DNA from: a virus
Virus record (IMG/VR): IMGVR_UViG_3300026488_000025
Span: 1-64,000 of that record
Length of the DNA stretch: 64,000 nt
Reading direction: 5' to 3' (one strand)
The notes under the pieces: model-generated
Databases searched by the model: none
What the model was told of the DNA's origin: nothing
The model's input: only the letters and a program-made list of their open reading frames with translations
Shown here: piece by piece, positions 1 through 64,000 of the stretch
Layout of the letters: every line of letters begins with the position of its first letter
How positions within the stretch are numbered: the stretch's first letter is position 1
Made by a program: the position numbers and the translations under genes

Positions 1-20
1 TTTATTATAGGAGTTCTACA

Positions 21-761
21 ATGAACCACTACACATACGAAATCACAAAAATATCAATACAAAAGCACTACATAGGTACTCGCTCATCAAAAATCGAACC
101 TGAGCAAGATATAGGGTATATATACTTTTCCTCTAGCACAGATAAAGAGTTTATGCAAGACCAGAAGACCAACCCATCAGATTACATCTATAATGTGCTT
201 TCTAAATTCAATACACGAGAAGAAGCAATACAACACGAAATAGATTTACATAAAGAGTTCAATGTAGGAGTAAATGAGAATTACTTCAATAAAGTAAGAC
301 AAACATCCACTGGTTTCAATTCTGGTGGAATACCAAAGAACACTGCACACAAACAATTAATATCAGATTCCAATAAACGCACAAAAAATTCAGATGAATG
401 GAAGAATAGTGTAGGTAAAATAACAAGAAGCAAGCTGGTTATAGCGACAAAGAAATTGTGGGAGAATAGAGAGTATAGAGAGAAACAAATAAATTCGCAT
501 AAAGGTAAATGCACGGGTTTGATGCATAGTACCAATAAACCCATTGGCATATATAACGAATTTGGAGAACATATCTTTACTGTCCTATACGATATAGTTG
601 GTAGTTTGGATTTACTAGGATACCCAGGTAAACAATTCCAATCCACATTATATAGGGGTACGAAACTCTATTCTAGCAATAGAGAGTGTGACATAGGTAA
701 ATACAAAAATAGCAAATATTATTACCTAAAAGGTTGGTATGCTAAACATTTAAAGAGTTAA
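21..761 (+). CDS. GIY-YIG homing endonuclease (free-standing)
   Basis: 246 aa. The N-terminus holds a GIY-YIG-like core: YEITK near residue 5, then HYIGTRSSK near residue 15, and a later segment with a conserved Glu-rich helix (TREEAIQHEIDLHKEF, about residues 66-81), as in phage Seg-type nucleases. The C-terminal half is probably DNA-binding. The GGAG ribosome site lies just before the ATG, and the leader end TATAGGAGTTCT resembles that of the endonuclease at 23576. It lies opposite to, and overlaps by 20 bp, the 3' end of a truncated DNA ligase gene, so it probably inserted there. The family makes site-specific double-strand breaks that spread its own gene. Confidence 0.75.
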   Translation: MNHYTYEITKISIQKHYIGTRSSKIEPEQDIGYIYFSSSTDKEFMQDQKTNPSDYIYNVLSKFNTREEAIQHEIDLHKEFNVGVNENYFNKVRQTSTGFNSGGIPKNTAHKQLISDSNKRTKNSDEWKNSVGKITRSKLVIATKKLWENREYREKQINSHKGKCTGLMHSTNKPIGIYNEFGEHIFTVLYDIVGSLDLLGYPGKQFQSTLYRGTKLYSSNRECDIGKYKNSKYYYLKGWYAKHLKS

Positions 762-1530
762 TCAAACCGTTTGATATACTTCTAGGTAGTACTTTATTGT
801 CGCTATTTAGAATTTTTTCCAATTCTTTGATGGTTTCTGGAGATTTCTTATATAATTCAGAAAGATGTTCAAATAATGGTTCATCTAAAACAATAGTTAA
901 TTCTCCGATTAACACATACCCATCTATTTCCATTGTTTTTATATCAGATTCAATCAACGGAAATTCTTGTTCTTCGCCGCTTCTTGACATCATAACAGTA
1001 TTAGAAGGTTCGCATATAGCACTTCTGTATTGCCCATCCATTTTACATTGAGAATAAACTTTCTGATTAAAGTCGATGTTCTTTTCAACATTTTTCTTCG
1101 TACCAATATCACATCTTTCATATGGTGGTTTAACGATAAGGCCTTTCCATACTTTGTTGGCAGTTGTACGACCTACATTTACTTTTAAATCACGACCTAT
1201 AATCTTCTCTATGATGATAGCATCTGATTCTGATACACAACTAAGAATATATTCTAAGCGTTCGATAGCCTTGTTGCCTGTTACTGCTCGTGTACAAAAT
1301 TCATTCTCTAAGATGTCAAGTGCATTTATTAATGAAATAGGACGACCTGATTGAGGTGTGTAGTTGATGTTCTTCATACTGATATTATATGTATGCGAAA
1401 CTTTGTCTAATGCCATTTTGAATAATCTTTTTACTGTGTCATTGTCTTGGTATTTCTTCAATACACCTAGTTTGTAGTTAGAACCATTTTCTAAATTAAG
1501 TTCTTCTAATATTTCAGTCATTTCTTTCAT
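742..1530 (-). CDS. 30: DNA ligase, N-terminal part only (T4 gp30-like)
   Basis: 262 aa against about 490 in T4. It matches the T4 ligase N-terminus: TRAVTGNKAIE (residues 80-90), RDLKVNVGRTTANKVWKGLI (113-132) and the adenylation motif KMDG with the active-site Lys at 163. Motif III (GELTIVLDEP) follows. The protein stops right after SISNGLINSL, which matches the SNGIANKSL motif in T4. Motifs IV, V and the OB domain are missing. The stop is overlapped by an opposing homing endonuclease gene. The second half could lie left of position 21, outside the window, giving a split ligase; if not, the ligase is broken. It is transcribed from the promoter at 1545-1580. Confidence 0.85.
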   Translation of the reverse strand: MKEMTEILEELNLENGSNYKLGVLKKYQDNDTVKRLFKMALDKVSHTYNISMKNINYTPQSGRPISLINALDILENEFCTRAVTGNKAIERLEYILSCVSESDAIIIEKIIGRDLKVNVGRTTANKVWKGLIVKPPYERCDIGTKKNVEKNIDFNQKVYSQCKMDGQYRSAICEPSNTVMMSRSGEEQEFPLIESDIKTMEIDGYVLIGELTIVLDEPLFEHLSELYKKSPETIKELEKILNSDNKVLPRSISNGLINSLNV

Positions 1531-1544
1531 TGAGTATCCTTTTC

Positions 1545-1580
1545 TCTTTATATGTAATATTATAACATATCTTTACTTAA
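1545..1580 (-). promoter_or_regulatory. early/middle-type promoter before ligase
   Basis: Reading on the minus strand: TTAAG box, then ATGTTATAATATTAC and an AT-rich start region. TG-N-TATAAT is an extended -10. This is the reference copy of a motif found about 20 times in the window. Confidence 0.75.
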
Positions 1581-1587
1581 AGCCTTC

Positions 1588-1800
1588 TTAACTTATGGTA
1601 CAAGAGCCAGAATTGTCTTCTTTTTTATATTTTATCATAGCTTGAGCAAAGCGCTTTTCATAATCGTATTGTTTATCTACTGTCCTAGATAGGCTCACCC
1701 CACCTTGTGGTATGTAACCCTCTTTGATTTTATTCATCACTTCCTGCACCAGATATTTTTTTATGTCATCTGATAATATGATATAATCTTCTATTTCCAT
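1588..1800 (-). CDS. hypothetical protein
   Basis: 70 aa, not recognised. It starts MEIEDYIILSDDIKKY and ends in CTIS; mixed charge, no membrane segment. The start codon abuts the stop of the upstream gene (1800), so the two are probably translationally coupled. Confidence 0.6.
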   Translation of the reverse strand: MEIEDYIILSDDIKKYLVQEVMNKIKEGYIPQGGVSLSRTVDKQYDYEKRFAQAMIKYKKEDNSGSCTIS

Positions 1801-2210
1801 TACAGCTCCAATCGGTCAAAAATTTGAGTGTCATTAACAGAATCTAACGGCGTTAAACCTAATTCCCACTCACCAGGCCAAATACTATGAATAGCTCTAC
1901 CTTCTGTTTGTGCTGGACTACCCCAACCACATTGGCTTAAACCGTATTCGCATATATGCATCACATCCATTCTATCGTGAGGAACCATATCACCATTTAA
2001 TCTATAACCAGCATATTTGAGTGAATTATAATGTGATAGAGTACTGACCATATAATCACCCTCTTTGGGTTCAATGAGATTTACTTGTTTACCAGAACGA
2101 ACTGTGGAACCCTTTATTCTATATTTTTCTGCCTGTTGTGCTTCTTTAATTTCTCTTTTTCTAGCAGCAGAAGTGTCGTTGAGAAATGCAGTGTTATCTA
2201 TTTCAAACAT
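1800..2210 (-). CDS. hypothetical protein
   Basis: 136 aa from the ATG at 2210, which overlaps the stop of the preceding gene as TAATG and has AAAGGAAAGA before it. An in-frame start further upstream would lie inside the preceding gene and is rejected. The C-terminal half is rich in Trp, Gly and His (CGWGSPAQTEGRAIHSIWPG). Not recognised. Confidence 0.65.
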   Translation of the reverse strand: MFEIDNTAFLNDTSAARKREIKEAQQAEKYRIKGSTVRSGKQVNLIEPKEGDYMVSTLSHYNSLKYAGYRLNGDMVPHDRMDVMHICEYGLSQCGWGSPAQTEGRAIHSIWPGEWELGLTPLDSVNDTQIFDRLEL

Positions 2211-2578
2211 TATTTCTTTCCTTTGAATAGGTTTATGTCGTTTATAGTACACCTTGATGTACTAAATGAGTTTCCCGGTATAAGAGAACCATTAGCATCT
2301 GTGCTACGAATAAGCAAATGGTCATCATCATACATATCAGGAATTATTTTGTATTCATTCTTCTTATAAACCCTATAATCGTATGAATCCCCTGCTTGAC
2401 ATATTACTTCTGGATAGTTTAGTCCAATAACCATAGAGATATTCAAATCTTTTCTATCGTTATCTGATTCTTTTGACCAATCATACATAAACCCAATAAC
2501 AACTAACTGAATTGCCATAATAATCCACATTGAATTCCATAATTTTCTATTTACTCTTACATCTTCTGAAGGTCTCAT
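2210..2578 (-). CDS. small membrane protein
   Basis: 122 aa. One N-terminal transmembrane segment (about residues 13-33, LWNSMWIIMAIQLVVIGFMY) is followed by a soluble domain of about 85 residues with two Cys. The topology suggests a membrane-anchored protein with the domain in the periplasm. No family recognised. Coupled to the next gene by a TAATG overlap. Confidence 0.65.
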   Translation of the reverse strand: MRPSEDVRVNRKLWNSMWIIMAIQLVVIGFMYDWSKESDNDRKDLNISMVIGLNYPEVICQAGDSYDYRVYKKNEYKIIPDMYDDDHLLIRSTDANGSLIPGNSFSTSRCTINDINLFKGKK

Positions 2579-2588
2579 TTCCTTTCCT

Positions 2589-2984
2589 TTATAACTGAAG
2601 AGCAGGATATTGCTCTAATTTTTGTTGAAAACTATCAGAAAAATATAATTCCAAATCCTGATGCCATTCTTTCTCGTATCGGTTATTTTTAGTGTACTGC
2701 TCCTTGTGGAAAGCGTACCAAGACAACCAGCTTTGTATTGCTTCATACTCTGATTCATAAAGACCGTCGCCGATGTATTTCGTACAGAAATGGCCATATT
2801 TCTTTCGTTGTGCTACTTCATTATCTGGATGAGATTTCATACCATAATGATATTTTTCTTCAGTCTTATAATATGACCATCGGTCTTCATCAGGACAAGG
2901 GTTAAGCAATTCTGTGAGTGTGTAGGTGTGTAATCCGTTTGAATTCATACTGTAATAAATTTTACCTAGTAAATTCTTATGCAT
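2589..2984 (-). CDS. hypothetical protein
   Basis: 131 aa, rich in Tyr, Trp, His and Lys; no known domain seen. The C-terminus LEQYPALQL loosely fits the recurring P-x-x-x-L ending of several small proteins here (see 29787-30829). Its start overlaps the stop of the gene at 2984-3190. Confidence 0.6.
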   Translation of the reverse strand: MHKNLLGKIYYSMNSNGLHTYTLTELLNPCPDEDRWSYYKTEEKYHYGMKSHPDNEVAQRKKYGHFCTKYIGDGLYESEYEAIQSWLSWYAFHKEQYTKNNRYEKEWHQDLELYFSDSFQQKLEQYPALQL

Positions 2985-3190
2985 TATAGACCTCTTACAG
3001 CATTATCTATATCTATTTGTAAATCATCATCTTCCAAATGTTGGAATGTGATTTGCCAGATTGCTCTAAGTGTACTTGCTTCGATGAAATCTACCAAAGT
3101 ATCTACATCTATTTCATCCTTTCTAAATCTTATTAATGCTTTCTCTGATTTTACAATTTCCAAATCTACTATATTTTGATACTCATCCAT
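2984..3190 (-). CDS. hypothetical protein
   Basis: 68 aa, acidic and mainly helical (many Asp, Glu, Ile). First gene after the promoter at 3205-3240. Not recognised. Confidence 0.6.
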   Translation of the reverse strand: MDEYQNIVDLEIVKSEKALIRFRKDEIDVDTLVDFIEASTLRAIWQITFQHLEDDDLQIDIDNAVRGL

Positions 3191-3204
3191 CTTATCTTTC
3201 CTTA

Positions 3205-3240
3205 TCTCTTTATATGTAGTATTATAACATAAGCAACCTT
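3205..3240 (-). promoter_or_regulatory. early/middle-type promoter
   Basis: Extended -10 at 3221-3226 (minus TATAAT), with CCTCTAAGG upstream. Serves the operon 3190 to 1588. Confidence 0.7.
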
Positions 3241-3288
3241 AGAGGCTACTTAAAATGACTAAAAATACTTAAATAAGAACATTAAATG

Positions 3289-4179
3289 TTATTCATTAGA
3301 TAAGAAGTAAAGTGCCATATTTTCCCAATCGTTTGGAAACTCTTCACGGACGGCAATAAGTTTTAACATACTTCTCATTGATAGAGCAGTACTATAATCT
3401 TTATTTTTCTTGATAAATTCAAGAACTTCTTTTTTGATTTTAATATCAGTATTTGGTGAAATATCTACTACAATATCTTCCATTCTCTCAATTTTTTCAT
3501 CTAATTCCATTGAAACATCTACCATCAGACTACGAGTTTTTAGTGCTGAATCAAGTTTATTACTTCTAAGGTTACTAATAAAGATAACACTACCAGTAAA
3601 GTCAAATGAATCAGGTAAATCAGATGGAATAAATCCTTCTTGTAACCAAGATATAGTTCTCTTTGAATAAGAATCTAATGCTGCTTTAAGAATGTTAAGA
3701 GCAACAGTATCTTTAAGAATCGAATCAGTATCATCGAATACTAATGTTCTATCACGATTTTCCCATAATTTTCTGTATAATGCTTTAGGTGTCATATAAC
3801 CTTTAACGATTACATAATCTTCACCTTCAATTTTCATACAACCGTTTGATAAAGTATCGAGAACACAATATGATTTACCCATACCAGCGTCTCCTGCGAT
3901 AACAGCAGATGGTAAGATACCAAGACCAACCATTTTAACAGATTTCTCCATAATATCAAATCTCTCTGCTACTGTGAACTCTGCTACTTTTGTAGGTACA
4001 TAATTTTGCGTATTAACGGCAGTCTTTGAGAATTCCTCAACGATGAACCATCCACGACTTTGAACATAAGAAACTAAAGTATCTTTATCTTTTCTACGAG
4101 CAAATACTCCACCAGTCTTACGAAACGCTGTGAACTCATTATCAACTTTACTGATTGTTACTTCTTTAATTTGTGCCAT
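3289..4179 (-). CDS. AAA+ ATPase
   Basis: 296 aa. Walker A GDAGMGKS (about residues 97-104), Walker B LVFDDTD (about 146-152), and a sensor-1-like strand VIFISNLRS (about 198-206). The N-terminal 80 residues are a separate small domain. Such P-loop ATPases are common in T4-like phages of marine bacteria and of unknown role; loader or remodeller of nucleoprotein complexes is a guess. Single-gene unit with its own promoter. Confidence 0.8.
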   Translation of the reverse strand: MAQIKEVTISKVDNEFTAFRKTGGVFARRKDKDTLVSYVQSRGWFIVEEFSKTAVNTQNYVPTKVAEFTVAERFDIMEKSVKMVGLGILPSAVIAGDAGMGKSYCVLDTLSNGCMKIEGEDYVIVKGYMTPKALYRKLWENRDRTLVFDDTDSILKDTVALNILKAALDSYSKRTISWLQEGFIPSDLPDSFDFTGSVIFISNLRSNKLDSALKTRSLMVDVSMELDEKIERMEDIVVDISPNTDIKIKKEVLEFIKKNKDYSTALSMRSMLKLIAVREEFPNDWENMALYFLSNE

Positions 4180-4221
4180 TTTTGAAACCTTTAAGTTAAT
4201 TTTGAAAGATGTTAGTCTTTC

Positions 4222-4258
4222 TCTTTATATGTAGTATTATAACATATCATAGCTTACA
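4222..4258 (-). promoter_or_regulatory. early/middle-type promoter before AAA+ ATPase
   Basis: Extended -10 at 4236-4241 (minus), with an AGCTGTAAGCT inverted repeat just upstream. Confidence 0.7.
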
Positions 4259-4271
4259 GCTTACTTAAATA

Positions 4272-4457
4272 TCAAAAATTACTTTCAATTTGTACTTTAA
4301 TTTGTTTGGTTTCGTTTTCAACTCGTTTTAAATGATTAATAGCATCAGTGGTGCTATGGGTTTCGTAATAATCATCTATATTTTCTAAAATTTCATCGTG
4401 TAGAGCTAAAGACCAATTACATCTGAGGTCTTGTAGCATTATATCTAAGAATTTCAT
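4272..4457 (-). CDS. hypothetical protein
   Basis: 61 aa, helical and acidic. It is the second gene after the late promoter at 5241-5252; its start overlaps the stop of the preceding gene. Not recognised. Confidence 0.55.
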   Translation of the reverse strand: MKFLDIMLQDLRCNWSLALHDEILENIDDYYETHSTTDAINHLKRVENETKQIKVQIESNF

Positions 4458-5221
4458 TATTTTACCTTATTAGGGTCTAATGCTGATAAATCTGATTGTT
4501 CAACTACACCTAGATATTTTAGACCTAAATCTTCGATAGGTTTCTTAGAAGCGAGACCAAGCGTATAAACACCTTTGATTTTAATATTATTTGTTACCAC
4601 TTCATTGTAGTTTAGACCTTCTGTATTATTCTTTAAGTGAGCATTAAGGAGTTTGTAATTTTTCTCTATTAATCTTTCAGCCATTTGATGATACCACTTT
4701 ATTAGAACACCTCTATCCTTTTTCATCATATATGAAATCGTTTCTATCGTATGCGTATCAGAATTTTCGTCCTCAATAGATTCATACCCTAGTTTAAATA
4801 TTTTATCTTTTAAAGAAGAGATTAACATTGCTTTAAGCTTGTCGCCTTCTTTTGAGTCACCTGGTCTAAAAGATAACCATCTACGACCACCTTGTTCTAA
4901 ATGAGTCCACAAATCTGATTCACCCTCTAATACAATATCACCTTCAAGAACCACAATAAATTCAGGTTTGATGACAATTTTTGTGAGAAGATTCGTACCA
5001 CCCTTAGTGAAAGCAGAAATCTGCTTCTTTTTACCTTGAAGCTTTATGAGATTCTTTAAACCCCTGACATCAGTAGCGTGGAACATATTGCTTTCGTATT
5101 TGTAACCTAATCTATCCATTACAGTCGATGTAAGGGGTAGAGCACCGATAGCCATTAATTGAGCAGGTTTATACATCGATTGTGATGCATCTTCAGTAAA
5201 AAAGTCTTTAAAATTTTTCAT
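4457..5221 (-). CDS. putative internal virion protein with capsid-targeting N-terminus
   Basis: 254 aa. The first residues, MKNFKDFFTE, resemble the T4 internal-protein targeting peptide MKTYQEFIAE, which the prohead protease cuts after Glu. The body (FHATDVRGLKNLIKLQ, then ISAFTKGG) resembles a conserved phage protein; an ADP-ribosyltransferase-like fold is possible but unproven. The late promoter fits packaging in the head. Likely role: a protein injected with the DNA. Confidence 0.55.
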   Translation of the reverse strand: MKNFKDFFTEDASQSMYKPAQLMAIGALPLTSTVMDRLGYKYESNMFHATDVRGLKNLIKLQGKKKQISAFTKGGTNLLTKIVIKPEFIVVLEGDIVLEGESDLWTHLEQGGRRWLSFRPGDSKEGDKLKAMLISSLKDKIFKLGYESIEDENSDTHTIETISYMMKKDRGVLIKWYHQMAERLIEKNYKLLNAHLKNNTEGLNYNEVVTNNIKIKGVYTLGLASKKPIEDLGLKYLGVVEQSDLSALDPNKVK

Positions 5222-5240
5222 ATAATCTCTCGTTTACTGA

Positions 5241-5252
5241 TATTTATAAATA
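5241..5252. promoter_or_regulatory. divergent late promoters
   Basis: The palindrome TATTTATAAATA gives TATAAATA on both strands: leftward for the gene at 4457-5221 and rightward for the 22-codon reading frame at 5284. Confidence 0.7.
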
Positions 5253-5283
5253 CTAGTGAAAATACATCAAAGGAGAACATTTA

Positions 5284-5352
5284 ATGCATCAAGTGAACGA
5301 AAGCATTGGAGATTTAGATTGGGATTCTAAATCAACACTAAGCACCTACTAG
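5284..5352 (+). CDS. 22-residue peptide
   Basis: ATG with AAAGGAGAAC 5-8 bases before it, behind a rightward late promoter. The peptide is acidic (MHQVNESIGDLDWDSKSTLS, then TY). Its stop overlaps the stop of the opposing gene at 5349 inside CTAG. Good translation signals but no known relative. Confidence 0.45.
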   Translation: MHQVNESIGDLDWDSKSTLSTY

Positions 5353-5882
5353 AACCAAGCGAGAACTTTATCGTTAGTGAGTTCAATATAACCATCTACA
5401 TACTCATTAGCTTCAGGAAAATCATCTACATCCATAATAGCTCTGTTTTTTCTATCAGCAAATGCTAAGGCTAATTTATCATCTGAAATCTTAACGAATG
5501 ACTTTTTACTTACCATTACATCTTCAAACATACCCTTAATCTTATTAATGTAGTTTTTTGTGATGACTGGTTGAACATCTTCCAATCCAGCAGAATTATA
5601 TACAACTTTATCTTCATCTTCAAAATATTCTGATAATTCAGATTTTACAAACGATTTAGGTACTAGACCAGATAAATCAGAAAGCTCTTGCTCATCGATT
5701 ACTTTTTGAATATAAGCAGGTAGAACTAAACATTCTGTGTGTAATAATGTTATACCACCAAATTTCTTATAGTCAATACCTTCTTGCATCCATTCTTCAT
5801 TGATAAGCATACTAATGTTTGCAATGTGAAAGTTACCTTTTTCCGCTAGTTCTGAGCCTAATACATATTTTTCTAAATTCAT
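5349..5882 (-). CDS. hypothetical protein
   Basis: 177 aa, acidic, no transmembrane segment; a C-terminal region with FADRKNRAIMDVDDFPEANE. Not recognised. It has its own promoter at 5900-5938. Confidence 0.6.
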   Translation of the reverse strand: MNLEKYVLGSELAEKGNFHIANISMLINEEWMQEGIDYKKFGGITLLHTECLVLPAYIQKVIDEQELSDLSGLVPKSFVKSELSEYFEDEDKVVYNSAGLEDVQPVITKNYINKIKGMFEDVMVSKKSFVKISDDKLALAFADRKNRAIMDVDDFPEANEYVDGYIELTNDKVLAWF

Positions 5883-5899
5883 TTCTTAATCCTTGTTTA

Positions 5900-5938
5900 T
5901 TGTTGAAGTATTATAACATAAGTTACCTTTAGGTAACC
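5900..5938 (-). promoter_or_regulatory. early/middle-type promoter
   Basis: -10 at 5910-5915 (minus) with a strong inverted repeat GTTACC-TAAA-GGTAAC centred about 15 bases upstream. Confidence 0.7.
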
Positions 5939-6661
5939 TTAAAGTGCCAAATGAGGGTAACATTCTTTGATATACTCATCGATTAAATTCTCCCCATCTA
6001 GGTAAGAATAATAACGCCCGCCATAGCTATAAAATCCAAATAAATCATCGAATGTAGTGCCACCTTCAGCTAGAGGCCCTAAGCGATATTCTGAGCGTTC
6101 TACCAAGAATGCACCTCTTTTTTCATCATACGAAACGGTTTCTAGGGATGCTCCACTCATCGTGTAGAGTATATCATCGATTATTTTTGTCTTTAAGGTT
6201 GCTTTAAGGTATTTTGTTCTGTATTCTTCTAAGATGCTGTCGTACAGCGATAACAACTGCTTAATAAATTCATTACAATTGCTTATACAGTAGAATCCGA
6301 TTTCTTCTTCAGGTTGTGATGCAGTTGAGATTTCTCCATTCATTGTCGGTTTAGCTCTATCTCTAGGTGTGACCATCATAATATCACAATAAATGTCATT
6401 ATACGATTCTTTTAGTAAAGGCATTGTCATCGTTAAAATATCAATTTCTCTGTGGATAGCAAACATACTGCTTACTCCATCAAGCAAAGGTTTCTTTTGT
6501 TTGCGAGTAATATAATCCTCAAAGGAATTATTAAGGTACAAATGCTTTCTCACAAGGCTGTATTTCTCACCTAGCATTTTGTAGTTCGCCGTTAAATAGT
6601 TATGAAATATTATTTGTTCTCTATAAGAAGATATAATTTCCAGTTTTTCTTCTTTCTTCAT
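5939..6661 (-). CDS. hypothetical protein ending YPHLAL
   Basis: 240 aa, mostly helical, no domain recognised. The C-terminus ECYPHLAL matches the recurring P-H-L-x-L ending of other small phage proteins here. It is coupled to the upstream gene (stop and start share 6661). Confidence 0.6.
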   Translation of the reverse strand: MKKEEKLEIISSYREQIIFHNYLTANYKMLGEKYSLVRKHLYLNNSFEDYITRKQKKPLLDGVSSMFAIHREIDILTMTMPLLKESYNDIYCDIMMVTPRDRAKPTMNGEISTASQPEEEIGFYCISNCNEFIKQLLSLYDSILEEYRTKYLKATLKTKIIDDILYTMSGASLETVSYDEKRGAFLVERSEYRLGPLAEGGTTFDDLFGFYSYGGRYYSYLDGENLIDEYIKECYPHLAL

Positions 6662-6870
6662 TATATCTCCTCCATTTCTTTAAGTCGTTCATCTGCCATT
6701 TTCTTCATTCGCTTTAAAGTTGATACCTCTAAAGCATAGTCATCCCATTCTTTAGATACACTTAACGAATATTTCATAAGCTTGTCTGCCATTCTATCAT
6801 CACTAGTTTCTTCTATCATTTCTTTAAACAATGTAAATATTTTTGAATCTGTTATCTCTAAGTATGCCAT
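6661..6870 (-). CDS. hypothetical protein
   Basis: 69 aa, highly charged helix (KRMKKMADERLKEMEEI at the end). First gene of a two-gene operon. Confidence 0.6.
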   Translation of the reverse strand: MAYLEITDSKIFTLFKEMIEETSDDRMADKLMKYSLSVSKEWDDYALEVSTLKRMKKMADERLKEMEEI

Positions 6871-6889
6871 TTGTTATCCTTTTCTCTTT

Positions 6890-6920
6890 ATATACACTAT
6901 TATAACATATAAATACTTAG
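6890..6920. promoter_or_regulatory. back-to-back promoters: early leftward, late rightward
   Basis: Minus strand: extended -10 at 6899-6904 for the gene at 6661-6870. Plus strand: TATAAATA at 6908-6915 for endonuclease VII. The two overlap, so early and late transcription from this spot would exclude each other. Confidence 0.7.
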
Positions 6921-6940
6921 AGATAACTTAAAGGGATATA

Positions 6941-7450
6941 ATGCTAGAAGAATTAAAAAATAAAGATTTAAAAGCACTCAAGGAAAAATGGCACACGGAA
7001 CAGAATAATATTTGTCCTATATTAAAGCAAGAATTCTTATTGGAAGAAATGGTTCTCGACCACCAACATAAATTGAAAGCAGAAGAACCTGATGAGAGTG
7101 GTAAAGGAATATGTCGTGGTTCAATTCAGAGATTTGCTAATGCATTAGAGGGAAAGATTGTAAATAATTTTAAGAGAATGGGTTTAGGAAAATTTATTGA
7201 TTTACCTACATTCTTGAGGAATCTAGCTGATTACTTAGAAGAAAATCATATACAAGATGAAATCAAGTACATACACCCTACGGAAGTCCGTAGAGAACCT
7301 AAGATGTCAAAGAGAAATTATAAAAAGTTGGCGAAAGAATATCACCTATCTGGAAAAAAAGCGAAATTTCCTGAATTCCCAAAGAGTGGAAAAGTTACAG
7401 TAAAACTTCGTTCGTTATTTAAGGAATTTGACATTCCTCCGTTTAATTGA
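6941..7450 (+). CDS. 49: recombination endonuclease VII (gp49)
   Basis: 169 aa. Matches T4 endonuclease VII: the His-Me finger LDHQHKL (about residues 39-45) and GICRGSIQRFANALEGKI (about 56-73). The enzyme resolves Holliday junctions and trims branched DNA before packaging, which fits its late promoter. Only one Cys is left of each zinc-binding pair of T4 (CPIL and CRGS), so the structural zinc is probably lost. The C-terminal tail is basic. Confidence 0.88.
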   Translation: MLEELKNKDLKALKEKWHTEQNNICPILKQEFLLEEMVLDHQHKLKAEEPDESGKGICRGSIQRFANALEGKIVNNFKRMGLGKFIDLPTFLRNLADYLEENHIQDEIKYIHPTEVRREPKMSKRNYKKLAKEYHLSGKKAKFPEFPKSGKVTVKLRSLFKEFDIPPFN

Positions 7451-7467
7451 TATATTATATCATAAAG

Positions 7468-7541
7468 GTGCTTAACTACCTAAGTTAATAAATTTTGTTG
7501 ATATTAGTACTCGGATTAACAAAATTTATTAACTTAAAGCA
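7468..7541. terminator. large hairpin between converging genes
   Basis: A 19-bp perfect stem (7481-7499 with 7518-7536, TAAGTTAATAAATTTTGTT) with an outer GTGCTT/AAGCAC pairing at 7468-7473 and 7536-7541. It lies between endonuclease VII and the opposing gene that ends at 7534, so it may stop transcription both ways. No clean U-tract. Confidence 0.6.
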
Positions 7542-7908
7542 CTAAATCAGGCCATCGGTCAGCCCAACCATCGAAATAACGAATCTGCCAAATAGCTAGT
7601 TCATCTTCGTTGAGTCTGTTTGTAACTGATTCCATAATGTGTGCAGCAAGTTCTCTCTCGGTTTCAAAAATAAATGTTCTTGTATCCATAGATGAAGCAA
7701 TTTGAATCGATGTTTTTTGTTGGTGTTTGTCTTGACCTATTAATGGTAAGAACTCGAGGTTTAATGTTTCATTATTCAAATCATAAGAGTAACTAAAATT
7801 ACTTAAAGCTTTTACTCTTATAATACTATTCTCCATAAACCAAAATAATTTCTTTGACTTTACAAGAGCAATTAGCTCTGTTCTATCTGTACCTAGTGTA
7901 ATTTTCAT
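7534..7908 (-). CDS. hypothetical protein ending WPDLVL
   Basis: 124 aa, alpha/beta by eye, not recognised. The end DRWPDLVL fits the P-x-L-x-L C-terminal pattern. Its start overlaps the stop of the primase-helicase gene by 4 bases, so the two are coupled. Confidence 0.6.
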   Translation of the reverse strand: MKITLGTDRTELIALVKSKKLFWFMENSIIRVKALSNFSYSYDLNNETLNLEFLPLIGQDKHQQKTSIQIASSMDTRTFIFETERELAAHIMESVTNRLNEDELAIWQIRYFDGWADRWPDLVL

Positions 7909-10619
7909 TTCTTTTCCTTCTTAATCATATATGGAATGTATTTAAACATATCTTTATTTAATACTAATCTATTATTATTCCATTTATATCCTACAGATTT
8001 AGCAAAACTTTCAAATTGATGCCCATAGCCCATATCTTTATCTAGCTGATTAATTTCATTCTTACTGTACCAAGAATTTAATTTGAAACCAGTACCTAAT
8101 ACCATACAATACTCGATGAAGTGAATATCACCTTTATCTTGAAGTGTTTGCACATCTGAGCTTACAAGCTTACTTAATCTTCCTCTAAGGTTGTAGGTGT
8201 TAATCTCTACAGCATCTTTGAGTTTTTTACATTTGTTGATGTATTCATAATCCTCGATGGTATGCTCACATAATGATACAAGCTTATCTCTCGGTATGTC
8301 GTGAGATACAAAATCCTGAACCTTAGACATCATAACCTTAGTTTTTTCTTCAGGTGTTAATTCAGTCATTTTTGAAGAAAGCTCTTTGATTTCGTGATAA
8401 TCCCATTGGACATCTGCATTATCGTGAAGCATTTCAATTTTGTGCTCTGTTATTTCTCGTTTGACCTCTTTTACCTTAGCTTTCAAATCGTATTTGCTGT
8501 TCTCATCGATTACTACAGCATTATTTTTGAACTGCTGTGCCAATAATATTCTGAAAGCATTAGCGTGATTATTTTCTAAAATATTATTAAAAGATTCAAT
8601 CGTATTCACATATTTACCTAATTCAGATAGCGAGAAATCTCCCGTAGCATAATCCATATCCACTAAAAGTGTTTTATCTTGATTTTTATAGTGATATTTT
8701 ATTGCCAATTCAGCAGAAGCATTAAGAGCCGTTAAATCTGTTTCTTTGTAAAATTGTCTTTCTTGTAAGTAAAAATGTATTTCTTTAGCATTTCTACTCC
8801 GTTTAACCATTTGTAGTGAATCGATGACGCCACCGGCATTACCAGTATCATAATGAAACTGGTGAGTAACATTATTAAGATTACTAACACCAACAGTAAG
8901 TGTAGGAGTATAAAGAATGGCACCCCAAGCATCGTTATCAGTCTCGTTGAATCTTTCATAGATTAATCCTTTTGTTATTTCAGGTGTTTCTGAAGTCAAA
9001 GATATAACGGCTACATTATTTTTCTTCAGTTCCTTTTCTACTACTTTTAAAACATTTACTGACATAAACGAACACGATATGCTCTCACCCTTATCTAGGT
9101 TACAAGCTACATTGACTAAATTTTCTATGAATTTATTGCTGTTGCTGTATTCGTATAATTTTATATCATCACGGTATAGATTCGTTATGCTTTGTGTTTC
9201 TCTGTTTTTTATGTACATATCTTCAAAACCAGTCAAGAAAGCATCTGCCATTAAGACCTTTTTGTTGTTCATAGCTACATAGAATTTTGCTACATTGAGA
9301 TTCTGATTACTAGTAAGATTGCTTCTGTGGTGTAAAAGAATGCTCATAAATTCATCAAGCACAATAACATCAAATTCTTGGAGATTGTATTTCCACAGAG
9401 AATCAAATTGCACAATAAGCGATTCATTCGGCTTCACATCCTCGGGGTCTAAATACATTTTCATTCCATATTTTTCAGAAAAATCTTTAGCTACTGAAAT
9501 TCTATTACTAATGATAAGGACTCTCAGGTAAGCTTTATGAGCTTTCTCTATACACGAACCAATAATATTAGATTTTCCAGTACCCATAGCTGATGCTACC
9601 TTGATAACGCCTTTTTCTGATTTCAGAAAACTATCTAGCATAATATCAGTCTGTGGTGTAGTTTTTAGGTAACGCTCATCCACTACATAATCGCTTGTCA
9701 TCGTAGGTAACAGCTGGTTTTTCTGTTCTTTTTTGTTTAATTCTTTTAGAAATATTTTACCTTGAGCTGTGTCTTTCACATATCCAAAAATATTTACGGT
9801 TCTTTCTGTATTATTGTGGTGCATCAAGAACGGGTTAGTCCCGAACCAAAAATATCCACCTGGGCTGTTTACCTCGTGACCGTGAGAGAAATTAATACTA
9901 CCATTATCATTAATTTTTGATGAATACATAGTGAATCCAAGCTGTCTGAATAAATCCAGTGATAAATCCACAATATCTTTGGTAAAAGAAACATCTGATA
10001 ATAGCGCTGTCGTGCTCTTAGAAATCTTCTCACTCTTTAAATTAGCAGCAACGAGTGTAGCTCTCTCATCGTTGAGTACCGTGATACCTTTGTCGTTCTG
10101 ATAGATAACATCGTTTCTAGTAGTAGGAGCTTGATAGGAAACCGTATCGCCTACGCTCATATCCACCTTAACATTTCTTCCTAAATCTTTTTGTAAAATA
10201 CTAAGAGCATTTTTGATATGCTTGGGTTCATTCAGTAAATCTACGACCATAAGGCCTTTGATATTGAATATTTCTTCTCCATCCCATCTACGAGATTTTC
10301 CTAGAATAACCTGATAATCTTGTGCAGTAAAATATTTGATAACCTTGAGATAATCTACTTTTGTGGTAATCTCATCTATATCTATAGCTATATTCGTAAT
10401 ACGGTCTAGCTTGTACTGAGCCATATTCTTTTTTCTTCTTAACAGTCTCACATCATCGCAAGAAAATGGTTTGGACATAGTGAAGCTTGTACTCATTTCT
10501 AAGAAGGCTTCTGTGAGGTTTGTATATTTTTTTGTTTGAAAATGAAAAGTGCTATCTGCGTATGGTGAAACGGGCACCTTTCCTTTCGAATCAGAGCCAA
10601 AAACTGTTACTTCAATCAA
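7905..10619 (-). CDS. putative primase-helicase (AEP-like N-terminus, SF2 origin-binding-type helicase)
   Basis: 904 aa. The middle has a helicase core: Walker A ASAMGTGKS (about residues 342-350), a VLIISNRISVAKDF segment (motif Ia), and the DEAD-like box VIVLDEF (about 410-416). This resembles the UL9/origin-binding superfamily-2 helicases of some viruses. The N-terminal 200 residues carry IAIDIDE with two spaced Asp (80 and 82), as in archaeo-eukaryotic primases. Role inferred: replication initiation or lagging-strand priming. T4 itself uses gp41/gp61, and a gp61 gene is also present here (42242-43273). The primase assignment is weaker than the helicase one. Confidence 0.65.
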   Translation of the reverse strand: MIEVTVFGSDSKGKVPVSPYADSTFHFQTKKYTNLTEAFLEMSTSFTMSKPFSCDDVRLLRRKKNMAQYKLDRITNIAIDIDEITTKVDYLKVIKYFTAQDYQVILGKSRRWDGEEIFNIKGLMVVDLLNEPKHIKNALSILQKDLGRNVKVDMSVGDTVSYQAPTTRNDVIYQNDKGITVLNDERATLVAANLKSEKISKSTTALLSDVSFTKDIVDLSLDLFRQLGFTMYSSKINDNGSINFSHGHEVNSPGGYFWFGTNPFLMHHNNTERTVNIFGYVKDTAQGKIFLKELNKKEQKNQLLPTMTSDYVVDERYLKTTPQTDIMLDSFLKSEKGVIKVASAMGTGKSNIIGSCIEKAHKAYLRVLIISNRISVAKDFSEKYGMKMYLDPEDVKPNESLIVQFDSLWKYNLQEFDVIVLDEFMSILLHHRSNLTSNQNLNVAKFYVAMNNKKVLMADAFLTGFEDMYIKNRETQSITNLYRDDIKLYEYSNSNKFIENLVNVACNLDKGESISCSFMSVNVLKVVEKELKKNNVAVISLTSETPEITKGLIYERFNETDNDAWGAILYTPTLTVGVSNLNNVTHQFHYDTGNAGGVIDSLQMVKRSRNAKEIHFYLQERQFYKETDLTALNASAELAIKYHYKNQDKTLLVDMDYATGDFSLSELGKYVNTIESFNNILENNHANAFRILLAQQFKNNAVVIDENSKYDLKAKVKEVKREITEHKIEMLHDNADVQWDYHEIKELSSKMTELTPEEKTKVMMSKVQDFVSHDIPRDKLVSLCEHTIEDYEYINKCKKLKDAVEINTYNLRGRLSKLVSSDVQTLQDKGDIHFIEYCMVLGTGFKLNSWYSKNEINQLDKDMGYGHQFESFAKSVGYKWNNNRLVLNKDMFKYIPYMIKKEKK

Positions 10620-10639
10620 TCAGTATCCTTCTAAATTAT

Positions 10640-10662
10640 ATATAGTATTATAACTTATTTTC
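10640..10662 (-). promoter_or_regulatory. early/middle-type promoter before primase-helicase
   Basis: TTATAATAC with -10 at 10647-10652 (minus). It lies inside the end of the upstream gene. Confidence 0.6.
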
Positions 10663-11320
10663 TCTTAACCTTTTTGAGTTTTTCGTTTTCTGCTTCAAGC
10701 TCTCTCATTTTCATCATTGTTTCTGCTGTTGTGTCTGCTACTAGCATATCGATTGTTTCATCTATATCGAGTAGCTTCTTAGCGTCACCTTCAAATCGTT
10801 TCTCAAGCCAGAAAGCAGTAGCATTCATCATTACCATCATTAATATGTTTGAAGCAAATGTATTCAGGTTAATATTCAGGTCCACATTGGTATATAATGC
10901 AATCATTCCCGATACAACAAAAATAAACATAAAGACTCCTGCTCGTATACCCACTAGAAAATAAGCATATATGATAGCAAATATAAACCAATCAAATCTC
11001 ATCATATTTTCTGTATTGACTAATACATTTAAAGCGGCATAAATCGTGAACATTGCAATAGTAGTATATACAGATACTAAGAAAGATTTAGAATACACTA
11101 ATCGGGCATTCGCTATTGTTAGAGCAAACACGACGCTTAGGCTCCATAATACATAATGAATTCCCACATCAGGTATAGTAAGCATATATTTGTAGCCGAA
11201 TAGTAATGTAACGAGAATACTAAGCACAGCATTCCAATTAAAATACATATACCTATCGGCCATTTGTTTTTGGTGTATTGTCTTACCTGAGTAAGAAAAG
11301 TTCTTTAGAAAATCATACAT
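10655..11320 (-). CDS. multi-pass membrane protein with C-terminal coiled coil
   Basis: 221 aa. About six hydrophobic segments between residues 28 and 172, then a charged helix (MKMRELEAENEKLKKVKRK) likely to be a coiled coil. The layout recalls bacterial membrane sensor modules without an output domain. Its start overlaps the end of the histidine kinase gene by 8 bases, so it is probably made with, and perhaps works with, the kinase. Confidence 0.6.
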   Translation of the reverse strand: MYDFLKNFSYSGKTIHQKQMADRYMYFNWNAVLSILVTLLFGYKYMLTIPDVGIHYVLWSLSVVFALTIANARLVYSKSFLVSVYTTIAMFTIYAALNVLVNTENMMRFDWFIFAIIYAYFLVGIRAGVFMFIFVVSGMIALYTNVDLNINLNTFASNILMMVMMNATAFWLEKRFEGDAKKLLDIDETIDMLVADTTAETMMKMRELEAENEKLKKVKRK

Positions 11321-12299
11321 AAGTTACTCCTGTCGGTATTTGAATCTTGAAGATGCTACCGTTTTTTGTTGTTTTTTGTAAACTAAGGTCTATGTGTGCA
11401 TATGATAAAAGAGTTTTGTTTAACCATAGACCTACTCCTCTACTTGATTTTTGCTGTAATACTATATCTGCTAATTGTTTCATTACACTCATTTTTTGTG
11501 GCGTTCCATCATTGTCTTTGGTGCTATAATGTAAACGAAAAATCTTTGAATAGCTATCATTCTTAATTACCTTTCCTCTAGCATCTCTAATACCGTCTCC
11601 ATTATCCATAAAAAGAATGATGTAAGAATGTAGTGTTTTTGTTATATTCACATCGAACCTATTAGCGCCAGCTTCTAATGAATTCTTAGCTAAAGCAAAT
11701 ATTACATTTATAAAGTCTGTGTTCTCAAATTGTTGGAATCTTTTAATCTTTATATCATTAAAATTACCAGTAAGATTGTATTCGAATTTATAGCTCATGC
11801 TTAAATTATCGAAAGCTGTAACAATTAACCGTTCTACTGAAATATCAGGAGTAATCCTACACTCTTTGATATTACTACTCTTAGCTAAAATACCCATAAC
11901 TTGATTATAAGAAGTTTCAAAAGTCTTCCTATTTGATACAATTTCTTTGGGTGTAGGTTTATTAGTCACATTGTAGAATGCATTCTCTAATAACATAATA
12001 GGTGTACTTAATTCGTGGTGGATGTTAGTTGTAAAATTAGTTGTGAATTCTGAATCGAGGACTTTAGCCATTTCTTTAATTTGGAATTTTCTTAGTGTGA
12101 TTATTTCAATATATTTGGATACTAACATTGTAACAATGATACTAAATAGCGTTACTAATGTAGGTAATAAGTATGTTATATCTTCAAAGAAATTATTCTC
12201 CTTGAAGATAGCAAATGTAGTAAAATAGAACGAGCCGTAAACAAATATATAGATTCCCAGGAATTTGAGGAATTTAACGGCTTCATCTATATAATGCAT
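11313..12299 (-). CDS. membrane sensor histidine kinase
   Basis: 328 aa. Two transmembrane segments (about residues 11-31 and 43-65). Then the H box NIHHELSTP (phospho-acceptor His 95), the N box FALAKNSLEAG (Asn 206), G1 MDNGDGIRD (231-239) and G2 SSRGVGLWLNK (285-295) of the HATPase domain. All core motifs are present, so it is probably active. The sensing part is only the membrane region. Two-component kinases are rare in phages. The CheY-like receiver at 22401 is a possible partner. It follows PhoH with a one-base gap. Confidence 0.85.
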   Translation of the reverse strand: MHYIDEAVKFLKFLGIYIFVYGSFYFTTFAIFKENNFFEDITYLLPTLVTLFSIIVTMLVSKYIEIITLRKFQIKEMAKVLDSEFTTNFTTNIHHELSTPIMLLENAFYNVTNKPTPKEIVSNRKTFETSYNQVMGILAKSSNIKECRITPDISVERLIVTAFDNLSMSYKFEYNLTGNFNDIKIKRFQQFENTDFINVIFALAKNSLEAGANRFDVNITKTLHSYIILFMDNGDGIRDARGKVIKNDSYSKIFRLHYSTKDNDGTPQKMSVMKQLADIVLQQKSSRGVGLWLNKTLLSYAHIDLSLQKTTKNGSIFKIQIPTGVTYV

Positions 12300-12300
12300 A

Positions 12301-13698
12301 CTAGTCTCTGTCGAAAGCTATATCTGCCCATTCAGCGATTTTACTTCTCACAACATTTGTAAGGTTAATACCTTGTATTCTGATTCCACTTTCATTTGGT
12401 TTACCACATTGGTTCATCATAAATGTAAGTGCATTGTTTGATTTACCTAAGTAAGGTGCATCAATTTGGTTGTTTGAACCCATAATAAGGAATAGTGTAT
12501 CTTCGCCTGAACGACTGATAATAGTTTTCATAGTGCTTCTATCCCAGTTTTGTGACTCATCTAAGATAATGATACTTCCTTTATCGAATGTTTGCCCTCT
12601 AAGGTGAGCACTATAAACATATTGAACTTGGTATCTGTCTTTGAACTCTTGTACTTTCTCATCAACTTCATCTTGGTGTAGTTTCTTCTTAGCTTTGTTC
12701 TTAACGAGGTTTTCAATCGAATTTTCCATAGGTTGGATGTATCCATTCATTTTTTCTTCGAGTGAACCTGGAAGGAAACCTAACTCATCATCTTTGTTAC
12801 CGGCGATAATAGTCTTTCTGATATAGATAATTTTTTCGTACTTATCTTTGTGTAAGTCCATAAGTCTTGTAGCAGCACCCAATGAAACATAATTCTTACC
12901 AGTTCCAGCAGGACCAGATACTACGATAATATCGTTCGTGTCATCTAATATTAAATCAGACATTGCCTTCTGACCAACATTTCTAGGAACAGAAGGGTCA
13001 CGATTAATATTTTTATCATCGATTAAACCCCAGCTGTTTACGGTTCTAAAATAATAGTATCTGTTACCAGTGATTGGGTTTGTTACTTCAATATTACTGA
13101 TATGGTCTTCACATTCAGGTATAAGTGTAATATCACCATTGAATCCTTCAATCTCTAGCTCACAATGAAAAGAGATAGTGTGATTATCTAAATCAGTATC
13201 AAGTTTAAGTGTCTCAGCATCGATGCCTAGTGATATAGCTCTCGTTCTAGCCATAATATCTAATGATACAAAAATAACAGTATCGTGTGCATACATCTTT
13301 TTAACATCTGCAGCGATTTCTAAGATTTTTCTATCGTTGATAATTTTCTTATCGATGTCTAGTTTATCGACATCATAACCATCTTTAGCGATAAGGTGTA
13401 AATCAATAGTGCTTTCTTCGTTAATTTTTACATTAATGAAATTAAGGTTTTCTATCTTAACATTATCAGTAATAATAGCATCTTGGAGTTGTCTTTGAAA
13501 TTGTCTTGCTTGGTAGTTGATTTCATCGTGGCCTGATTTCTTAGCGTCGATTTCATCTAATACAGTTTCGGGAAGGACAATTAAGTTATTGCCGTCTTGT
13601 GATAGTAGTTCTATATTACTTGATTCATTAAGAATAATGTTAGTATCGAGAACATATATTTTCTCGTAAGTCTTATCTAGTAATTTCGTATTAGTCAT
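12301..13698 (-). CDS. phoH: PhoH-like ATPase with N-terminal PIN domain
   Basis: 465 aa. The PIN nuclease domain (YVLDTNIILNE, about residues 15-25; acidic residues such as DEID and FVSLD further on) is followed by the PhoH domain with Walker A SGPAGTGKN (about 264-272) and Walker B IIILDESQN. The usual Thr after the Walker Lys is Asn. This is the PIN-PhoH (PhoH2) type, thought to be an RNA helicase/RNase; PhoH genes are frequent in marine phages. A late promoter lies directly upstream (13734). Confidence 0.88.
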   Translation of the reverse strand: MTNTKLLDKTYEKIYVLDTNIILNESSNIELLSQDGNNLIVLPETVLDEIDAKKSGHDEINYQARQFQRQLQDAIITDNVKIENLNFINVKINEESTIDLHLIAKDGYDVDKLDIDKKIINDRKILEIAADVKKMYAHDTVIFVSLDIMARTRAISLGIDAETLKLDTDLDNHTISFHCELEIEGFNGDITLIPECEDHISNIEVTNPITGNRYYYFRTVNSWGLIDDKNINRDPSVPRNVGQKAMSDLILDDTNDIIVVSGPAGTGKNYVSLGAATRLMDLHKDKYEKIIYIRKTIIAGNKDDELGFLPGSLEEKMNGYIQPMENSIENLVKNKAKKKLHQDEVDEKVQEFKDRYQVQYVYSAHLRGQTFDKGSIIILDESQNWDRSTMKTIISRSGEDTLFLIMGSNNQIDAPYLGKSNNALTFMMNQCGKPNESGIRIQGINLTNVVRSKIAEWADIAFDRD

Positions 13699-13733
13699 TT
13701 AATATCCTTTTTGTACTGTTTTGTACTTGTATC

Positions 13734-13741
13734 TATTTATA
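13734..13741 (-). promoter_or_regulatory. late promoter before PhoH
   Basis: TATAAATA on the minus strand, about 35 bases before the ATG at 13698. Confidence 0.7.
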
Positions 13742-13745
13742 ACTT

Positions 13746-13768
13746 ATATGTGAGATTAACTCACATAT
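13746..13768 (-). terminator. hairpin at the end of the head operon
   Basis: Perfect 9-bp stem ATATGTGAG/CTCACATAT with a 5-nt loop, overlapping the stop of the gene at 13756. There is no U-run after it, so it may be an RNA 3'-end stabiliser rather than an intrinsic terminator. Confidence 0.45.
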
Positions 13769-14487
13769 ATTCCTAGAGGCTCCATATAATCAGTAATTAA
13801 GCGTTCTTCTAGTTTCTCTTTTTCTTCGTAACCTTCAGATAAGATTCTATCGAAGTTTATCTCTGAGCCATTAACTAAAGTACTCGTATATTTACCAACT
13901 ACATTACCCCAAGTAATTTTACATAAAGCTTCTACATACTCTTTAATCCATTCGTGACCGAATATCTTATCTCCCGCTTCATCGGGAGTGTAGTCTAATG
14001 CAACTTTTATCATCGCCTTATTCTCTCTAGGTTGTTCAAAGAATCTAAGTGTACCAGTCATTTCATTATAAATGTAATTCAAAGGTATATCAAAAAGACT
14101 CTCTAAAGCACTCATCTTAGATAAGTACATACTCATATTAGTAATATCGACCGAAGTCATACTATCTAATAGTTGTAACCCCATAGGCTGATTAGCAAAC
14201 ACATATCCTCCTGGGAGTCTATATAGTGAACTAAAATTTGAAGCAGTTCTTAGCGATAGTACTGCTGTTACTTCTACGGGTAGTTTATAGTCAAAAACGC
14301 CGTGCGTTAATTCAACAACTATGATTTTTTCTTCTTGTCCGTCCATAGCATAGTAAGCGAATTTCTCAACTGCTTTATCTATGTTATCAGAAATTTGTTC
14401 TGGAGTTAATTCAACTTGAATACTTGGAGCACCCAACTGTCTTAATGTGTATTCTGATAGTCCAGTTCTCGTACTTACTCTTGCCAT
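13756..14487 (-). CDS. putative neck / head completion protein (gp13-like)
   Basis: 243 aa. The N-terminus (RTGLSEYTLRQLGAPSIQVE, then a helix with DNIDKAVEKF) follows the pattern of gp13-type neck proteins in T4-like marine phages, in which a small helical start leads into a beta domain. Its place after the capsid gene in the structural cluster agrees. Expected to close the filled head before tail joining. Assigned by N-terminal pattern only. Confidence 0.5.
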   Translation of the reverse strand: MARVSTRTGLSEYTLRQLGAPSIQVELTPEQISDNIDKAVEKFAYYAMDGQEEKIIVVELTHGVFDYKLPVEVTAVLSLRTASNFSSLYRLPGGYVFANQPMGLQLLDSMTSVDITNMSMYLSKMSALESLFDIPLNYIYNEMTGTLRFFEQPRENKAMIKVALDYTPDEAGDKIFGHEWIKEYVEALCKITWGNVVGKYTSTLVNGSEINFDRILSEGYEEKEKLEERLITDYMEPLGIYVS

Positions 14488-14509
14488 ATTAATCTCCTAA
14501 CTTAAAGAA

Positions 14510-14881
14510 TTAGTCTTCTTTAGTGTCTTTTTTAGCTACTTTCTTAACAGCTTTCTTAACTGGTGTTTTCTTAACAGCTTTCTTAACTGGTGTTTCTTTT
14601 ACTTCTTTTACTTCAGGAACTTCGATTTCTACTTCTTTTTCAGCTTTAACTGGAACTGGAGTTTCAATAAGCAATTCCTCTTTAGGTTCTACTTTTTTGA
14701 CTACTTCATCGATAACTTTTGCTTCTGCTTCGCTTGAACTAAAAATACTTGGATAAACTACTGCTAGTGTATCATAGATAGCACCTTCTACTTTTTGACC
14801 TTGTGTAAGGTGATACTCTCCATCACCCAATGTGATAGTTCTCTTTGTTAAATGTGGTGCTAATGTTACTGTGTATGTCAT
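14510..14881 (-). CDS. small virion-region protein with histone-H1-like tail
   Basis: 123 aa. A 50-residue N-terminal domain (TYTVTLAPHLTKRTITLGDG), an acidic Glu/Pro linker, then a Lys/Ala/Pro tail with repeats of TPVKKAVKK, like histone H1 tails. Late promoter at 14908. The tail suggests binding to DNA or to an acidic surface. No family recognised. Confidence 0.6.
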   Translation of the reverse strand: MTYTVTLAPHLTKRTITLGDGEYHLTQGQKVEGAIYDTLAVVYPSIFSSSEAEAKVIDEVVKKVEPKEELLIETPVPVKAEKEVEIEVPEVKEVKETPVKKAVKKTPVKKAVKKVAKKDTKED

Positions 14882-14907
14882 TTTGACTTCCTTTGTGTTG
14901 TTTGTAA

Positions 14908-14915
14908 TATTTATA
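14908..14915 (-). promoter_or_regulatory. late promoter
   Basis: TATAAATATTAC on the minus strand, 27 bases before the ATG at 14881. Confidence 0.7.
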
Positions 14916-14944
14916 TCATAGGAGTTTCACGGAAAATTAGGCAT

Positions 14945-14976
14945 AAAAAAAGAGAAGACAAATAAATGTCTTCTCT
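14945..14976 (-). terminator. intrinsic terminator after the major capsid gene
   Basis: 10-bp stem AGAGAAGACA/TGTCTTCTCT with a 6-nt loop, followed on the minus strand by seven T. A classic Rho-independent terminator 40 bases after the gp23 stop. Confidence 0.9.
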
Positions 14977-15015
14977 TATCATTCTATTAAATAGAGGGTT
15001 TAGATAATCCGAAGA

Positions 15016-16359
15016 TTATGCTAAAGCTCCACCTACATTAACTGAGAATGTTCTTGCGTAATCTTCTGGTGAAAGAGGATTAGTAGTAAGACCATATCTT
15101 GTGTTAAGAATGATTGCTGGTTGACCAGATGCTTCGTGTGTAATTCTTGTGAAAGAAACAGGAACATATGGAGCGAAATAACCAATAGCGTCTCTTCTAT
15201 CAGAACCTTTGTAAAGTACAGTACAGTATTCAGAAGTAGCGAAAACATCCATAATAACTTTTTTACCTTCGAAAGTTCCAACCATACCAGTTCCAACAAC
15301 TTGTGCATTAACTGAAGTATTTACTGGATTAGCAGTATAACCTTTAAGTTGTTCTAACATAGTTACAACTTTTGGACTTGCAATGATAACATTACCAGCT
15401 CCTCTACGAGTCTTACGAGCGATTTCTCTACTTTCGTTAGCGATTTTAATTGCTAAGTTTCTGTAACCATCAATCTCATTTCTAGCTCCGGCTCCACCAG
15501 CAGTAATGAATGGTGCAACATCTGGAACTGCAGTAGCAGTATCATTTACGAAATCAACGATTTCTCTGTCCATTTCATTTTGTACTTCAATTGCCATCAT
15601 ATTCATAAGTTCTTCATCAGCGTTAAGACCGTGCATTGCTTTTAAATCTTGGTACATTTCAACTGAATACTCACCTTTAAGTTTACGAGATTTAGCTTCG
15701 ATTGATTTTCTAACAATAGAGAATCCAACTTCTTTCATATCGTAACCTAATAACTCAGCTTCGTTAGTTGGTAAAGAACCAGTATAACCTTTAAGAATCT
15801 TTCTGAAAGAAAGTTCGTTTGAGTAAGTAGCAGTAACATCAGTATCAGCAGTTGTAAAAGAAACAGTTGCTTGTCCTTCAGCATCATATGCTCTATCTAC
15901 ATCAACAAGAACAAGTGAACCTTCAACATAAATTACAGTACCAGTAGCAGCAGAAACAGAACCAGTTACAGTATCTCCAATTGCAGGAACAGTAGCCATA
16001 TCTAAAATTTGTCCACCTTTGATAGGAGAAACTCTTCCACCAGTGTTATCATTTACATTAGTTCCACCACCAGTATAACGAAAGTTAAGTGAGTAGATAA
16101 ATCCAGTTGGTGTATTAAGTGGTTGAACACCTAAAAGGTCGTTTGCGATAAGCGCAGGCATTACTCTACGAGCAAGTGGCATAAAGATTGGTGTGAATTG
16201 AGTAACATCAGAAGCGATAGTTCCCTCTGCAAGTAGTTTACTTTCTTCAACTTGTTGATTCTCAAGCATAATTGCCATTGTTGATTTTTCTGATTCAGCA
16301 AGTGCTGGCATCTTTTCAGACTCGATTAAATCAATATATTTTTCTGTTAATAGTTCCAT
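15016..16359 (-). CDS. 23: major capsid protein gp23
   Basis: 447 aa (T4: 521). Diagnostic T4 matches: GVQPLNTPTG (about residues 80-89), a block with IEAKSRKLKGEYSVE and LKAMHGLNADEEL, and RKTRRGAGNVIIAS, ending TRYGLTTNP. HK97-fold shell protein. The N-terminus MELLTEKY resembles T4 capsid-targeting peptides; LLAE-G at residues 42-46 is a likely gp21 cut site. Driven by a late promoter at 16389 and ended by a strong terminator, so it can be expressed on its own at high level. Confidence 0.95.
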   Translation of the reverse strand: MELLTEKYIDLIESEKMPALAESEKSTMAIMLENQQVEESKLLAEGTIASDVTQFTPIFMPLARRVMPALIANDLLGVQPLNTPTGFIYSLNFRYTGGGTNVNDNTGGRVSPIKGGQILDMATVPAIGDTVTGSVSAATGTVIYVEGSLVLVDVDRAYDAEGQATVSFTTADTDVTATYSNELSFRKILKGYTGSLPTNEAELLGYDMKEVGFSIVRKSIEAKSRKLKGEYSVEMYQDLKAMHGLNADEELMNMMAIEVQNEMDREIVDFVNDTATAVPDVAPFITAGGAGARNEIDGYRNLAIKIANESREIARKTRRGAGNVIIASPKVVTMLEQLKGYTANPVNTSVNAQVVGTGMVGTFEGKKVIMDVFATSEYCTVLYKGSDRRDAIGYFAPYVPVSFTRITHEASGQPAIILNTRYGLTTNPLSPEDYARTFSVNVGGALA

Positions 16360-16388
16360 ATTATTTCTCCGTTTGTGTTTATTTGTAT

Positions 16389-16396
16389 TATTTATA
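16389..16396 (-). promoter_or_regulatory. late promoter before major capsid gene
   Basis: TTTATAAATAATAC on the minus strand, 30 bases before the gp23 ATG. A GTCTATATA motif copy (16410-16418) sits just upstream of it. Confidence 0.85.
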
Positions 16397-16418
16397 AAGT
16401 ATTAGAAAAGTCTATATA

Positions 16419-17180
16419 CTAGTATAAGTGTCTAGCACTTGTTTGATAAAGCGCACCAGTTGTTGTTTTTTCTACGATAACTTCTTCAGTTTCTTGTTTC
16501 TTTTCAGTAACAATTTCAGCAGGAGTTTCATCGATAACGATTTTTGCTTCAGTAACTTTTACATCACTTACAGTTGATTTAATAGCATCAAGTTGAGCCA
16601 TAAATTTTGTAGGGTTTTTAATGTCAAAATCAAGTGTTTCAGCAAGTTTTACGAATTTTTCTTTTTGAATAACTGTAAGTCCAGCCATTTCTTCCTGAAT
16701 AAGTCCAGTTTTAAGAAGTTCTTCATTTTGTGCTTTAAGTGTTACAATTTGTTCTACTAATTCATCGTTAGACTCGTTAGCTTCGCCAAGTGCTACAACT
16801 ACTTCATTGTCATCTTCAGCTTTAGCTTCAGATATGTGCATTAAATCTACACCTGCAGTTAATAATAAAGAATTAAATCCTTCAAGTACAGCGTCCATTT
16901 TTTCTGTTTTAACAGCTTCTTCTATTGCAATTTCGTTTTCAGTCATAAATGTTTCAATAACTTGGTCTAAATATGCATCTAGTTTATCTGCTAGTTCAGC
17001 TTTGTGTGTAGCAATTTCTTCGTTAATGTATGTTTCATATTCTGCTTGTTTTGCTTCTACGATTGCCATAGCTTTTTCAGATGATTTAACATCTACCATA
17101 GAATCAAAAGATTCAAGAAGTTCTGATTTCATATCACTAGTAAATACTTCGCTATCTAGTTTTTCTAAAATAAGTTCCAT
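16419..17180 (-). CDS. 22: prohead scaffold protein gp22
   Basis: 253 aa. Long acidic coiled coil with the gp22 signature LDAYLDQVIETFMTENEIAI (about residues 68-87) and a second helical block (LTVIQKEKFVKLAE). N-terminus MELILEKLDSE fits prohead core targeting. It forms the prohead core and is degraded by gp21. Lies in the usual T4 place between genes 21 and 23. Confidence 0.92.
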   Translation of the reverse strand: MELILEKLDSEVFTSDMKSELLESFDSMVDVKSSEKAMAIVEAKQAEYETYINEEIATHKAELADKLDAYLDQVIETFMTENEIAIEEAVKTEKMDAVLEGFNSLLLTAGVDLMHISEAKAEDDNEVVVALGEANESNDELVEQIVTLKAQNEELLKTGLIQEEMAGLTVIQKEKFVKLAETLDFDIKNPTKFMAQLDAIKSTVSDVKVTEAKIVIDETPAEIVTEKKQETEEVIVEKTTTGALYQTSARHLY

Positions 17181-17241
17181 TGTTGTTCCTCCGTTGGTTG
17201 TTTTTACTAAACTTTAATAATTTAAAGTCGTAAATCATTTG

Positions 17242-17249
17242 TATTTATA
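17242..17249 (-). promoter_or_regulatory. late promoter before scaffold gene
   Basis: CTTATAAATAC on the minus strand, about 62 bases before the gp22 ATG. Confidence 0.75.
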
Positions 17250-17288
17250 AGAGATAATTGGAGTGTTTGGGTGTTTTTGAGAGAAAGA

Positions 17289-17314
17289 ATATAGACCTCG
17301 TTAAAAGTCTATAT
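17289..17314 (-). repeat. TATAGAC hairpin
   Basis: ATATAGAC/GTCTATAT, 8-bp perfect stem with a 10-nt loop, just after the gp21 stop. One of several copies of this motif (16410, 32070, 45744, 50547, 52588). Confidence 0.6.
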
Positions 17315-17328
17315 AGTGTATTCGTGGT

Positions 17329-18288
17329 TTAAGCGTTCTTCATAGCATCAATTAGTTCTTGTGCTTTTTGTCTTTTTTGTAGTAGCTCTTCTGAAACTTC
17401 TTCAACGATGATTTCTTCTTTAATTTTTACCTTTTCTGTCACTGGTACAGATTTAGCGAATTTAAGTCTATTAAGCTCACCTTCAACCTTAGTGAATGAT
17501 TCTGTTACATATTTCTCGTATTTCTTCATTTGTTCAGCAAGTTCATAAGTAGCTAATTCAGCGAATTCAGCAAGTACTTCTTCTTTGTCTTCGTGTGATA
17601 AATCACATAAGATAGATACGCCTCTTGCTTCTAAGATGTCTTTAAGTATAGAAAGATTTTGGAAATCGCTTACTTCCTCATTAACTTCTTTAGATTCATT
17701 AATAACTGTACCAGGTAATTCACACTCACCTACACAACCATTTTCTAAAATTTCGAATTCTTTTTCAGTTAAAACACCTTCAACGATTCCCATCATTTCT
17801 GCATTGTAATCTGATTGACCTTGGTCAGGAATAATATCGTATGTACTTAGTTTGAAATCTTCAACTAAACCCGATGATGATACTTTACCAACACCACGAC
17901 TTGATACAGACATTTTAATACCGGCATCAATTAATGTTTTTAGTTGGTTAGCTTTAGGATTATCTAATAGGAATGCTTCTCCCATTACATATTTTCTGTC
18001 ATCAGAAATATATAGTTTACTAATTTTAGCAACTGCTTCCATCATATCTACATTAGCTCTTGGTGGGTGATTGAGTTCCATTAAAGAATTACTAGCACCT
18101 TTACTTAATGTGTCTTGGTATTTCTTAACTTGGCTTTCCCAAATCGTTCTAGGGTAAACTCTACCATTTTTGTTCTTCTCACCTATTGTACTGAAAATCC
18201 CTGAAATCTTGTATCTAGGAGTGCTAGATGATTCAGTTAATTCCTGTTCAAAAGTTACTTGGTTTTCTTCTTCGTAATATAATTTCAT
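17329..18288 (-). CDS. 21: prohead core protease gp21
   Basis: 319 aa (T4: 212), so it has a C-terminal extension of about 100 helical residues. Herpesvirus-assemblin-like serine protease: ISGIFSTIGEKNKNGRVYPR (29-48) at the start, catalytic His in MELNHPP (about 70-76) and catalytic Ser in KMSVSSRGVG (about 124-133). It cuts scaffold and capsid proteins after Glu during head maturation. The extension could tether it to the core before self-cleavage. Confidence 0.93.
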   Translation of the reverse strand: MKLYYEEENQVTFEQELTESSSTPRYKISGIFSTIGEKNKNGRVYPRTIWESQVKKYQDTLSKGASNSLMELNHPPRANVDMMEAVAKISKLYISDDRKYVMGEAFLLDNPKANQLKTLIDAGIKMSVSSRGVGKVSSSGLVEDFKLSTYDIIPDQGQSDYNAEMMGIVEGVLTEKEFEILENGCVGECELPGTVINESKEVNEEVSDFQNLSILKDILEARGVSILCDLSHEDKEEVLAEFAELATYELAEQMKKYEKYVTESFTKVEGELNRLKFAKSVPVTEKVKIKEEIIVEEVSEELLQKRQKAQELIDAMKNA

Positions 18289-18306
18289 TTTATACCTCTG
18301 TTAATT

Positions 18307-18576
18307 TTAATCTTCAGTAGTAGCAGGTTTTTCAGTTTCAGTTGGCGTTTCTTCAACTGGAGTTTCTACTTCAGTTTCAACTGGAGTTTCTTCAACTGGT
18401 TCTGATATTTGAGCAAATGTTTCTTTAGCTTTCTGAAATGTTTCTAATTCTGCTGCTTTAGCTACTATCGTAGGATGATTTCTTAGTTTATCATCTAATG
18501 TTTGCTTCACTGCTTTACTAAATTCAGAAAACTTTTTATCGTTTGCTAAATCTATAACTTCTGTTTTATTTTCCAT
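18307..18576 (-). CDS. small prohead core protein (gp67/gp68 position)
   Basis: 89 aa between genes 20 and 21, where T4 has genes 67 and 68. A helical N-terminal part (DKKFSEFSKAVKQTLDDKL) leads into a low-complexity Glu/Thr/Pro tail with PVEETPVETEV repeats. Likely a scaffold component degraded on maturation; the family link rests on position and composition. Confidence 0.6.
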   Translation of the reverse strand: MENKTEVIDLANDKKFSEFSKAVKQTLDDKLRNHPTIVAKAAELETFQKAKETFAQISEPVEETPVETEVETPVEETPTETEKPATTED

Positions 18577-18615
18577 TTTTGAATCCTTTAAATTCGTTGT
18601 TTTGTTATTCTCTAT

Positions 18616-18623
18616 TATTTATA
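18616..18623 (-). promoter_or_regulatory. late promoter for core protein and protease
   Basis: TTATAAATAATAG on the minus strand, 40 bases before the ATG at 18576. Confidence 0.75.
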
Positions 18624-18630
18624 AGAGATT

Positions 18631-20154
18631 CTACCACTGCTCATCGCCTTCTTCTGCTGCTGCATAGAAACGAGCATAGATAGGGTCATCTTTTTCTTTA
18701 TCTATTTCTTCTGATAATTCTTGAATTTCTTCATCCGTCATCTTAAAGATTTCTTTGAATACAAATCTATGAGAGAAAATCTTACCAACATATTCTTCAA
18801 TGTCTTGGTACTGCGATATTCTCTCTGATAATGTTTCTCTATTCATTTTGTCATAGAAAACATTTTCAGTACTAAAACGAATAATAAGATTTTTTTGTAC
18901 TATATTCCACTCATCTAATGTCATAAGACCTTTAGATAGCATTTGTCTTTTAAGAAGCTCATAGAATACTTGTAAGAATGTTTTTCTAACACCTGAAACG
19001 AATGCATAGAATTTAATTTCTTCTCTTGAATTTGAACTATCATCGAATGTAAATTCTCCAGTCGATTCTTCATCATTAATTCTATCAGTAGGTACTTTCA
19101 GTGCAGTATATAATTTTCTTTTAAAGTAAAGAATATCTGCTAGTTCACCTAAGTTTCCAGTTTCATCGATTGTATCAACCGTTGTACCTTTTTGTCCATC
19201 ACGGTTAGGGAACCAATAGTCTTCCGTCAAAGCAGCGACATGCTGCTGATTAGCAATCGTACCTGATTCTACATCATAGAATTTCTTGTACTTGAATTTA
19301 TTTTGGGTCTTAATCATTACCTCTTCGGCTTTCTTGTTGTTAAGGTTGGCAACATCAACATTAAAAACTCTACGAGATACAGAACGACTAAATCTCATTG
19401 GAATTAACATATCTTCAAGCGTCTGTAGCATATTTGCTGGTTTAATAGCTTTATGTAAATGACCCAAAATAAGTTGTTCGTGGTAGATACCTGAATCTAT
19501 TCTTATAACCTCTTCTTTATCGAACCACTCTGTATTAGTAGCAGAGTGAAGCATATAGTTATTCGTATTTTCATAATCTTTATCATATTCCCATCTATCT
19601 TTTGAATAGTTGAAAAATAAACCTAACGGGTTGATTATTCTAAGTTTTTTGATACCTTCAGATTCTTTGTTCTCTTCATACGAACAATGTAGATTTAACT
19701 GACCATCTACATAAAACTGCTTATAAAGACTGTGTAGATTTTTTTCGATGTTCATCATACTAGAAATTTCTTCAAATTCTTTAGTGATTGTATCTTGCAC
19801 ACTAATAGGTGTATCTGAATCAGTATAATCAATTTCAATAGGGTGTTTTTGGTCTGTTGGAGTAAAGATGCTTTCATTAACAATTTCTGTAATTGCTGCT
19901 TCAACTTCAGGTGAGTTGGCAATTCTTCTGTATTGGTTAATAAGCTCTGTTTGTTTCTTTAGGTACGATTGTTTCTTAGACTGATTAAGAAATCTGTTAC
20001 CTTCGTTGGCATCAAAGAATCCAGTTGGCGCGAGGTCTTCGAAGCTGTCAAGATTGCTGTCAATTCTATCGATTTCTGGCGTACTTGAATATTCAGCTTT
20101 ATTGTCTTCAGTTCTCTTTAAGAACGGTTTTGTTATACTTTCTAATAAAGTCAT
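18631..20154 (-). CDS. 20: portal protein gp20
   Basis: 507 aa (T4: 524). Typical portal features: the segment INQYRRIANSPEVEAAITEI (about residues 89-108) and a downstream region with FTFDDSSNSREEIKFYAF; acidic C-terminus. It forms the 12-mer at the head vertex through which DNA enters and leaves, and starts prohead assembly. First gene of the head block, with its own late promoter. Confidence 0.94.
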   Translation of the reverse strand: MTLLESITKPFLKRTEDNKAEYSSTPEIDRIDSNLDSFEDLAPTGFFDANEGNRFLNQSKKQSYLKKQTELINQYRRIANSPEVEAAITEIVNESIFTPTDQKHPIEIDYTDSDTPISVQDTITKEFEEISSMMNIEKNLHSLYKQFYVDGQLNLHCSYEENKESEGIKKLRIINPLGLFFNYSKDRWEYDKDYENTNNYMLHSATNTEWFDKEEVIRIDSGIYHEQLILGHLHKAIKPANMLQTLEDMLIPMRFSRSVSRRVFNVDVANLNNKKAEEVMIKTQNKFKYKKFYDVESGTIANQQHVAALTEDYWFPNRDGQKGTTVDTIDETGNLGELADILYFKRKLYTALKVPTDRINDEESTGEFTFDDSSNSREEIKFYAFVSGVRKTFLQVFYELLKRQMLSKGLMTLDEWNIVQKNLIIRFSTENVFYDKMNRETLSERISQYQDIEEYVGKIFSHRFVFKEIFKMTDEEIQELSEEIDKEKDDPIYARFYAAAEEGDEQW

Positions 20155-20175
20155 ATAATCACCTTTGTTTATGAT

Positions 20176-20183
20176 TATTTATA
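20176..20183 (-). promoter_or_regulatory. late promoter before portal gene
   Basis: TTATAAATAATC on the minus strand, 22 bases before the ATG at 20154. Confidence 0.8.
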
Positions 20184-20185
20184 AC

Positions 20186-20932
20186 TTAGTTCTTATGTAT
20201 AATCCCTTCTTTAACGAGGCGGTTTATTTCTTTCATATTCTTTTTGACTCTTTCATAATATAGATTATTGTGCCACCCACCATTGTATTTACTGATAGCT
20301 CCAAAATACGGGTTTCCTCGATTCTCTCTAACTGCTCTGTCATAATTGTATTTAAGGTATGAGTGTGCTACGATAGTATTGAAATGAATATCACCTAAAA
20401 GTTTACTAACAAGCACCGTATCTAAAAGAGAGAAACCATAATACTCTTTGTATAGTTCTTTATTCTTATCTAGGACTCTATTTGCCCATTTAAGGACTTG
20501 TTTGTCTTTTTTATCATTGATGCCATCGTAGTATTTCGGGTTATTTACTATTTTAGTGAATTTATTGATTTTTCTTTTGATTTTTGTAAATTTTTGTGTT
20601 AGTCTATGAGGTACATACAGATAATAGTAATTCTCGTGCATATAAGATTCTTTCAACATCATTTCTCTTGCCGTTATTACTCTAGTTTGTAAAACACCGA
20701 GTGATGCTTCAGTCAAACCTGAATATTTGCTGTGTATTTGTTGGTCGCCTACTATATTCTTCCCGGCTGATGATTCTGTAAGTGCCATAGCACATAAAGT
20801 TTTCTCAAAAGAGTGTCCATCGATAGCCTTCATTTCTAAACCAGTATTATACACTTCATTTAGGACACTTATCTGGTATTCCGAATAACCGTATAAAAAA
20901 GTAGATAACATTATAATTAAAATCTTCTTCAA
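20186..20932 (-). CDS. secreted lysozyme / lytic transglycosylase-like protein
   Basis: 248 aa. Signal peptide at residues 1-17 (MKKILIIMLSTFLYGYS). A goose-lysozyme/SLT-like core: CAMALTESSAG with probable catalytic Glu 53, SLGVLQTRV (about 77-85), and the late segment FGAISKYNGGW. It should cut peptidoglycan in the periplasm. The promoter upstream is of early/middle type, so a role in early wall changes or in lysis are both open. Confidence 0.7.
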   Translation of the reverse strand: MKKILIIMLSTFLYGYSEYQISVLNEVYNTGLEMKAIDGHSFEKTLCAMALTESSAGKNIVGDQQIHSKYSGLTEASLGVLQTRVITAREMMLKESYMHENYYYLYVPHRLTQKFTKIKRKINKFTKIVNNPKYYDGINDKKDKQVLKWANRVLDKNKELYKEYYGFSLLDTVLVSKLLGDIHFNTIVAHSYLKYNYDRAVRENRGNPYFGAISKYNGGWHNNLYYERVKKNMKEINRLVKEGIIHKN

Positions 20933-20939
20933 ATAAATC

Positions 20940-20968
20940 CTTTATGTAGTATTATAACATACAAAGAC
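20940..20968 (-). promoter_or_regulatory. early/middle-type promoter before lysozyme-like gene
   Basis: CTTTAAGTCTTTGTATG then TTATAATAC, -10 at 20951-20956 (minus). Confidence 0.7.
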
Positions 20969-20974
20969 TTAAAG

Positions 20975-21637
20975 CTAGATGAATTTAGAAGCTTTAAGTG
21001 GGTAGTACTTTCCGTGTTGGAAATAAGGCATTTCTATACCTTTACCAGAGATTTTTTCAGTAACAAGGACTTTAAAGTTAAGCTCTCGTTCTAGTTCTCC
21101 CGGGTTGTTGAACTCATTCTTTGATTTTTTCTCTAATAGCACAAGATTATCTGGTACGATACCTTGAATATACGGATTAACACAAAACCACACGAAGCCT
21201 TTTCTTTGGGTCTTGTCGCCGAATCTGTAAATAGGTACATCACCTAAATCACGACTGAATTGTTGGACTTGTTCTTTGTTCATACTCTTGAAGAACATTA
21301 CATATTCTGCATCTTTAGCATCAATCAATACTTTAGGCGAAACAAATTTCTCGAATTTCTTAGGTGAGTCTGTTTGTCTTCTTAGTAGATAAGGGACTTC
21401 ATTACTCCTACGAGGTTTCAGTACATTCGTTAGATACTTAGCATCTGCCGAAGTAATTTCTTCATAATTCACAAAAGTAGGTAAATCCTTATCATCTATT
21501 TGTATGTACCAGTTGAACGGCATTCTTGTGCTGATATATTCTTGATACGGTATCTTATTATTTTTCGCTGCTGTAAGAAACTCGTTATAAGCTGTTACAT
21601 CATAATAATCATCAAATGTTATATAAACTTTACTCAT
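20975..21637 (-). CDS. hypothetical protein
   Basis: 220 aa from the ATG at 21637 (GTGAGGGC ribosome site), overlapping the end of the preceding gene. Alpha/beta pattern: two halves begin MSKVYITFDDYYDV and AEYVMFFKSMNKEQV. No family recognised. Confidence 0.6.
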   Translation of the reverse strand: MSKVYITFDDYYDVTAYNEFLTAAKNNKIPYQEYISTRMPFNWYIQIDDKDLPTFVNYEEITSADAKYLTNVLKPRRSNEVPYLLRRQTDSPKKFEKFVSPKVLIDAKDAEYVMFFKSMNKEQVQQFSRDLGDVPIYRFGDKTQRKGFVWFCVNPYIQGIVPDNLVLLEKKSKNEFNNPGELERELNFKVLVTEKISGKGIEMPYFQHGKYYPLKASKFI

Positions 21638-21893
21638 TGGTGCCCTCACTTATTAGAAGCATTGTAGAAACCTTAACCATTAGTCCAGTGTACTCATCAT
21701 AGATTAATATAGCTTCATTTTTCGAAATACCTAATGTAGATGCAATCTCGACCATCATTTCTGCTATTAACGGTTCTATTATACTATTAAGTTCATCTGC
21801 TGTCAATACATCTATTTTTGCTGCTATGATATTGTCGATGTTGTATTCTTCTTCTATGAAGCGGATAACAGTTACTTGTGCATCATTAATCAT
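21630..21893 (-). CDS. hypothetical protein
   Basis: 87 aa, acidic and helical, hydrophobic-rich but without a clear membrane segment. Overlaps both neighbours by a few bases, inside the operon led by the CheY-like gene. Confidence 0.6.
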   Translation of the reverse strand: MINDAQVTVIRFIEEEYNIDNIIAAKIDVLTADELNSIIEPLIAEMMVEIASTLGISKNEAILIYDEYTGLMVKVSTMLLISEGTNE

Positions 21894-22408
21894 TTCTTTC
21901 TCCTTTTCTTAACGCTCATCTTCCAAGCATCACTTGATGAGATTCCCATAAAATGTTCGCCTCTAAGCTCCACCACTTTCAAGTAGCTTTCGTGTGGAAT
22001 CAAAATACCTTTCTTACTTATTCTCTTATTTATATATTTTCTTAGTGCTGGAGCACCACTCTTAGCAAGTAACTTTAACATTCCCTGATAAGTAAAATCT
22101 AAAGGTTTTCCTGCTTTAATATTTCTTTTGTTTCTTCTTAGTATAATCTTCATTAAATTCTTTCTTACAGAAGGTGGTATCCAGTGCCAGTTTAATGCAA
22201 GAGTATGTCTGCTATTTCTACCTAGTATCATTGCCATAGGGGTAGCATCATACGGTGATTTCTTATCTTTTGCATTATAAGAATACATTATTATTTGTCC
22301 AGGCTGGAAATCTGAAGCCTTTAGTATTTTAGGTTTTTTTGCTAAATGTTTTACTAAATCAAAAGCTTCTTTCTCGTTACTCGTTAGTTTTTTTCTTATT
22401 TTACTCAT
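21890..22408 (-). CDS. conserved phage structural-type protein
   Basis: 172 aa, basic. PGQIIMYSYNAKDKKSPYD followed by TPMAMILGRNSRHTLALNWH is a pattern I know from virion-associated proteins of many T4-like and jumbo phages, where it reads FxYxPK then PYYDxFP. Function not assigned. Overlaps the CheY-like gene by 8 bases. Confidence 0.5.
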   Translation of the reverse strand: MSKIRKKLTSNEKEAFDLVKHLAKKPKILKASDFQPGQIIMYSYNAKDKKSPYDATPMAMILGRNSRHTLALNWHWIPPSVRKNLMKIILRRNKRNIKAGKPLDFTYQGMLKLLAKSGAPALRKYINKRISKKGILIPHESYLKVVELRGEHFMGISSSDAWKMSVKKRRKK

Positions 22409-22781
22409 TCGGTACTCCTAGTATTGCACTAATTTTTTCTTTGAGGACTTGTGGTGTAAACGGCTTGACAATGTAGTTATTCACGCCTGCTCGCAAAGCT
22501 TCGAGAACGCTCATTTTCCCACCCTCTGTCGTAACCATTACAATAGGTATCTCTTTATTCACTACACGAACTTTTTTAACGAATTCTAGTCCATTCATTA
22601 CGGGCATATTCCAATCTGTGATAATAATATCGAAAGGTTTATCGAATGAAGCTAGTGTATAAGCTTCAAATGCTTCTTCTCCATTGATTGCTTTCGTGAC
22701 ATCTTTGTACTCTAACCTAGCTAGTGTATTGGCAATAATCCTCAGCATCGTTGTGCTATCATCTACAATTAGTATTTTCAT
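22401..22781 (-). CDS. CheY-like response regulator (single receiver domain)
   Basis: 126 aa from MKILIVDD. All receiver residues are present: Asp 7 and 8, phospho-acceptor Asp 56 in TDWNMP, Thr 84/85 in VMVTTEG, Tyr 103 and Lys 106 in NYIVKPF. DWNMP and YxVKPF are chemotaxis CheY hallmarks, so it may bind the flagellar switch. No output domain. No Shine-Dalgarno site precedes it and the leftward TATAAATA ends five bases before the ATG, so its mRNA may be leaderless. Possible partners: the kinase at 11313 or host CheA, and the FliM-like motif protein at 25076. Confidence 0.88.
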   Translation of the reverse strand: MKILIVDDSTTMLRIIANTLARLEYKDVTKAINGEEAFEAYTLASFDKPFDIIITDWNMPVMNGLEFVKKVRVVNKEIPIVMVTTEGGKMSVLEALRAGVNNYIVKPFTPQVLKEKISAILGVPNE

Positions 22782-22794
22782 ATAAATATTTATA
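22781..22794. promoter_or_regulatory. divergent late promoters
   Basis: TATAAATATTTATA carries a rightward TATAAATA (22781-22788) for gp4 and a leftward one (22787-22794) for the CheY-like gene. Confidence 0.7.
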
Positions 22795-22805
22795 AAGGAT
22801 TCAGA

Positions 22806-23306
22806 ATGGCATTCAAGAAAAAAACTCTCAAACAAGGTTATTTTACTCCAAAATTCCCAGACAAATATATTATTACAGAAAAGAGCATCACGAAAGGGAA
22901 TGGTATTAGGTATATGAGTGGATGGGAAAGAATGTTTTTTGATTTCTGTGACCTGAACCCTAATGTACTATCTTGGAATTCTGAAGGTATTCAAATTCCT
23001 TATATCTCACCATTAGATAATAGACAGCATACATATTATCCTGATGTGTATCTTGAGGTTAGAAGAGCTGATGGTTCAGTAGAGAAATCTTTAGTGGAAA
23101 TTAAACCTAATGCTGAGCGTATGCCCCCTAAGGAACCTAAGAAGAAAACAGAAAAGAGTAAAGCTAGGTATATGAAACAATGTCAAACATTTTTAGTGAA
23201 TCAGGCGAAATGGGAACAGGCGGAAAGGTTTTGTAATGATAATGGTATTACTTGGAAGATTATGGATGAATACTCTTTGGGTATAAAAAAACAACCAAAG
23301 AAATGA
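22806..23306 (+). CDS. 4: head completion protein gp4
   Basis: 166 aa. Matches the T4 gp4 (gp50/65) family: YFTPKFPDKY, MSGWERMFFDFCDLNPNVLS, EGIQIPYISPLDNRQH, YYPDVYLEVR and LVEIKPNAE. The D-x-V and E-I-K set fits the PD-(D/E)XK nuclease-like fold of this family. It acts on filled heads before tail attachment. Late promoter directly upstream. Confidence 0.9.
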   Translation: MAFKKKTLKQGYFTPKFPDKYIITEKSITKGNGIRYMSGWERMFFDFCDLNPNVLSWNSEGIQIPYISPLDNRQHTYYPDVYLEVRRADGSVEKSLVEIKPNAERMPPKEPKKKTEKSKARYMKQCQTFLVNQAKWEQAERFCNDNGITWKIMDEYSLGIKKQPKK

Positions 23307-23467
23307 AATTCAAATTAGAAGATACATCATACGAATCAATATTAGAAGTAAGAAAAGCACTACAAGATTACAAATATACAGTAACACTTGATAACATTTA
23401 TACAGTCGAAGGTGAATCAAAAGGTATTATAAGCAATCTTCAATTCGTGATAATAACAGTCTTATAA
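23303..23467 (+). CDS. hypothetical small protein
   Basis: 54 aa (MKFKLEDTSYESILEVRKAL at the start). Its ATG overlaps the gp4 stop as ATGA, so it is coupled to gp4. Alpha/beta by eye; not recognised. Confidence 0.6.
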   Translation: MKFKLEDTSYESILEVRKALQDYKYTVTLDNIYTVEGESKGIISNLQFVIITVL

Positions 23468-23470
23468 ATA
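23463..23470 (+). promoter_or_regulatory. late promoter before HNH endonuclease leader
   Basis: TTATAAATAC overlapping the stop of the 54-aa gene; the transcript would begin about six bases on, at the edge of the structured leader. Confidence 0.75.
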
Positions 23471-23476
23471 CATTTA

Positions 23477-23552
23477 ATAAGAGGAATCTTGTTTGAACTA
23501 ACTCTTCGCGGTCTTTAGTTCAAACAAGATTCAGGCCGCGAACCACTCTTAT
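23477..23552 (+). ncRNA. pseudoknotted 5' leader, copy 1
   Basis: Outer stem ATAAGAG/CTCTTAT (23477-23483 with 23546-23552); 17-bp stem P1 GAATCTTGTTTGAACTA (23484-23500 with 23516-23532); loop starting ACTCTT; pseudoknot TTCGCGGTCT/AGGCCGCGAA (23505-23514 with 23533-23542), where one pair is G-U. Same layout, different sequence, as 40625-40714 and 53388-53465. Confidence 0.8.
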
Positions 23553-23575
23553 AATTTACTTATAGGAGTTCTCTA

Positions 23576-24346
23576 ATGAACCTTACAGAAATATTACACG
23601 AATTCAAATCACATAACCTTAACATAATCGATGAATCTAAACTTATAGAGTATATAGACTTTTGCATATCTCACAATCAAAATAACAAAATAATGTACAA
23701 AACAGCACACCATCACATTCTACCACAAGCAGTAAAACTACCATTTGGTAACTTCAGCGACCTCAAATCAAATCCTTGGAACGGCGTGCATTTACTACAC
23801 AAAGACCATTATGACGCACACTTTCTACTTTGTCAATCAATAGAGCATTATAGCATAGTGAGTTCATTTTATGCTATGAATAATAAAGATTTAAAGAATA
23901 AGAGATTAGATAAAAATGATATGGTTTCTGAAGATGTTACGGAATTGTTATTAAGAGATAGAACTAAACTAGTAACAGCAGAATATCTATTAAACGGTGA
24001 ATATACTTCTATAGCTAAAGAAGTGGGTAAGAAAGCATCTATAACGAAAAGAAAAGGATTTATAAAAGATGGGAACCTGACTACGATAGCTAAAGAAAGC
24101 GGAAAGAAAAGAACAGCTACAAATAATGGTAGAGCTATTACAGTTGTTATTTACAATATTAATAATGAAGTTATTGAAGAGTGTAACGGTACTTTCTTTG
24201 CTTTTTGTAAAATACATTCATTGGATTATACATCGTTAAAGAACGCGTCTAAAGATAGTAGATTATTCAAGACAAATCTAAGTAAAGCAAGAGCTATAAA
24301 CCAAGGAAAAGAAAAGTTTATAGGTTGTTATACAGAAACTAAATAG
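23576..24346 (+). CDS. HNH homing endonuclease
   Basis: 256 aa. HNH core AHHHILPQAV (about residues 44-53), then NPWNGVHLLHKDHYDAHFLL (about 66-85). The C-terminal half has repeated short blocks (YTSIAKEVGKK, LTTIAKESGKK) probably used for DNA binding. Inserted between gp4 and the opposing gene at 24347 with no spacer at its 3' end. Late promoter and structured leader upstream. Confidence 0.85.
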   Translation: MNLTEILHEFKSHNLNIIDESKLIEYIDFCISHNQNNKIMYKTAHHHILPQAVKLPFGNFSDLKSNPWNGVHLLHKDHYDAHFLLCQSIEHYSIVSSFYAMNNKDLKNKRLDKNDMVSEDVTELLLRDRTKLVTAEYLLNGEYTSIAKEVGKKASITKRKGFIKDGNLTTIAKESGKKRTATNNGRAITVVIYNINNEVIEECNGTFFAFCKIHSLDYTSLKNASKDSRLFKTNLSKARAINQGKEKFIGCYTETK

Positions 24347-24676
24347 TTATTTCTCCTCCTTAATAAATGTATCAGTTTCCTGAGCCATAGCAATCTCTTT
24401 GAATGTTCTAATTTGCTTCTTCTTTTTTGGTTTCTTGAATATAGCTGTATCGGGTGCTGTACCTAAGTCTGCTGATGCTGTTACTTCCTGAATACGATAT
24501 GCTCTTTTCATAATCATTTCTCGTTCTTCTATATTAAAAGAACCATATAACAGTTTTTCATCATATTTATTATCCTTTATTATCTGAGCAATTAAATCTA
24601 GTCTATTATCATTTTTTAGAGGGCTCTTAAAGTATTCTTTTGCTAGTTTCTGTATATCTTTTTCTATTGTGTGCAT
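24347..24676 (-). CDS. hypothetical protein
   Basis: 109 aa, helical, with a basic patch KKPKKKKQIRTFKEI. Its stop abuts the stop of the HNH gene. Not recognised; second in a two-gene late unit. Confidence 0.6.
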   Translation of the reverse strand: MHTIEKDIQKLAKEYFKSPLKNDNRLDLIAQIIKDNKYDEKLLYGSFNIEEREMIMKRAYRIQEVTASADLGTAPDTAIFKKPKKKKQIRTFKEIAMAQETDTFIKEEK

Positions 24677-24685
24677 ATCAATCTC

Positions 24686-25057
24686 CTAAGACTCGTATAT
24701 TCTATAAATGTAATACGGAATCATTCCACCATATTCAAAATCTACCATTTTAGCACAAGCTAATCTAATTGGTGCATCACCTGTAATTAAATCTTCATTA
24801 TCTTCCATAATTGCATCATCTGTCATTAAGAAGAAATCTTTACCTTTCTTATCGATACCAGTCATATAAACAAAACCATTTTCTGCTACTAACATTTTGA
24901 TATTAGCATCTGGTCTTTCTATAATAATTCTCTGATTAGCATAAGCACTCTCGTGATTGATATATGCTTTCTTGATGGGTTTTATGTTTGAAACAAGATA
25001 TTTTCTTACTTTGTCCCAAATTACACCTTCGTTTACAAATTCGCTAAATTTTTTCAT
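24686..25057 (-). CDS. putative internal virion protein with capsid-targeting N-terminus
   Basis: 123 aa. MKKFSEFVNE-G at the start is close to the T4 internal-protein peptide MKTYQEFIAE-A that gp21 removes. Late promoter at 25077-25084. The mature part would be about 113 residues, mixed alpha/beta; not recognised. Likely packaged in the head and injected. Confidence 0.6.
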   Translation of the reverse strand: MKKFSEFVNEGVIWDKVRKYLVSNIKPIKKAYINHESAYANQRIIIERPDANIKMLVAENGFVYMTGIDKKGKDFFLMTDDAIMEDNEDLITGDAPIRLACAKMVDFEYGGMIPYYIYRIYES

Positions 25058-25075
25058 ATTAATCTCCGTTTAAGT

Positions 25076-26560
25076 TTATTTATACTCTTCTTTTCTTATA
25101 GCATAACTGTCAATTCTTACAACTAACCAAGTTAAGGCGAGATAAGTTATTTCAAGAACAAAGGTCATTAAAAGATTTATCATCTTTAATAAAGCTAACA
25201 GTTCTATACCAAGCAACTCAGCAGTAAAATTAAGTGCTTTGTTAGTTTCTCCTACTTGTTTCTCATTCAATTCAATCTTTGCTTGTTCTTTTGTGTCTTC
25301 TAAACTAGTAATCTTATCTTGAAGTACTTCTACTTTTTTATTGATAAGTTCAACCTTACCTGCTTTAGAGCTAATGATAATAGTTTTCTTTTCTTGAACC
25401 TTAGAAATTTCATCATTCATTCTATTAATTTGAATCTGTAAGTTTCTTTTCATAGTCTTATAGTTCTTAGGTAAATCACTTATCCTAACTTTAGTATTAG
25501 TTATTTTATCTCTTATACTAGAAATACTTGAATCTAATGCACTAAGCTGTAATTGGATATTCTTCTCTACCTCAGGTATAGTGTTTTTTACTGTTAAGAT
25601 TCTACTATTTGCTGTTAGAATCTGTTTATCGATAAATTTAATTCTACTATCACCCATCGAAATGGTCTTAGCATCACCAACAGTCGATACGGCTAGACTC
25701 GAATAGATTCCTACACTAGATACGAATACCATCCCCACTAATGATGCTACTAGCACCATTCTGAGCATATAGTGATTGAAGTAAAATGCTATTTTGTCTT
25801 GCCATATTTTACCTATTTTTTCTTTATCAACACCTACTGAAAGAATTTTTATGATAGCCATCTTAGCTACATATAAAGAAACAATAATAAATGTTACCTG
25901 CGAAGGGTCTAAACGATGGTATGTTTCTTTCCAACCATCGATGTCAAACGATATAGCACTAGCAGCAATCATCAACATACTAACCATAACAATAAATCTT
26001 AGTGACATAACAAAATCTAATGTACCAGATACAACCCTAGAAGTGGTTTCAATAACAGTTTTTATGGTGCTCTCAAATTTCGATACTTCTGGTTCTAAGG
26101 TATCCGCATCTTTGAAAGGCACAAAATCATCTTCGCATATAGAAAGTAGGTCATCTATTTCATCTTTTGATAATACCCTAGGTTCAGGTTTCTCTGGTTT
26201 TTTGGGCTCCATTAGGTCTATATCTAGGTCTACTGTACTAGCAATGACGGTATCTAAATCAATTATTTCATAAACCGTGTCTTCAATATTTGGGTAATCG
26301 TACGGTTTTACTTCGTTCAAAGGTATGTCATCAGCATCATCAGCTTCGTCGCTATGAAGGTCTTCTATGACTAGTGGTTCGTTGTTCACTGGAATACTTT
26401 CTCTATCAGGCTGAATGGTATTTGTACGCTCGAAATACTGAGGGAATGCCGCTTGAAGAGAAACATTATCATTATCATCTCCGTGGAATAGTTTGTAATG
26501 TTTTCCGGCAAAAGTAATACCGACTGAATTAAATGGTTGTTCTGATAAATCTACTTTCAT
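25076..26560 (-). CDS. membrane protein with FliM-like CheY-docking motif and long coiled coil
   Basis: 494 aa. Residues 1-170 are cytoplasmic and acidic. Residues 129-140, VLSKDEIDDLLS, match the FliM N-terminal consensus LSQxEIDALLS that binds phosphorylated CheY. Membrane segments are near 187-204, 222-241, 265-288 and 452-482; between the last two a long helix-rich domain (about 300-445) probably forms a coiled coil. This is not a flagellar protein as a whole. Together with the phage CheY-like protein it suggests binding of CheY at the membrane. Stop lies at the late promoter of the next gene. Confidence 0.65.
   Translation of the reverse strand: MKVDLSEQPFNSVGITFAGKHYKLFHGDDNDNVSLQAAFPQYFERTNTIQPDRESIPVNNEPLVIEDLHSDEADDADDIPLNEVKPYDYPNIEDTVYEIIDLDTVIASTVDLDIDLMEPKKPEKPEPRVLSKDEIDDLLSICEDDFVPFKDADTLEPEVSKFESTIKTVIETTSRVVSGTLDFVMSLRFIVMVSMLMIAASAISFDIDGWKETYHRLDPSQVTFIIVSLYVAKMAIIKILSVGVDKEKIGKIWQDKIAFYFNHYMLRMVLVASLVGMVFVSSVGIYSSLAVSTVGDAKTISMGDSRIKFIDKQILTANSRILTVKNTIPEVEKNIQLQLSALDSSISSIRDKITNTKVRISDLPKNYKTMKRNLQIQINRMNDEISKVQEKKTIIISSKAGKVELINKKVEVLQDKITSLEDTKEQAKIELNEKQVGETNKALNFTAELLGIELLALLKMINLLMTFVLEITYLALTWLVVRIDSYAIRKEEYK
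25077..25084 (-). promoter_or_regulatory. late promoter
   Basis: TATAAATAAAC on the minus strand, 20 bases before the ATG at 25057. Confidence 0.75.
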
Positions 26561-26571
26561 ATTATACCTCT

Positions 26572-26889
26572 CTAGTTTAGTTCTATTCTTATTTCGTTTT
26601 CATCGTGCTCGATAGTATATTTGTCGTAGACTCCATCAACCAACATAAAGGCACTCTCTGCATCTTTAGCTTTAAAAAATACTAAGGTTTTACCTTTCTT
26701 AGTCGGTTTCTCTAATTTGATTTTGTAACCAAATTCTCTGATAATCTGAATAGGATTAGCTTCAGCTTCAATTAAGGTTTCCATCTTAGATTTCGGTGCT
26801 TCTTCACTCTGAACCTCTTGTGGTGCTTCTGTTATTGCTATTGCTTCGTTTGTGATTTTTGATTCTAATAAATTTCTAAATGGTTTCAT
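26572..26889 (-). CDS. hypothetical, possibly capsid-targeted protein
   Basis: 105 aa. N-terminus MKPFRNLLESKITNEA vaguely resembles the targeting peptides seen at 4457 and 24686, with LLE or TNE as possible cut sites. An acidic linker leads into a small alpha/beta domain (KLEKPTKKGKTLVFFKAKD). Overlaps the EAL-HDOD gene by 4 bases. Confidence 0.5.
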   Translation of the reverse strand: MKPFRNLLESKITNEAIAITEAPQEVQSEEAPKSKMETLIEAEANPIQIIREFGYKIKLEKPTKKGKTLVFFKAKDAESAFMLVDGVYDKYTIEHDENEIRIELN

Positions 26890-28079
26890 ATATGTACTCC
26901 GTTACTGTTTAATATTTTCCTCATATCTGCTGATGATATTTTCTCGAAATTCTTGATATAAGCTTCTTTGATTTTAATTTTCTCTTCTGCTTCAGTCTGT
27001 TTTAATGCTTCACCTAAAGGTCCTGATTTTCTAATAACTGCAGACCTGATTTCAGAATCTACGGCTATTGTATCGAAAATTTCATTAATTTCTATATCGA
27101 ATAGACTGTCTAGCATACTAAACATACCTACCATATATCCCTTCTCAGGTGATTCTGGATAGTGTCTTGCCATTTCTTCAGCTCTATCTATTGTGGCTTC
27201 AAGAACATTATTCGATAGAGCTTCACCTTCTACTTCTGCGAACAAGAAAATCAGTAACCACTGCGATAACGGATTTCTACCTATCATTGTTATTGCTTGT
27301 GAGATTGTAGAAATCTTTTTCGTGAATTCTTGTTGGTTATTCACAAATTTCAATATATTATATACTAGCTCTGGTCGTGTTTTAATATACTCTTCGATTT
27401 GTGTAGTACTAGCATCTTGTTTCAGTAAGACCATTAGCTGTAGAATAATAACCCGCGTGGCATCTTTGATGCTCTTACAAGTCTTAATCTCAGGTTTACC
27501 AATATAGTATCCCTGGAAATATTCAAAACCAAAATCTATATATTTTTTGTAGTCTTCTACTGTCTCAATCTTCTCTGCTAATAGCGTAATACCCATCTTT
27601 TTAAATTTAGGTATCAGTTTTACGAGATTTTCTTCGTTTACTGTCTGAATATCTATTTTCAATATGTTCACATACTTCCATAATGGATTAAATTGCTTAA
27701 GCATTTCTGAAGAAGCATCAAAATCATCAACGGCTATAATAAAACCTGCTTGTTTTAGTAAACGGACTTTCGAAACTACTTCGGGTGTAACATCTATTGT
27801 TTCAAGTAGTTCTATAACATATTTGTCATAATCGAGCATATCAAGTATATCGTGCTGTAGCATTTCTTCATCCACATTTAAGAAACCTAATCGGTCTTCT
27901 AATACATTATCTATGTTTAAATGAGTCAAAAGATTAAATAAGACTTTTGATGTTGCTGCTATATTAGACGGAAAATCATCGATGCCCCGAGGATTATCTC
28001 GATATAATAATTCATAACCTATTAATTTTCCGTGTAGGTTCTTAATAGGTTGTCGTGCTATAAAGACATCTGTAGCCAT
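26886..28079 (-). CDS. EAL-HDOD signalling protein
   Basis: 397 aa from the ATG at 28079 (CGAGGT ribosome site). N-terminal EAL domain of the YuxH type (ARQPIKNLHGKLIGYELLYR, residues 8-27): EAL reads ELL, but Asp 118-119 (VDDFD), Lys 141 (LKID), Glu 169 (AEK) and Gln 189 (FQG) remain. The HDOD domain spans about 200-360 (RPELVYNILKFVN, then IGRNPLSQWLLIF). EAL-HDOD proteins act in c-di-GMP and stress signalling, often as binders rather than enzymes. Very unusual in a phage. A late-promoter variant GATAAATAC lies just upstream. Confidence 0.88.
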   Translation of the reverse strand: MATDVFIARQPIKNLHGKLIGYELLYRDNPRGIDDFPSNIAATSKVLFNLLTHLNIDNVLEDRLGFLNVDEEMLQHDILDMLDYDKYVIELLETIDVTPEVVSKVRLLKQAGFIIAVDDFDASSEMLKQFNPLWKYVNILKIDIQTVNEENLVKLIPKFKKMGITLLAEKIETVEDYKKYIDFGFEYFQGYYIGKPEIKTCKSIKDATRVIILQLMVLLKQDASTTQIEEYIKTRPELVYNILKFVNNQQEFTKKISTISQAITMIGRNPLSQWLLIFLFAEVEGEALSNNVLEATIDRAEEMARHYPESPEKGYMVGMFSMLDSLFDIEINEIFDTIAVDSEIRSAVIRKSGPLGEALKQTEAEEKIKIKEAYIKNFEKISSADMRKILNSNGVHI

Positions 28080-28104
28080 AGTGACCTCGTTTTGTGAGTA
28101 TTTA

Positions 28105-28869
28105 TCAAAAAGACAAACCGTTCGGTACAAGGTTTAAAATATCTACATCATCTACCTCTCCCGAACAATGACCAAATTCCTTGAATGAGCAATAACCACA
28201 TAAAGGTGAGACTTTTTTAGGATATCTCTCCCCATTCTCACAAGATTTTGTATCGGCATATAAATCTTTAATAAGCTGTGTTAAATCTTTTCTGTGGAAT
28301 GTTTCGTGTCTTTGAGTACCGTGTTCTACATAGATAAAAGCAGTCTGAACCTCGTTGATGTGTGGATATTCAGTAAATGCCCACACAGCGTATGTTTTCA
28401 TTTGGTCGTTGGTGAAAAAACGAGTATCAGTACTCTTATCTTTACCTGATTTATAGTCATCGATAAAAATCTTATCTCCTTCCCACCAGTGAACATCGAT
28501 AGCACCACGAATCCAAGAAGTTTTATCCCAATAGTCGCACGATACTAGTTTAGCATCTATGATTTTGAAAGCAAACTTTTGTTCGTTGATATAATTTTGT
28601 TTAATAATGTTAGCCCATATTGGACCTTCTTTGAATTTATTTACAGATACAAGAGCAAGTGCTTTCTCTTCTGGTGTAAATATTTTATTCGTTTTGAAAT
28701 CGGGACGGTCATCGTTGTACTCTAAACATTCGTGAATATATGAACCTTTATATAGAGCTAGATTCGGTTCGAATGGAACCTTAACCTTGTCAATGTATTG
28801 TAGTTTAAATTTCATCGGACAAGTTCTAAAACTATCTAATCTTGAATGTGAGTATGGTGAGAATTTCAT
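28105..28869 (-). CDS. Cas4/RecB-type PD-(D/E)XK exonuclease
   Basis: 254 aa. YSHSRLDSFRTCPMKFKLQY (6-25) supplies the first Cys; KGSYIHECLEYN has the motif-I His; IRGAIDVHW and IFIDDYKSGK are the Asp and D-x-K catalytic motifs; three more Cys (CGYCSFKEFGHC) complete a likely 4Fe-4S site. Single-strand DNA exonuclease role in replication or recombination is inferred. Cas4-like enzymes occur widely in phages without CRISPR arrays, and none is seen here. Confidence 0.85.
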   Translation of the reverse strand: MKFSPYSHSRLDSFRTCPMKFKLQYIDKVKVPFEPNLALYKGSYIHECLEYNDDRPDFKTNKIFTPEEKALALVSVNKFKEGPIWANIIKQNYINEQKFAFKIIDAKLVSCDYWDKTSWIRGAIDVHWWEGDKIFIDDYKSGKDKSTDTRFFTNDQMKTYAVWAFTEYPHINEVQTAFIYVEHGTQRHETFHRKDLTQLIKDLYADTKSCENGERYPKKVSPLCGYCSFKEFGHCSGEVDDVDILNLVPNGLSF

Positions 28870-29028
28870 CTATATTTCCTTCAGTTCTTTTGTTGTTCTA
28901 TCAAATGAGAAATGTTTATTCTCTGTGTGGATGTGGACTTCTTTTTTTTCGATTTTATAATTTACGGGTCTTAATTCTGTTTCAAATCTGAAATATGATA
29001 GAATTATTTGTAGTTCATTCTCTGACAT
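28870..29028 (-). CDS. hypothetical small protein
   Basis: 52 aa (MSENELQIILSYFRFETELR at the start). AAGGAAAG precedes its ATG, and its stop TAG directly adjoins the ATG of the Cas4-like gene, so the two form an operon. Confidence 0.6.
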   Translation of the reverse strand: MSENELQIILSYFRFETELRPVNYKIEKKEVHIHTENKHFSFDRTTKELKEI

Positions 29029-29044
29029 AATCTTTCCTTTGTCT

Positions 29045-29082
29045 CTTTATATGTAATATTATAACATAAAGAACCTTAGAGG
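29045..29082 (-). promoter_or_regulatory. early/middle-type promoter for Cas4-like operon
   Basis: -10 at 29058-29063 (minus) with GAACCTCTAAGGTTC inverted repeat just upstream. Confidence 0.75.
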
Positions 29083-29086
29083 TTCC

Positions 29087-29758
29087 TTAATCTATTAGAT
29101 ATATTTTATAAGCAACGATATTTCTGTCATACCAATAGAAGCTATTCTTCCAATAAGCATATTTAAGAATAATTGAGTTTCTTTTGTCGATTTTTACCTC
29201 AAACGATGTTTTATAAAGTTCTTCGCTTTCTTGTTTCTCTTTCTCTATCCAATCTACTGAATATTTCCAAATAACATTCTTATTTTCATTAATATAACCT
29301 CCAAGAACACCATTCTTCATAATTGTTTGCTCGAGAACTCTATCATAACCATAACTAAATCTATACTGAATAGCACCTTTTAATATTGTTGGTCTTAATA
29401 CAATACCACCATTTAGTGATTCTTCATCGTATGATAATTGGTCTACATATAGTTTTTTAACTTTGCCAAATAATATTACATCTGTATATAAAACATTATA
29501 AGGGTCCATTAAGACTGTATAATCTGCTAAATAATCGATGTACTCTGTATTATTTGTTTTAGCAACATTGTATTCACCTTTAACTTTATGTGTTGTAATT
29601 CCTGCTTTGATAGCAGTTTCGAGTTTTAAATTTGTTGATTCTACTTCTGTGTGAGGTGTTGAAGATGTTGAATACCCACCCTCTCCGAATGTTTTTAAAT
29701 GTGTTACATCAAATCCTGATAAACTTAATGCTAGTAGCAATATTAGTAATGTTTTCAT
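29087..29758 (-). CDS. exported protein, possibly beta-rich outer-membrane protein
   Basis: 223 aa from the ATG at 29758 with TAGGAG before it; the longer in-frame start lacks a ribosome site. Signal peptide about residues 1-16 (MKTLLILLLALSLSG). The rest alternates polar and hydrophobic residues with many Tyr and Trp near strand ends, as in small beta-barrels. A late promoter lies upstream. Altering the cell surface, for example to block superinfection, is a guess. Confidence 0.55.
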   Translation of the reverse strand: MKTLLILLLALSLSGFDVTHLKTFGEGGYSTSSTPHTEVESTNLKLETAIKAGITTHKVKGEYNVAKTNNTEYIDYLADYTVLMDPYNVLYTDVILFGKVKKLYVDQLSYDEESLNGGIVLRPTILKGAIQYRFSYGYDRVLEQTIMKNGVLGGYINENKNVIWKYSVDWIEKEKQESEELYKTSFEVKIDKRNSIILKYAYWKNSFYWYDRNIVAYKIYLID

Positions 29759-29783
29759 TGTTTCTTCTCCTATATATTTAAGG

Positions 29784-29791
29784 TATTTATA
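29784..29791 (-). promoter_or_regulatory. late promoter before exported protein
   Basis: TATAAATACC on the minus strand, inside the end of the gene at 29787. Confidence 0.65.
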
Positions 29792-30020
29792 AGAATAGGT
29801 GTGGTTTGTCTTCTTTGATTTTGACAATTTCTTCATTTGAAATCAAAACAATATTAGCAAGACGCAAATCTTTCTCTGTTTTATGTGTCCTATATGAAAT
29901 TGTAAAGTGAAAATTTTCTTCTAACATAGATACAGCACAAGCATCTTCTTTAGAATGTTTAAGATATCCAATATAACCTTCTAAATAAACCCACCCTTCT
30001 GGAGCGTTTCGCAACATCAT
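29787..30020 (-). CDS. small protein ending KPHLFL
   Basis: 77 aa. Short alpha/beta protein with C-terminal helix NEEIVKIKEDKPHLFL. Last of four consecutive genes with this type of ending. Overlaps the upstream gene by 4 bases. Confidence 0.6.
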   Translation of the reverse strand: MMLRNAPEGWVYLEGYIGYLKHSKEDACAVSMLEENFHFTISYRTHKTEKDLRLANIVLISNEEIVKIKEDKPHLFL

Positions 30021-30220
30021 AAGAAAGCATCCGGGTATGATTGCATTATCTCTTCGACTGTCTTCTTATCTACTACTTCGCCTCGACCATAATCAGAAGA
30101 GAATCCTGAAATTTTGAAATTTAATATCTGATATGAGTTCTCATTCCGTTTCTTTATGAGAATATCGGGAATTGTTATATTGTGAAATTCTTCTGATATG
30201 TCTAATAATTTTGCTGTCAT
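30017..30220 (-). CDS. small protein ending YPDAFL
   Basis: 67 aa. The C-terminal helix TVEEIMQSYPDAFL is a variant of the P-H-L-F-L ending. Otherwise unrelated in sequence to its neighbours. Confidence 0.6.
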   Translation of the reverse strand: MTAKLLDISEEFHNITIPDILIKKRNENSYQILNFKISGFSSDYGRGEVVDKKTVEEIMQSYPDAFL

Positions 30221-30229
30221 AATATTTCC

Positions 30230-30562
30230 TTATAATAATAGGTGAGGTTTGTCTTCATAGATTTCATTCAGTCTTACTTTCATCGATTCTAATCTCTCTA
30301 ATGCGTCCACAACGGCTTCGATTTTATTTACTTGTTGTGCCATCTTATCTGTGATTTTCTCCCAACATTCTTCTTCTGATTTATATATTGCTTGAGTAGT
30401 GTATTTTTTGTCATCAGTAACATATACAAATTTCTTGGTTATTCTTATTACCTTTTCTGGAGTTAATTCACTCCAATCTCTCTCATAATCAACCATCCAC
30501 AACGGATTTGTTTCAAAATATTCTTTTATTTCGTTTCGTTTCATCTGTGCTAATGGAGTCAT
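30230..30562 (-). CDS. small protein ending KPHLLL
   Basis: 110 aa. The central part (VIRITKKFVYVTDDKKYTTQ) is a small beta domain; the C-terminal helix ends EIYEDKPHLLL. Confidence 0.6.
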   Translation of the reverse strand: MTPLAQMKRNEIKEYFETNPLWMVDYERDWSELTPEKVIRITKKFVYVTDDKKYTTQAIYKSEEECWEKITDKMAQQVNKIEAVVDALERLESMKVRLNEIYEDKPHLLL

Positions 30563-30571
30563 AATATTTCC

Positions 30572-30829
30572 TTATAAGAATAAATGAGGTTGATTCATCT
30601 GAATAGTTTCAACCTCATCAGTACTAAGAATTTCTATACCCATCTGTGAAATTGAATGAGGTGAATTACCGCTGTCGTGCCATCTAATCTTGCTTGTTCC
30701 TGTCCCGCCGATTATTTCATAATGCAAGTAATTAAGTCTATTTCGTACTACCCTCATAAGTAATCTATTAAACATAAAAAATGTACCTACTGGTATGACT
30801 CTAATTTCTATATTATATTTCGGTTTCAT
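30572..30829 (-). CDS. small protein ending QPHLFL
   Basis: 85 aa. Beta-rich start, then the C-terminal helix STDEVETIQMNQPHLFL. Start overlaps the upstream stop by 4 bases. Confidence 0.6.
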   Translation of the reverse strand: MKPKYNIEIRVIPVGTFFMFNRLLMRVVRNRLNYLHYEIIGGTGTSKIRWHDSGNSPHSISQMGIEILSTDEVETIQMNQPHLFL

Positions 30830-31146
30830 ATTTTGTCTACCATTACAAATGCTACATTTTCATCAGAGAAATTTGTTAGTGCTTTCGTAAGAACTACATA
30901 ACGGCTTCTTGTTACTGTCTGTTTTCCTGACATATCTATTAAATGTTTCGTACCTGCTTTACGAGATTCATCATTCGTTATTGTTTTCTCATATTGCTCT
31001 TTCTTAACGATAATACCATATTTGTATTTCTCATCGATTTTGTTCCAATCTTTACCAGTTTCTTCGAGGCATAAAGCAACTTGCTCAGGACCCGTTAGTT
31101 TTTGTAGTTTTTTGTGTGCTTTCTTCATTGCGGTTTCAAATGTCAT
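30826..31146 (-). CDS. hypothetical protein
   Basis: 106 aa, basic, first gene of the five-gene early operon running to 29787. No recognised domain and no P-H-L-F-L ending. Confidence 0.6.
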   Translation of the reverse strand: MTFETAMKKAHKKLQKLTGPEQVALCLEETGKDWNKIDEKYKYGIIVKKEQYEKTITNDESRKAGTKHLIDMSGKQTVTRSRYVVLTKALTNFSDENVAFVMVDKI

Positions 31147-31164
31147 TTCTTATCCTTCTTTTTG

Positions 31165-31198
31165 TTTATATGTAGTATTATAACATAAACTACCTTAA
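31165..31198 (-). promoter_or_regulatory. early/middle-type promoter
   Basis: AAGGTAGTTTATG then TTATAATAC, -10 at 31177-31182 (minus). Confidence 0.75.
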
Positions 31199-32053
31199 TC
31201 AACTCTTAACTGCGTACCAACCATCCAATTCTCTATTAGATTGTTTTCTTGCCTTCTTGCTATCAATCTTTTTGTTTGTTTGATATGACTTTTTGAGTAG
31301 ATACATTTCTAAATTATATTCTTCACATTTCTGCACGAAATCTCCGTGGCTTTCAAATATAAGAACATCATCCTTATTATATACAAATATTTTCAGTGCC
31401 ATACCATTTTTGTTGCCTGGTAACGAACCTAAAGACTTGTATAAATCTTTATTATTATGATAATCTTCTGAAGGCACTCTAGTTTTCACTCCAGTGGATA
31501 TAATTTCAACTGCTACTGTCCCTTTAGCTACACCCACGAAATTGCCACTATCAAAATCTTCTTTAGATATGCTTGTAGTTTCTCCGTTTATTGATACAGC
31601 TACCATACCTTTAGTATTATGTTCATACTCGCCTGTTGCAAATTCTTCTGAAGACACTCTTATATGACCTTCTTTTGTTTTGACAACTACGCTATTTCTA
31701 TTGGTATTTGCCGCTTTTATTATATCTTCTTTGGAGAACTTATATTGTAGATTATTTTCATTAACATAACCCCAGCCACCTATACCACCAACCTTTAAAT
31801 TATAGGTATCTTTTCGTTTAATAAATTCTTCTGTTACTATCTCATTTTCTTTAGCATAAGATTCTTCTTTGGTGTTGTATGCAAATATTTCTACTATTTC
31901 AAATTGAGATTTACTGTATTTTCTAATTGAATCTCCTAAATGAGAATCAGAGTTAGCGTGGCCTTTGAATCTATTCTTTAGCGTATCTTCTGTTACACCT
32001 ATGTATATTTTACAGTTTAATTTATTCGTAATTTGGTACACTTTATGTTTCAT
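31199..32053 (-). CDS. GIY-YIG homing endonuclease with repeat DNA-binding modules
   Basis: 284 aa. Catalytic core: VYQITNKLNCKIYIGVTED (5-23), then FKGHA and a conserved Glu (KENEIVTEEF, about 69-78). Residues about 120-205 hold three copies of a 30-40 residue module (pattern V-x-V, G, then RVS-x-EEF). The same module occurs in the HNH enzyme at 44710. Ribosome site TAGGAG. Inserted between the Thg1-like gene and the small-gene operon. Confidence 0.82.
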   Translation of the reverse strand: MKHKVYQITNKLNCKIYIGVTEDTLKNRFKGHANSDSHLGDSIRKYSKSQFEIVEIFAYNTKEESYAKENEIVTEEFIKRKDTYNLKVGGIGGWGYVNENNLQYKFSKEDIIKAANTNRNSVVVKTKEGHIRVSSEEFATGEYEHNTKGMVAVSINGETTSISKEDFDSGNFVGVAKGTVAVEIISTGVKTRVPSEDYHNNKDLYKSLGSLPGNKNGMALKIFVYNKDDVLIFESHGDFVQKCEEYNLEMYLLKKSYQTNKKIDSKKARKQSNRELDGWYAVKS

Positions 32054-32091
32054 CCCATTCTCCTAAAAGTCTATATACTACTATTTATAGA

Positions 32092-32099
32092 GTACGAGA
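32092..32099 (-). promoter_or_regulatory. late promoter before GIY-YIG gene
   Basis: TATAAATAGTAG on the minus strand; the transcript would begin near TATATAGACTTTT (32070-32082), a motif shared with other late leaders. Confidence 0.7.
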
Positions 32100-32104
32100 T
32101 ACTG

Positions 32105-32755
32105 TTAAGAATTGGATTGTTCCATATAGTATTTTGCTAAAGTTGCTTGTGACCATAAAGATTTACTGTTTTTGATGCAATCCCTAATTCGCCACATTAC
32201 TGAATTGAATGCTTCTTCATCTGAATCAACACCATACATTCTCGTATCGAAATAAGCATTACCTACTTTATTATTTTGGATATTTAAAATATAATCAATA
32301 TCTTCCTGTTCTGTATAAGAAGTAATATTCATTTCATAATATTCATTTGCAATATCACCTAAATGTTTATTGAATCTCATTGTAGTGTAACCTGCAATCA
32401 ATGAACACATTTTTTGAACCCTACCACCATACGAGTGCTCCCATAGAGCTTTGTTAGTGCCTTTGTGATTCTCTTTAGTCATTAATGATGGAATAATAAG
32501 CGTAATCTCATCTGATTGCTGATATACACAAACTGCTTGGTATTCTTTAGCGAGGTCAAGCGATGTCAATTCAAAAGCCTTAGATAAAATATCATCAAAT
32601 GGTTTTTTGAAACCCTTAGTAAACTTAGAAAATTTATGACCATCTATACGAACGATGATATGCTTTTCTGATTCAATTCTTGTTTCATAATCAGCTTCTA
32701 AACCTTTCAGTCTTCCACCTAATGATTCTGTGTTGTTTTTGATACTTTTCTTCAT
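32105..32755 (-). CDS. Thg1-like 3'-5' nucleotide polymerase
   Basis: 216 aa. tRNA-His guanylyltransferase family: RIDGHKFSKFTKGFKKPFD (36-54) with the first metal Asp 38, and VYQQSDEITLII (77-88) with Asp 82 and Glu 83. A Thg1-type tail follows (YFDTRMYGVDSDEEAFNSV). Family members add nucleotides to RNA 5' ends in the reverse direction; bacterial and phage versions are thought to repair truncated tRNAs. That role here is inferred. Confidence 0.88.
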   Translation of the reverse strand: MKKSIKNNTESLGGRLKGLEADYETRIESEKHIIVRIDGHKFSKFTKGFKKPFDDILSKAFELTSLDLAKEYQAVCVYQQSDEITLIIPSLMTKENHKGTNKALWEHSYGGRVQKMCSLIAGYTTMRFNKHLGDIANEYYEMNITSYTEQEDIDYILNIQNNKVGNAYFDTRMYGVDSDEEAFNSVMWRIRDCIKNSKSLWSQATLAKYYMEQSNS

Positions 32756-32769
32756 CTTTCTTTCCTTCT

Positions 32770-32812
32770 CTCTTTATATGTAATATTATAACATAATGAA
32801 CCTTAAGGTGTA
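32770..32812 (-). promoter_or_regulatory. early/middle-type promoter before Thg1-like gene
   Basis: -10 at 32785-32790 (minus), with the perfect palindrome ACCTTAAGGT upstream. Confidence 0.75.
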
Positions 32813-32820
32813 CTGAACCG

Positions 32821-33204
32821 CTAGAATGGTACTTCTGATTCTACATAAGCACCCGTATCAGCATAAAATATACCAGTACTCGAACCTATATGACCTTTAC
32901 CTAAAAACTCCCAACACTCATCTATCGTATCAAAATATTTAACACCTAAATCGCTTGAATCTGCTTTATACTTTTTGTCTTTGTTCATTTCACCAAGCGT
33001 ATGTTTGTATTCGTGAACCTTATAAAACTTATCTAATGATTCGTATTTAGGTGTGTAAACTTTTGGTTCTTCTAATCTTAAACCAACGAAATAATCGTAC
33101 TTATGATATTCTTTGAGTACATCAAATACTTCTCTAGCATCTATCTGTGACCCTTGAAAAACTAAAGTGTTTTCGTTCTCTCTTTCTTCATATACTTTAT
33201 GCAT
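32821..33204 (-). CDS. hypothetical protein
   Basis: 127 aa, Tyr- and Lys-rich; not recognised. Coupled to the upstream gene (shared base 33204). Confidence 0.6.
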   Translation of the reverse strand: MHKVYEERENENTLVFQGSQIDAREVFDVLKEYHKYDYFVGLRLEEPKVYTPKYESLDKFYKVHEYKHTLGEMNKDKKYKADSSDLGVKYFDTIDECWEFLGKGHIGSSTGIFYADTGAYVESEVPF

Positions 33205-33506
33205 TATTCTTCCTCTTTAAAAAATTCTGCGAACATTTTCATAAACTCTTTATTTTCAGTAGGTGACTTATCATAACCAATAACTTCATTTTCCATACGA
33301 TAAAGTTTTCTATCAATCTTTGTAACTTCTCTTTGTAGTTCAAATCTTGTATTGTACGGGTCGTATTTTTTATTGAAACGGCTTAATTCGCCTTGACATT
33401 TAGGAATCTTTCTCATTTGTATTATTCTATCGTTACAGACATCTAAATCTTTTTGAATCTCTCTTTGTGTTTGTACCAAATATTTGTATTCTTGAACTAA
33501 ATTCAT
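33204..33506 (-). CDS. hypothetical coiled-coil protein
   Basis: 100 aa, almost all helical with heptad-like hydrophobics (LVQEYKYLVQTQREIQKDLD). Not recognised. Confidence 0.6.
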   Translation of the reverse strand: MNLVQEYKYLVQTQREIQKDLDVCNDRIIQMRKIPKCQGELSRFNKKYDPYNTRFELQREVTKIDRKLYRMENEVIGYDKSPTENKEFMKMFAEFFKEEE

Positions 33507-33524
33507 CTTGTTTCCTTTATCTCT

Positions 33525-33562
33525 CTTTATATGTAATATTATAACATAAAGAACCTTAAAGG
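33525..33562 (-). promoter_or_regulatory. early/middle-type promoter
   Basis: -10 at 33538-33543 (minus), box GCCTTTAAGGTTC upstream. Confidence 0.75.
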
Positions 33563-33934
33563 CTACTGAAAATCTATTGTAGTGTCTGTTATTTGCTTTT
33601 TCGTGTTTGTTCTGTCATTTAATGCACTTTGAAATAACCCAATAACATTAACATCAACGAAATGGTCATCTGGTATATTGGTAAGGAATTCGCTAAATAG
33701 TTCATATAAATTCGTAGGGATATTTTGTTCGTGATATTCTACTCCAATATCATTGTAATAGTTTTTTATTGAGAGCATTCGTGAATTTCTGTTTAGTGGT
33801 TTTCTACTCTTTTTGTAATTCATTGGTACATCTTTCCCGAGGATTTTCATATTATTTTTCCATTTCTTAGAATTCATTCCTTCGCAATCTGCACAATCGC
33901 ACGATGCAGGATAGCTACAGCTTCGATAAATCAT
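33563..33934 (-). CDS. hypothetical protein with N-terminal Cys cluster
   Basis: 123 aa. SCSYPASCDCADCEG (residues 5-19) has four closely spaced Cys and may bind a metal. The remainder is soluble and unrecognised. Confidence 0.6.
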   Translation of the reverse strand: MIYRSCSYPASCDCADCEGMNSKKWKNNMKILGKDVPMNYKKSRKPLNRNSRMLSIKNYYNDIGVEYHEQNIPTNLYELFSEFLTNIPDDHFVDVNVIGLFQSALNDRTNTKKQITDTTIDFQ

Positions 33935-33937
33935 TTC

Positions 33938-34162
33938 TTATCCTTTGTAACCAGTATCTTTGATTTCTTTTTGAATAGCATCAAATAATTCTGTTTCATT
34001 TCTACTAACAATAAACATCATAGAATCATCACGAAATTTAGGCCATAGATTAAAAATATACATTTCATCATTGTACCTTGGCATCATAAGTTCTTCGAAT
34101 TTATCTGCGTTTACTCTGTTACTACAATACTTAACTAATATATTTAATTCTGAAAATTCCAT
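33938..34162 (-). CDS. hypothetical protein
   Basis: 74 aa, alpha/beta, with IFNLWPKFRDDSMMFIVSRN in the middle. Start overlaps the upstream stop as TAATG. Not recognised. Confidence 0.6.
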   Translation of the reverse strand: MEFSELNILVKYCSNRVNADKFEELMMPRYNDEMYIFNLWPKFRDDSMMFIVSRNETELFDAIQKEIKDTGYKG

Positions 34163-34311
34163 TATCTTCTTCCTTTACTAATAGTTCTATCCATTTTATC
34201 TTCTAGCATCATTAACATATTACCAAAATAACTAATCTCATCTGGTGTTGTTGCTAAATCCAAATCTTTTTGTGTATCTTTGATTTTCTGTGTTAGTTCG
34301 TTGTAATTCAT
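34162..34311 (-). CDS. hypothetical small protein
   Basis: 49 aa (MNYNELTQKIKDTQKDLDLA at the start), helical. First gene after the promoter at 34330-34365; TAATG overlap with the next gene. Confidence 0.6.
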   Translation of the reverse strand: MNYNELTQKIKDTQKDLDLATTPDEISYFGNMLMMLEDKMDRTISKGRR

Positions 34312-34329
34312 CTTGTTTCCTTTATCTCT

Positions 34330-34368
34330 CTTTATATGTAATATTATAACATAAAGGACCTTAAAGCT
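34330..34368 (-). promoter_or_regulatory. early/middle-type promoter
   Basis: -10 at 34343-34348 (minus), box CTTTAAGGTCC upstream. Confidence 0.75.
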
Positions 34369-34371
34369 TTA

Positions 34372-34584
34372 TTAACCTATACAGACATATTCTTTTAAAT
34401 CGCCTTCCACATAAAAATGATAATCTTCATCAGCAATAATGTCCATATTACCATCAAACCGTTCTACCGAAATCCAACCATTTGGTACTTTTCTGAATCC
34501 ATTACCTTCATCATCTTTTGCTGTCACTATTTCTAAATCTTGTGGTAGTTCTTGTAGTAATGCTATCGTATCTTTTACTGTCAT
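34372..34584 (-). CDS. hypothetical protein
   Basis: 70 aa from the ATG at 34584 (AAGGAAT before it). MTVKDTIALLQELPQDLEIV, then DDEGNGFRKV, a pattern often seen in small phage proteins of unknown function. Confidence 0.6.
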   Translation of the reverse strand: MTVKDTIALLQELPQDLEIVTAKDDEGNGFRKVPNGWISVERFDGNMDIIADEDYHFYVEGDLKEYVCIG

Positions 34585-34601
34585 TATATTCCTTATATTA
34601 C

Positions 34602-34871
34602 TTATAAAAATAAATGTGGTTTGTTTTCGCAAATATCTTTGTATTGGCTGTTTGCTGTTTTAAGGGCTGTTCTCCATTTTTTCATTTGAACCTTAAATTT
34701 TTCTTTCGTTGTACCTTTGTTCTTAGAGGCTACTTTCTTATTGAGGTATGCAATCCTAAGCTTTAGACCTTCAAAATCTGCTTCTTCTTTTGTGCTGTAC
34801 CCTCTAGTTTCCCATTTGGATGTGCTTGTCTTGAATGGGTATTTCCAAGCATCGACAATAAATATTTCCAT
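34602..34871 (-). CDS. small protein ending KPHLFL
   Basis: 89 aa, basic. The C-terminal helix SQYKDICENKPHLFL repeats the ending found in the 29787-30829 group, although the rest of the protein is unrelated. Start overlaps the upstream stop by one base. Confidence 0.6.
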   Translation of the reverse strand: MEIFIVDAWKYPFKTSTSKWETRGYSTKEEADFEGLKLRIAYLNKKVASKNKGTTKEKFKVQMKKWRTALKTANSQYKDICENKPHLFL

Positions 34872-35212
34872 TATTTTCTTCTTTTTCGTTCGATTTCAAA
34901 AACATCGTTACCTGAATCGATAAGCAATGTCGTGCTGTATCTGCATCGTTCTTGGTCATTGAATTTTAGAGCAACATCCCATTCTTTGATGTAGTTCTTA
35001 TTTTCTTCGTCCCAAGTAGCTATATCAATCTGAGGTACTACATTCCAGTATCCAGAATCAGTAAACTTGATTTGAAAAGTCATCTGTAAATCGCCTTTAC
35101 AATACACATAAAACTTTCTAGCTGTAGATGTATTATTGACACCAAATTCTTCTCTAATATCGCCTTCAATTTCAATCAAATCGTCGCTTGCGCCATAAAT
35201 TTGTACTTTCAT
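34871..35212 (-). CDS. hypothetical protein
   Basis: 113 aa, beta-rich, ending in a basic ERKRRK tail. Not recognised. Confidence 0.6.
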   Translation of the reverse strand: MKVQIYGASDDLIEIEGDIREEFGVNNTSTARKFYVYCKGDLQMTFQIKFTDSGYWNVVPQIDIATWDEENKNYIKEWDVALKFNDQERCRYSTTLLIDSGNDVFEIERKRRK

Positions 35213-35215
35213 TAT

Positions 35216-35578
35216 TTATCCTTTAATCTCTAATTCTAATTGTTTGATTTCTTCTTGAAGTTTTTCTACTTTGTATTCACAAGAAGCTTTTCTTGCCTTT
35301 AGTGATGCTACTGCTTTATCTGCATCAGAAACTTTGCGTGTCTTAATATACTCTATTAGTATAGGTCTTAATGGTTCAATAGTCTTATCCATCGAATCTT
35401 CATCTACTGTGATTAATACGCAATCTGCATATATTTTAAGTAATGCATCATCTTTGTGTTGAGAAAAGTGTCTTTTGAGATAACCTAGAGTACTCCAAGT
35501 TTTACCTTTTTTAGTGAAAGTAACCCACATACCACCAGTTGAAAATTTATCATCTAAATTTTTTACTTTAATAAACAT
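35216..35578 (-). CDS. hypothetical protein with C-terminal coiled coil
   Basis: 120 aa. MFIKVKNLDDKFSTGGMWVT, then a helical half ending CEYKVEKLQEEIKQLELEIK. Not recognised. Confidence 0.6.
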   Translation of the reverse strand: MFIKVKNLDDKFSTGGMWVTFTKKGKTWSTLGYLKRHFSQHKDDALLKIYADCVLITVDEDSMDKTIEPLRPILIEYIKTRKVSDADKAVASLKARKASCEYKVEKLQEEIKQLELEIKG

Positions 35579-35589
35579 TTTATATCCTT

Positions 35590-35628
35590 TTATATTATAT
35601 GTATTATAACATATAAGACCTTAAGGCC
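35590..35628 (-). promoter_or_regulatory. early/middle-type promoter
   Basis: -10 at 35603-35608 (minus), box AAGGCCTTAAGGTCTT upstream. Confidence 0.75.
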
Positions 35629-35631
35629 TTA

Positions 35632-35859
35632 TTAAGAATATATGTTTTGGTTGTATGGTTTAGGGTTGGATTTAGAGAGTTCGAGGTTCTCTTCGCTCAA
35701 GTCTATGATTACTTGGCTGTATTGTAGAAGAAGAGTGGTTAGTAGTTTTACATCATCACCCGTTGTATTTTCGAAATCGAGTTCATCGAATTCTTCTTTC
35801 ATACTACCTAAGGTAGCTTTAAGGGTATCAATGAGAGCCCTATTGATAGGGACAATCAT
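35632..35859 (-). CDS. hypothetical protein
   Basis: 75 aa, acidic helical protein directly downstream of, and coupled to, clpX. An adaptor role is possible but there is no sequence evidence for one. Confidence 0.55.
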   Translation of the reverse strand: MIVPINRALIDTLKATLGSMKEEFDELDFENTTGDDVKLLTTLLLQYSQVIIDLSEENLELSKSNPKPYNQNIYS

Positions 35860-37073
35860 TATTCAGATTCCTTCGTTTTGAACTTACCTCTACTGTAATC
35901 CACATTAAGTGATTTACCTTTGAATTCGTTGATATTATACATCGTGTCTAGCATAATCGATTCAAGAATCGTTCTAAGGCCACGAGCTCCTGCCTTTTGT
36001 TCAAGTGCCATATCAGCAATTTGGTCGATACTTTTTTTACTGAAACCTAAATCTACATCGTCCATTGTGAATAATGTTTTGAACTGTGAAATAATGTTGT
36101 TGCTAGGCTCTGTTAAAATTCTAACCATTTCTTTCTTTGTAATCATTTCTAATTCAGTATGGATTGGGAAACGACCCATTAGCTCAGGAATCATACCATA
36201 AGCAATAAAATCTTCATTCGTTACTGATTCTTTTTGAGTTTTTTTCTTATCATCAAAATTATAACCAATAACATCATTGTCCTTTAGTCTTGCTTTAATA
36301 ACATCATCCATACCATCGTATGCACCAGCACAGATAAACAGAATATTTGTAGTGTCGATTTCTACTGTCTTACCTGCATTAGGATTTGATTTGTTTCTAT
36401 CGATAGGAACCTGAACCTTAGAACCTTCTACTAATTTAAGAAGCTCTTGTTGTACACTAGCACCACCGACATCACGACCACGACCACCAGTCTTAGCAAT
36501 TTTATCTACCTCATCGATGAATACGATACCACGCTCACACGCTGCGATGTCTTCGCCCGAATCTTGATACAATCTATACAGAATACTAGAAACATCTTCT
36601 CCGACATAGCCAGACTGTGTTAATGATGTGCTATCTGTAATAGCCATTGGAACATTTAGTGCCTTAGCAATCGTTTGTGCAAGTAATGTTTTACCTGAAC
36701 CAGTGGGCCCAATCATCAAGATATTTGATTTTTGTACATACTCGCCTGTCTTAAGCTTGAGTAATCTTTTGTAGTGGTTATATACAGCTACAGCAAGAAC
36801 TTTTTTGGCTTGATTTTGACCTATAACGGCCTCATCTAATGTATTTTTTACTTCTACTGGAGAGAATACATCCCAATCGATTAAATCAGTGCTTTCTTCT
36901 GGTGTATCAGAAAAAATATCCATATCTTTTGTACCGAGAACATCTGATGCAACAGCTACACACGATTTACAAATACTGACATCATCAGCTACGATGATAA
37001 CATTTTCTTTTGTTTCTTTTTGTTTACAGAAACTACACACTTTTGTTTCGTTCTCTTTGCTTTCTTTACTCAT
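35859..37073 (-). CDS. clpX: ClpX-like AAA+ unfoldase
   Basis: 404 aa from the ATG at 37073. Full ClpX layout: zinc domain with CSFC (13-16) and CKSC (35-38), Walker A GPTGSGKT (122-129), pore loop GYVG (155-158), Walker B FIDEVD (185-190), arginine finger near GRFP (300-303) and sensor-2 GARGLR (362-367). The ClpP-docking tripeptide is IGY (269-271) instead of IGF, so contact with host ClpP is still plausible. It may redirect host proteolysis. The start overlaps the upstream membrane protein gene by 8 bases. Confidence 0.93.
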   Translation of the reverse strand: MSKESKENETKVCSFCKQKETKENVIIVADDVSICKSCVAVASDVLGTKDMDIFSDTPEESTDLIDWDVFSPVEVKNTLDEAVIGQNQAKKVLAVAVYNHYKRLLKLKTGEYVQKSNILMIGPTGSGKTLLAQTIAKALNVPMAITDSTSLTQSGYVGEDVSSILYRLYQDSGEDIAACERGIVFIDEVDKIAKTGGRGRDVGGASVQQELLKLVEGSKVQVPIDRNKSNPNAGKTVEIDTTNILFICAGAYDGMDDVIKARLKDNDVIGYNFDDKKKTQKESVTNEDFIAYGMIPELMGRFPIHTELEMITKKEMVRILTEPSNNIISQFKTLFTMDDVDLGFSKKSIDQIADMALEQKAGARGLRTILESIMLDTMYNINEFKGKSLNVDYSRGKFKTKESE

Positions 37074-37476
37074 TAATCTCGTCCTTTTCTTTTCTAATTG
37101 ATTCACCATTTTGTAACTTAATAATATTGGCTCTTAGTTTCATTCCACCAAAGATGTGTAGAACATAAAAGAAGCTTAATACCGGGTAACCTAATCCTGC
37201 TAACATAATAAACACTAAAGTATCTAAAGTGCAATCGAACCACAAAGGCACTGATAGTTTCCATTCATTGTCTGCTTCGTATATTGTTTCAGCTAGTACT
37301 GGTACACTACCAAAAGTACCAGCTAATGCTGTTAGCCAAAACACAAAAATAGATACAGCAACGAACCCGCTAATATCGTAAACTGTACCAACTATTAACA
37401 GGCTGATTAATATTGTATTTGTTGCAATGTATTTAATCATCCTAGTAGCATCTGAAATATTCTTCGTTCTTTCCAT
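37066..37476 (-). CDS. small multi-pass membrane protein
   Basis: 136 aa with three or four hydrophobic segments (about residues 16-32, 36-55, 78-92, 94-110) and a charged C-terminus. Made from the same transcript as ClpX. Function unknown. Confidence 0.6.
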   Translation of the reverse strand: MERTKNISDATRMIKYIATNTILISLLIVGTVYDISGFVAVSIFVFWLTALAGTFGSVPVLAETIYEADNEWKLSVPLWFDCTLDTLVFIMLAGLGYPVLSFFYVLHIFGGMKLRANIIKLQNGESIRKEKDEINE

Positions 37477-37484
37477 TGATTCTC

Positions 37485-37507
37485 CTTACTTCATATTATA
37501 TCGTAAT
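37485..37507 (-). promoter_or_regulatory. probable promoter of the membrane protein-clpX operon
   Basis: TATAAT at 37495-37500 (minus); it deviates from the shared motif in the upstream bases. Confidence 0.5.
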
Positions 37508-37512
37508 ATAAC

Positions 37513-38001
37513 TTAATATTTTATTAAATCTTTGATAGGTTTACAATCTACACCTACTGAATTAAGCAATTCTACGCCACTCAAATCTCTGTATGCTTCA
37601 TCATAGATAACCTTAACGATTCCTGATTGTTTCATTAATTGAGCACATTCAGTACAAGGACTATATGTGACATAAACAGTACAACCTTCTGTGGCAATAC
37701 CGTTTTTAGCACAAAAAGCAATTAAATTCTTCTCTGCGTGTACGACATTTGGGTTACTGATAATACCTTTACCTTGGCACGATTCGCATCTTCTTTCTTC
37801 ATAAGATGATACTGTACCTGAACCATTACAGTCCAAACAATCTTTCTCACATTTGTTATCTGTACCTGATATAGTACCATTATAACCTACACTAAGAATT
37901 CTACCATCTTTTTCAAGAACAGCACCTACTTTTTTTCTAATACACGAGGACATTTCTGCCCAAACATAGGCAGTGTCCATCATAGGTTTGATAAATTTCA
38001 T
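37513..38001 (-). CDS. cd: dCMP deaminase with inserted DnaJ-type zinc motifs
   Basis: 162 aa. Deaminase zinc site: His 88/Glu 90 in VVHAEKN and Cys 116/Cys 119 in SPCTEC. Between them lie two CxxCxGxG motifs (CLDCNGSG at 55-62, CESCQGKG at 72-79), as in the DnaJ zinc domain, so a second zinc is likely. The enzyme makes dUMP for thymidylate synthesis. Coupled to the gene upstream (shared base 38001). Confidence 0.92.
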   Translation of the reverse strand: MKFIKPMMDTAYVWAEMSSCIRKKVGAVLEKDGRILSVGYNGTISGTDNKCEKDCLDCNGSGTVSSYEERRCESCQGKGIISNPNVVHAEKNLIAFCAKNGIATEGCTVYVTYSPCTECAQLMKQSGIVKVIYDEAYRDLSGVELLNSVGVDCKPIKDLIKY

Positions 38002-38297
38002 TATCTATATCCTTTTCTAGTTAATCTATGCCAATTCGGGCATTCCTTTCTTTTGAAGTGAATTTCCCAATATACATTTACGAAATTACCATCACATAAC
38101 CCTTGAACCATATTCCAATCGAAAACTCTGTTTTTAATATAGAGGTTATAAAAACTTCTATTCTCCCAATGAACTAATTGAAACATAGTGGGTTCTAAAA
38201 TATAGTTGTAATATTCGTATCTTTCTTGATTATACATTTCATATCGCTTATAAGCACAATCTCTATTTCTTGTATAAGTACACTTTCTTATTTTCAT
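38001..38297 (-). CDS. hypothetical protein
   Basis: 98 aa, basic and very rich in Tyr, Trp and Asn. Not recognised. Confidence 0.6.
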   Translation of the reverse strand: MKIRKCTYTRNRDCAYKRYEMYNQERYEYYNYILEPTMFQLVHWENRSFYNLYIKNRVFDWNMVQGLCDGNFVNVYWEIHFKRKECPNWHRLTRKGYR

Positions 38298-38320
38298 TAT
38301 GCTTCTCCTTATAGCTATCG

Positions 38321-38743
38321 CTAGTCGTTCTTCGCTGTTAATTGGTGAATAAGAACACCAATATCAACATTTTCTTGGAACTGCTCTACTAAAAAGTTTT
38401 CTTCTTCTTCATCAAGTGGATTAGCTTTAGCCATTTTCTTCAGTTTAGCTAGTGCAGCATTTACTTGTTTGATAGCAATACCTTCTGATTTGGCTTCTTT
38501 CTTAATCTCGCCTTGAGCTTCTTTAATCTCTTTGATTTCAAGGTCATAAGCTAACATTTGTTTCGCAAAATCAATAGTGAGATTTTCAGTCGAAACTTCT
38601 CTATCTACAATATATTTTTCAACCATTTGGTCTTCTAACGATTTCTCTGGTTTTGTCTCTGGAATCGTTTCTAATGGCCCCATACCGTCATTTCCTGTTG
38701 TATCGATACTATCGAAAATATCATCTAATCCTAAATCTTCCAT
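38321..38743 (-). CDS. hypothetical helical protein
   Basis: 140 aa from the ATG at 38743 (AAGGAGAAC before it); the longer in-frame start lies inside the upstream gene. Acidic N-terminus (MEDLGLDDIFDSID), then a helix pair EIKEIKEAQGEIKKEAKSEG that recalls GapR/DUF2312 proteins. That resemblance is weak. Confidence 0.55.
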   Translation of the reverse strand: MEDLGLDDIFDSIDTTGNDGMGPLETIPETKPEKSLEDQMVEKYIVDREVSTENLTIDFAKQMLAYDLEIKEIKEAQGEIKKEAKSEGIAIKQVNAALAKLKKMAKANPLDEEEENFLVEQFQENVDIGVLIHQLTAKND

Positions 38744-38744
38744 A

Positions 38745-39179
38745 TTAATGTTCTCCTTGAAGTTTTTGTTTTGTATTTGTGTATAGTGCTGTATCGTTAC
38801 CGAATTCCCAAAATTCATAAGCAGCGATTAAAGAATCATTATAATGAGGGTGTGTTACACTAAAGTTAAAGTTAAAGATGACTTTCTGTTTTCTATCATC
38901 AAATCCTATACTTGATACATTGTTCATATTAATATAACGATGTTCTCCTAATTCAGGTTCTAACCAATCATCTGTAAGATTCGCTACAATAATATCTTCA
39001 TATACAGAACTTTCATTCTCCTGAATATTCCAATATAAGTAATCAGGCACATCTATACCTGATTTAAGTGTACGAGGGTTGTTGAAGTGAAAAATCACTT
39101 TATCATTATCTACAAAGATTGTAGAAACATTGTCTAGGTTTACGGGTCGTTGGTCTTTAATACTAAATAAATCCATCTT
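38745..39179 (-). CDS. hypothetical protein with internal duplication
   Basis: 144 aa from the ATG at 39179. Two similar strands blocks, VNLDNVSTIFVDNDKVIFHF and INMNNVSSIGFDDRKQKVIF, about 75 residues apart, indicate a duplicated beta module. Start overlaps the upstream stop region. Confidence 0.6.
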   Translation of the reverse strand, partial: KMDLFSIKDQRPVNLDNVSTIFVDNDKVIFHFNNPRTLKSGIDVPDYLYWNIQENESSVYEDIIVANLTDDWLEPELGEHRYINMNNVSSIGFDDRKQKVIFNFNFSVTHPHYNDSLIAAYEFWEFGNDTALYTNTKQKLQGEH

Positions 39180-39181
39180 CT

Positions 39182-39682
39182 CTATCCTCTCATTCTTATA
39201 ATCTTCTCTGCGATATAAGACCAAAAGTAATCACCTTCGATACCATCTTTCATAGCGAATATCACAATATCAGAATCAGTTAAAGCCGAAGCGTTATCGT
39301 GCATAATAAGTTCATTCAAAATGTTTTTTGTTCCAACAGTATTATTAAATGAAATACTTGCTGTTTTGTCAATACCAGAAATATCTTGCGTGATACCTTG
39401 GCATCTACGAATCATTTCTTTACGGTCAAAATCTTCTCGAGTTTCTTTAGTCTCTGTCTCTCTTGCAGTCATTTGTTCATCAAAGATTTGGTCGAAGACT
39501 TTAGTTAAGTCACCAAATAGACCATTAAATGCATCTGAAGCACCTGGTTTAAAGGTAGTCTTAGTTTCTTTAACTACATTTTCAGTTTCCGTCTTTACGG
39601 TTTCTGCTGTTTTTTTGATTGTTTCTAAAACATCTGTGAATACAGATACTAATTCATCGGGGATTTCTATTTCTACTTTCAT
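39182..39682 (-). CDS. hypothetical protein
   Basis: 166 aa; a Thr/Glu-rich helical first half (ETIKKTAETVKTETENVVKE) and a C-terminal alpha/beta part. First gene after the promoter at 39695-39715. Confidence 0.6.
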   Translation of the reverse strand: MKVEIEIPDELVSVFTDVLETIKKTAETVKTETENVVKETKTTFKPGASDAFNGLFGDLTKVFDQIFDEQMTARETETKETREDFDRKEMIRRCQGITQDISGIDKTASISFNNTVGTKNILNELIMHDNASALTDSDIVIFAMKDGIEGDYFWSYIAEKIIRMRG

Positions 39683-39694
39683 TATCTTTCCTTT

Positions 39695-39718
39695 GTGTTG
39701 TATTATAACATTCTATTA
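39695..39718 (-). promoter_or_regulatory. early/middle-type promoter
   Basis: TTATAATAC with -10 at 39702-39707 (minus). Confidence 0.65.
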
Positions 39719-39725
39719 CTTAATT

Positions 39726-39917
39726 TTATTTAACTATTTTGATTTTACCTGAATTCGCAATTAACATACCGAATCCTACTAATGCTCCAATAAATGGCAT
39801 AATAATACCAACGATGTGTACAAACGGGTTCATTTTATATTTCGGTGATGGTTTGAAAAAGTAATAAACATTTAAGAACCAACCGTATAATACGATTAAA
39901 CTAAAAATAACACTCAT
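39726..39917 (-). CDS. small membrane protein
   Basis: 63 aa with two transmembrane segments (residues about 3-21 and 32-54) and a basic loop and tail. Holin-like in size and layout, but not assigned. Confidence 0.6.
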   Translation of the reverse strand: MSVIFSLIVLYGWFLNVYYFFKPSPKYKMNPFVHIVGIIMPFIGALVGFGMLIANSGKIKIVK

Positions 39918-39930
39918 AATCTCTCCTTCT

Positions 39931-40203
39931 TTAAATTTGTAGTCTTTGACTTATTATTGTTCTTCTATCATTTTCGGGAATGTTATGCATATTAATTGTA
40001 TCAGGTGTATCATTTTCATCACAATATCGAGTCGCGCTAGATAGAGTGTTAAATATACGATGTCCTGGGACTTCTTTACCCATTTTGGTGTCTTCAAAAC
40101 AAACAGAAAGAAATTTAATACCATCATCATAGATGTACATTTCTGAAACTGTTTTACAGTCTTCTGAAGCTATCCAGTATTTTTTGTTTTTAATACCAAT
40201 CAT
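39931..40203 (-). CDS. hypothetical protein
   Basis: 90 aa from the ATG at 40203, which has GGGAGG before it; a start seven codons earlier is rejected. Not recognised. Confidence 0.6.
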   Translation of the reverse strand: MIGIKNKKYWIASEDCKTVSEMYIYDDGIKFLSVCFEDTKMGKEVPGHRIFNTLSSATRYCDENDTPDTINMHNIPENDRRTIISQRLQI

Positions 40204-40204
40204 C

Positions 40205-40552
40205 TTAATCCTCCCACTCATCACATTGTTGCATTACATAATCCATTTCTGCTTTTGAACGCATATAAGATGTAAGATAGCCGTCAATGTTAGATGCTCC
40301 TACTGGATTTGCTGAGTGAATATTCCAAGTAAATGTATCAGGAATAAATTCACCTGACATATCTAAGTCCATTTCAATTAGCCATTTAACAATAACCATC
40401 GAAGTGTCATCACCACCTAAATCGTGGTCCCAACTTATAAAATCAGGACAACCGAAACGAGTTAAGTACTCAATAGTTTCTTCGCTTGAACGAGTAATTT
40501 TGTCAAAAGTTCCTTTAGGATTTCTAATATCATCTACATATAACTTTCTCAT
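40205..40552 (-). CDS. cyclic-phosphate processing receiver-like (cPPR) protein
   Basis: 115 aa. LYVDDIRNP at the start (4-12), FISWDHDLGG (about 38-47) and NIHSANPVGASNI (about 77-89) are the signature of the receiver-like cPPR family found in many phages and in nucleotide-signalling gene neighbourhoods. Proposed by the family to act on cyclic phosphates; the substrate here is unknown. Confidence 0.7.
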   Translation of the reverse strand: MRKLYVDDIRNPKGTFDKITRSSEETIEYLTRFGCPDFISWDHDLGGDDTSMVIVKWLIEMDLDMSGEFIPDTFTWNIHSANPVGASNIDGYLTSYMRSKAEMDYVMQQCDEWED

Positions 40553-40569
40553 CTTTCTCTCCTTTTAAT

Positions 40570-40603
40570 CTTTATATGTAATATTATAACATAACTTAAC
40601 TTA
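40570..40603 (-). promoter_or_regulatory. early/middle-type promoter for cPPR operon
   Basis: TTAAGTTATGTTATAATATTAC with -10 at 40583-40588 (minus). Confidence 0.7.
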
Positions 40604-40612
40604 AAAACTCCT

Positions 40613-40620
40613 TATAAATA
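40613..40620 (+). promoter_or_regulatory. late promoter before GIY-YIG leader
   Basis: TTATAAATAAGAG on the plus strand; the transcript would start at the first base of the structured leader. Confidence 0.75.
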
Positions 40621-40624
40621 AGAG

Positions 40625-40714
40625 TATAAGAGATACTACATATACTTTCTAACTCTTAGTCGGGTTCTTAGAAAGTATATGTAGTGTGAACCCGACTAAC
40701 CTCACACTCTTATA
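40625..40714 (+). ncRNA. pseudoknotted 5' leader, copy 2
   Basis: Outer stem TATAAGAG/CTCTTATA (40625-40632 with 40707-40714); 17-bp P1 ACTACATATACTTTCTA (40635-40651 with 40669-40685); loop begins ACTCTT (40652-40657); 11-bp pseudoknot TAGTCGGGTTC/GAACCCGACTA (40657-40667 with 40688-40698). Located 22 bases before the ATG of the nuclease gene. Confidence 0.85.
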
Positions 40715-40736
40715 ATAAAAATATAGGAGTCTTCAA

Positions 40737-41372
40737 ATGACTACACAACAAGAAAATCAAGTAACACTATACATAGCAACTCATAACAAAACAGGTCTTA
40801 AGTATTTCGGTAAAACAACAGTTTATTTTACTGAAGAACTACTCCAAGAAAAATATCACGGAAGTGGTAAATATTGGGTTAGGCATCTTAAAAAACACGG
40901 TGATGATGTGACTATGGAAATCTATGGTATATATGCATTGGATGAAGTAAAAGAAGTTGCATTAAAGTTTTCTGAAGAAAACAATATAGTAAAATCTCAT
41001 AAATGGTCAAACCTTAAGTTAGAAAATGGTTTAGATGGAGGTTCAACTATATGGTCAGAGAAGTCAAAAATCAAAAATAGTATTAGTCACCTCGGAGTCA
41101 AAAATAGTATGTACGGAAAGACTCATTCTTTAGAAACGAAGCTTCTTTTAGGTAAACAGTCCTCACTAAGAACTCAAGGTTCTGATAATCCAAATGCTAA
41201 AAAGTGGAAAGTAACTAATCCAAACGGTATAATATTTATTGTTGAAGGAGGTATTATCGATTTTTCCAAAAAACATAATTTACCTACTACTACTTTAGCA
41301 ACAATGGCTAAAGAAAATAGAATAATGAAATCCGGTAAATTAGTGGGTTGGAAGTGTGAATTTCTTACTTAA
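40737..41372 (+). CDS. GIY-YIG homing endonuclease
   Basis: 211 aa. Core LYIATHNKTGLKYFGKTT (11-28) with YHGSGKYWVRHL (about 40-51); the usual YIG is YFG. Then a NUMOD3-like DNA-binding block (HLGVKNSMYGKTHS) and a C-terminal WKVTNPNGIIFIVEGG module. Ribosome site TAGGAG. The gene sits between cPPR and primase regions. Confidence 0.82.
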   Translation: MTTQQENQVTLYIATHNKTGLKYFGKTTVYFTEELLQEKYHGSGKYWVRHLKKHGDDVTMEIYGIYALDEVKEVALKFSEENNIVKSHKWSNLKLENGLDGGSTIWSEKSKIKNSISHLGVKNSMYGKTHSLETKLLLGKQSSLRTQGSDNPNAKKWKVTNPNGIIFIVEGGIIDFSKKHNLPTTTLATMAKENRIMKSGKLVGWKCEFLT

Positions 41373-41478
41373 AGCAGTTATTTGCACCTAAATCTAGTGC
41401 TTGAATCTTTCTATTTGCTTCATCTTGTTCAGCTTGTGTACTAGCAAAGACAAATTCCATTAATAATTCTCTATACAT
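41365..41478 (-). CDS. hypothetical small protein
   Basis: 37 aa (MYRELLMEFVFASTQAEQDE at the start) with a strong AGGAGG ribosome site and a leftward late promoter at 41498-41505. Overlaps the tail of the GIY-YIG gene by 8 bases. Not recognised. Confidence 0.55.
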   Translation of the reverse strand: MYRELLMEFVFASTQAEQDEANRKIQALDLGANNCFK

Positions 41479-41497
41479 TCTTTCCTCCTTTTCCTTC

Positions 41498-41517
41498 TAT
41501 TTATATGCATATAAATA
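41498..41517. promoter_or_regulatory. palindromic divergent late promoter pair
   Basis: TATTTATATGCATATAAATA is a perfect 20-bp palindrome, giving TATAAATA outward on both strands: leftward for 41365-41478, rightward for the endonuclease at 41555. Confidence 0.75.
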
Positions 41518-41554
41518 CATCATATATACTTTCGAAACCAATATGGAGACAATT

Positions 41555-42259
41555 ATGATATTAGGACCTAGTGTAACGCACAAATTATCTTTAATAAGAT
41601 TTACTAAACTTGAAGAAGAATGCTTAGAAATACACGGCGACCAATTTAACTATGATTCTTTCGTATTTACTAATATGAGATTACCGTCCACTATAATATG
41701 TAATATATGCAAAACATCATTCGATACATCTATGGACGCTCACATAAACAAAAAGTCTGGATGCAAAAAGTGCAAATCAACTAAACCTCAGCTAACACTC
41801 GATACGATTAAAAAGAGAGTCAAAAAATGTCACGGCGACAAATACACTATACTTAGTAGCGTGTTTACCGGCATAACAAACAAACTACTAATCAGATGCA
41901 ACACTTGTAAATCAGAATATCTTCAAGTAGCCGATAGCATAACTAGAGGTATTGGTTGTGCATCTTGCAATAAGACTGGTTTTAATGACAATAAACCTGC
42001 TACGCTATACTATATAAGTGTAGCTAATACTGCATTTAAAATAGGTATAACTAATAGGACAATAAAGGAACGATTTGGTAAAGATTTTAGTAAAATACGA
42101 GTTATAGCAACAAAACATTTCGATAAAGGTGTAGATGCTCGTTTAGCAGAACGAGAAATCATACTAAAATATAGAGAATGTCGCTATTTAGGCGAAAATC
42201 TACTAATGAACGGTAATACAGAATTATTTTATATGGATGTACTACAAGGTAAGCTTTAG
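41555..42259 (+). CDS. zinc-ribbon GIY-YIG homing endonuclease
   Basis: 234 aa from the ATG at 41555 (GGAG six bases before). Two N-terminal repeats of about 65 residues, each with HGD, C-x2-C and GC-x2-C (CNICKTSF then GCKKC; CNTCKSEY then GCASC), look like zinc ribbons for DNA binding. The C-terminal nuclease has TLYYISVANTAFKIGITNRT, then a conserved Arg in ERFGKDF and a Glu in AEREI. Overlaps the end of the opposing primase gene by 18 bases. Confidence 0.8.
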   Translation: MILGPSVTHKLSLIRFTKLEEECLEIHGDQFNYDSFVFTNMRLPSTIICNICKTSFDTSMDAHINKKSGCKKCKSTKPQLTLDTIKKRVKKCHGDKYTILSSVFTGITNKLLIRCNTCKSEYLQVADSITRGIGCASCNKTGFNDNKPATLYYISVANTAFKIGITNRTIKERFGKDFSKIRVIATKHFDKGVDARLAEREIILKYRECRYLGENLLMNGNTELFYMDVLQGKL

Positions 42260-43273
42260 TAGTGCTTCCATCCCTTTATATATGTTATTATCTATTAGTG
42301 AATTTATTTGTTCTTTGGTGGCACCCATTTTCACTAAATCATTAAAATCTTTTACTTTATGTGGTACCTTTTTAGGCCACACAAAAACTTTGTGCCCCGC
42401 TTTTGCATAATTTATAAGCTCTATTCTAGCTCTATCATCTATATTATTATTATCTAAACAGAATATCGGTTCCTTCAGTTCATCAATCCTATCTTTAGAT
42501 AATTGCGCACCCATCTGAGCTATAGCATTAGGTTTAAAAGTAGAAAGTGTGTCATATACAGACTCCGTAATATATACGGGCTCATCTTTTTTAATATTCG
42601 ACCAATTCCAGACCTTCCAACCAATATTCTCAGGTAGAAGCACCACTCTGAAATCTTTTTTCTTGAATGCCAATGCTTGAAAGCCGTACCATAGACCGTT
42701 TTTCCATTTGAGTGGTATAACGATGTAATCAGGTAGAGAAAACTCTCTAGCATCAAACGCTAGAGTCCCTAGACTGTATAGCCAATCCTCTTTGGGTTCT
42801 ATCCCTCGATTTCTCAGGTACTGAACTGCTTCAGGAAAATCTTTGAGATTCGGTAGAGGAATTTCTTGAACGAGCTTATCAGGCTTAGGTTCTGCTTCTA
42901 GCTCTGTCATTTTCTGTGTGATAATGTTATCGATTACCAGAGGGGCGCTTGTGGGTTTGGTTTCTTTCTCTATCACTAAGCGATTAAAACCTTCTGATTG
43001 ATTTTCTTTTTTAAACTGAGGAAATAATGAAGGATGATAATCTCTTAAATAAGAATACATATTTCCAGTATAATCGCAGTTCCAACATTTTATAGCATCG
43101 CCATCAAATCCCGATTTCGTGAAAAGGTGTAATCGTTTCTTTGAACGAGAGTGAGCAGAGTCTCCACAGATATCGCATCTACAAGCATAATCCTGAGGTG
43201 TTTCTGTACCTAAATCAGAAGCACTATGAACTAATTTCCAATATTTAACATTAATGGGGTCAAGTCTTGCCAA
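42242..43273 (-). CDS. 61: DNA primase gp61
   Basis: 343 aa. I choose the TTG start at 43273, which has AAAAAGGAG five bases before it; longer starts have no ribosome site. Zinc ribbon CDICGDS and CWNCDYTG (about 32-66), Toprim core with YITESVYDTL and FCLDNNN, and a C-terminus matching T4 gp61 (KVKDFNDLVKMGATKEQINS). Makes RNA primers for lagging-strand synthesis with a DnaB-type helicase. Confidence 0.9.
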   Translation of the reverse strand: MARLDPINVKYWKLVHSASDLGTETPQDYACRCDICGDSAHSRSKKRLHLFTKSGFDGDAIKCWNCDYTGNMYSYLRDYHPSLFPQFKKENQSEGFNRLVIEKETKPTSAPLVIDNIITQKMTELEAEPKPDKLVQEIPLPNLKDFPEAVQYLRNRGIEPKEDWLYSLGTLAFDAREFSLPDYIVIPLKWKNGLWYGFQALAFKKKDFRVVLLPENIGWKVWNWSNIKKDEPVYITESVYDTLSTFKPNAIAQMGAQLSKDRIDELKEPIFCLDNNNIDDRARIELINYAKAGHKVFVWPKKVPHKVKDFNDLVKMGATKEQINSLIDNNIYKGMEALLKLTL

Positions 43274-43293
43274 TAGTTCTCCTTTTTGGGGTT

Positions 43294-43313
43294 TATAAAT
43301 ACAAGTATAAATA
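43294..43313 (+). promoter_or_regulatory. tandem late promoters
   Basis: Two plus-strand TATAAATA boxes (43294-43301, 43306-43313) about 12 bases apart, before the gene at 43350. Confidence 0.65.
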
Positions 43314-43349
43314 AATTTATATAACATTATATCTAAGAGGTACTTAAAA

Positions 43350-43637
43350 ATGATACAAAACGAAGCTTTACAAGCAGAATTTTCTAAGCTAGAAGCACTA
43401 ACAACAAAGTCGTATGCAAATCATATTATGATGAACTCATTAAAAATGTTAGGTTCTAAGAAATCAGAATCTAAAGATGTGCTTGATGAAAAAGATTATA
43501 AGTTATTGAATTCATATAAGTATCCTGATAGATTAATCAAGATGTTAGAACACAACTCTGCTCGTTTTGAGGCAGAGGGTTCATTTGGTGTGTCATTTGC
43601 GAAGTTAGCACTTCAAGGACACGATATTACTTTCTAA
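43350..43637 (+). CDS. hypothetical protein
   Basis: 95 aa, helical, with GAGG before the ATG. A plus-strand gene in a minus-strand region, driven by tandem late promoters. Overlaps the end of the opposing RNase H gene by 4 bases. Not recognised. Confidence 0.65.
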   Translation: MIQNEALQAEFSKLEALTTKSYANHIMMNSLKMLGSKKSESKDVLDEKDYKLLNSYKYPDRLIKMLEHNSARFEAEGSFGVSFAKLALQGHDITF

Positions 43638-44713
43638 AAGAAGTCAGCCAATGAAGTTTCTACTTCAGCTCCCGAAATATAAAAATCAGATGCATTAGCA
43701 AATAACTCCCCTAGACTATATTTTAACAGAAAATCATTAATCTTCTTAGCATTGAATTGAATCGTTTGTTCTTTGAAATCTTTAACGACTGGATTATAAA
43801 TGTAATCAGGAATAGCATCGAAACTAGTTAAGATATAATTCAAATCGTAATTCTTTCTATACATAACATTCTCGCTTAAATTTACTTCCAAATCTTGAAC
43901 GAATTTTAATGCACCTTTCTCACCGAATGGCACTGTTTTGTATATGTCTTTGATGTCTGACATCTGACCTTTTTTCTTTCCTGCTGTAATTTTCTTAAAG
44001 ACTGTGAAATCACTCATAAGTTTTTCGCTAATACTAAGTTTTAGAAACTCTGGTACGCTTGTAGTGTAAATTTCATTCTCTTTGAGATACGAAATAAATG
44101 TTGGACTGAATGCTGTCCTACTTTTAATATTTGGAATATTATCGACTGCATCACCTAAACATCTGTGAAGTATAGCATAATCTTCAGCTTCTTCTGGTGT
44201 CATTGATACAAAATCTTTTTTAATAGGTCTGTATTGTTTAACGCCTCTGTGTTTAAGTAATTGAAAGAAATCTTTATCTTCACTTAAAATAGTCACATTG
44301 TAAATAGGGCTGTATTCTTTTGCTATAACAGCAATACCATCATCTGCTTCAGTCTTATCTAACCCAATAACTTTGAATGGGAATGCTTCTTTCATAGTAT
44401 CTGTCAATTCATTAAGAACTACATAAAGAGTTTCCCAATTAATATCAGATTCAGATTTATCTCTGTTGCCTTTGTATTCCGGGTAAACATCTTTTCTCCA
44501 AGAACCAAAACCATCTAAGAATATAACTACTTCATCACTTTTAAATCGTTTCATACTGAAGCGTAGTGAATTTAGTACCATATGGAATAGCATACTCTGA
44601 AAGTCAGCTGTTACATATTTTCCATCTTTTTTTGAGGGTTTTGATAGGTGAATGGCCGTATGGACCATTCTTGAAGAAAGATGACCGAAATCTACTAGTA
44701 GTAAATTTTTCAT
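43634..44713 (-). CDS. rnh: RNase H / 5'-nuclease (T4 Rnh-like)
   Basis: 359 aa. FEN1-family motifs: LLLVDFGHL at the start, YPEYKGNRD (about 77-85), KTEADDGIAVIA (about 119-130), TILSEDKDFFQL (about 140-151) and LGDAVDNIPNI (about 186-196). Removes RNA primers from lagging-strand fragments. The C-terminus SLADFF looks like a sliding-clamp binding peptide. Start overlaps the stop of an HNH gene by 4 bases. Confidence 0.92.
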   Translation of the reverse strand: MKNLLLVDFGHLSSRMVHTAIHLSKPSKKDGKYVTADFQSMLFHMVLNSLRFSMKRFKSDEVVIFLDGFGSWRKDVYPEYKGNRDKSESDINWETLYVVLNELTDTMKEAFPFKVIGLDKTEADDGIAVIAKEYSPIYNVTILSEDKDFFQLLKHRGVKQYRPIKKDFVSMTPEEAEDYAILHRCLGDAVDNIPNIKSRTAFSPTFISYLKENEIYTTSVPEFLKLSISEKLMSDFTVFKKITAGKKKGQMSDIKDIYKTVPFGEKGALKFVQDLEVNLSENVMYRKNYDLNYILTSFDAIPDYIYNPVVKDFKEQTIQFNAKKINDFLLKYSLGELFANASDFYISGAEVETSLADFF

Positions 44714-45729
44714 ATATTATCCTTTATATGTTTCAAATATGTAGTGCGGTTTATTATACTAAAACTATCTACATATTTTTGTTTATTTTTCAATAACCTG
44801 AAGTTATCAACTGTGCTTTTATACTGTTTTGCTATTAAATAGTTAGCAAAATCATTTTTCCTCATATAGATACCATCCACAAGAAAGAAGTATTTAGCAT
44901 CAATAGTTGTATAAGTATTATCAGTTTCGTAAGTAGGTTTAGTTATCTCTACTAATTTATCTGTTTTTATATCCCAAGCAGTAACTATGTTTTGTTTTAC
45001 GCTTTTAAGTTTCCCTAGTTTATATTCTTCTGAAGAAACCTTTATAGTATTGCCTTTTTCGTCTTTGACGCATACTTTATTACTGGAATTATGGCTATAA
45101 TTCTGTTTATTCTTATAATATTCTTGTTTCGTTACTGATATGTTATTACCTTTTTTATCTACAACTACAACTCTACCTTTAGTATGAAATAAATGAATAT
45201 CACTATCATATTGGTCTTTATTTACTGTAATATTTTCGCCTGTTCTTATAAGTTTAACATTAACCTTACCTTTAGCAACACCTACATAACTAGGATTTGC
45301 TTTAAACTCTTCTACTGTGACTCGCTTTTTATCGCCAGTTTCTAAATCTATAATAGTTGTAGTACCAAGTTTGTCTAGCGATATTTGTTGCATAGATTGT
45401 TGCTTTAGTGCACCATAAGTAGTAGAATCAATAACACCTTTCATATCGTTCTTGTGAGTCATACCCCACCAAGCATAAGTAGTAGATGGTTCATCTAAAG
45501 CTTGAGCTAATAGAGAATGAGCAATGTAGTGGTCTTCGCACAATAATATAGCACGATTCCACACATAGTCTTTAAGATTACTATAATCTGGAAATAATGC
45601 TTGTGGTAGAATGTGATGGTTCTCTGTTTGGTTCTTGATATATATAGACTTATTATTATTACAAAAGTCTATATACTCTATTAGTTTTAACTGGTTTTTA
45701 ACTCTAACATTTTTGAAATATTCTAGCAT
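44710..45729 (-). CDS. HNH homing endonuclease with repeat DNA-binding modules
   Basis: 339 aa from the ATG at 45729 (GGAGG before it). HNH core ENHHILPQALFPDYSNLK (about 36-53), then VWNRAILLCEDHYIAHSLL. Residues about 115-260 are four copies of the module V-x-V, G, RVT/VS-x-EE(F/Y), also found in the GIY-YIG enzyme at 31199. Inserted between gp32 and RNase H and coupled to RNase H. Confidence 0.85.
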   Translation of the reverse strand: MLEYFKNVRVKNQLKLIEYIDFCNNNKSIYIKNQTENHHILPQALFPDYSNLKDYVWNRAILLCEDHYIAHSLLAQALDEPSTTYAWWGMTHKNDMKGVIDSTTYGALKQQSMQQISLDKLGTTTIIDLETGDKKRVTVEEFKANPSYVGVAKGKVNVKLIRTGENITVNKDQYDSDIHLFHTKGRVVVVDKKGNNISVTKQEYYKNKQNYSHNSSNKVCVKDEKGNTIKVSSEEYKLGKLKSVKQNIVTAWDIKTDKLVEITKPTYETDNTYTTIDAKYFFLVDGIYMRKNDFANYLIAKQYKSTVDNFRLLKNKQKYVDSFSIINRTTYLKHIKDNI

Positions 45730-45756
45730 AATGACCTCCAAAAGTCTATATAGTAT

Positions 45757-45764
45757 TATTTATA
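45757..45764 (-). promoter_or_regulatory. late promoter before HNH gene
   Basis: TATAAATAATAC on the minus strand; it lies in the 9-bp inverted repeat GTCTATATA/TATATAGAC. Confidence 0.7.
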
Positions 45765-45787
45765 TAGACCGTTCAAGAAATCAAGTG

Positions 45788-46822
45788 CTACAACCCATTA
45801 AGGAAATCCAAATCATCATCTGATTCAGTTGCTGGAACTGGAGTCGTTTGACCCGCGTCTGCATTGAGTGTTGTTTCGACTGGTGCACTAACAACTGGTG
45901 TTTCAACTACTGGAGTTGGTGTTGTAGTTACTGGTTGAACTGCTAGTGGGTCTATTACTGTTTGTGCAACTGTCGTAGTAGGCTCTTGTGCAACTGTCGT
46001 ATCGGCTACTTGTCCTAGTGTACTTGCAACAAGTTGCTTGAATACGATTGGGTCAAGAAGTTTCGGTGTGTAAGTTTCACAAACCCATTTAAGTGACTTA
46101 GCACTTTCTTCATAAGTTTTGAATGCTTCTGGTTGCTTGAATTCCATTAAATCAACAGCGTTCTCTGTGATGTCTTTGATAGCAGCGTCTGCATCAGCAT
46201 AAACTGAAGTTGCAACATCGATTGTAGTGTCATCATAATTGAAGAAACCTGACGCTTTCTTAATTTTTAGTTTGATGTTATTACCAACTAATGGATTGAA
46301 TAACTCTTTTGGAGTTTCACCAAGTGCTCTATCTTGCTCAGATGGATTAAGTGCTGCCATAAACTTATCGAAAAGTTTTGTACCAAATTTCCATAGTTTG
46401 ATTTTACCATTGTTCTCAGGGTTAGCAGGGTCATTAACTACTAAGATATTAACATAGTAATTCATTTTACGAGAGAAGTTTTTCGCTTCAGTCTTTGCTT
46501 CATCTGTACCTAGTGCATAGATTGCTCCCCATAACTTAGAGGCAGGACACGGCTGGTCGATTGTTTCAGGTGATGTGTTTAAGTACCATCTTTTTTTCTT
46601 ATTTACTGCATCCCAAGATTGAACTGCGTGTGAATAAACTTTAATGAAAGGTAAACCTTTTGGGTCTAATAGTAAGCGAATGATTGCTACACCGTTGTCA
46701 TTTTCATCTCTTGAAAGTGTCCAGAATCGGTCATCTTTGTATGATTTTTTTTCAGTACCTAGTGTACCTGGTGCGAGTGTTTTTGATAGTTCTGCGAATG
46801 ATTGATTGAAATCTAATGCCAT
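45788..46822 (-). CDS. 32: single-stranded DNA-binding protein gp32
   Basis: 344 aa. N-terminal LAST-like basic/aromatic start, OB-fold core with HAVQSWDAVNKKKRWYLN (about 65-82) and CPASKLW, and a long Pro/Thr/Val linker to an acidic tail. The tail ends DDDLDFLNGL, like T4 gp32 (DLDDLLNDL). The T4 zinc ligands are mostly lost (one Cys remains). Coats single strands in replication, recombination and repair. Its long leader is rich in repeats and probably autoregulatory. Confidence 0.93.
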   Translation of the reverse strand: MALDFNQSFAELSKTLAPGTLGTEKKSYKDDRFWTLSRDENDNGVAIIRLLLDPKGLPFIKVYSHAVQSWDAVNKKKRWYLNTSPETIDQPCPASKLWGAIYALGTDEAKTEAKNFSRKMNYYVNILVVNDPANPENNGKIKLWKFGTKLFDKFMAALNPSEQDRALGETPKELFNPLVGNNIKLKIKKASGFFNYDDTTIDVATSVYADADAAIKDITENAVDLMEFKQPEAFKTYEESAKSLKWVCETYTPKLLDPIVFKQLVASTLGQVADTTVAQEPTTTVAQTVIDPLAVQPVTTTPTPVVETPVVSAPVETTLNADAGQTTPVPATESDDDLDFLNGL

Positions 46823-46834
46823 TGTGTATTTCTC

Positions 46835-46970
46835 CTAACGAAATCTTAACGAGTATCTTAAAGATACTTTTATACGAATGCCAACTTAAAGATGGCTTTA
46901 AACGAATTTTAACGAATGTCCTAAAGACAAAATTACTCTAAATAGTACTTCCTATAAGTACTTCCACGAA
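46835..46970 (-). promoter_or_regulatory. repeat-rich gp32 leader, candidate translational operator
   Basis: In the mRNA there are six ACGA/UUCGU words (positions 46838-46968) between small hairpins: AGTATCT/AGATACT (46852-46868), GCCA/TGGC (46880-46896), TGTC/GACA (46917-46929) and AGTACTT/AAGTACT (46944-46962). T4 gp32 represses its own mRNA by binding a structured, AU-rich leader; this region fits that role. Confidence 0.55.
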
Positions 46971-46994
46971 TAATCCAATGTCTATATACATATC

Positions 46995-47002
46995 TATTTA
47001 TA
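46995..47002 (-). promoter_or_regulatory. late promoter before gp32
   Basis: TTTATAAATAG on the minus strand, 173 bases before the gp32 ATG. An early-type TTATAATAC (47099-47104) lies further upstream, so gp32 can be made in both phases. Confidence 0.65.
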
Positions 47003-47089
47003 AACTTTATTTCTGAACATATTATATCAAGTTTTTACTTAATAACGATACGCTTATCAAAGATTCTAAACTTCTCGTTCATTCTCTTT

Positions 47090-47112
47090 GTGTACAGTAT
47101 TATAACAAAAAA
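47090..47112 (-). promoter_or_regulatory. early/middle-type promoter of gp32
   Basis: TTGTTATAATAC with -10 at 47099-47104 (minus). It is back-to-back with the late promoter of the capsid-like gene at 47157. Confidence 0.6.
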
Positions 47113-47128
47113 GGACTTAATTTTTGTA

Positions 47129-47136
47129 TATAAATA
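47129..47136 (+). promoter_or_regulatory. late promoter before second capsid protein
   Basis: TATATAAATACTATC on the plus strand. An in-frame ATG at 47124 lies at the promoter itself and cannot be the start. Confidence 0.75.
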
Positions 47137-47156
47137 CTATCAAAATGGAGAACTCT

Positions 47157-48065
47157 ATGGAATTAATCACCGAAGAAGAATTAAGAAGAATCGATGAAGC
47201 AACTACAATCAATGACCTTGTTAATACAGAAATACTAATTACTAGTATGGAAAGAATTGTACAAAAAGATAGTATTGCTTATCAAGTATCAGATATTAGA
47301 AAAATGGCAGGCCCAACTGGTCGTGTTAATGGATATTTAAGAGATAAAACATCAGATAAGATGATTGTAAAAACAGCACTTGTAGAAGCTGTGTCAAGAA
47401 CGATTAAATCTGAATTCACATTAGAAGTTCTTAAAGATAATGCAAGATTATATGGTGAAGATTTTCACGAAGTTCTTGCTTATTACTTCATAGATGAACT
47501 TGCTTATACAATCGATGCAGATTTTATCGATATGACTAAACTTGCTTCTAAAAAGAGTACAGCTTTATCTTTTGACTCTAGCTTTGATAATAACATTTAT
47601 GATGTTGTTACACAAGTTTTCGCTAAAATAAACAAAGAAAGAGTTGCACTTGCTACACGCTCTAAACGCCCACTAAAAACTTGGGCAGTTGTTTCACCAA
47701 ATATTGCTTCATTGCTTATGAATAACAGTATTCTTGCTCAAGATTTAGATAAAGGTGATTCAGGTGTTTCTCTTTTAGGTTCATTTGCTGGTATGGATAT
47801 CTACTTAGATAATACGCATACGGATGTAAAAGATTATGTTCTTTTAGGTGTTAAAGGAAATGGTTTTGCTAAAGGTGCTACGACTGTAAGCCCTTATGAG
47901 AGAACTTTCTTTACATCACAAGACCAATTATCAGGTGAGAGAAATTACTTTATGCTAGATAGAATAGCTATGATTCAAAACCCATCGGATACATTAGGTG
48001 ATGACCTTTCAAGTATGCTAGTGTCATTTGAGATAGATTTAAGCCAATTAGCGTTATACGCATAA
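47157..48065 (+). CDS. short gp23/gp24-like capsid (vertex) protein
   Basis: 302 aa from the ATG at 47157 with GGAG before it. HK97-fold signs shared with gp23: WAVVSPNIASLL (about residues 180-191), GSFAGMDIYLDNTHTDVKDY and the late block YERTFFTSQDQ. T4 gp24 is 427 aa, so this is a trimmed version without the insertion domain. The N-terminus MELITEEELRRIDE-A has a T4 Alt-like targeting start and a probable gp21 cut after Glu 14. Likely vertex or second shell protein. Confidence 0.7.
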   Translation: MELITEEELRRIDEATTINDLVNTEILITSMERIVQKDSIAYQVSDIRKMAGPTGRVNGYLRDKTSDKMIVKTALVEAVSRTIKSEFTLEVLKDNARLYGEDFHEVLAYYFIDELAYTIDADFIDMTKLASKKSTALSFDSSFDNNIYDVVTQVFAKINKERVALATRSKRPLKTWAVVSPNIASLLMNNSILAQDLDKGDSGVSLLGSFAGMDIYLDNTHTDVKDYVLLGVKGNGFAKGATTVSPYERTFFTSQDQLSGERNYFMLDRIAMIQNPSDTLGDDLSSMLVSFEIDLSQLALYA

Positions 48066-48075
48066 GGAGATAGAT

Positions 48076-48198
48076 ATGTTAATTTTTAGTGAATTTGTAC
48101 AAGAAGGTACAGAAAGCAAAGAGTGTGATTGTGGTTGTAAGGGTGATGAAAGCAAATGTAAATGTGAAGATTCTTGCTCTTGTAGAACAAAAAAATAG
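48076..48198 (+). CDS. 40-residue Cys-rich, metallothionein-like protein with capsid-targeting start
   Basis: 40 aa, ten bases after the capsid-like gene, with AAGGAGATAG before its ATG. MLIFSEFVQE-G resembles the targeting peptide of T4 internal proteins. The rest carries seven Cys at 17, 19, 21, 28, 30, 34 and 36 (CDCGC, CKC, CSC), a C-x-C pattern like metallothioneins. If cut after Glu 10 the 30-residue mature form could bind zinc or copper inside the head. No relative is known to me. Confidence 0.6.
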   Translation: MLIFSEFVQEGTESKECDCGCKGDESKCKCEDSCSCRTKK

Positions 48199-48213
48199 TA
48201 GTATATAGACATT

Positions 48214-48450
48214 ATGAATGCTCTATATGATTTGATATACGATTGGCTAGACAAAGATGCCAACTCTATTGATTTTTGGGGTATTATAGCCGATGAATAC
48301 GGCATATTTTATGAAGAAGGTAAAATAGATGATGTCGATGATTTAGTAACAAGGCTCTCTAAGAAGCAACTAAAGAAGTTTGCTAAAGATTATATTACTG
48401 ACCCAGCGAGAACCAGACAAAAATTAGGTAAATATGCCGACCTATTGTAG
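48214..48450 (+). CDS. hypothetical protein
   Basis: 78 aa, acidic start then basic helix (LSKKQLKKFAKDYITDPART). Third gene of the short late plus-strand operon. Its stop abuts the opposing Dda gene. Confidence 0.6.
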   Translation: MNALYDLIYDWLDKDANSIDFWGIIADEYGIFYEEGKIDDVDDLVTRLSKKQLKKFAKDYITDPARTRQKLGKYADLL

Positions 48451-48451
48451 A

Positions 48452-49789
48452 TTAGTTAGTCAATAAGACTAACTTGTCCGAACTCCTCGTAACCCCTACA
48501 TACATTAAGCGAAACATTAAATCATCTTGTTCCTTACTCTTACCCTGCATACCTTGAATATCTCTTACATCTAAGTAAACAGAACAAAAAGATGAACCTT
48601 GTAGTTTGTGTAATGTACTTGCATAATGGTACTTGATTTCAATAAATTCTTCTTTCAAAGCGAAGAACTCTTGCCATAATTCTTTCTTGAATTCACCCTT
48701 AGCCATCTTTGCATCGTTAGCTACTTTTTGAGTAATACCATAGAAGTCTTGCTCTGAAGATGGGTCTATGATGTCAATACTTTTGTTGTCTTTATCGGCA
48801 CATTTCCAGTAGTTAATCGTTTGACCTTTCATCTTTTTAGAACTTTTTATTACTCCCATTAACTCAACACTTTGTCCATTACTATGAACCATTTCTTTTT
48901 GTGTACCTTTATCAATAACATTTGGTTGTTGTAGTACAATAGTGTCACCAGGTTCTAAGAATTTCTTATCAGGGAACATAGTTTTTCTGATTCCAAAATT
49001 GTAAGTATTCACCAAACTGTTTGTAAATGAACCTACAATTTTTGTAGTCAAAGTATTACTATCAGTAGCATAAATATTTAAGAATTCTCCTATCTCTTGG
49101 TACATAGGGATATCAGGATGTCTAGCAAGAATCTTACTGATTGGTGGGTATTTTTTCAGTTCGATACATCTTCTAAGGTCTGTAGCAAGTTTAATTAATG
49201 GATTATCTTTTGCTTGTCTAACGATTTCTGTTAGTTCGTATGAGTGAGATTCTGGTAGTTCGTGCATCTTACCTGACACTACGGGTAGTTGGTATTTATC
49301 CCCTACTAGCAGTACAGCTTTGACTCTTCCCGAGTCGATAGCATCTTCTACATACTCGAACAACTCTGAACCTACCATCGACTTCTCATCGATTATGAGC
49401 AAGTCACATTTCATTTTCTTGATACCAGGGTCTGTGTTCACTTTAAGGACTTGTTTACCAGTATTGTAATCATTTTCGATTTTTAGTTTAAGGAATGAGT
49501 GTATAGTACTTGCTATAATTTCATCTTCTGCTCTTTTGTCGCCTGTATTGTATTTCTTAGCAATATTCTTAGCTACTTCAAGTGAAGCGTGGGTAGGTGT
49601 CGTAATGGCAATCTTCCATCCTAAGAACTTGAAATAATTGATTATATAGAGTATAGAGAAAGTTTTACCTACTCCGGCACCACCAGATAATTCAACAATA
49701 CTATCTCTAGTAATGTCCATATCTTTGGCTTCGATGAGGTCTTGAATGAGAGGCGTAACAACCTCTTCTTGGTGTGTAGTTAGTTCCAT
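48452..49789 (-). CDS. dda: Dda-like SF1 DNA helicase
   Basis: 445 aa. Walker A GGAGVGKT (36-43), motif Ia TTPTHASLEVAK, Walker B LLIIDEKSMV, motif III VGDKYQLPVV, and the C-terminal HKLQGSS and YVGVTRSSDKL motifs. Same size as T4 Dda (439 aa), which unwinds 5'-3' and helps start replication. Confidence 0.94.
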   Translation of the reverse strand: MELTTHQEEVVTPLIQDLIEAKDMDITRDSIVELSGGAGVGKTFSILYIINYFKFLGWKIAITTPTHASLEVAKNIAKKYNTGDKRAEDEIIASTIHSFLKLKIENDYNTGKQVLKVNTDPGIKKMKCDLLIIDEKSMVGSELFEYVEDAIDSGRVKAVLLVGDKYQLPVVSGKMHELPESHSYELTEIVRQAKDNPLIKLATDLRRCIELKKYPPISKILARHPDIPMYQEIGEFLNIYATDSNTLTTKIVGSFTNSLVNTYNFGIRKTMFPDKKFLEPGDTIVLQQPNVIDKGTQKEMVHSNGQSVELMGVIKSSKKMKGQTINYWKCADKDNKSIDIIDPSSEQDFYGITQKVANDAKMAKGEFKKELWQEFFALKEEFIEIKYHYASTLHKLQGSSFCSVYLDVRDIQGMQGKSKEQDDLMFRLMYVGVTRSSDKLVLLTN

Positions 49790-49797
49790 TAGTATCC

Positions 49798-49825
49798 TTT
49801 ATGTCGTATTATAACATAAAAGTAC
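49798..49825 (-). promoter_or_regulatory. early/middle-type promoter before dda
   Basis: TTAAGTACTTTTATG then TTATAATACG, -10 at 49808-49813 (minus). Confidence 0.75.
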
Positions 49826-49842
49826 TTAATACATTTTAGTAC

Positions 49843-50187
49843 TTAGTATCTACTTGGTAAATCTTTTTGTGTCTTCATTGGCCCAAAATTAAAATATTTC
49901 TTACCACTGATTCTTACGGCGAAATAATAAGCATAAGCAGCAGTTCTATTCCAGATATTACTAAACCAATTCGATGCTCTTTCTGCATCTTCTAGCATAG
50001 CATCTAAAAATGATTTGTCTGCATATTTTCTGTCTTTGTTCTCACCACCTCTCCAGTAGTAAAAGTCGTGATGATTACAAGATGCCTTGAAGAAGAATTG
50101 TGGAGGCGTAAAACCCATTCCTTTACCACCACATCCGTTAGTGATTTCTGATTTTTGTTTATCTGTTAATTGACTGTATTTTAGCAT
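49843..50187 (-). CDS. phospholipase A2-like protein
   Basis: 114 aa. NGCGGKGMGFTPPQFFFKAS, then CNHHDFYYWRGG with the His-Asp pair of secreted phospholipase A2 active sites, then ADKSFLDAMLE. This resembles small PLA2-like proteins in bacteria and phages. No signal peptide. The late promoter suggests a role in lysis or in the virion; activity is unproven. Confidence 0.6.
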   Translation of the reverse strand: MLKYSQLTDKQKSEITNGCGGKGMGFTPPQFFFKASCNHHDFYYWRGGENKDRKYADKSFLDAMLEDAERASNWFSNIWNRTAAYAYYFAVRISGKKYFNFGPMKTQKDLPSRY

Positions 50188-50211
50188 ATTATATACCTCC
50201 GTATTTAGAGA

Positions 50212-50219
50212 TATTTATA
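50212..50219 (-). promoter_or_regulatory. late promoter before phospholipase-like gene
   Basis: CTATAAATATC on the minus strand, 25 bases before the ATG at 50187. Confidence 0.7.
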
Positions 50220-50540
50220 GAAGGAGTGTATTATTCTTAAAAATTAGATTGAATCGTTTATGATGTTTTCGTTTACTGGCATCTCCGAAGAGAACATTAT
50301 CAATTTAATGCCGAAGGAACCATCTATTTGCTCATAGATAAGACACATTTATTTGATATGTGTATCGAGTTATTCATTATCATAACTGAAAAGTTGAACT
50401 CATTTCGATGCTTATAGCATCAGGCTTTGTCTTCAACTCTGACTGTAACAGCTTCCATTTAAGTTTCCTTAATAATTAAGTTTGATGTATTCATAAACTG
50501 TAATTCTAATTTTTAACAATAATAATTTAAAGAAGTATCA
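50220..50540 (-). ncRNA. gene-free structured region after ro60, candidate RNA
   Basis: About 320 bases without a convincing gene, downstream of a leftward late promoter (50542). On the minus strand it has GATGC/GCATC (about 50412-50426), AGTTAT/ATAACT, ACACAT/ATGTGT, ATCTAT/ATAGAT and, near 50280-50315, a GGCAT/ATGCC pairing enclosing CTC-TTCG-GAG, a UUCG tetraloop. A 12-codon frame (MEAVTVRVEDKA, from 50458) has an AAGGAAA site. It could be a long leader, a second Ro-bound RNA, or both. Confidence 0.4.
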
Positions 50541-50541
50541 T

Positions 50542-50549
50542 TATTTATA
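50542..50549 (-). promoter_or_regulatory. late promoter for the structured region
   Basis: CTATAAATAATG on the minus strand, next to the TATAGACC hairpin at 50547-50568. Confidence 0.6.
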
Positions 50550-50575
50550 GACCCGATAAGAGGTCTATTTAAGTA

Positions 50576-50647
50576 TTAAACTTTGCACTTACCAAATTTA
50601 CGAAGCAATTTACAAAGTAAACAGTTCTTACGCATCCAATTTAACAT
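50576..50647 (-). CDS. 23-residue cationic peptide with three Cys
   Basis: MLNWMRKNCLLCKLLRKFGK then CKV, net charge about +7, Cys at 9, 12 and 21. AAAGGAGAACT gives an ideal ribosome site. Lies 14 bases after the ro60 stop, so it is probably co-transcribed. Amphipathic and basic like a membrane-active or RNA-binding peptide. Confidence 0.5.
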   Translation of the reverse strand: MLNWMRKNCLLCKLLRKFGKCKV

Positions 50648-50661
50648 AGTTCTCCTTTGTA

Positions 50662-52185
50662 TTAAAGTTTGATTGCTAGAATCTCATCGATTAATGCGTT
50701 TGAGTTTTTCCACATCTTCGGAATTACGCTTAACATCTTGTCCGAAAATCCTGAAACTTCCAGAATGTCATTAGATAATTTCATTGGTGTGTCACCGCCG
50801 TATCCTTGAAGATTCCAGAATAGTATCTTAACATTTGGGTTGATTTTTCTATATGCTGTTACTGCTTGTTTGAATGAACCTAAACTATTTGATTGCATAT
50901 CTGTTAGGATAACAATTTTATCTACGAATGTTTTCGTTTTCACTAAATCTGCCATACTAGCATTAAGATTTGTACCATATCCTTGTGTGTTTGTTCTCTT
51001 AATGAAATCGAACGGAGAACCACTGATATCCACTCTACGAGCATTGTCTGCCCATAAGTAACCTAATGTTTTGGTTTTATCTAATCCCACTAACATACTT
51101 GCCATTAAAATCTTACCGATTTTGAATGGGCTCATTTCTGTAGCACTTGAACCCCATCCTGAACTACCCATTGAACCTGACTCATCTAGTAACAGTGCTA
51201 CACTCTCACCTTCATCAACGATTGGGATATTCTTTGCTGAAATAATGAAACCTGCTTCGATACCATCTAATAGTTCTTTTTGTAAGATTCTATCGAATGA
51301 CATTGCTTCTACTGCTTCTGCTGCTTGAATAAATCTGAATGGAAGTACCATAGATTTACGACACGCTTTCTCATTTCTGAATAACAATGAAAGTTTTGTA
51401 ATCATTGCTTGTCTATCTGATTGGTCGAAACCATCAAGAGTTTCTAAGATATTTTTAAGGTTTTTAAGACCAGCCATATATCCTAGTTTTCCTTCGATTA
51501 ACATACTGAAATAGTTTTGAGCTCTTGATTCACCAGTTGATTGAGCATTAACTGTTTGAGCAGTAACGATGTTCTCTAATGTTCCTTCGATTAATCTTTT
51601 GAATACATCTGTATCTTTTGCTTTACCTTTTGCTACAAGAGTTTCTGGATTTGGACGAGCAAGTTTAACGATGTCACGAAGTTTAATCTTACCTGAACCA
51701 CCTGAATATTTCTTTAATTGATACTCATCAAATTTTGACTCAAATACATCTTTGATTGCTCTACGAAGAGAATTTGGAATCATTTTACCTTTATTGCGAG
51801 TATTGAATAAAGCAACCATTTCCATAGCATCATCAGGTCTTACAATAGTTTTAGTAAGAGCACTTCTTAAATAATCAGTACCTTTAACATTTTCTGCTAA
51901 GATAGCACCCATTATATGTGATACAGTTCTAAGATTACCTTCATTACGAACATAAACTGCTGCTTTTGCTGCGAACTCTGAATCGCCTTCAGCAACCATA
52001 CCTATAATACGATTGATTCTATCTGATTCTGATTCGTAATATGAATTACCATTTACCATACTTGATAAGATAACTGAAGCTAACTCTTTACGAGCATCTT
52101 CATATTTGTATGCTACACCACCTGCTAAGTTTGTAGTTTCTGCTTTTTTCTCTGTTTGATTGATTGTTTCGTTGAATTTTGCCAT
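50662..52185 (-). CDS. rsr: Ro60 orthologue (TROVE-vWA RNA-binding protein)
   Basis: 507 aa from the ATG at 52185 (AAAGGAAAG). The TROVE HEAT-repeat ring covers about residues 20-320 (GGVAYKYEDARKELASVIL, AVYVRNEGNLRTVSH, RRAIKDVFE). The von Willebrand A domain follows with an intact MIDAS LLLDESGSMG (Asp 334, Ser 336, Ser 338) and LTDMQSN. In animals and bacteria Ro60 binds misfolded RNAs and Y RNAs; bacterial Ro can guide exoribonucleases. A few mycobacteriophages also have one. Its 5' leader holds a Y-RNA-like fold. Confidence 0.93.
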   Translation of the reverse strand: MAKFNETINQTEKKAETTNLAGGVAYKYEDARKELASVILSSMVNGNSYYESESDRINRIIGMVAEGDSEFAAKAAVYVRNEGNLRTVSHIMGAILAENVKGTDYLRSALTKTIVRPDDAMEMVALFNTRNKGKMIPNSLRRAIKDVFESKFDEYQLKKYSGGSGKIKLRDIVKLARPNPETLVAKGKAKDTDVFKRLIEGTLENIVTAQTVNAQSTGESRAQNYFSMLIEGKLGYMAGLKNLKNILETLDGFDQSDRQAMITKLSLLFRNEKACRKSMVLPFRFIQAAEAVEAMSFDRILQKELLDGIEAGFIISAKNIPIVDEGESVALLLDESGSMGSSGWGSSATEMSPFKIGKILMASMLVGLDKTKTLGYLWADNARRVDISGSPFDFIKRTNTQGYGTNLNASMADLVKTKTFVDKIVILTDMQSNSLGSFKQAVTAYRKINPNVKILFWNLQGYGGDTPMKLSNDILEVSGFSDKMLSVIPKMWKNSNALIDEILAIKL

Positions 52186-52251
52186 TGTGTTCTTTCCTTT
52201 GTTTAATTCTCTTACGAGATAATGTTGAAGTGTCCTCACTTCACCTTGTGT

Positions 52252-52400
52252 GTTCTTTTAGTAATATTAGATGAAATCTACCAAGATGTCATTCCCGAGG
52301 GAATGTTGTGGTTTGACCCACGAGTTCAAATTAAGAGTTTGTGTGCTGCAATCAGCGCGATGTAATCTGTGGTATGTAATTCTAACATTACTAAAAGAAC
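52252..52400 (-). ncRNA. Y-RNA-like candidate in the ro60 leader
   Basis: 149 nt closed by a 20-bp stem (52400-52381 with 52271-52252), perfect except one G-U on the minus strand, which would be C-A on the plus strand. Inside: TACCA/TGGTA (52374-52370 with 52283-52279) and four hairpins: GCTG-ATTG-CAGC (D-arm-like), CAAA-CTCTTAA-TTTG with a 7-nt anticodon-like loop, GTGG-GTCAAA-CCAC (T-arm-like) and CATTC-CCTCGG-GAATG. Paired ends plus a tRNA-like module is the layout of bacterial Y RNAs. It lies 67 bases before the ro60 ATG. Confidence 0.7.
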
Positions 52401-52583
52401 TTAGAAATTTTTTGATGAAATCGAATTTGATGTATATGTGTAATTCAATTAATTTGCGATGTAATCAAAATCTGTAATTCAAAAAATTTATAAGTTCTCT
52501 TTGTTCGTAGATGTATTATAACGAAAGTTTACTTAATTTTTGTGTAATTAAGTATTTTCTATCCATCTTTCTTTTCTTATATG
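52401..52583 (-). promoter_or_regulatory. promoter region of ro60/Y-RNA unit
   Basis: An extended -10 TTATAATAC (52515-52520, minus) with TTAAGTAAAC upstream drives the unit. Between it and the ncRNA is a gene-free AT-rich stretch; GATTACATCGC occurs here (52456-52466) and again in the ncRNA (52357-52367). Confidence 0.6.
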
Positions 52584-52587
52584 TATT

Positions 52588-52610
52588 TATATAGACCAAA
52601 AGTCTATATA
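52588..52610 (-). repeat. TATAGAC hairpin after HNH gene
   Basis: TATATAGAC/GTCTATATA, 9-bp perfect stem, 5-nt loop, directly after the HNH stop; it overlaps a TATAAATA (52584-52591, minus). No U-run follows. Confidence 0.6.
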
Positions 52611-53366
52611 CTACTTATGTTTACACTTATCGAAATGCCATTGTTTCATTCCATTAATCTTTCCAGACTTATTGCAGTGAGGACAAGTAACTGTCTCTCT
52701 ATTCTTAGCACTATCACTCATTTGTTTCTTAGTACAATCAGAGTGTTCTTTATCTAAGAATGGTTTAGAAGATATTATAACTCCATCAGCATATAGTTTT
52801 TTCATAAGTTTGGATTGTTTCTCTTTTCTTTCCTCTGAATGTTTCTTGCCTAGACAAGGATGAATCTCTCTATTCTTAGCACTATCACTCATTTGTTTCT
52901 TAGTACAATCAGAGTGTATCTGATTGTACATAGGATTACCAACACCTGCTTTTACTTTTCTCATCTTATTTTTTGTTTCTTCTGAATGAGATAGATTAAG
53001 ATTATATGTTTCATAATGTTTTGAATTATACTTTCCTGACCCATTCATTCTTCTAATTGCTTTACTCATCTTTCGTTCACCATAAGTATAAGAGATAGAT
53101 TTGTAGTGTTTCCAAATAAGTATATGACATATAAAGTGCTCTCTAGCGGTAAGAAGAATGCTATTCCATTTATTAGACCTTAGGTCACCATATTCAGGAA
53201 ACATAGATTCGGGTAGAATATGGTGATTCTCAAAGTATATATACTCATCTTCAGATTTTTTAAGTTTCTTACGATTCTCATTTTGGGCATTGTTTATTAT
53301 GCTAAGGTATAATTTGCCATATTTGGTTTCTTGTTTAAGGTGTGATTGTATTTCTGTAAGTGTCAT
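52611..53366 (-). CDS. HNH homing endonuclease with NUMOD3 repeats
   Basis: 251 aa. HNH core FENHHILPESMFPEYGDLRS (45-64) then KWNSILLTAREHFICHILIW. The C-terminal half has NUMOD3-like DNA-binding repeats (GNPMYNQIHS, LGKKHSEERK) and two identical copies of HSDCTKKQMSDSAKNRE. It ends in a zinc-finger-like CPHCNKSG with HFDKCKHK. Late promoter and pseudoknotted leader upstream. Confidence 0.85.
   Translation of the reverse strand: MTLTEIQSHLKQETKYGKLYLSIINNAQNENRKKLKKSEDEYIYFENHHILPESMFPEYGDLRSNKWNSILLTAREHFICHILIWKHYKSISYTYGERKMSKAIRRMNGSGKYNSKHYETYNLNLSHSEETKNKMRKVKAGVGNPMYNQIHSDCTKKQMSDSAKNREIHPCLGKKHSEERKEKQSKLMKKLYADGVIISSKPFLDKEHSDCTKKQMSDSAKNRETVTCPHCNKSGKINGMKQWHFDKCKHK
52694..52917. 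repeat. 53-bp exact direct repeat inside the HNH gene
   Basis: 52694-52746 and 52865-52917 are identical, 171 bases apart (in frame, 57 codons). They encode the duplicated HSDCTKKQMSDSAKNRE block. Perfect identity at third positions points to a recent duplication. Confidence 0.85.
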
Positions 53367-53387
53367 AGAAGACTCCTATAATAAATT

Positions 53388-53465
53388 ATAAGAGTTGATT
53401 TCCAGGTCTGTTACTTATTATGATATAGACCTGGAAGAGTATATCATAATAAGTAACACTCTTAT
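53388..53465 (-). ncRNA. pseudoknotted 5' leader, copy 3
   Basis: Outer stem ATAAGAGT/ACTCTTAT (53465-53458 with 53395-53388); P1 GTTACTTATTATGATAT, 17 bp (53457-53441 with 53426-53410); loop begins ACTCTT; pseudoknot TTCCAGGTCT/AGACCTGGAA (53436-53427 with 53409-53400). Same architecture as copies 1 and 2, on the minus strand. Confidence 0.85.
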
Positions 53466-53471
53466 TATCTG

Positions 53472-53479
53472 TATTTATA
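53472..53479 (-). promoter_or_regulatory. late promoter before HNH leader
   Basis: TATAAATACAG on the minus strand, seven bases before the outer stem of the leader; it overlaps the end of the gene at 53475. Confidence 0.75.
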
Positions 53480-53660
53480 TAGTACTATTCTTTGACTCAC
53501 TCAATAACTCTTCTAAATCAGATAGAGCAAATTCGTATCCCTCTAATAAACCTTGAAGATAAGCATCATTATATTCATTATTACTTTTACTTATACCTTC
53601 ATTGGTTACGCTTACCATAATTCTATAAGAATCAATCAATTTTTCAAGTTTCTCGTTCAT
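53475..53660 (-). CDS. hypothetical small protein
   Basis: 61 aa from the ATG at 53660 (AAAGGAAAA before it); a longer frame would sit inside the next gene. Acidic helical end (FALSDLEELLSESKN). Not recognised. Confidence 0.6.
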   Translation of the reverse strand: MNEKLEKLIDSYRIMVSVTNEGISKSNNEYNDAYLQGLLEGYEFALSDLEELLSESKNSTI

Positions 53661-53670
53661 ACTTTTCCTT

Positions 53671-54372
53671 TTACCAGATTTCCCAAAGTACTGATTTGCT
53701 AAGAGCGTGAGTCTTAACCTCAGCATCCCAATCTCTAGCATCACACCACTTTCTGATATTCTGTCTGTCCATTGAAGAAGCATACTTTTGGGCATATTTT
53801 CTTCTTTTGCCGTCATTATAAAGAGTCATTCTTTTCCAATCAGGAAGAGGTTTACCATAGAGATATGTAGTACCTTCTCCGTGGTTATTAACAGAAACCT
53901 TGTTGTTTCTTGTTTTCTCTTTAGTCCAATCTAAGCGAAGTTCACCAGTCATTCTTACTTTCTCAACGAAAAAATCTTTGTAAGTAGCACTCACTAATCT
54001 GAAAATATCTCTCTTATCAGTGGTACACCATTTTCCGTTATTGAAGAAAGCTTCAAAAGTAATAGTATTCTCAACATCGCTTAAGAATGTTTTGTAGTGG
54101 ACTCTTACTTTGAAAGTCTTCACATATTCAGGATAACTCCCGTTTGTGTAACCATAAAAAGAACCACTGTAAGTGTGTTCTGTAATAGTACTATTTGTAA
54201 GAATTTCAGGTTTGTTTCTGCATCTGTGATTTCTAGGAATATCTTCTGTTTCATCGAAGTTTCTTAGTATAGCACGACCTTTGTCTCTTATTGTGTTGTT
54301 TCTTGATGTTTTTCTGCGTCTGTTTCCTTTACGGTCCCAGCCACTAACATTTTCTTTCCATAATCCGTTCAT
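53671..54372 (-). CDS. hypothetical protein
   Basis: 233 aa from the ATG at 54372 (GAGG before it). Very basic N-terminus (RKGNRRRKTSRNNTIRDKGR), a beta-rich middle, and a Trp-rich C-terminus. Possibly nucleic-acid binding; not recognised. Confidence 0.6.
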   Translation of the reverse strand: MNGLWKENVSGWDRKGNRRRKTSRNNTIRDKGRAILRNFDETEDIPRNHRCRNKPEILTNSTITEHTYSGSFYGYTNGSYPEYVKTFKVRVHYKTFLSDVENTITFEAFFNNGKWCTTDKRDIFRLVSATYKDFFVEKVRMTGELRLDWTKEKTRNNKVSVNNHGEGTTYLYGKPLPDWKRMTLYNDGKRRKYAQKYASSMDRQNIRKWCDARDWDAEVKTHALSKSVLWEIW

Positions 54373-54464
54373 TGTGAACCTCATAAAGCATAAATTTAAA
54401 CATTTCTGTTTAGAGCTTTATTTAGATAACACCTTTACCTTTAACTGTTTTCATTTTAGTTTCC

Positions 54465-54590
54465 TTATATAAATAAACTAATACTAGCTGTTACGATAAA
54501 ACCTACAACAGCACCATTAACATCACCGATTAACCAACCGATTGCTGCACCTATCATCCAGAACACTAAAGCATTTGGGTTTATATTCAT
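54465..54590 (-). CDS. small membrane protein
   Basis: 41 aa, one or two hydrophobic segments with Gly motifs (FWMIGAAIGWLIGD, then GAVVGFIVTASIS). AAAGGAAGAG before the ATG. First gene after the promoter at 54612. Gly-zipper look; function unknown. Confidence 0.55.
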   Translation of the reverse strand: MNINPNALVFWMIGAAIGWLIGDVNGAVVGFIVTASISLFI

Positions 54591-54599
54591 TTCTCTTCC

Positions 54600-54636
54600 T
54601 TTTAATATAGTATTATAACATAACAATTCTTAAAGC
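54600..54636 (-). promoter_or_regulatory. early/middle-type promoter
   Basis: TTGTTATGTTATAATAC with -10 at 54612-54617 (minus), box CTTTAAG upstream. Confidence 0.7.
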
Positions 54637-54966
54637 CTACTGAAAGGCTCCATAAGCTTCTTTAGCTTTAACTGCGTTGTTTAATTCTCTGTAATCTTCT
54701 AGTGTGTCTAATGTCTTGATGTAGTTTTGTGTATCTATCTGCACTTCTGCTTCTACACCAGCACCTGCTTTGTAAGCTTCTATTTTACCTTCTTGTACTT
54801 CTTTAGCTACTGCTAATGTTTCCATATCAGTAAGCTCTGTCTTTTGTGTTTTATCTGCTTTCTCTGCTTTCTCTAACGCTTTATCTCTAATATCATCGAG
54901 ATTTACTGGTACTTCTGGTTTTGGATATACTGGTTGAATACCTATTGGTTGTGTGCCTTGTATCAT
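54637..54966 (-). CDS. hypothetical protein
   Basis: 109 aa. Proline-rich start (PIGIQPVYPKPEVPV), then a long charged helix. Not recognised. Confidence 0.6.
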   Translation of the reverse strand: MIQGTQPIGIQPVYPKPEVPVNLDDIRDKALEKAEKADKTQKTELTDMETLAVAKEVQEGKIEAYKAGAGVEAEVQIDTQNYIKTLDTLEDYRELNNAVKAKEAYGAFQ

Positions 54967-54987
54967 AATAGTCTCCTTTAAGAATAT

Positions 54988-55296
54988 TTATAAGAAAATA
55001 TGTGGATACCCTTCTGTTATTCTATCCACTATTTCCTGTGTTTTTTCGTTCTCTTCTATGAAATGCATTGAACCATCAAGAAAAGTGAGAACGAATGCCT
55101 GTTCTGCTTCTAGCTTCGTTTCAAATAAATCCTCACGGACGACTCGTATATCAGCAAATTGTTCCTGACCAATGTACTGCTTGAATCGAATCACATTCCC
55201 TCTGATATGCTCTACCTCTATCTCTTTGGGGTATTCTACCAGCATAGTAGAATTGCTGTACCAGTAGTTTTTTCCTTTCTGAATATGTTCTATCAT
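54988..55296 (-). CDS. small protein ending YPHIFL
   Basis: 102 aa, beta-rich (EVEHIRGNVIRFKQYI), with C-terminal helix EIVDRITEGYPHIFL, the same kind of ending as the early small proteins near 30 kb although the body differs. Confidence 0.6.
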   Translation of the reverse strand: MIEHIQKGKNYWYSNSTMLVEYPKEIEVEHIRGNVIRFKQYIGQEQFADIRVVREDLFETKLEAEQAFVLTFLDGSMHFIEENEKTQEIVDRITEGYPHIFL

Positions 55297-55300
55297 AAGG

Positions 55301-55747
55301 TCATAGCTCTATCGTTGTGTCGTGCTTTACCTCTCGGTGTGTAACGACCTCTTCTTCAACGGGTTTTGGTGGAGCCTTCGGCCTATGTAATGGAGGTAAC
55401 GAAGCAGGGGCCTTCTGAGGTCTAGGTAGATTATTCTTCTTCCATTCTTCATTCGATTTATTTAGTTTATCAGAAGAAATCTTATCAATGATTTTATATA
55501 GCCGTTTTGCTGTACTAACACTGCAATAACCCTTTATAGCGTATTCCCTATACAAACTCGGGCCAGCAAAATATCTATTTGCTATCCATATTGATTTACC
55601 ATTTAATGTACAAGTACAATCACTCACATCCTTGATAATATAATCGCCATCAAGAGCAGTACTAATGAATTCTTCTACGATAGGATTATATTTCTCATTT
55701 CTTGACCAAGACGCTGGCGTGAATAATCTAGCGAAAAAAGAATTCAT
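55301..55747 (-). CDS. hypothetical protein with proline-rich tail
   Basis: 148 aa. Globular first 95 residues with CTC and a Trp/Tyr-rich part, then PRPQKAPASLPPLHRPKAPP. Not recognised. Confidence 0.6.
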   Translation of the reverse strand: MNSFFARLFTPASWSRNEKYNPIVEEFISTALDGDYIIKDVSDCTCTLNGKSIWIANRYFAGPSLYREYAIKGYCSVSTAKRLYKIIDKISSDKLNKSNEEWKKNNLPRPQKAPASLPPLHRPKAPPKPVEEEVVTHREVKHDTTIEL

Positions 55748-55941
55748 TACGAATCTCGTTTCTCGTTACGGATGTCTCTTGCTTTTCCTTTTTCTTCTTT
55801 TCCTAATGAATCAACAAAATCAGATGCTTCATCTGCGAATTCAGCACCTTTATCTAATATAGTACTAAGACCTTCTAAGGCTCCTACTGCTAATGTTTTT
55901 GCTGTTTTCTTTACTACGGCTTGTGTGATTTTTCCAAACAT
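55747..55941 (-). CDS. hypothetical small protein
   Basis: 64 aa, amphipathic helix at the start (FGKITQAVVKKTAKTLAVGA), acidic middle, basic tail. Overlaps the next gene by one base. Not recognised. Confidence 0.55.
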   Translation of the reverse strand: MFGKITQAVVKKTAKTLAVGALEGLSTILDKGAEFADEASDFVDSLGKEEKGKARDIRNEKRDS

Positions 55942-55954
55942 ATTAAGTCCTTTC

Positions 55955-55998
55955 GTGTTATATATAGTATTATAACATAAAAGTCCTTAAGGTTTTAT
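55955..55998 (-). promoter_or_regulatory. early/middle-type promoter
   Basis: ACCTTAAGGACTTTTATG then TTATAATAC, -10 at 55969-55974 (minus). Confidence 0.75.
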
Positions 55999-56007
55999 TA
56001 AAAAGAG

Positions 56008-56997
56008 CTAATAGGGATTATTTATTGTTTTTTCTATTTCTTCAAATAAAGGTAGATTTTCTAAAAATATTCGTACAACCTCAGGGTCGAAAGATTTTCC
56101 TGATTCTGCTTTGAAATGCTCTGTTATTTTTTCATAAGACCAAGCCTTTCTATAATCTTTATCCATTCTTAGAGAATCAAAAACATCTATAATAGCTACG
56201 ACTCGAGCCCATATATGAATCTCTTCACCTTTTAATCCTTTTGGGTAACCTGAACCATCCCATTTCTCGTGGTGTTGTTCGGCAATAATAACAACCATCT
56301 TATGTAAAAAAGAATCAGATTCCTTGAAGAATCTTGCTCCTTTTACTGTGTGTTGTTGTACTAATTTGTATTCTGATTCTGTTAATCTTGTAGGTTTACC
56401 TAATATCGATTGAGGTATACCAATTTTACCTATATCGTGCATAGGTGCCGTTAATCTCAAATCTCGAGCTACTTTCATTCCTAGACCCATTTCTAAAGCA
56501 AGATGATAACTCCACTCACTAATTCTTAAAGCTTTAGCACTAGAAAAATTAATGTGTGCGTTTACAATATTAGAAATAGTAGTAAACATTTCTTTGTGTG
56601 TTTCGTACATCTGTATATTATCATTCACTGCACAAGTAACATCTGTCCTAATACTAATATATTCTTTGGGGTTTAATTTTCTTATTATAGTATAGAAAAA
56701 AACTATTTCGCCTCTCTTAGAAACATTCTCTATGAGTCCCGTCCAAGTCTGGCCTCTAGCGATAGTAGTCCACAAATCTTCAAAAATTTTCGGTTCATAC
56801 TCATCAGGTAAAAGAAAGCTGTGAGTCCGACCCATAACTTCTTTTTTTGTATAACCCATTTTTTCTAGTAGGTTATTGTTAATAGATGTTATATTACCTT
56901 TGAGGTCTGTGGTGCTTATATAAAATACTTCGTCCACTATTGACTGAATATCAATAGTCTTCGCTGTTACTCCGAATATACCACATAAATTAAACAC
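56008..56997 (-). CDS. PAS-HD-GYP protein (c-di-GMP phosphodiesterase-like)
   Basis: 329 aa. The PAS domain spans about 16-122 (TTDLKGNITSINNNLLEKMG; GRTHSFLLPDEY), the HD-GYP domain about 150-325: MHDIGKIGIP (His 187, Asp 188), QQHTVKGA (His 216), EQHHEKWDGSGYPKGL (His 242-243, GYP 250-252) and an Asp at 271. The first metal-binding His of the family (usually in a GH-S-RV motif near 153-158) appears to be missing (SSAKALRIS), so activity is uncertain. It follows the tail-fibre genes with a good AAGGAG site. Unusual for a phage. Confidence 0.88.
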   Translation of the reverse strand: MFNLCGIFGVTAKTIDIQSIVDEVFYISTTDLKGNITSINNNLLEKMGYTKKEVMGRTHSFLLPDEYEPKIFEDLWTTIARGQTWTGLIENVSKRGEIVFFYTIIRKLNPKEYISIRTDVTCAVNDNIQMYETHKEMFTTISNIVNAHINFSSAKALRISEWSYHLALEMGLGMKVARDLRLTAPMHDIGKIGIPQSILGKPTRLTESEYKLVQQHTVKGARFFKESDSFLHKMVVIIAEQHHEKWDGSGYPKGLKGEEIHIWARVVAIIDVFDSLRMDKDYRKAWSYEKITEHFKAESGKSFDPEVVRIFLENLPLFEEIEKTINNPY

Positions 56998-57008
56998 ATT
57001 GCTTCTCC

Positions 57009-57617
57009 TTAGACTGTTCTATCTCTATACATTTCAATAGTTGCTACCAATACAAAGTTCGGGTTTACTTCACCGTAAATATTACGATAATTTAATCTCA
57101 TTTTAAAAATCTTTGGGACAAGCATAGCATCATTACTTTCAAGTATCATACCGTGATGATTAGTACCTAATACTAATAGATTGTTTACAAATCTATCTAC
57201 TACATAATCAGTAGGAAATAGGAAATAATCTCCAACCCAAGTGTCATCAGGTGCTGAAGCAGCAGTTATATATTGAACTGTTCCCTCTACCATATTAGCA
57301 TTACCTTTGCCATCACCAGTAGGTAAAGGTGTATTAGCAGGTAAAATAACTTCCCAATCTAATGTATCACCTAGAATAGCGTTTTCCCATATAATCATAC
57401 CATCTTTTAAGTGAATATCATCTATGAACTGGCAATCAACTGATTTCTGTGTAGTTGGAGTAACTGTATTATTAAGTACAAGAGGTGTACCATCACCTAC
57501 TACTCCGTTTACTGAATCATCTCCAGAAGAAGTGAAGTATAACATTGTACCTTCAATTCTTGGTGTACTTGATGTTTTAGCTGTACCATCTGGTTGTAAA
57601 TATCTACTTTTTTTCAT
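57009..57617 (-). CDS. tail-fibre-region structural protein
   Basis: 202 aa. Beta-rich, with TPRIEGTMLYFTSSGDDSVN and a C-terminal NPNFVLVATIEMYRDR. Located after the giant fibre gene and coupled to the gene upstream. Probably a fibre tip, hinge or assembly factor; not recognised by sequence. Confidence 0.5.
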   Translation of the reverse strand: MKKSRYLQPDGTAKTSSTPRIEGTMLYFTSSGDDSVNGVVGDGTPLVLNNTVTPTTQKSVDCQFIDDIHLKDGMIIWENAILGDTLDWEVILPANTPLPTGDGKGNANMVEGTVQYITAASAPDDTWVGDYFLFPTDYVVDRFVNNLLVLGTNHHGMILESNDAMLVPKIFKMRLNYRNIYGEVNPNFVLVATIEMYRDRTV

Positions 57618-58576
57618 TATTTGTATCTCCCGTCTAAGTGTCTGTCTTTATACTGAATTCTCTCAACTGCATCACCAGTTCTCATATCAATAGTTCTATC
57701 ATTGAATTTTACGAATCTACAATTTTTAACCCAATACTCGAAAGTTCTTGGATTCCAAGCTCCCCATTCATTCCATTCTAAATACTTTATATATAGGTAT
57801 TTACCATCTTCAAAAGTACCAAATTCTTTACCTACACCACGATTATAGTCTGAACCAATAACTAAAGTATTACCTAAGTTATCATCATTTTCTACTGTTA
57901 CTTTAACACCAGAAAGATAGTTTTTATTACCCGAAATACTTAATTTACCATCACTTTCCCACGAGTCTGAATCTTCATACCAAGTATTTATGAATCTCTG
58001 AATATCATCTATATCTTCACCTTGACTATATCCCTCTATAAAAAGTTCAACATAAGCATTTGTGCTTTCAGCTGTTATTACCACTTGGATATCACGAACT
58101 TTATTATTGAAATCCAACTCTAAAGTCTGTCTTTTAACTAGATTTTCACCTGGTAAAACAAGACCGTCTCCCGTAATAATAGTAACTTCTACATCAGAAG
58201 TACTAGGTATAACATATAAAGAAGAAACTTTACCTCTAAAATGTTTAATCATTCTGTGGTCTTCTTTGATATAGAATCTATCTCTTACAAAGTAATATAT
58301 ACTTTTTGAGTCGTTGAAATCTTCTGTATTATCAATTACTATTCTGTTATAGTTATTTGCCACAACAAGAGCAGCATCATTACTTGGTAAATCGAATTCA
58401 TCTTCCATAATCACTAAAATACTCTGATATATAAGAGGTGTAATCTCTCCTACATTATCAGCTATTTCTTCTCTTGAGCCAACTTCATTGAAGGCTCTTC
58501 TTTCACCAGGTTCTACATCGGCACCCGTGTTACCTATATTTACTACATCTAAACTAATATTTTTAAAATAATACAT
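57617..58576 (-). CDS. tail-fibre-region structural protein
   Basis: 319 aa. N-terminal block YFKNISLDVVNIGNTGADVE (about 3-22), middle beta-rich part, C-terminal Trp-rich segment (YLEWNEWGAWNPRTFEYWVK). Between the giant fibre gene and the gene at 57009. Likely part of the fibre; family not recognised. Confidence 0.5.
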   Translation of the reverse strand: MYYFKNISLDVVNIGNTGADVEPGERRAFNEVGSREEIADNVGEITPLIYQSILVIMEDEFDLPSNDAALVVANNYNRIVIDNTEDFNDSKSIYYFVRDRFYIKEDHRMIKHFRGKVSSLYVIPSTSDVEVTIITGDGLVLPGENLVKRQTLELDFNNKVRDIQVVITAESTNAYVELFIEGYSQGEDIDDIQRFINTWYEDSDSWESDGKLSISGNKNYLSGVKVTVENDDNLGNTLVIGSDYNRGVGKEFGTFEDGKYLYIKYLEWNEWGAWNPRTFEYWVKNCRFVKFNDRTIDMRTGDAVERIQYKDRHLDGRYK

Positions 58577-58586
58577 TTTTTACCTC

Positions 58587-61500
58587 TTATGGTTGAATAA
58601 TTTTTCTGAATTTTAAAGTAAGAGTTGCATTACTCAATCTTTCACCCATTATTCTTGCTTTTAACTCGAAACCAGCATTAAAATTCATATTCTCTGTTGT
58701 ATTTATAGTAACTCTTGTGCCCGAATTTGTAATATCTATACCAAGAACATTATTACTTGCTCCGTCTCTTAGGAATATTACATCATTTCTAGCATTTTCG
58801 TTACTTGAAGTTTGGAGATTCCAACCAGTCAAACACATATCTTCATCTATTAGTTTTGGTATTGAAGATGTACTTATCTGTGGAGTACAATTCATATAAG
58901 TATCTCTTTTATCTGTACCATTTTTATACATAATAACATCATAAACTCTATGACTTAAATATTTACCACGAACTGAATCATAGAAATACGGTTCTACTGC
59001 TTGACCTTGAGCGAAACCTGAACCATCATCTTGCTCCCAATAGTAAGTGTTACCATCAGTCGCTAATCTATTGGTTGCTTTTCCTATTACAGAAGGGAGA
59101 ACTGTTAATGCCGCAATCGCTGCATCTTGTTGGACATTCTTATCGTGTTCGATAGCTATATCAGTTTGTAATGAACTAACATCAGTAGCTCTTGTATTTG
59201 CTTCATTATTAACTGCTACCCATAGATTAGTATCTTCCGTAGCTCTTGATGATGCTTCAGCATTGATATTGCTTTGTAAAATATTATCATTTGAGTTTCT
59301 GATTGCTGCTTCATCAGAAACACTACCATTCAATACGATACCGTAATTCACGAAATCATTCTCTAAAGAATCAATATTGCTTTGTAGGTTGTTATCTTCG
59401 GTAGCTCTTGTATTTGCTTCAGCGTTGATATTTGCTTGTAATGTATTATCTGCTGTTACTCTATTAGAAACTTCAGTATTTAAACTATTTTGTATAATAT
59501 TTTCTTTATTTGTTGCTCTAGTAGTTTCACTTGATAAGTTGGCTGATAATGTACTCTCTGCTGTCATAGCTCTTGATACTTCATTCGATAAATCAGAAGA
59601 AATAATCGTAACAGTTGCATTAGTCGTATTGATACCTGCTTGTAATGTGCTTTCTGCTGATTGAGCTCTTACTACTTCTGAAGCTAAGTCATTAGTTAGA
59701 GTTGCATCAGATGCTGTTCTTGCACTTGTTTCTGCTGATATGTTATTTTGTAAATTTGTATCTGCAGATTGTCTTGTGCTTTCTTCAGAATCAATGTTGC
59801 CTTGTAATATAGTATCAGCAGTAGCTCTACTTGTAATTTCAGAATCGATACTAGCTTGTAATGTATTATCAGTAGTTCCTCTAGTAGCAATTTCTTGTGC
59901 TAAATCACTTTCAATAGTATTGCTTCTAGTATTGTTACTGATAACATAAGAAGCAAAAGCATCATCATTTGTTTGGTCTACTGTATTGATTAAGTCCACA
60001 ATCTCTTGGAAAGAATCTTTATCAGCACTTGAACCAGATAAGATTGAATCAATTCTAGCAGTTTCAGTATCGATATTTGTTTGTAAAGTAACATCTACGA
60101 TTGCTTGTTGTGCTACTTCAGTTTCCAATGAACTAATTCTTGCTTTTTCAATATCAATATTTGCTTGTAAAATAATATCGCTATCATTTCTTGTAGTTGC
60201 TTCAGTTGTTAAGTTATTAGCTAATACACTCTCTGCTACCGTTGCTCTTGATACTTCTGTATTTAGATTGCTTTCTATATTGTTTTCTTTAGATGTTGCT
60301 CTTGATACTTCACTCGATAAGTCATTAGTTAAAATGTTATCATTAGCAAGTCTTGTAGCTGATTCACTATCTAAGTTACCTTGAACTTGTGCTATTGAAG
60401 CATCAGTACTATTACTTAAAGAATCGATATTACTCTGAAGAGTCGCTTCAGAAGAAGTTGCTCTAGTAACTTCTGCGTTTAAGTTATTATTTAGAGTATT
60501 TTCTTCAGTCGTTGCTCTTACTGTTTCTGCGTTTAAATTAGTACCCAAAGTGTTCTCTGCTGTTGTAGCTCTTTGTACTTCATTTACTAAATTATTAGAT
60601 AATGTTGTATCATTAGCAAGTCTTGTAGCTGATTCACTATCTAAGTTAGATTGAATTAAATTTTCTTTGGTAGTTGCTCTAGTTGTTTCTGTGTCTAGGT
60701 TATTTTGTAATGCGTTATCATTAGCAAGTCTTGTAGTTGATTCAGTAACAATATCTGTATTAAGGTCAGATTCAGCTGATACAGCTCTGTTATATTCTGC
60801 AGTTACACTTCCTTCGATAGTTGTACTTCTTTGGTCGTTACTTGTAACATAAGCAGCGAATGCATCATCGTTACTTTGGTCCACTGTATTGATTAAGTTC
60901 ACGATTTCAGTAAATGAATCTAAGTCAGCAGAAGCACCAGATAAGATTGAATCAATTCTTGCTTTCTCTATATCTAAGTTACTTTGGAGAGTCGTATCAT
61001 TAGTTTCTCTAGTAACGCCTTCTGCGTCTAAATTTGCTTGAATAACATTATCATTAGCAAGTCTTGTAGCTGATTCACTATCTAAGTTAGATTGAATTAA
61101 ATTTTCTTTAGATGTTGCTCTTGATACTTCACTCGATAAGTCATTAGTTAAAATGTCATCGTTAGCAAGTCTTGTAGCTGATTCACTATCTAAGTTAGAT
61201 TGAATAAGTGTTTCTGCATCTGTTGCTCTTGTAACTTCTGTGTTTAAGTTGGCTGTAAGTGTACTTTCTGCAGATGTTGCTCTTGACTCCTCAGAATCGA
61301 TATTGCTTTGTAAAGTTGTATCATTAGTAAGTCTTGTAGCTGATTCACTATCTAAGTTAGATTGAATTAAATTTTCTTTAGTAGAGGCTCTACTAATTTC
61401 TGTATTAAGATTGCTTTGAACTTGAGCTATGTCTGCATCAACATTTATAGTTAAAGTGTCGATATTTGTTTGAAGTGTTGCTTCGGCAGTTGTTGCTCTT

Positions 61501-64000
61501 GATACTTCACTTGCTAAGTTAGTAGTTAAAGTTGTTTCAGCTCCAGTTGCTCTAGTTGTTTCTGTGTTAGCATCTGTTTCAATAGTTGTACTTCTAGCGT
61601 TGTTACTTGTAACATAAGCACTGAATTGGTCATCATTTTCAGTATCTACTGAATTGATTAAATCTACAACTTCTTTGAATGAATCTAAGTCAGCTGTACT
61701 AGCAGATAAGATTGAATCAATTCTTGCTTTTTCAACATCTAAGTTATTTTGTAAAGTTGTATCATCTGATAATCTCGTAGCACTTTCTGCGTCTAAGTTA
61801 GTTTGGATACTTAATTCAGAAGCAGTTGCTCTAGTTGTTTCAGCGATTAAATCGTTAGCCAATGTAGTTTCTGCTGTCTCAGCTCTTGATACTTCACTTA
61901 CTAAGTTATCTGTTAATAGTATCTCAGCATCTGTTGCTCTAGTTGTTTCTGTGTCCAAGTTAGTTTGTAATGTATTATCATTAGAAAGTCTTGTAGCAGT
62001 CTCAGCATCGATGTTTGCTTGTAATGTATTATCATTAGAAAGTCTAGTAGCAGTCTCAGCATCGATGTTTGCTTGAAGTTGAACATCAACTGCAGTTCTT
62101 CCTGCTTCAACTGTATCTATATTAGTTTGAAGTTGAATGTCTGCTGCTGCTCTAACATCTAATTCAGTAGCTATAGAGTCTTCCATAATATGGATTGAAG
62201 CATTAACATCTGTTTCTAGCACATCATAGTTAGTCTGCATAATAGTATCAGTAGCAATAGCTCTTGAAATTTCTGAATCTAAATCATCTCGAAGTATAGA
62301 CTCTGCAGTAGATGCTCTTGAAGTCTCTATATCGATATTATCCTGAAGAATAGTGTCTTCTGAAATTCTTGAAGTAACCTCCGAATCGATACTAGCTTGT
62401 AATGTATTGTCATTTACTTCTCTCACACCAATTTCTGCCGATAAATCTGCTTCAACTTGCGAAATCTTGATGTCATTAGAGTTTACATAAGAATTGTGAT
62501 TACCTTCAACTTCATTGATTGCTAGAACTAAACTAGTTTTATCATTTGTTGCTAATGTTAGAAGAGAACCTTCAACTGATTTAGCTCTTGATTCTTCTGT
62601 ATCGATGTTTGCTTGAAGCATAGTATCATCTGCATTTCTTTGTATTGCTTCAGTATCTAAGTTAGATTGAACTGTATCGATATTACTTTGTAATACAATA
62701 TCTTGTGAGTTAGCATTAGCAGAAACAGTATCTAAGTTAGATTGAACTGAATCAACATTTGCTTGAATAATAATATCATTAGCAAGTCTATCAGAACTCT
62801 CTGTAACAAGATTTGCTTCGATTCCAGCACTTCTATTATCATTGTTTAATACATATCCAGCAAGTGCTTGGTCATTAACAGTATCAACTGAATTAACTAA
62901 AGCAACCATTTCTGTGAATGAGTTAAGGTCGGCACTTGAACCACTAAGAATATCATCAATTCTACTTTTTTCAGTCGCTAATGCAGTACTGATATTAGTA
63001 TCTTCTTGTGTTCTTTGTTGTGTTTCTAATGATACTGTTGCTTCAATAGCAGAACTTCTCGTATCATTTGTACTTTTATAATCTAAGATAGTAGCATTAA
63101 CATCATTAACAGCACCAGTAAGTGTACTTTTTTCTAAAGTATCTAAATTTGATAAGTCACCTTCAACTGATTTAGCTCTTGCTTCTTCTGAATCGATATT
63201 AGATTGAAGAAGATTATCTGCTGCTAATCTTGTATTGTTTTCTGCAGTTATAGAACTTTCGATTCCAGTACTTCTAGTATTATTATCTTGCACATAGTTG
63301 TTGTGATTACTTTCAACTTCATTGATACTTGCAACTAAGTTTTCTTTTCTATCTGTTGTAAGGTCTAAAAGTACACCTTCAGTATTTGTAGCTCGTAGAG
63401 ATTCTGTATCAAGGTTTGTTTGTAAAGTATTATCTGCAGAAATTCTATTAGATTCTTCTACATCTATATTAGCTTGTAGTGCATTATCATTAACAGTTCT
63501 TGTATTTGCTTCAGAATCTAAATTGCTTTGTAAAGTATTATCTGCAGAAATTCTTGAATTAGTTTCAGTATCTAAGTTTGCTTGAAGTTGTGAGTCTTCT
63601 GCTAATCTAGTAACACCTTCAGAAGTTAAATCTGCTTCAATTTGTGTACTTCTTGTGTTGTTAGAAAGAACATAAGAATTGAATGTATCATCATTTGTAA
63701 CATCAACGGAATTGATAATATCAACAACTTCTTTGAATGTGTCTGCATCAGCAGTACTACTTAGTAGTATAGCATCAATTCTTGCTTTTTCAGTATCTAA
63801 TTCTGCTTGAAGTATACCATCTTCTGTTATTCTATCAGCGATTTCGCGACTTACTGAAGTTTCAATATTTGTACTTCTTTGGTCGTTTAAAGTCTTATAA
63901 ACAGAAAGCTTATCATCAAGTACTGTCTCAGCTGTGATAGCTCTTGACTCTTCAGTATCTATGTTATCTTGTAATAAAGTTTCAGCTGTGATAGCTCTTG
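58587..64000 (-). CDS. giant coiled-coil tail fibre protein (5' end outside the window)
   Basis: At least 1800 aa and still open at the window edge. Nearly the whole length is short repeats of about 14-18 residues with pattern LQSNLDSExxRAxxAE, as in trimeric coiled-coil fibre shafts. Superimposed are five copies of a 50-residue module (ARIDSILSGSSADLDSFTEI, then VDLINSVD and YVTSNN) and three of a second one (VLAINEVEGNHNSYV type). The last 170 residues are different (GKATNRLATDGNTYYWEQDD), a globular tip or assembly domain. A GTG at 63293 is in frame but is not the true start. Probably the long or proximal tail fibre. Confidence 0.75.
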   Translation of the reverse strand, partial: RAITAETLLQDNIDTEESRAITAETVLDDKLSVYKTLNDQRSTNIETSVSREIADRITEDGILQAELDTEKARIDAILLSSTADADTFKEVVDIINSVDVTNDDTFNSYVLSNNTRSTQIEADLTSEGVTRLAEDSQLQANLDTETNSRISADNTLQSNLDSEANTRTVNDNALQANIDVEESNRISADNTLQTNLDTESLRATNTEGVLLDLTTDRKENLVASINEVESNHNNYVQDNNTRSTGIESSITAENNTRLAADNLLQSNIDSEEARAKSVEGDLSNLDTLEKSTLTGAVNDVNATILDYKSTNDTRSSAIEATVSLETQQRTQEDTNISTALATEKSRIDDILSGSSADLNSFTEMVALVNSVDTVNDQALAGYVLNNDNRSAGIEANLVTESSDRLANDIIIQANVDSVQSNLDTVSANANSQDIVLQSNIDTVQSNLDTEAIQRNADDTMLQANIDTEESRAKSVEGSLLTLATNDKTSLVLAINEVEGNHNSYVNSNDIKISQVEADLSAEIGVREVNDNTLQASIDSEVTSRISEDTILQDNIDIETSRASTAESILRDDLDSEISRAIATDTIMQTNYDVLETDVNASIHIMEDSIATELDVRAAADIQLQTNIDTVEAGRTAVDVQLQANIDAETATRLSNDNTLQANIDAETATRLSNDNTLQTNLDTETTRATDAEILLTDNLVSEVSRAETAETTLANDLIAETTRATASELSIQTNLDAESATRLSDDTTLQNNLDVEKARIDSILSASTADLDSFKEVVDLINSVDTENDDQFSAYVTSNNARSTTIETDANTETTRATGAETTLTTNLASEVSRATTAEATLQTNIDTLTINVDADIAQVQSNLNTEISRASTKENLIQSNLDSESATRLTNDTTLQSNIDSEESRATSAESTLTANLNTEVTRATDAETLIQSNLDSESATRLANDDILTNDLSSEVSRATSKENLIQSNLDSESATRLANDNVIQANLDAEGVTRETNDTTLQSNLDIEKARIDSILSGASADLDSFTEIVNLINTVDQSNDDAFAAYVTSNDQRSTTIEGSVTAEYNRAVSAESDLNTDIVTESTTRLANDNALQNNLDTETTRATTKENLIQSNLDSESATRLANDTTLSNNLVNEVQRATTAENTLGTNLNAETVRATTEENTLNNNLNAEVTRATSSEATLQSNIDSLSNSTDASIAQVQGNLDSESATRLANDNILTNDLSSEVSRATSKENNIESNLNTEVSRATVAESVLANNLTTEATTRNDSDIILQANIDIEKARISSLETEVAQQAIVDVTLQTNIDTETARIDSILSGSSADKDSFQEIVDLINTVDQTNDDAFASYVISNNTRSNTIESDLAQEIATRGTTDNTLQASIDSEITSRATADTILQGNIDSEESTRQSADTNLQNNISAETSARTASDATLTNDLASEVVRAQSAESTLQAGINTTNATVTIISSDLSNEVSRAMTAESTLSANLSSETTRATNKENIIQNSLNTEVSNRVTADNTLQANINAEANTRATEDNNLQSNIDSLENDFVNYGIVLNGSVSDEAAIRNSNDNILQSNINAEASSRATEDTNLWVAVNNEANTRATDVSSLQTDIAIEHDKNVQQDAAIAALTVLPSVIGKATNRLATDGNTYYWEQDDGSGFAQGQAVEPYFYDSVRGKYLSHRVYDVIMYKNGTDKRDTYMNCTPQISTSSIPKLIDEDMCLTGWNLQTSSNENARNDVIFLRDGASNNVLGIDITNSGTRVTINTTENMNFNAGFELKARIMGERLSNATLTLKFRKIIQP

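What the first reader, a model, noticed from the sequence alone, without database searches (positions are those of the whole stretch)
23463..53479. Family of pseudoknotted 5' leaders before three homing endonuclease genes
Seen: 23477-23552 (+), 40625-40714 (+) and 53388-53465 (-) share one architecture. A TATAAATA late promoter lies 5-7 bases ahead. Then comes an outer stem ATAAGAG/CTCTTAT, a 17-bp P1 helix, a loop that begins ACTCTT, and a 10-11 bp helix between the loop and the 3' side. P1 and pseudoknot sequences differ completely but pair in every copy; copy 1 keeps pairing through a G-U. This is strong covariation. The genes behind them belong to different nuclease families (HNH, GIY-YIG, HNH), so the leader is a separate module. 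Inference: an RNA device that guards the 5' end or controls late translation of selfish genes. I know of no described element like it.
Basis: partly seen in the sequence, partly recalled or inferred. Interest (0 to 1): 0.93.

Follow-up and report, generated by a model that had tools for sequence, protein, structure and literature searches.

The report
RNA switch before phage homing nucleases
In front of selfish DNA-cutting genes in a group of uncultured T4-like phages lies a real RNA element, found here in more than 50 copies, whose two main helices are each kept by evolution yet cannot both be fully formed in one molecule, so it looks like a switch that opens or closes the gene's ribosome-binding site.

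Summary
The three leaders are at the stated places. Pattern and structure scans found 47 more of the same architecture in uncultured viral contigs (50 parsed copies, 32 contigs), plus three of a second type and one natural mutant. Each follows a T4-type late promoter. Nearly all downstream ORFs that could be classified are homing endonucleases, of unrelated nuclease families. Helices A-A' and B-B' use all four Watson-Crick pairs at nearly every position and are 97-100% paired; G-U outnumbers A-C 55:1, so the selection is on RNA. Two points change the interpretation. (1) A, B, A', B' are interleaved with almost no linkers, so full A-A' (16-20 bp) and B-B' cannot coexist in one molecule; both covary, which implies at least two states, not one static pseudoknot. 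(2) The outer 3' arm R' pairs either with R at the transcript's 5' end or with the Shine-Dalgarno; an SD-region hairpin is kept in all copies. Best reading: a self-refolding translation gate, default closed, for selfish late genes. Direction and trigger are inferred. RBS-hiding hairpins before T4 homing endonucleases are known; this interleaved leader matched no Rfam family and no paper found.

The parts
23463..23470 (+). late promoter TATAAATA, copy 1
23477..23483 (+). R (ATAAGAG), at or within about 3 nt of the expected late start
23484..23501 (+). A, 5' arm of helix A
23502..23504 (+). L1, CTC
23505..23514 (+). B, 5' arm of helix B
23515..23532 (+). A', 3' arm of helix A (directly after B)
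23533..23542 (+). B', 3' arm of helix B (directly after A')
23546..23554 (+). R' (CTCTTAT[AA]); pairs with R or with the SD
23560..23568 (+). TTATAGGAG, Shine-Dalgarno arm
23576..24346 (+). homing endonuclease gene 1 (HNH type)
40613..40620 (+). late promoter TATAAATA, copy 2
40626..40632 (+). R, copy 2
40633..40652 (+). A, copy 2 (20 nt)
40653..40655 (+). L1 CTC, copy 2
40656..40667 (+). B, copy 2 (12 nt)
40668..40687 (+). A', copy 2
40688..40699 (+). B', copy 2
40707..40715 (+). R', copy 2
40722..40729 (+). TATAGGAG, SD arm, copy 2
40737..41372 (+). homing endonuclease gene 2 (GIY-YIG-like start, phrog_314, NUMOD3)
53472..53479 (-). late promoter TATAAATA, copy 3
53459..53465 (-). R, copy 3
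53440..53458 (-). A, copy 3 (19 nt)
53437..53439 (-). L1 CTC, copy 3
53428..53436 (-). B, copy 3 (9 nt)
53409..53427 (-). A', copy 3
53400..53408 (-). B', copy 3
53388..53394 (-). R', copy 3
53373..53381 (-). TTATAGGAG, SD arm, copy 3
52611..53366 (-). homing endonuclease gene 3 (HNH type, NUMOD3)

Best explanation
It is a cis-acting RNA switch in the late mRNAs of homing endonuclease genes. Late transcription starts at or beside R. While the RNA is being made, A pairs with A' over its full 16-20 bp and R can pair with R' right below it, which leaves the Shine-Dalgarno (SD) free (open state H). When B' is available, B-B' can form a pseudoknot (state K) with the upper 9-13 bp of helix A, but only if the lower A pairs, next to R, come apart. 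R then loses its support and R' pairs with the SD, closing the ribosome-binding site. The leader thus limits translation of a potentially harmful nuclease, to a short time after synthesis or to conditions that keep state H. Shown by sequence: the four pairings, their conservation or covariation, and the steric conflict. Inferred: which state is translated, the order of events and what sets the balance.
For: Copies: 50 parsed. Covariation: at the 14 loop-proximal A positions 98.8% of cells pair within a leader against 47% between leaders; B 100% against 54%; all four Watson-Crick pairs at almost every A position. Ungapped 13-leader alignment: 18/18 A pairs and 8/10 B pairs change on both sides, 97.5% paired against 32-40% when slid, score 0.897 against 0.267 shuffled. 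The lowest A pairs, which must open for B-B', covary as well (columns 8, 10-14). Geometry: L3 is 0-5 nt where spanning 14 or more bp needs about 7.6 nt; at most 9-13 bp of A fits with B-B', so 3-8 bp must open. Estimate: K is more stable than the full hairpin in 49/50, mean 8.5 kcal/mol, with an assumed 8 kcal loop cost. R' against SD: a hairpin over R' and the SD region in all parsed leaders, mean -7.1 kcal; R-R' adds about -3.5. Shuffling its 3' half drops it from -6.5 to -1.6. 60 other genes of the window average -2.5. Two copies changed R (T to C), R' (A to G) and the SD-side arm (to C) together. R starts 4-7 nt after TATAAATA in 47/50. RNA-level selection: G-U 55, A-C 1.
Against: No experiment. 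R varies little, so R-R' rests on near-constant sequence plus one three-way compensated change in two probably related copies. One copy with an inverted loop (no B-B') still has an intact 240-aa ORF. State energies use a rough loop cost. B-B' in trans (dimer) would give the same covariation. The direction (H open, K closed) is not proven. A strict test of the SD core being paired is met by 36 of 50. The geometric figures come from an idealised A-form helix.
Confidence: 0.58

Rival explanations
1. Static closed leader: the pseudoknot K plus the R'-SD hairpin simply keep translation low at all times, and the lower A pairs only help the hairpin to nucleate and fold correctly during transcription.
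For: K plus the SD hairpin is the lowest estimated state. Helices A and B are otherwise free in sequence. RBS-hiding hairpins before T4-type homing endonucleases are known (PMC2988022).
Against: Lower A pairs covary as strictly as the rest, including the outermost pair next to R. R is kept or co-varies with R' although a closed leader does not need it.
Confidence: 0.2
2. 5'-end protection: R-R' and the long stem at the extreme 5' end block RppH/RNase E entry and stabilise late mRNA; translation control is secondary.
For: R begins at or within about 3 nt of the expected late start and A-A' follows directly.
Against: Does not explain B-B', nor the SD hairpin kept with a changed 3' arm in 11 leaders. 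In the estimated best state R is single-stranded.
Confidence: 0.12
3. Protein-bound operator, as in T4 gene 32: the pseudoknot nucleates binding of a phage protein such as gp32 (one lies at 45791-46822), which then covers the RBS.
For: gp32-family protein present. T4/T2 gene 32 mRNA has a leader pseudoknot bound by gp32 (PMC3014915).
Against: The RBS lies in a hairpin, not in an unstructured A+U-rich stretch. The phage's own gene 32 leader has a different make-up.
Confidence: 0.06
4. The interleaved repeats act as DNA (cruciform, recombination or insertion site of the mobile cassette), or the RNA pairs in trans.
For: A and A' are near-perfect inverted repeats; one copy has the loop between them inverted, as recombination or template switching would give.
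Against: G-U 55 against A-C 1; fixed position between late promoter and SD; late-promoter spacing kept.
Confidence: 0.04

Closest known systems
RBS-sequestering hairpins of T4-type homing endonuclease genes (I-TevI, I-TevII, I-TevIII, segB, Aeh1 mobE), reviewed in PMC2988022
   Same: T4-type phages, homing endonuclease genes, late promoter, SD hidden in a hairpin.
   Different: For I-TevI the late promoter lies so that late transcripts lack part of the hairpin and are open, with similar arrangements in the others. Here the late promoter lies about 75-100 nt upstream, the late transcript holds the whole anti-SD, and an interleaved A/B element plus an anti-anti-SD (R) precede it.
seg43 hairpin of Aeromonas phage 25 (PMC2988022)
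   Same: Stable hairpin directly ahead of the RBS of a homing endonuclease gene.
   Different: Read here as a plain hairpin GGGGTTAT/AATAACCCC without B-B', R or a TATAAATA close by.
Gene 32 leader pseudoknot of T4/T2/RB69 (PMC3014915)
   Same: H-type pseudoknot in a phage mRNA leader that bears on translation.
   Different: Small pseudoknot bound by gp32, followed by an unstructured RBS; one gene; no mutually exclusive helices described there.
Translational riboswitches built on pseudoknots (SAM-II, preQ1), from own knowledge
   Same: Anti-SD and alternative pairing decide SD access.
   Different: No conserved ligand core here; helices are free in sequence.
Metastable leaders of type I toxin mRNAs (hok, AapA), from own knowledge
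   Same: Order of synthesis sets successive, exclusive pairings that mask the SD of a harmful gene.
   Different: No antisense RNA or 3' processing seen; different architecture.

Membership tests
T4-type RBS-sequestering hairpin of homing endonuclease genes | SD base-paired in a stable hairpin | tested here: met
   hairpin over R' and SD region in all parsed leaders, mean -7.1 kcal; other genes -2.5; SD core itself paired in 36/50 by a strict test
T4-type RBS-sequestering hairpin of homing endonuclease genes | late promoter placed so that late transcripts lack the 5' arm and the SD is open | tested here: not met
   TATAAATA lies ahead of R; the 5' arm R' is inside the late transcript
T4-type RBS-sequestering hairpin of homing endonuclease genes | precedes a homing endonuclease gene | tested here: met
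   PHROG/Pfam matches, several nuclease families
T4 gene 32-type operator | A+U-rich unstructured stretch over the RBS | tested here: not met
   hairpin over the SD region in every parsed copy
T4 gene 32-type operator | bound by gp32 | not testable with these tools
   gp32-family gene present in the window; binding untested
Classical H-type pseudoknot | both full helices compatible with loop lengths | tested here: not met
   L3 0-5 nt against about 7-9 nt needed for 14-18 bp; fits only with A cut to 9-13 bp
Riboswitch | conserved ligand-binding nucleotides | tested here: not met
   A and B identity between leaders 38-39%; conserved only R, CTC-like L1 and R'
Any Rfam 15 family (ribozymes, introns, leaders) | covariance model match | tested here: not met
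   no match in window; none on leaders at E up to 1
Early-promoter stem-loop cassettes of T4-type phages (from own knowledge) | early promoter ahead of the stem-loop | tested here: not met
   late motif TATAAATA ahead

The most novel reading that the evidence does not exclude
A ligand-free kinetic RNA timer: a leader made of sequence-unconstrained, mutually exclusive interleaved helices that lets each new late mRNA of a selfish gene be translated only briefly before it refolds and closes its own ribosome-binding site, shared between unrelated endonuclease genes as an expression module.
Probability: 0.33. Interest if true: 0.9.

Novelty: new variant of a known kind. Interest (0 to 1): 0.8.

Why it matters
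Switching RNAs are usually inferred from one structure and a guess at the other. Here both exclusive structures carry their own covariation in about 50 natural variants, which makes the switch directly testable by break-and-restore mutants. It also bears on an open question, how selfish endonucleases tame their expression: unrelated nuclease families share one RNA module, so expression control appears to travel separately from the enzyme. Because the helices are free in sequence, the design could be rebuilt from arbitrary helices as a gene-expression part in laboratory strains.

Tried and rejected
Rfam: no match in the window; on leader-bearing loci only a weak tmRNA fragment elsewhere. Cultured phages: no DNA match and no leader before related nuclease genes in Vibrio phiKT1024, VB_VaC_SRILMA, Pseudoalteromonas XG4, Rhizobium TM2_3B, Ochrobactrum OC or Aeromonas phage 25. 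The first loose pattern gave mostly noise; a structure-only scan without R/promoter was also noise (384 hits against 393 reversed), so family membership rests on promoter + R + structure together. CAAGAG variant scan: mostly coding sequence, two true copies. Genome-contig scan: 7 hits; one type-II copy and the inverted-loop contig again, the rest chance. Second late promoter inside R' (TATAAATT in some copies): considered, rejected because most copies have TATAATxx. A bacterial host was not assigned; two contigs binned with Cloacimonadota MAGs are weak evidence. No covariance-model search was run; direct scans plus the pair counts served instead.
Full report
WHAT IS THERE. The three leaders are exactly as described, with small corrections. 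The order of parts is: late promoter TATAAATA; R (ATAAGAG); A (18-20 nt); CTC; B (9-12 nt); A'; B'; a few nt; R' (CTCTTATAA); 4-7 nt; TTATAGGAG (SD); ATG of a homing endonuclease gene. B, A' and B' follow each other without linkers in all three. Chance expectation for the R/loop/R' pattern is 0 in 100 shuffles. The window is part of an uncultured virus record of 79.7 kb with T4-type portal and major head proteins.

A FAMILY. Exact-pattern scans of viral contigs and structure scans of the fetched DNA gave 50 leaders of this architecture, 49 non-redundant, on 32 contigs (my count from the locus list). In one search (promoter + R + R') 37 stretches matched; those I read that lack the structure are one coding sequence seen in three contigs (L144, L219, L238). 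Three leaders form a second type with an extra 8-bp helix (GACTTCAA/TTGGRGTC or GACTTCTA/TAGGGGTC, itself covarying) around B: L175, L225, L385. One leader (L218 = L307 = L386) has the loop between A and A' inverted, so that B' repeats the loop instead of pairing with it; its ORF is intact.

BOTH HELICES ARE SELECTED. Over 49 leaders the 14 loop-proximal A positions pair in 98.8% of cells (96.1% Watson-Crick) against 47% when A and A' come from different leaders; B pairs in 100% against 54%; mean identity of A or B between leaders is 38-39%. The search itself required about 10-12 A pairs and 6 B pairs, yet 47/50 have an A of 16 or more positions and 45/50 nine or more B pairs. In 13 leaders of identical spacing, aligned without gaps, all 18 A pairs and 8 of 10 B pairs show changes on both sides; 97.5% of cells pair against 32-40% for slid partners; covariation score 0.897 against 0.267 in shuffles. 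G-U cells number 55 and A-C cells 1. A DNA-level palindrome would give the two equally; the helix finder favours G-U somewhat, but it tolerated mismatches in A and few were found.

THEY CANNOT BOTH BE COMPLETE. In an H-type pseudoknot the stretch between A' and B' must run the length of helix A. Here it is 0-5 nt (25 of 50 have none). On an ideal A-form helix (the right-hand columns are the correct strand choice, since they reproduce the known 10 A minimum across the deep groove at 6-7 bp) 14 bp needs about 7.6 nt and 18 bp more than 9. The longest A that fits with B-B' is 9-13 bp, so 3-8 lower pairs must open. These lower pairs, next to R, covary as strictly as the others (columns 8 and 10-14). 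Two helices that exclude each other, each with its own covariation, point to at least two functional states, unless B-B' forms between two molecules. In the second type a 7-9 nt bulge might relieve the conflict; this was not modelled. The length from A' start to B' start is narrow (16-21 nt, 18 in 23 of 50).

THE RIBOSOME-BINDING SITE. R' can pair with R (7 bp, 6 in one copy) or with the SD arm. The hairpin over R' and the SD region has mean energy -7.1 kcal/mol; 60 other genes of the window average -2.5, the three leaders -7.5 to -9.8; shuffling the 3' half takes it from -6.5 to -1.6. Eleven leaders have another 3' arm and still form a hairpin, often in a shifted register. A strict test that the SD core itself is paired in the minimum-energy fold is met by 36 of 50. 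In two copies (L127 at 2611 and L316) R is ACAAGAG, R' is CTCTTGT and the 3' arm carries the matching C: a three-way change, probably one event. R starts 4-7 nt behind TATAAATA in 47 of 50, that is, at or beside the start expected for T4-type late promoters (own knowledge); other late promoters of the window lack ATAAGAG and have short leaders.

MECHANISM. State H: full A-A' with R-R' below it and the SD free. State K: B-B' with the upper part of A, R released, R' on the SD. The estimate favours K over the full hairpin in 49/50 leaders, by 8.5 kcal/mol on average with an assumed 8 kcal loop cost (46/50 with 11), and the SD hairpin over R-R'. So the resting mRNA should be closed. During synthesis A-A' forms before B' exists and R meets R' before the SD exists, so an early open phase is possible. 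I therefore propose a self-closing gate; the open phase and its length are inference. Sequence-specific proteins are unlikely to read A or B, since these have no conserved sequence.

THE GENES. Downstream ORFs match homing endonuclease or HNH families (phrog_314, 655, 12434, 3339, 559, 10820; NUMOD3; T5orf172) or the uncharacterised DUF7487 where they match anything; some have no match and several are cut short, as expected for decaying homing endonuclease genes. The same leader thus serves unrelated nuclease types, and both leader types occur before GIY-YIG-like genes. An ORF behind gene 2 with its own late promoter but no such leader (41543-42256) is a local contrast.

KNOWN OR NEW. T4 homing endonuclease genes are known for RBS-hiding hairpins with the late promoter placed so that late transcripts escape them (PMC2988022), and gene 32 for a leader pseudoknot bound by gp32 (PMC3014915). 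The present leader shares the theme but fails the defining promoter placement of the first and the open RBS of the second. No Rfam family fits, and no paper found in the open-licence library describes it; subscription papers were not searched. Related nuclease genes in the six cultured phages examined lack it.

Noticed in passing
L218 (-) 4417; L307 (-) 10220; L386: Leader with the A/A' loop inverted (B' is a direct repeat of the loop), ORF of 240 aa intact: a natural B-B' mutant, useful as a control.
   Followed up: partly
L175 679, L225 (-) 1172, L385 1477: Second leader type with an extra covarying helix around B and a 7-9 nt bulge; L175 seems to have lost its gene.
   Followed up: partly
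window 50188-50661: 474-base gap behind a TROVE (Ro60-like) gene at 50665-52239; looks structured, no Rfam match; possible Y-RNA-like partner RNA.
   Followed up: partly
window 46823-46950 (-): Leader of the gp32-family gene holds a row of small hairpins with TTTAA loops and ATTCGTT/TCGTT repeats; possible autoregulatory operator unlike T4's.
   Followed up: no
window 47124-48062 (+): Third Gp23-family ORF of the record, on the strand opposite to its neighbours.
   Followed up: no
window 22806-23303 (+): TnsA-like endonuclease ORF with its own late promoter just ahead of homing endonuclease gene 1, without the structured leader.
   Followed up: no
L181 1911-2004: Weak tmRNA-like match (21 bits, below the 47-bit gathering score) in a related phage contig.
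   Followed up: no
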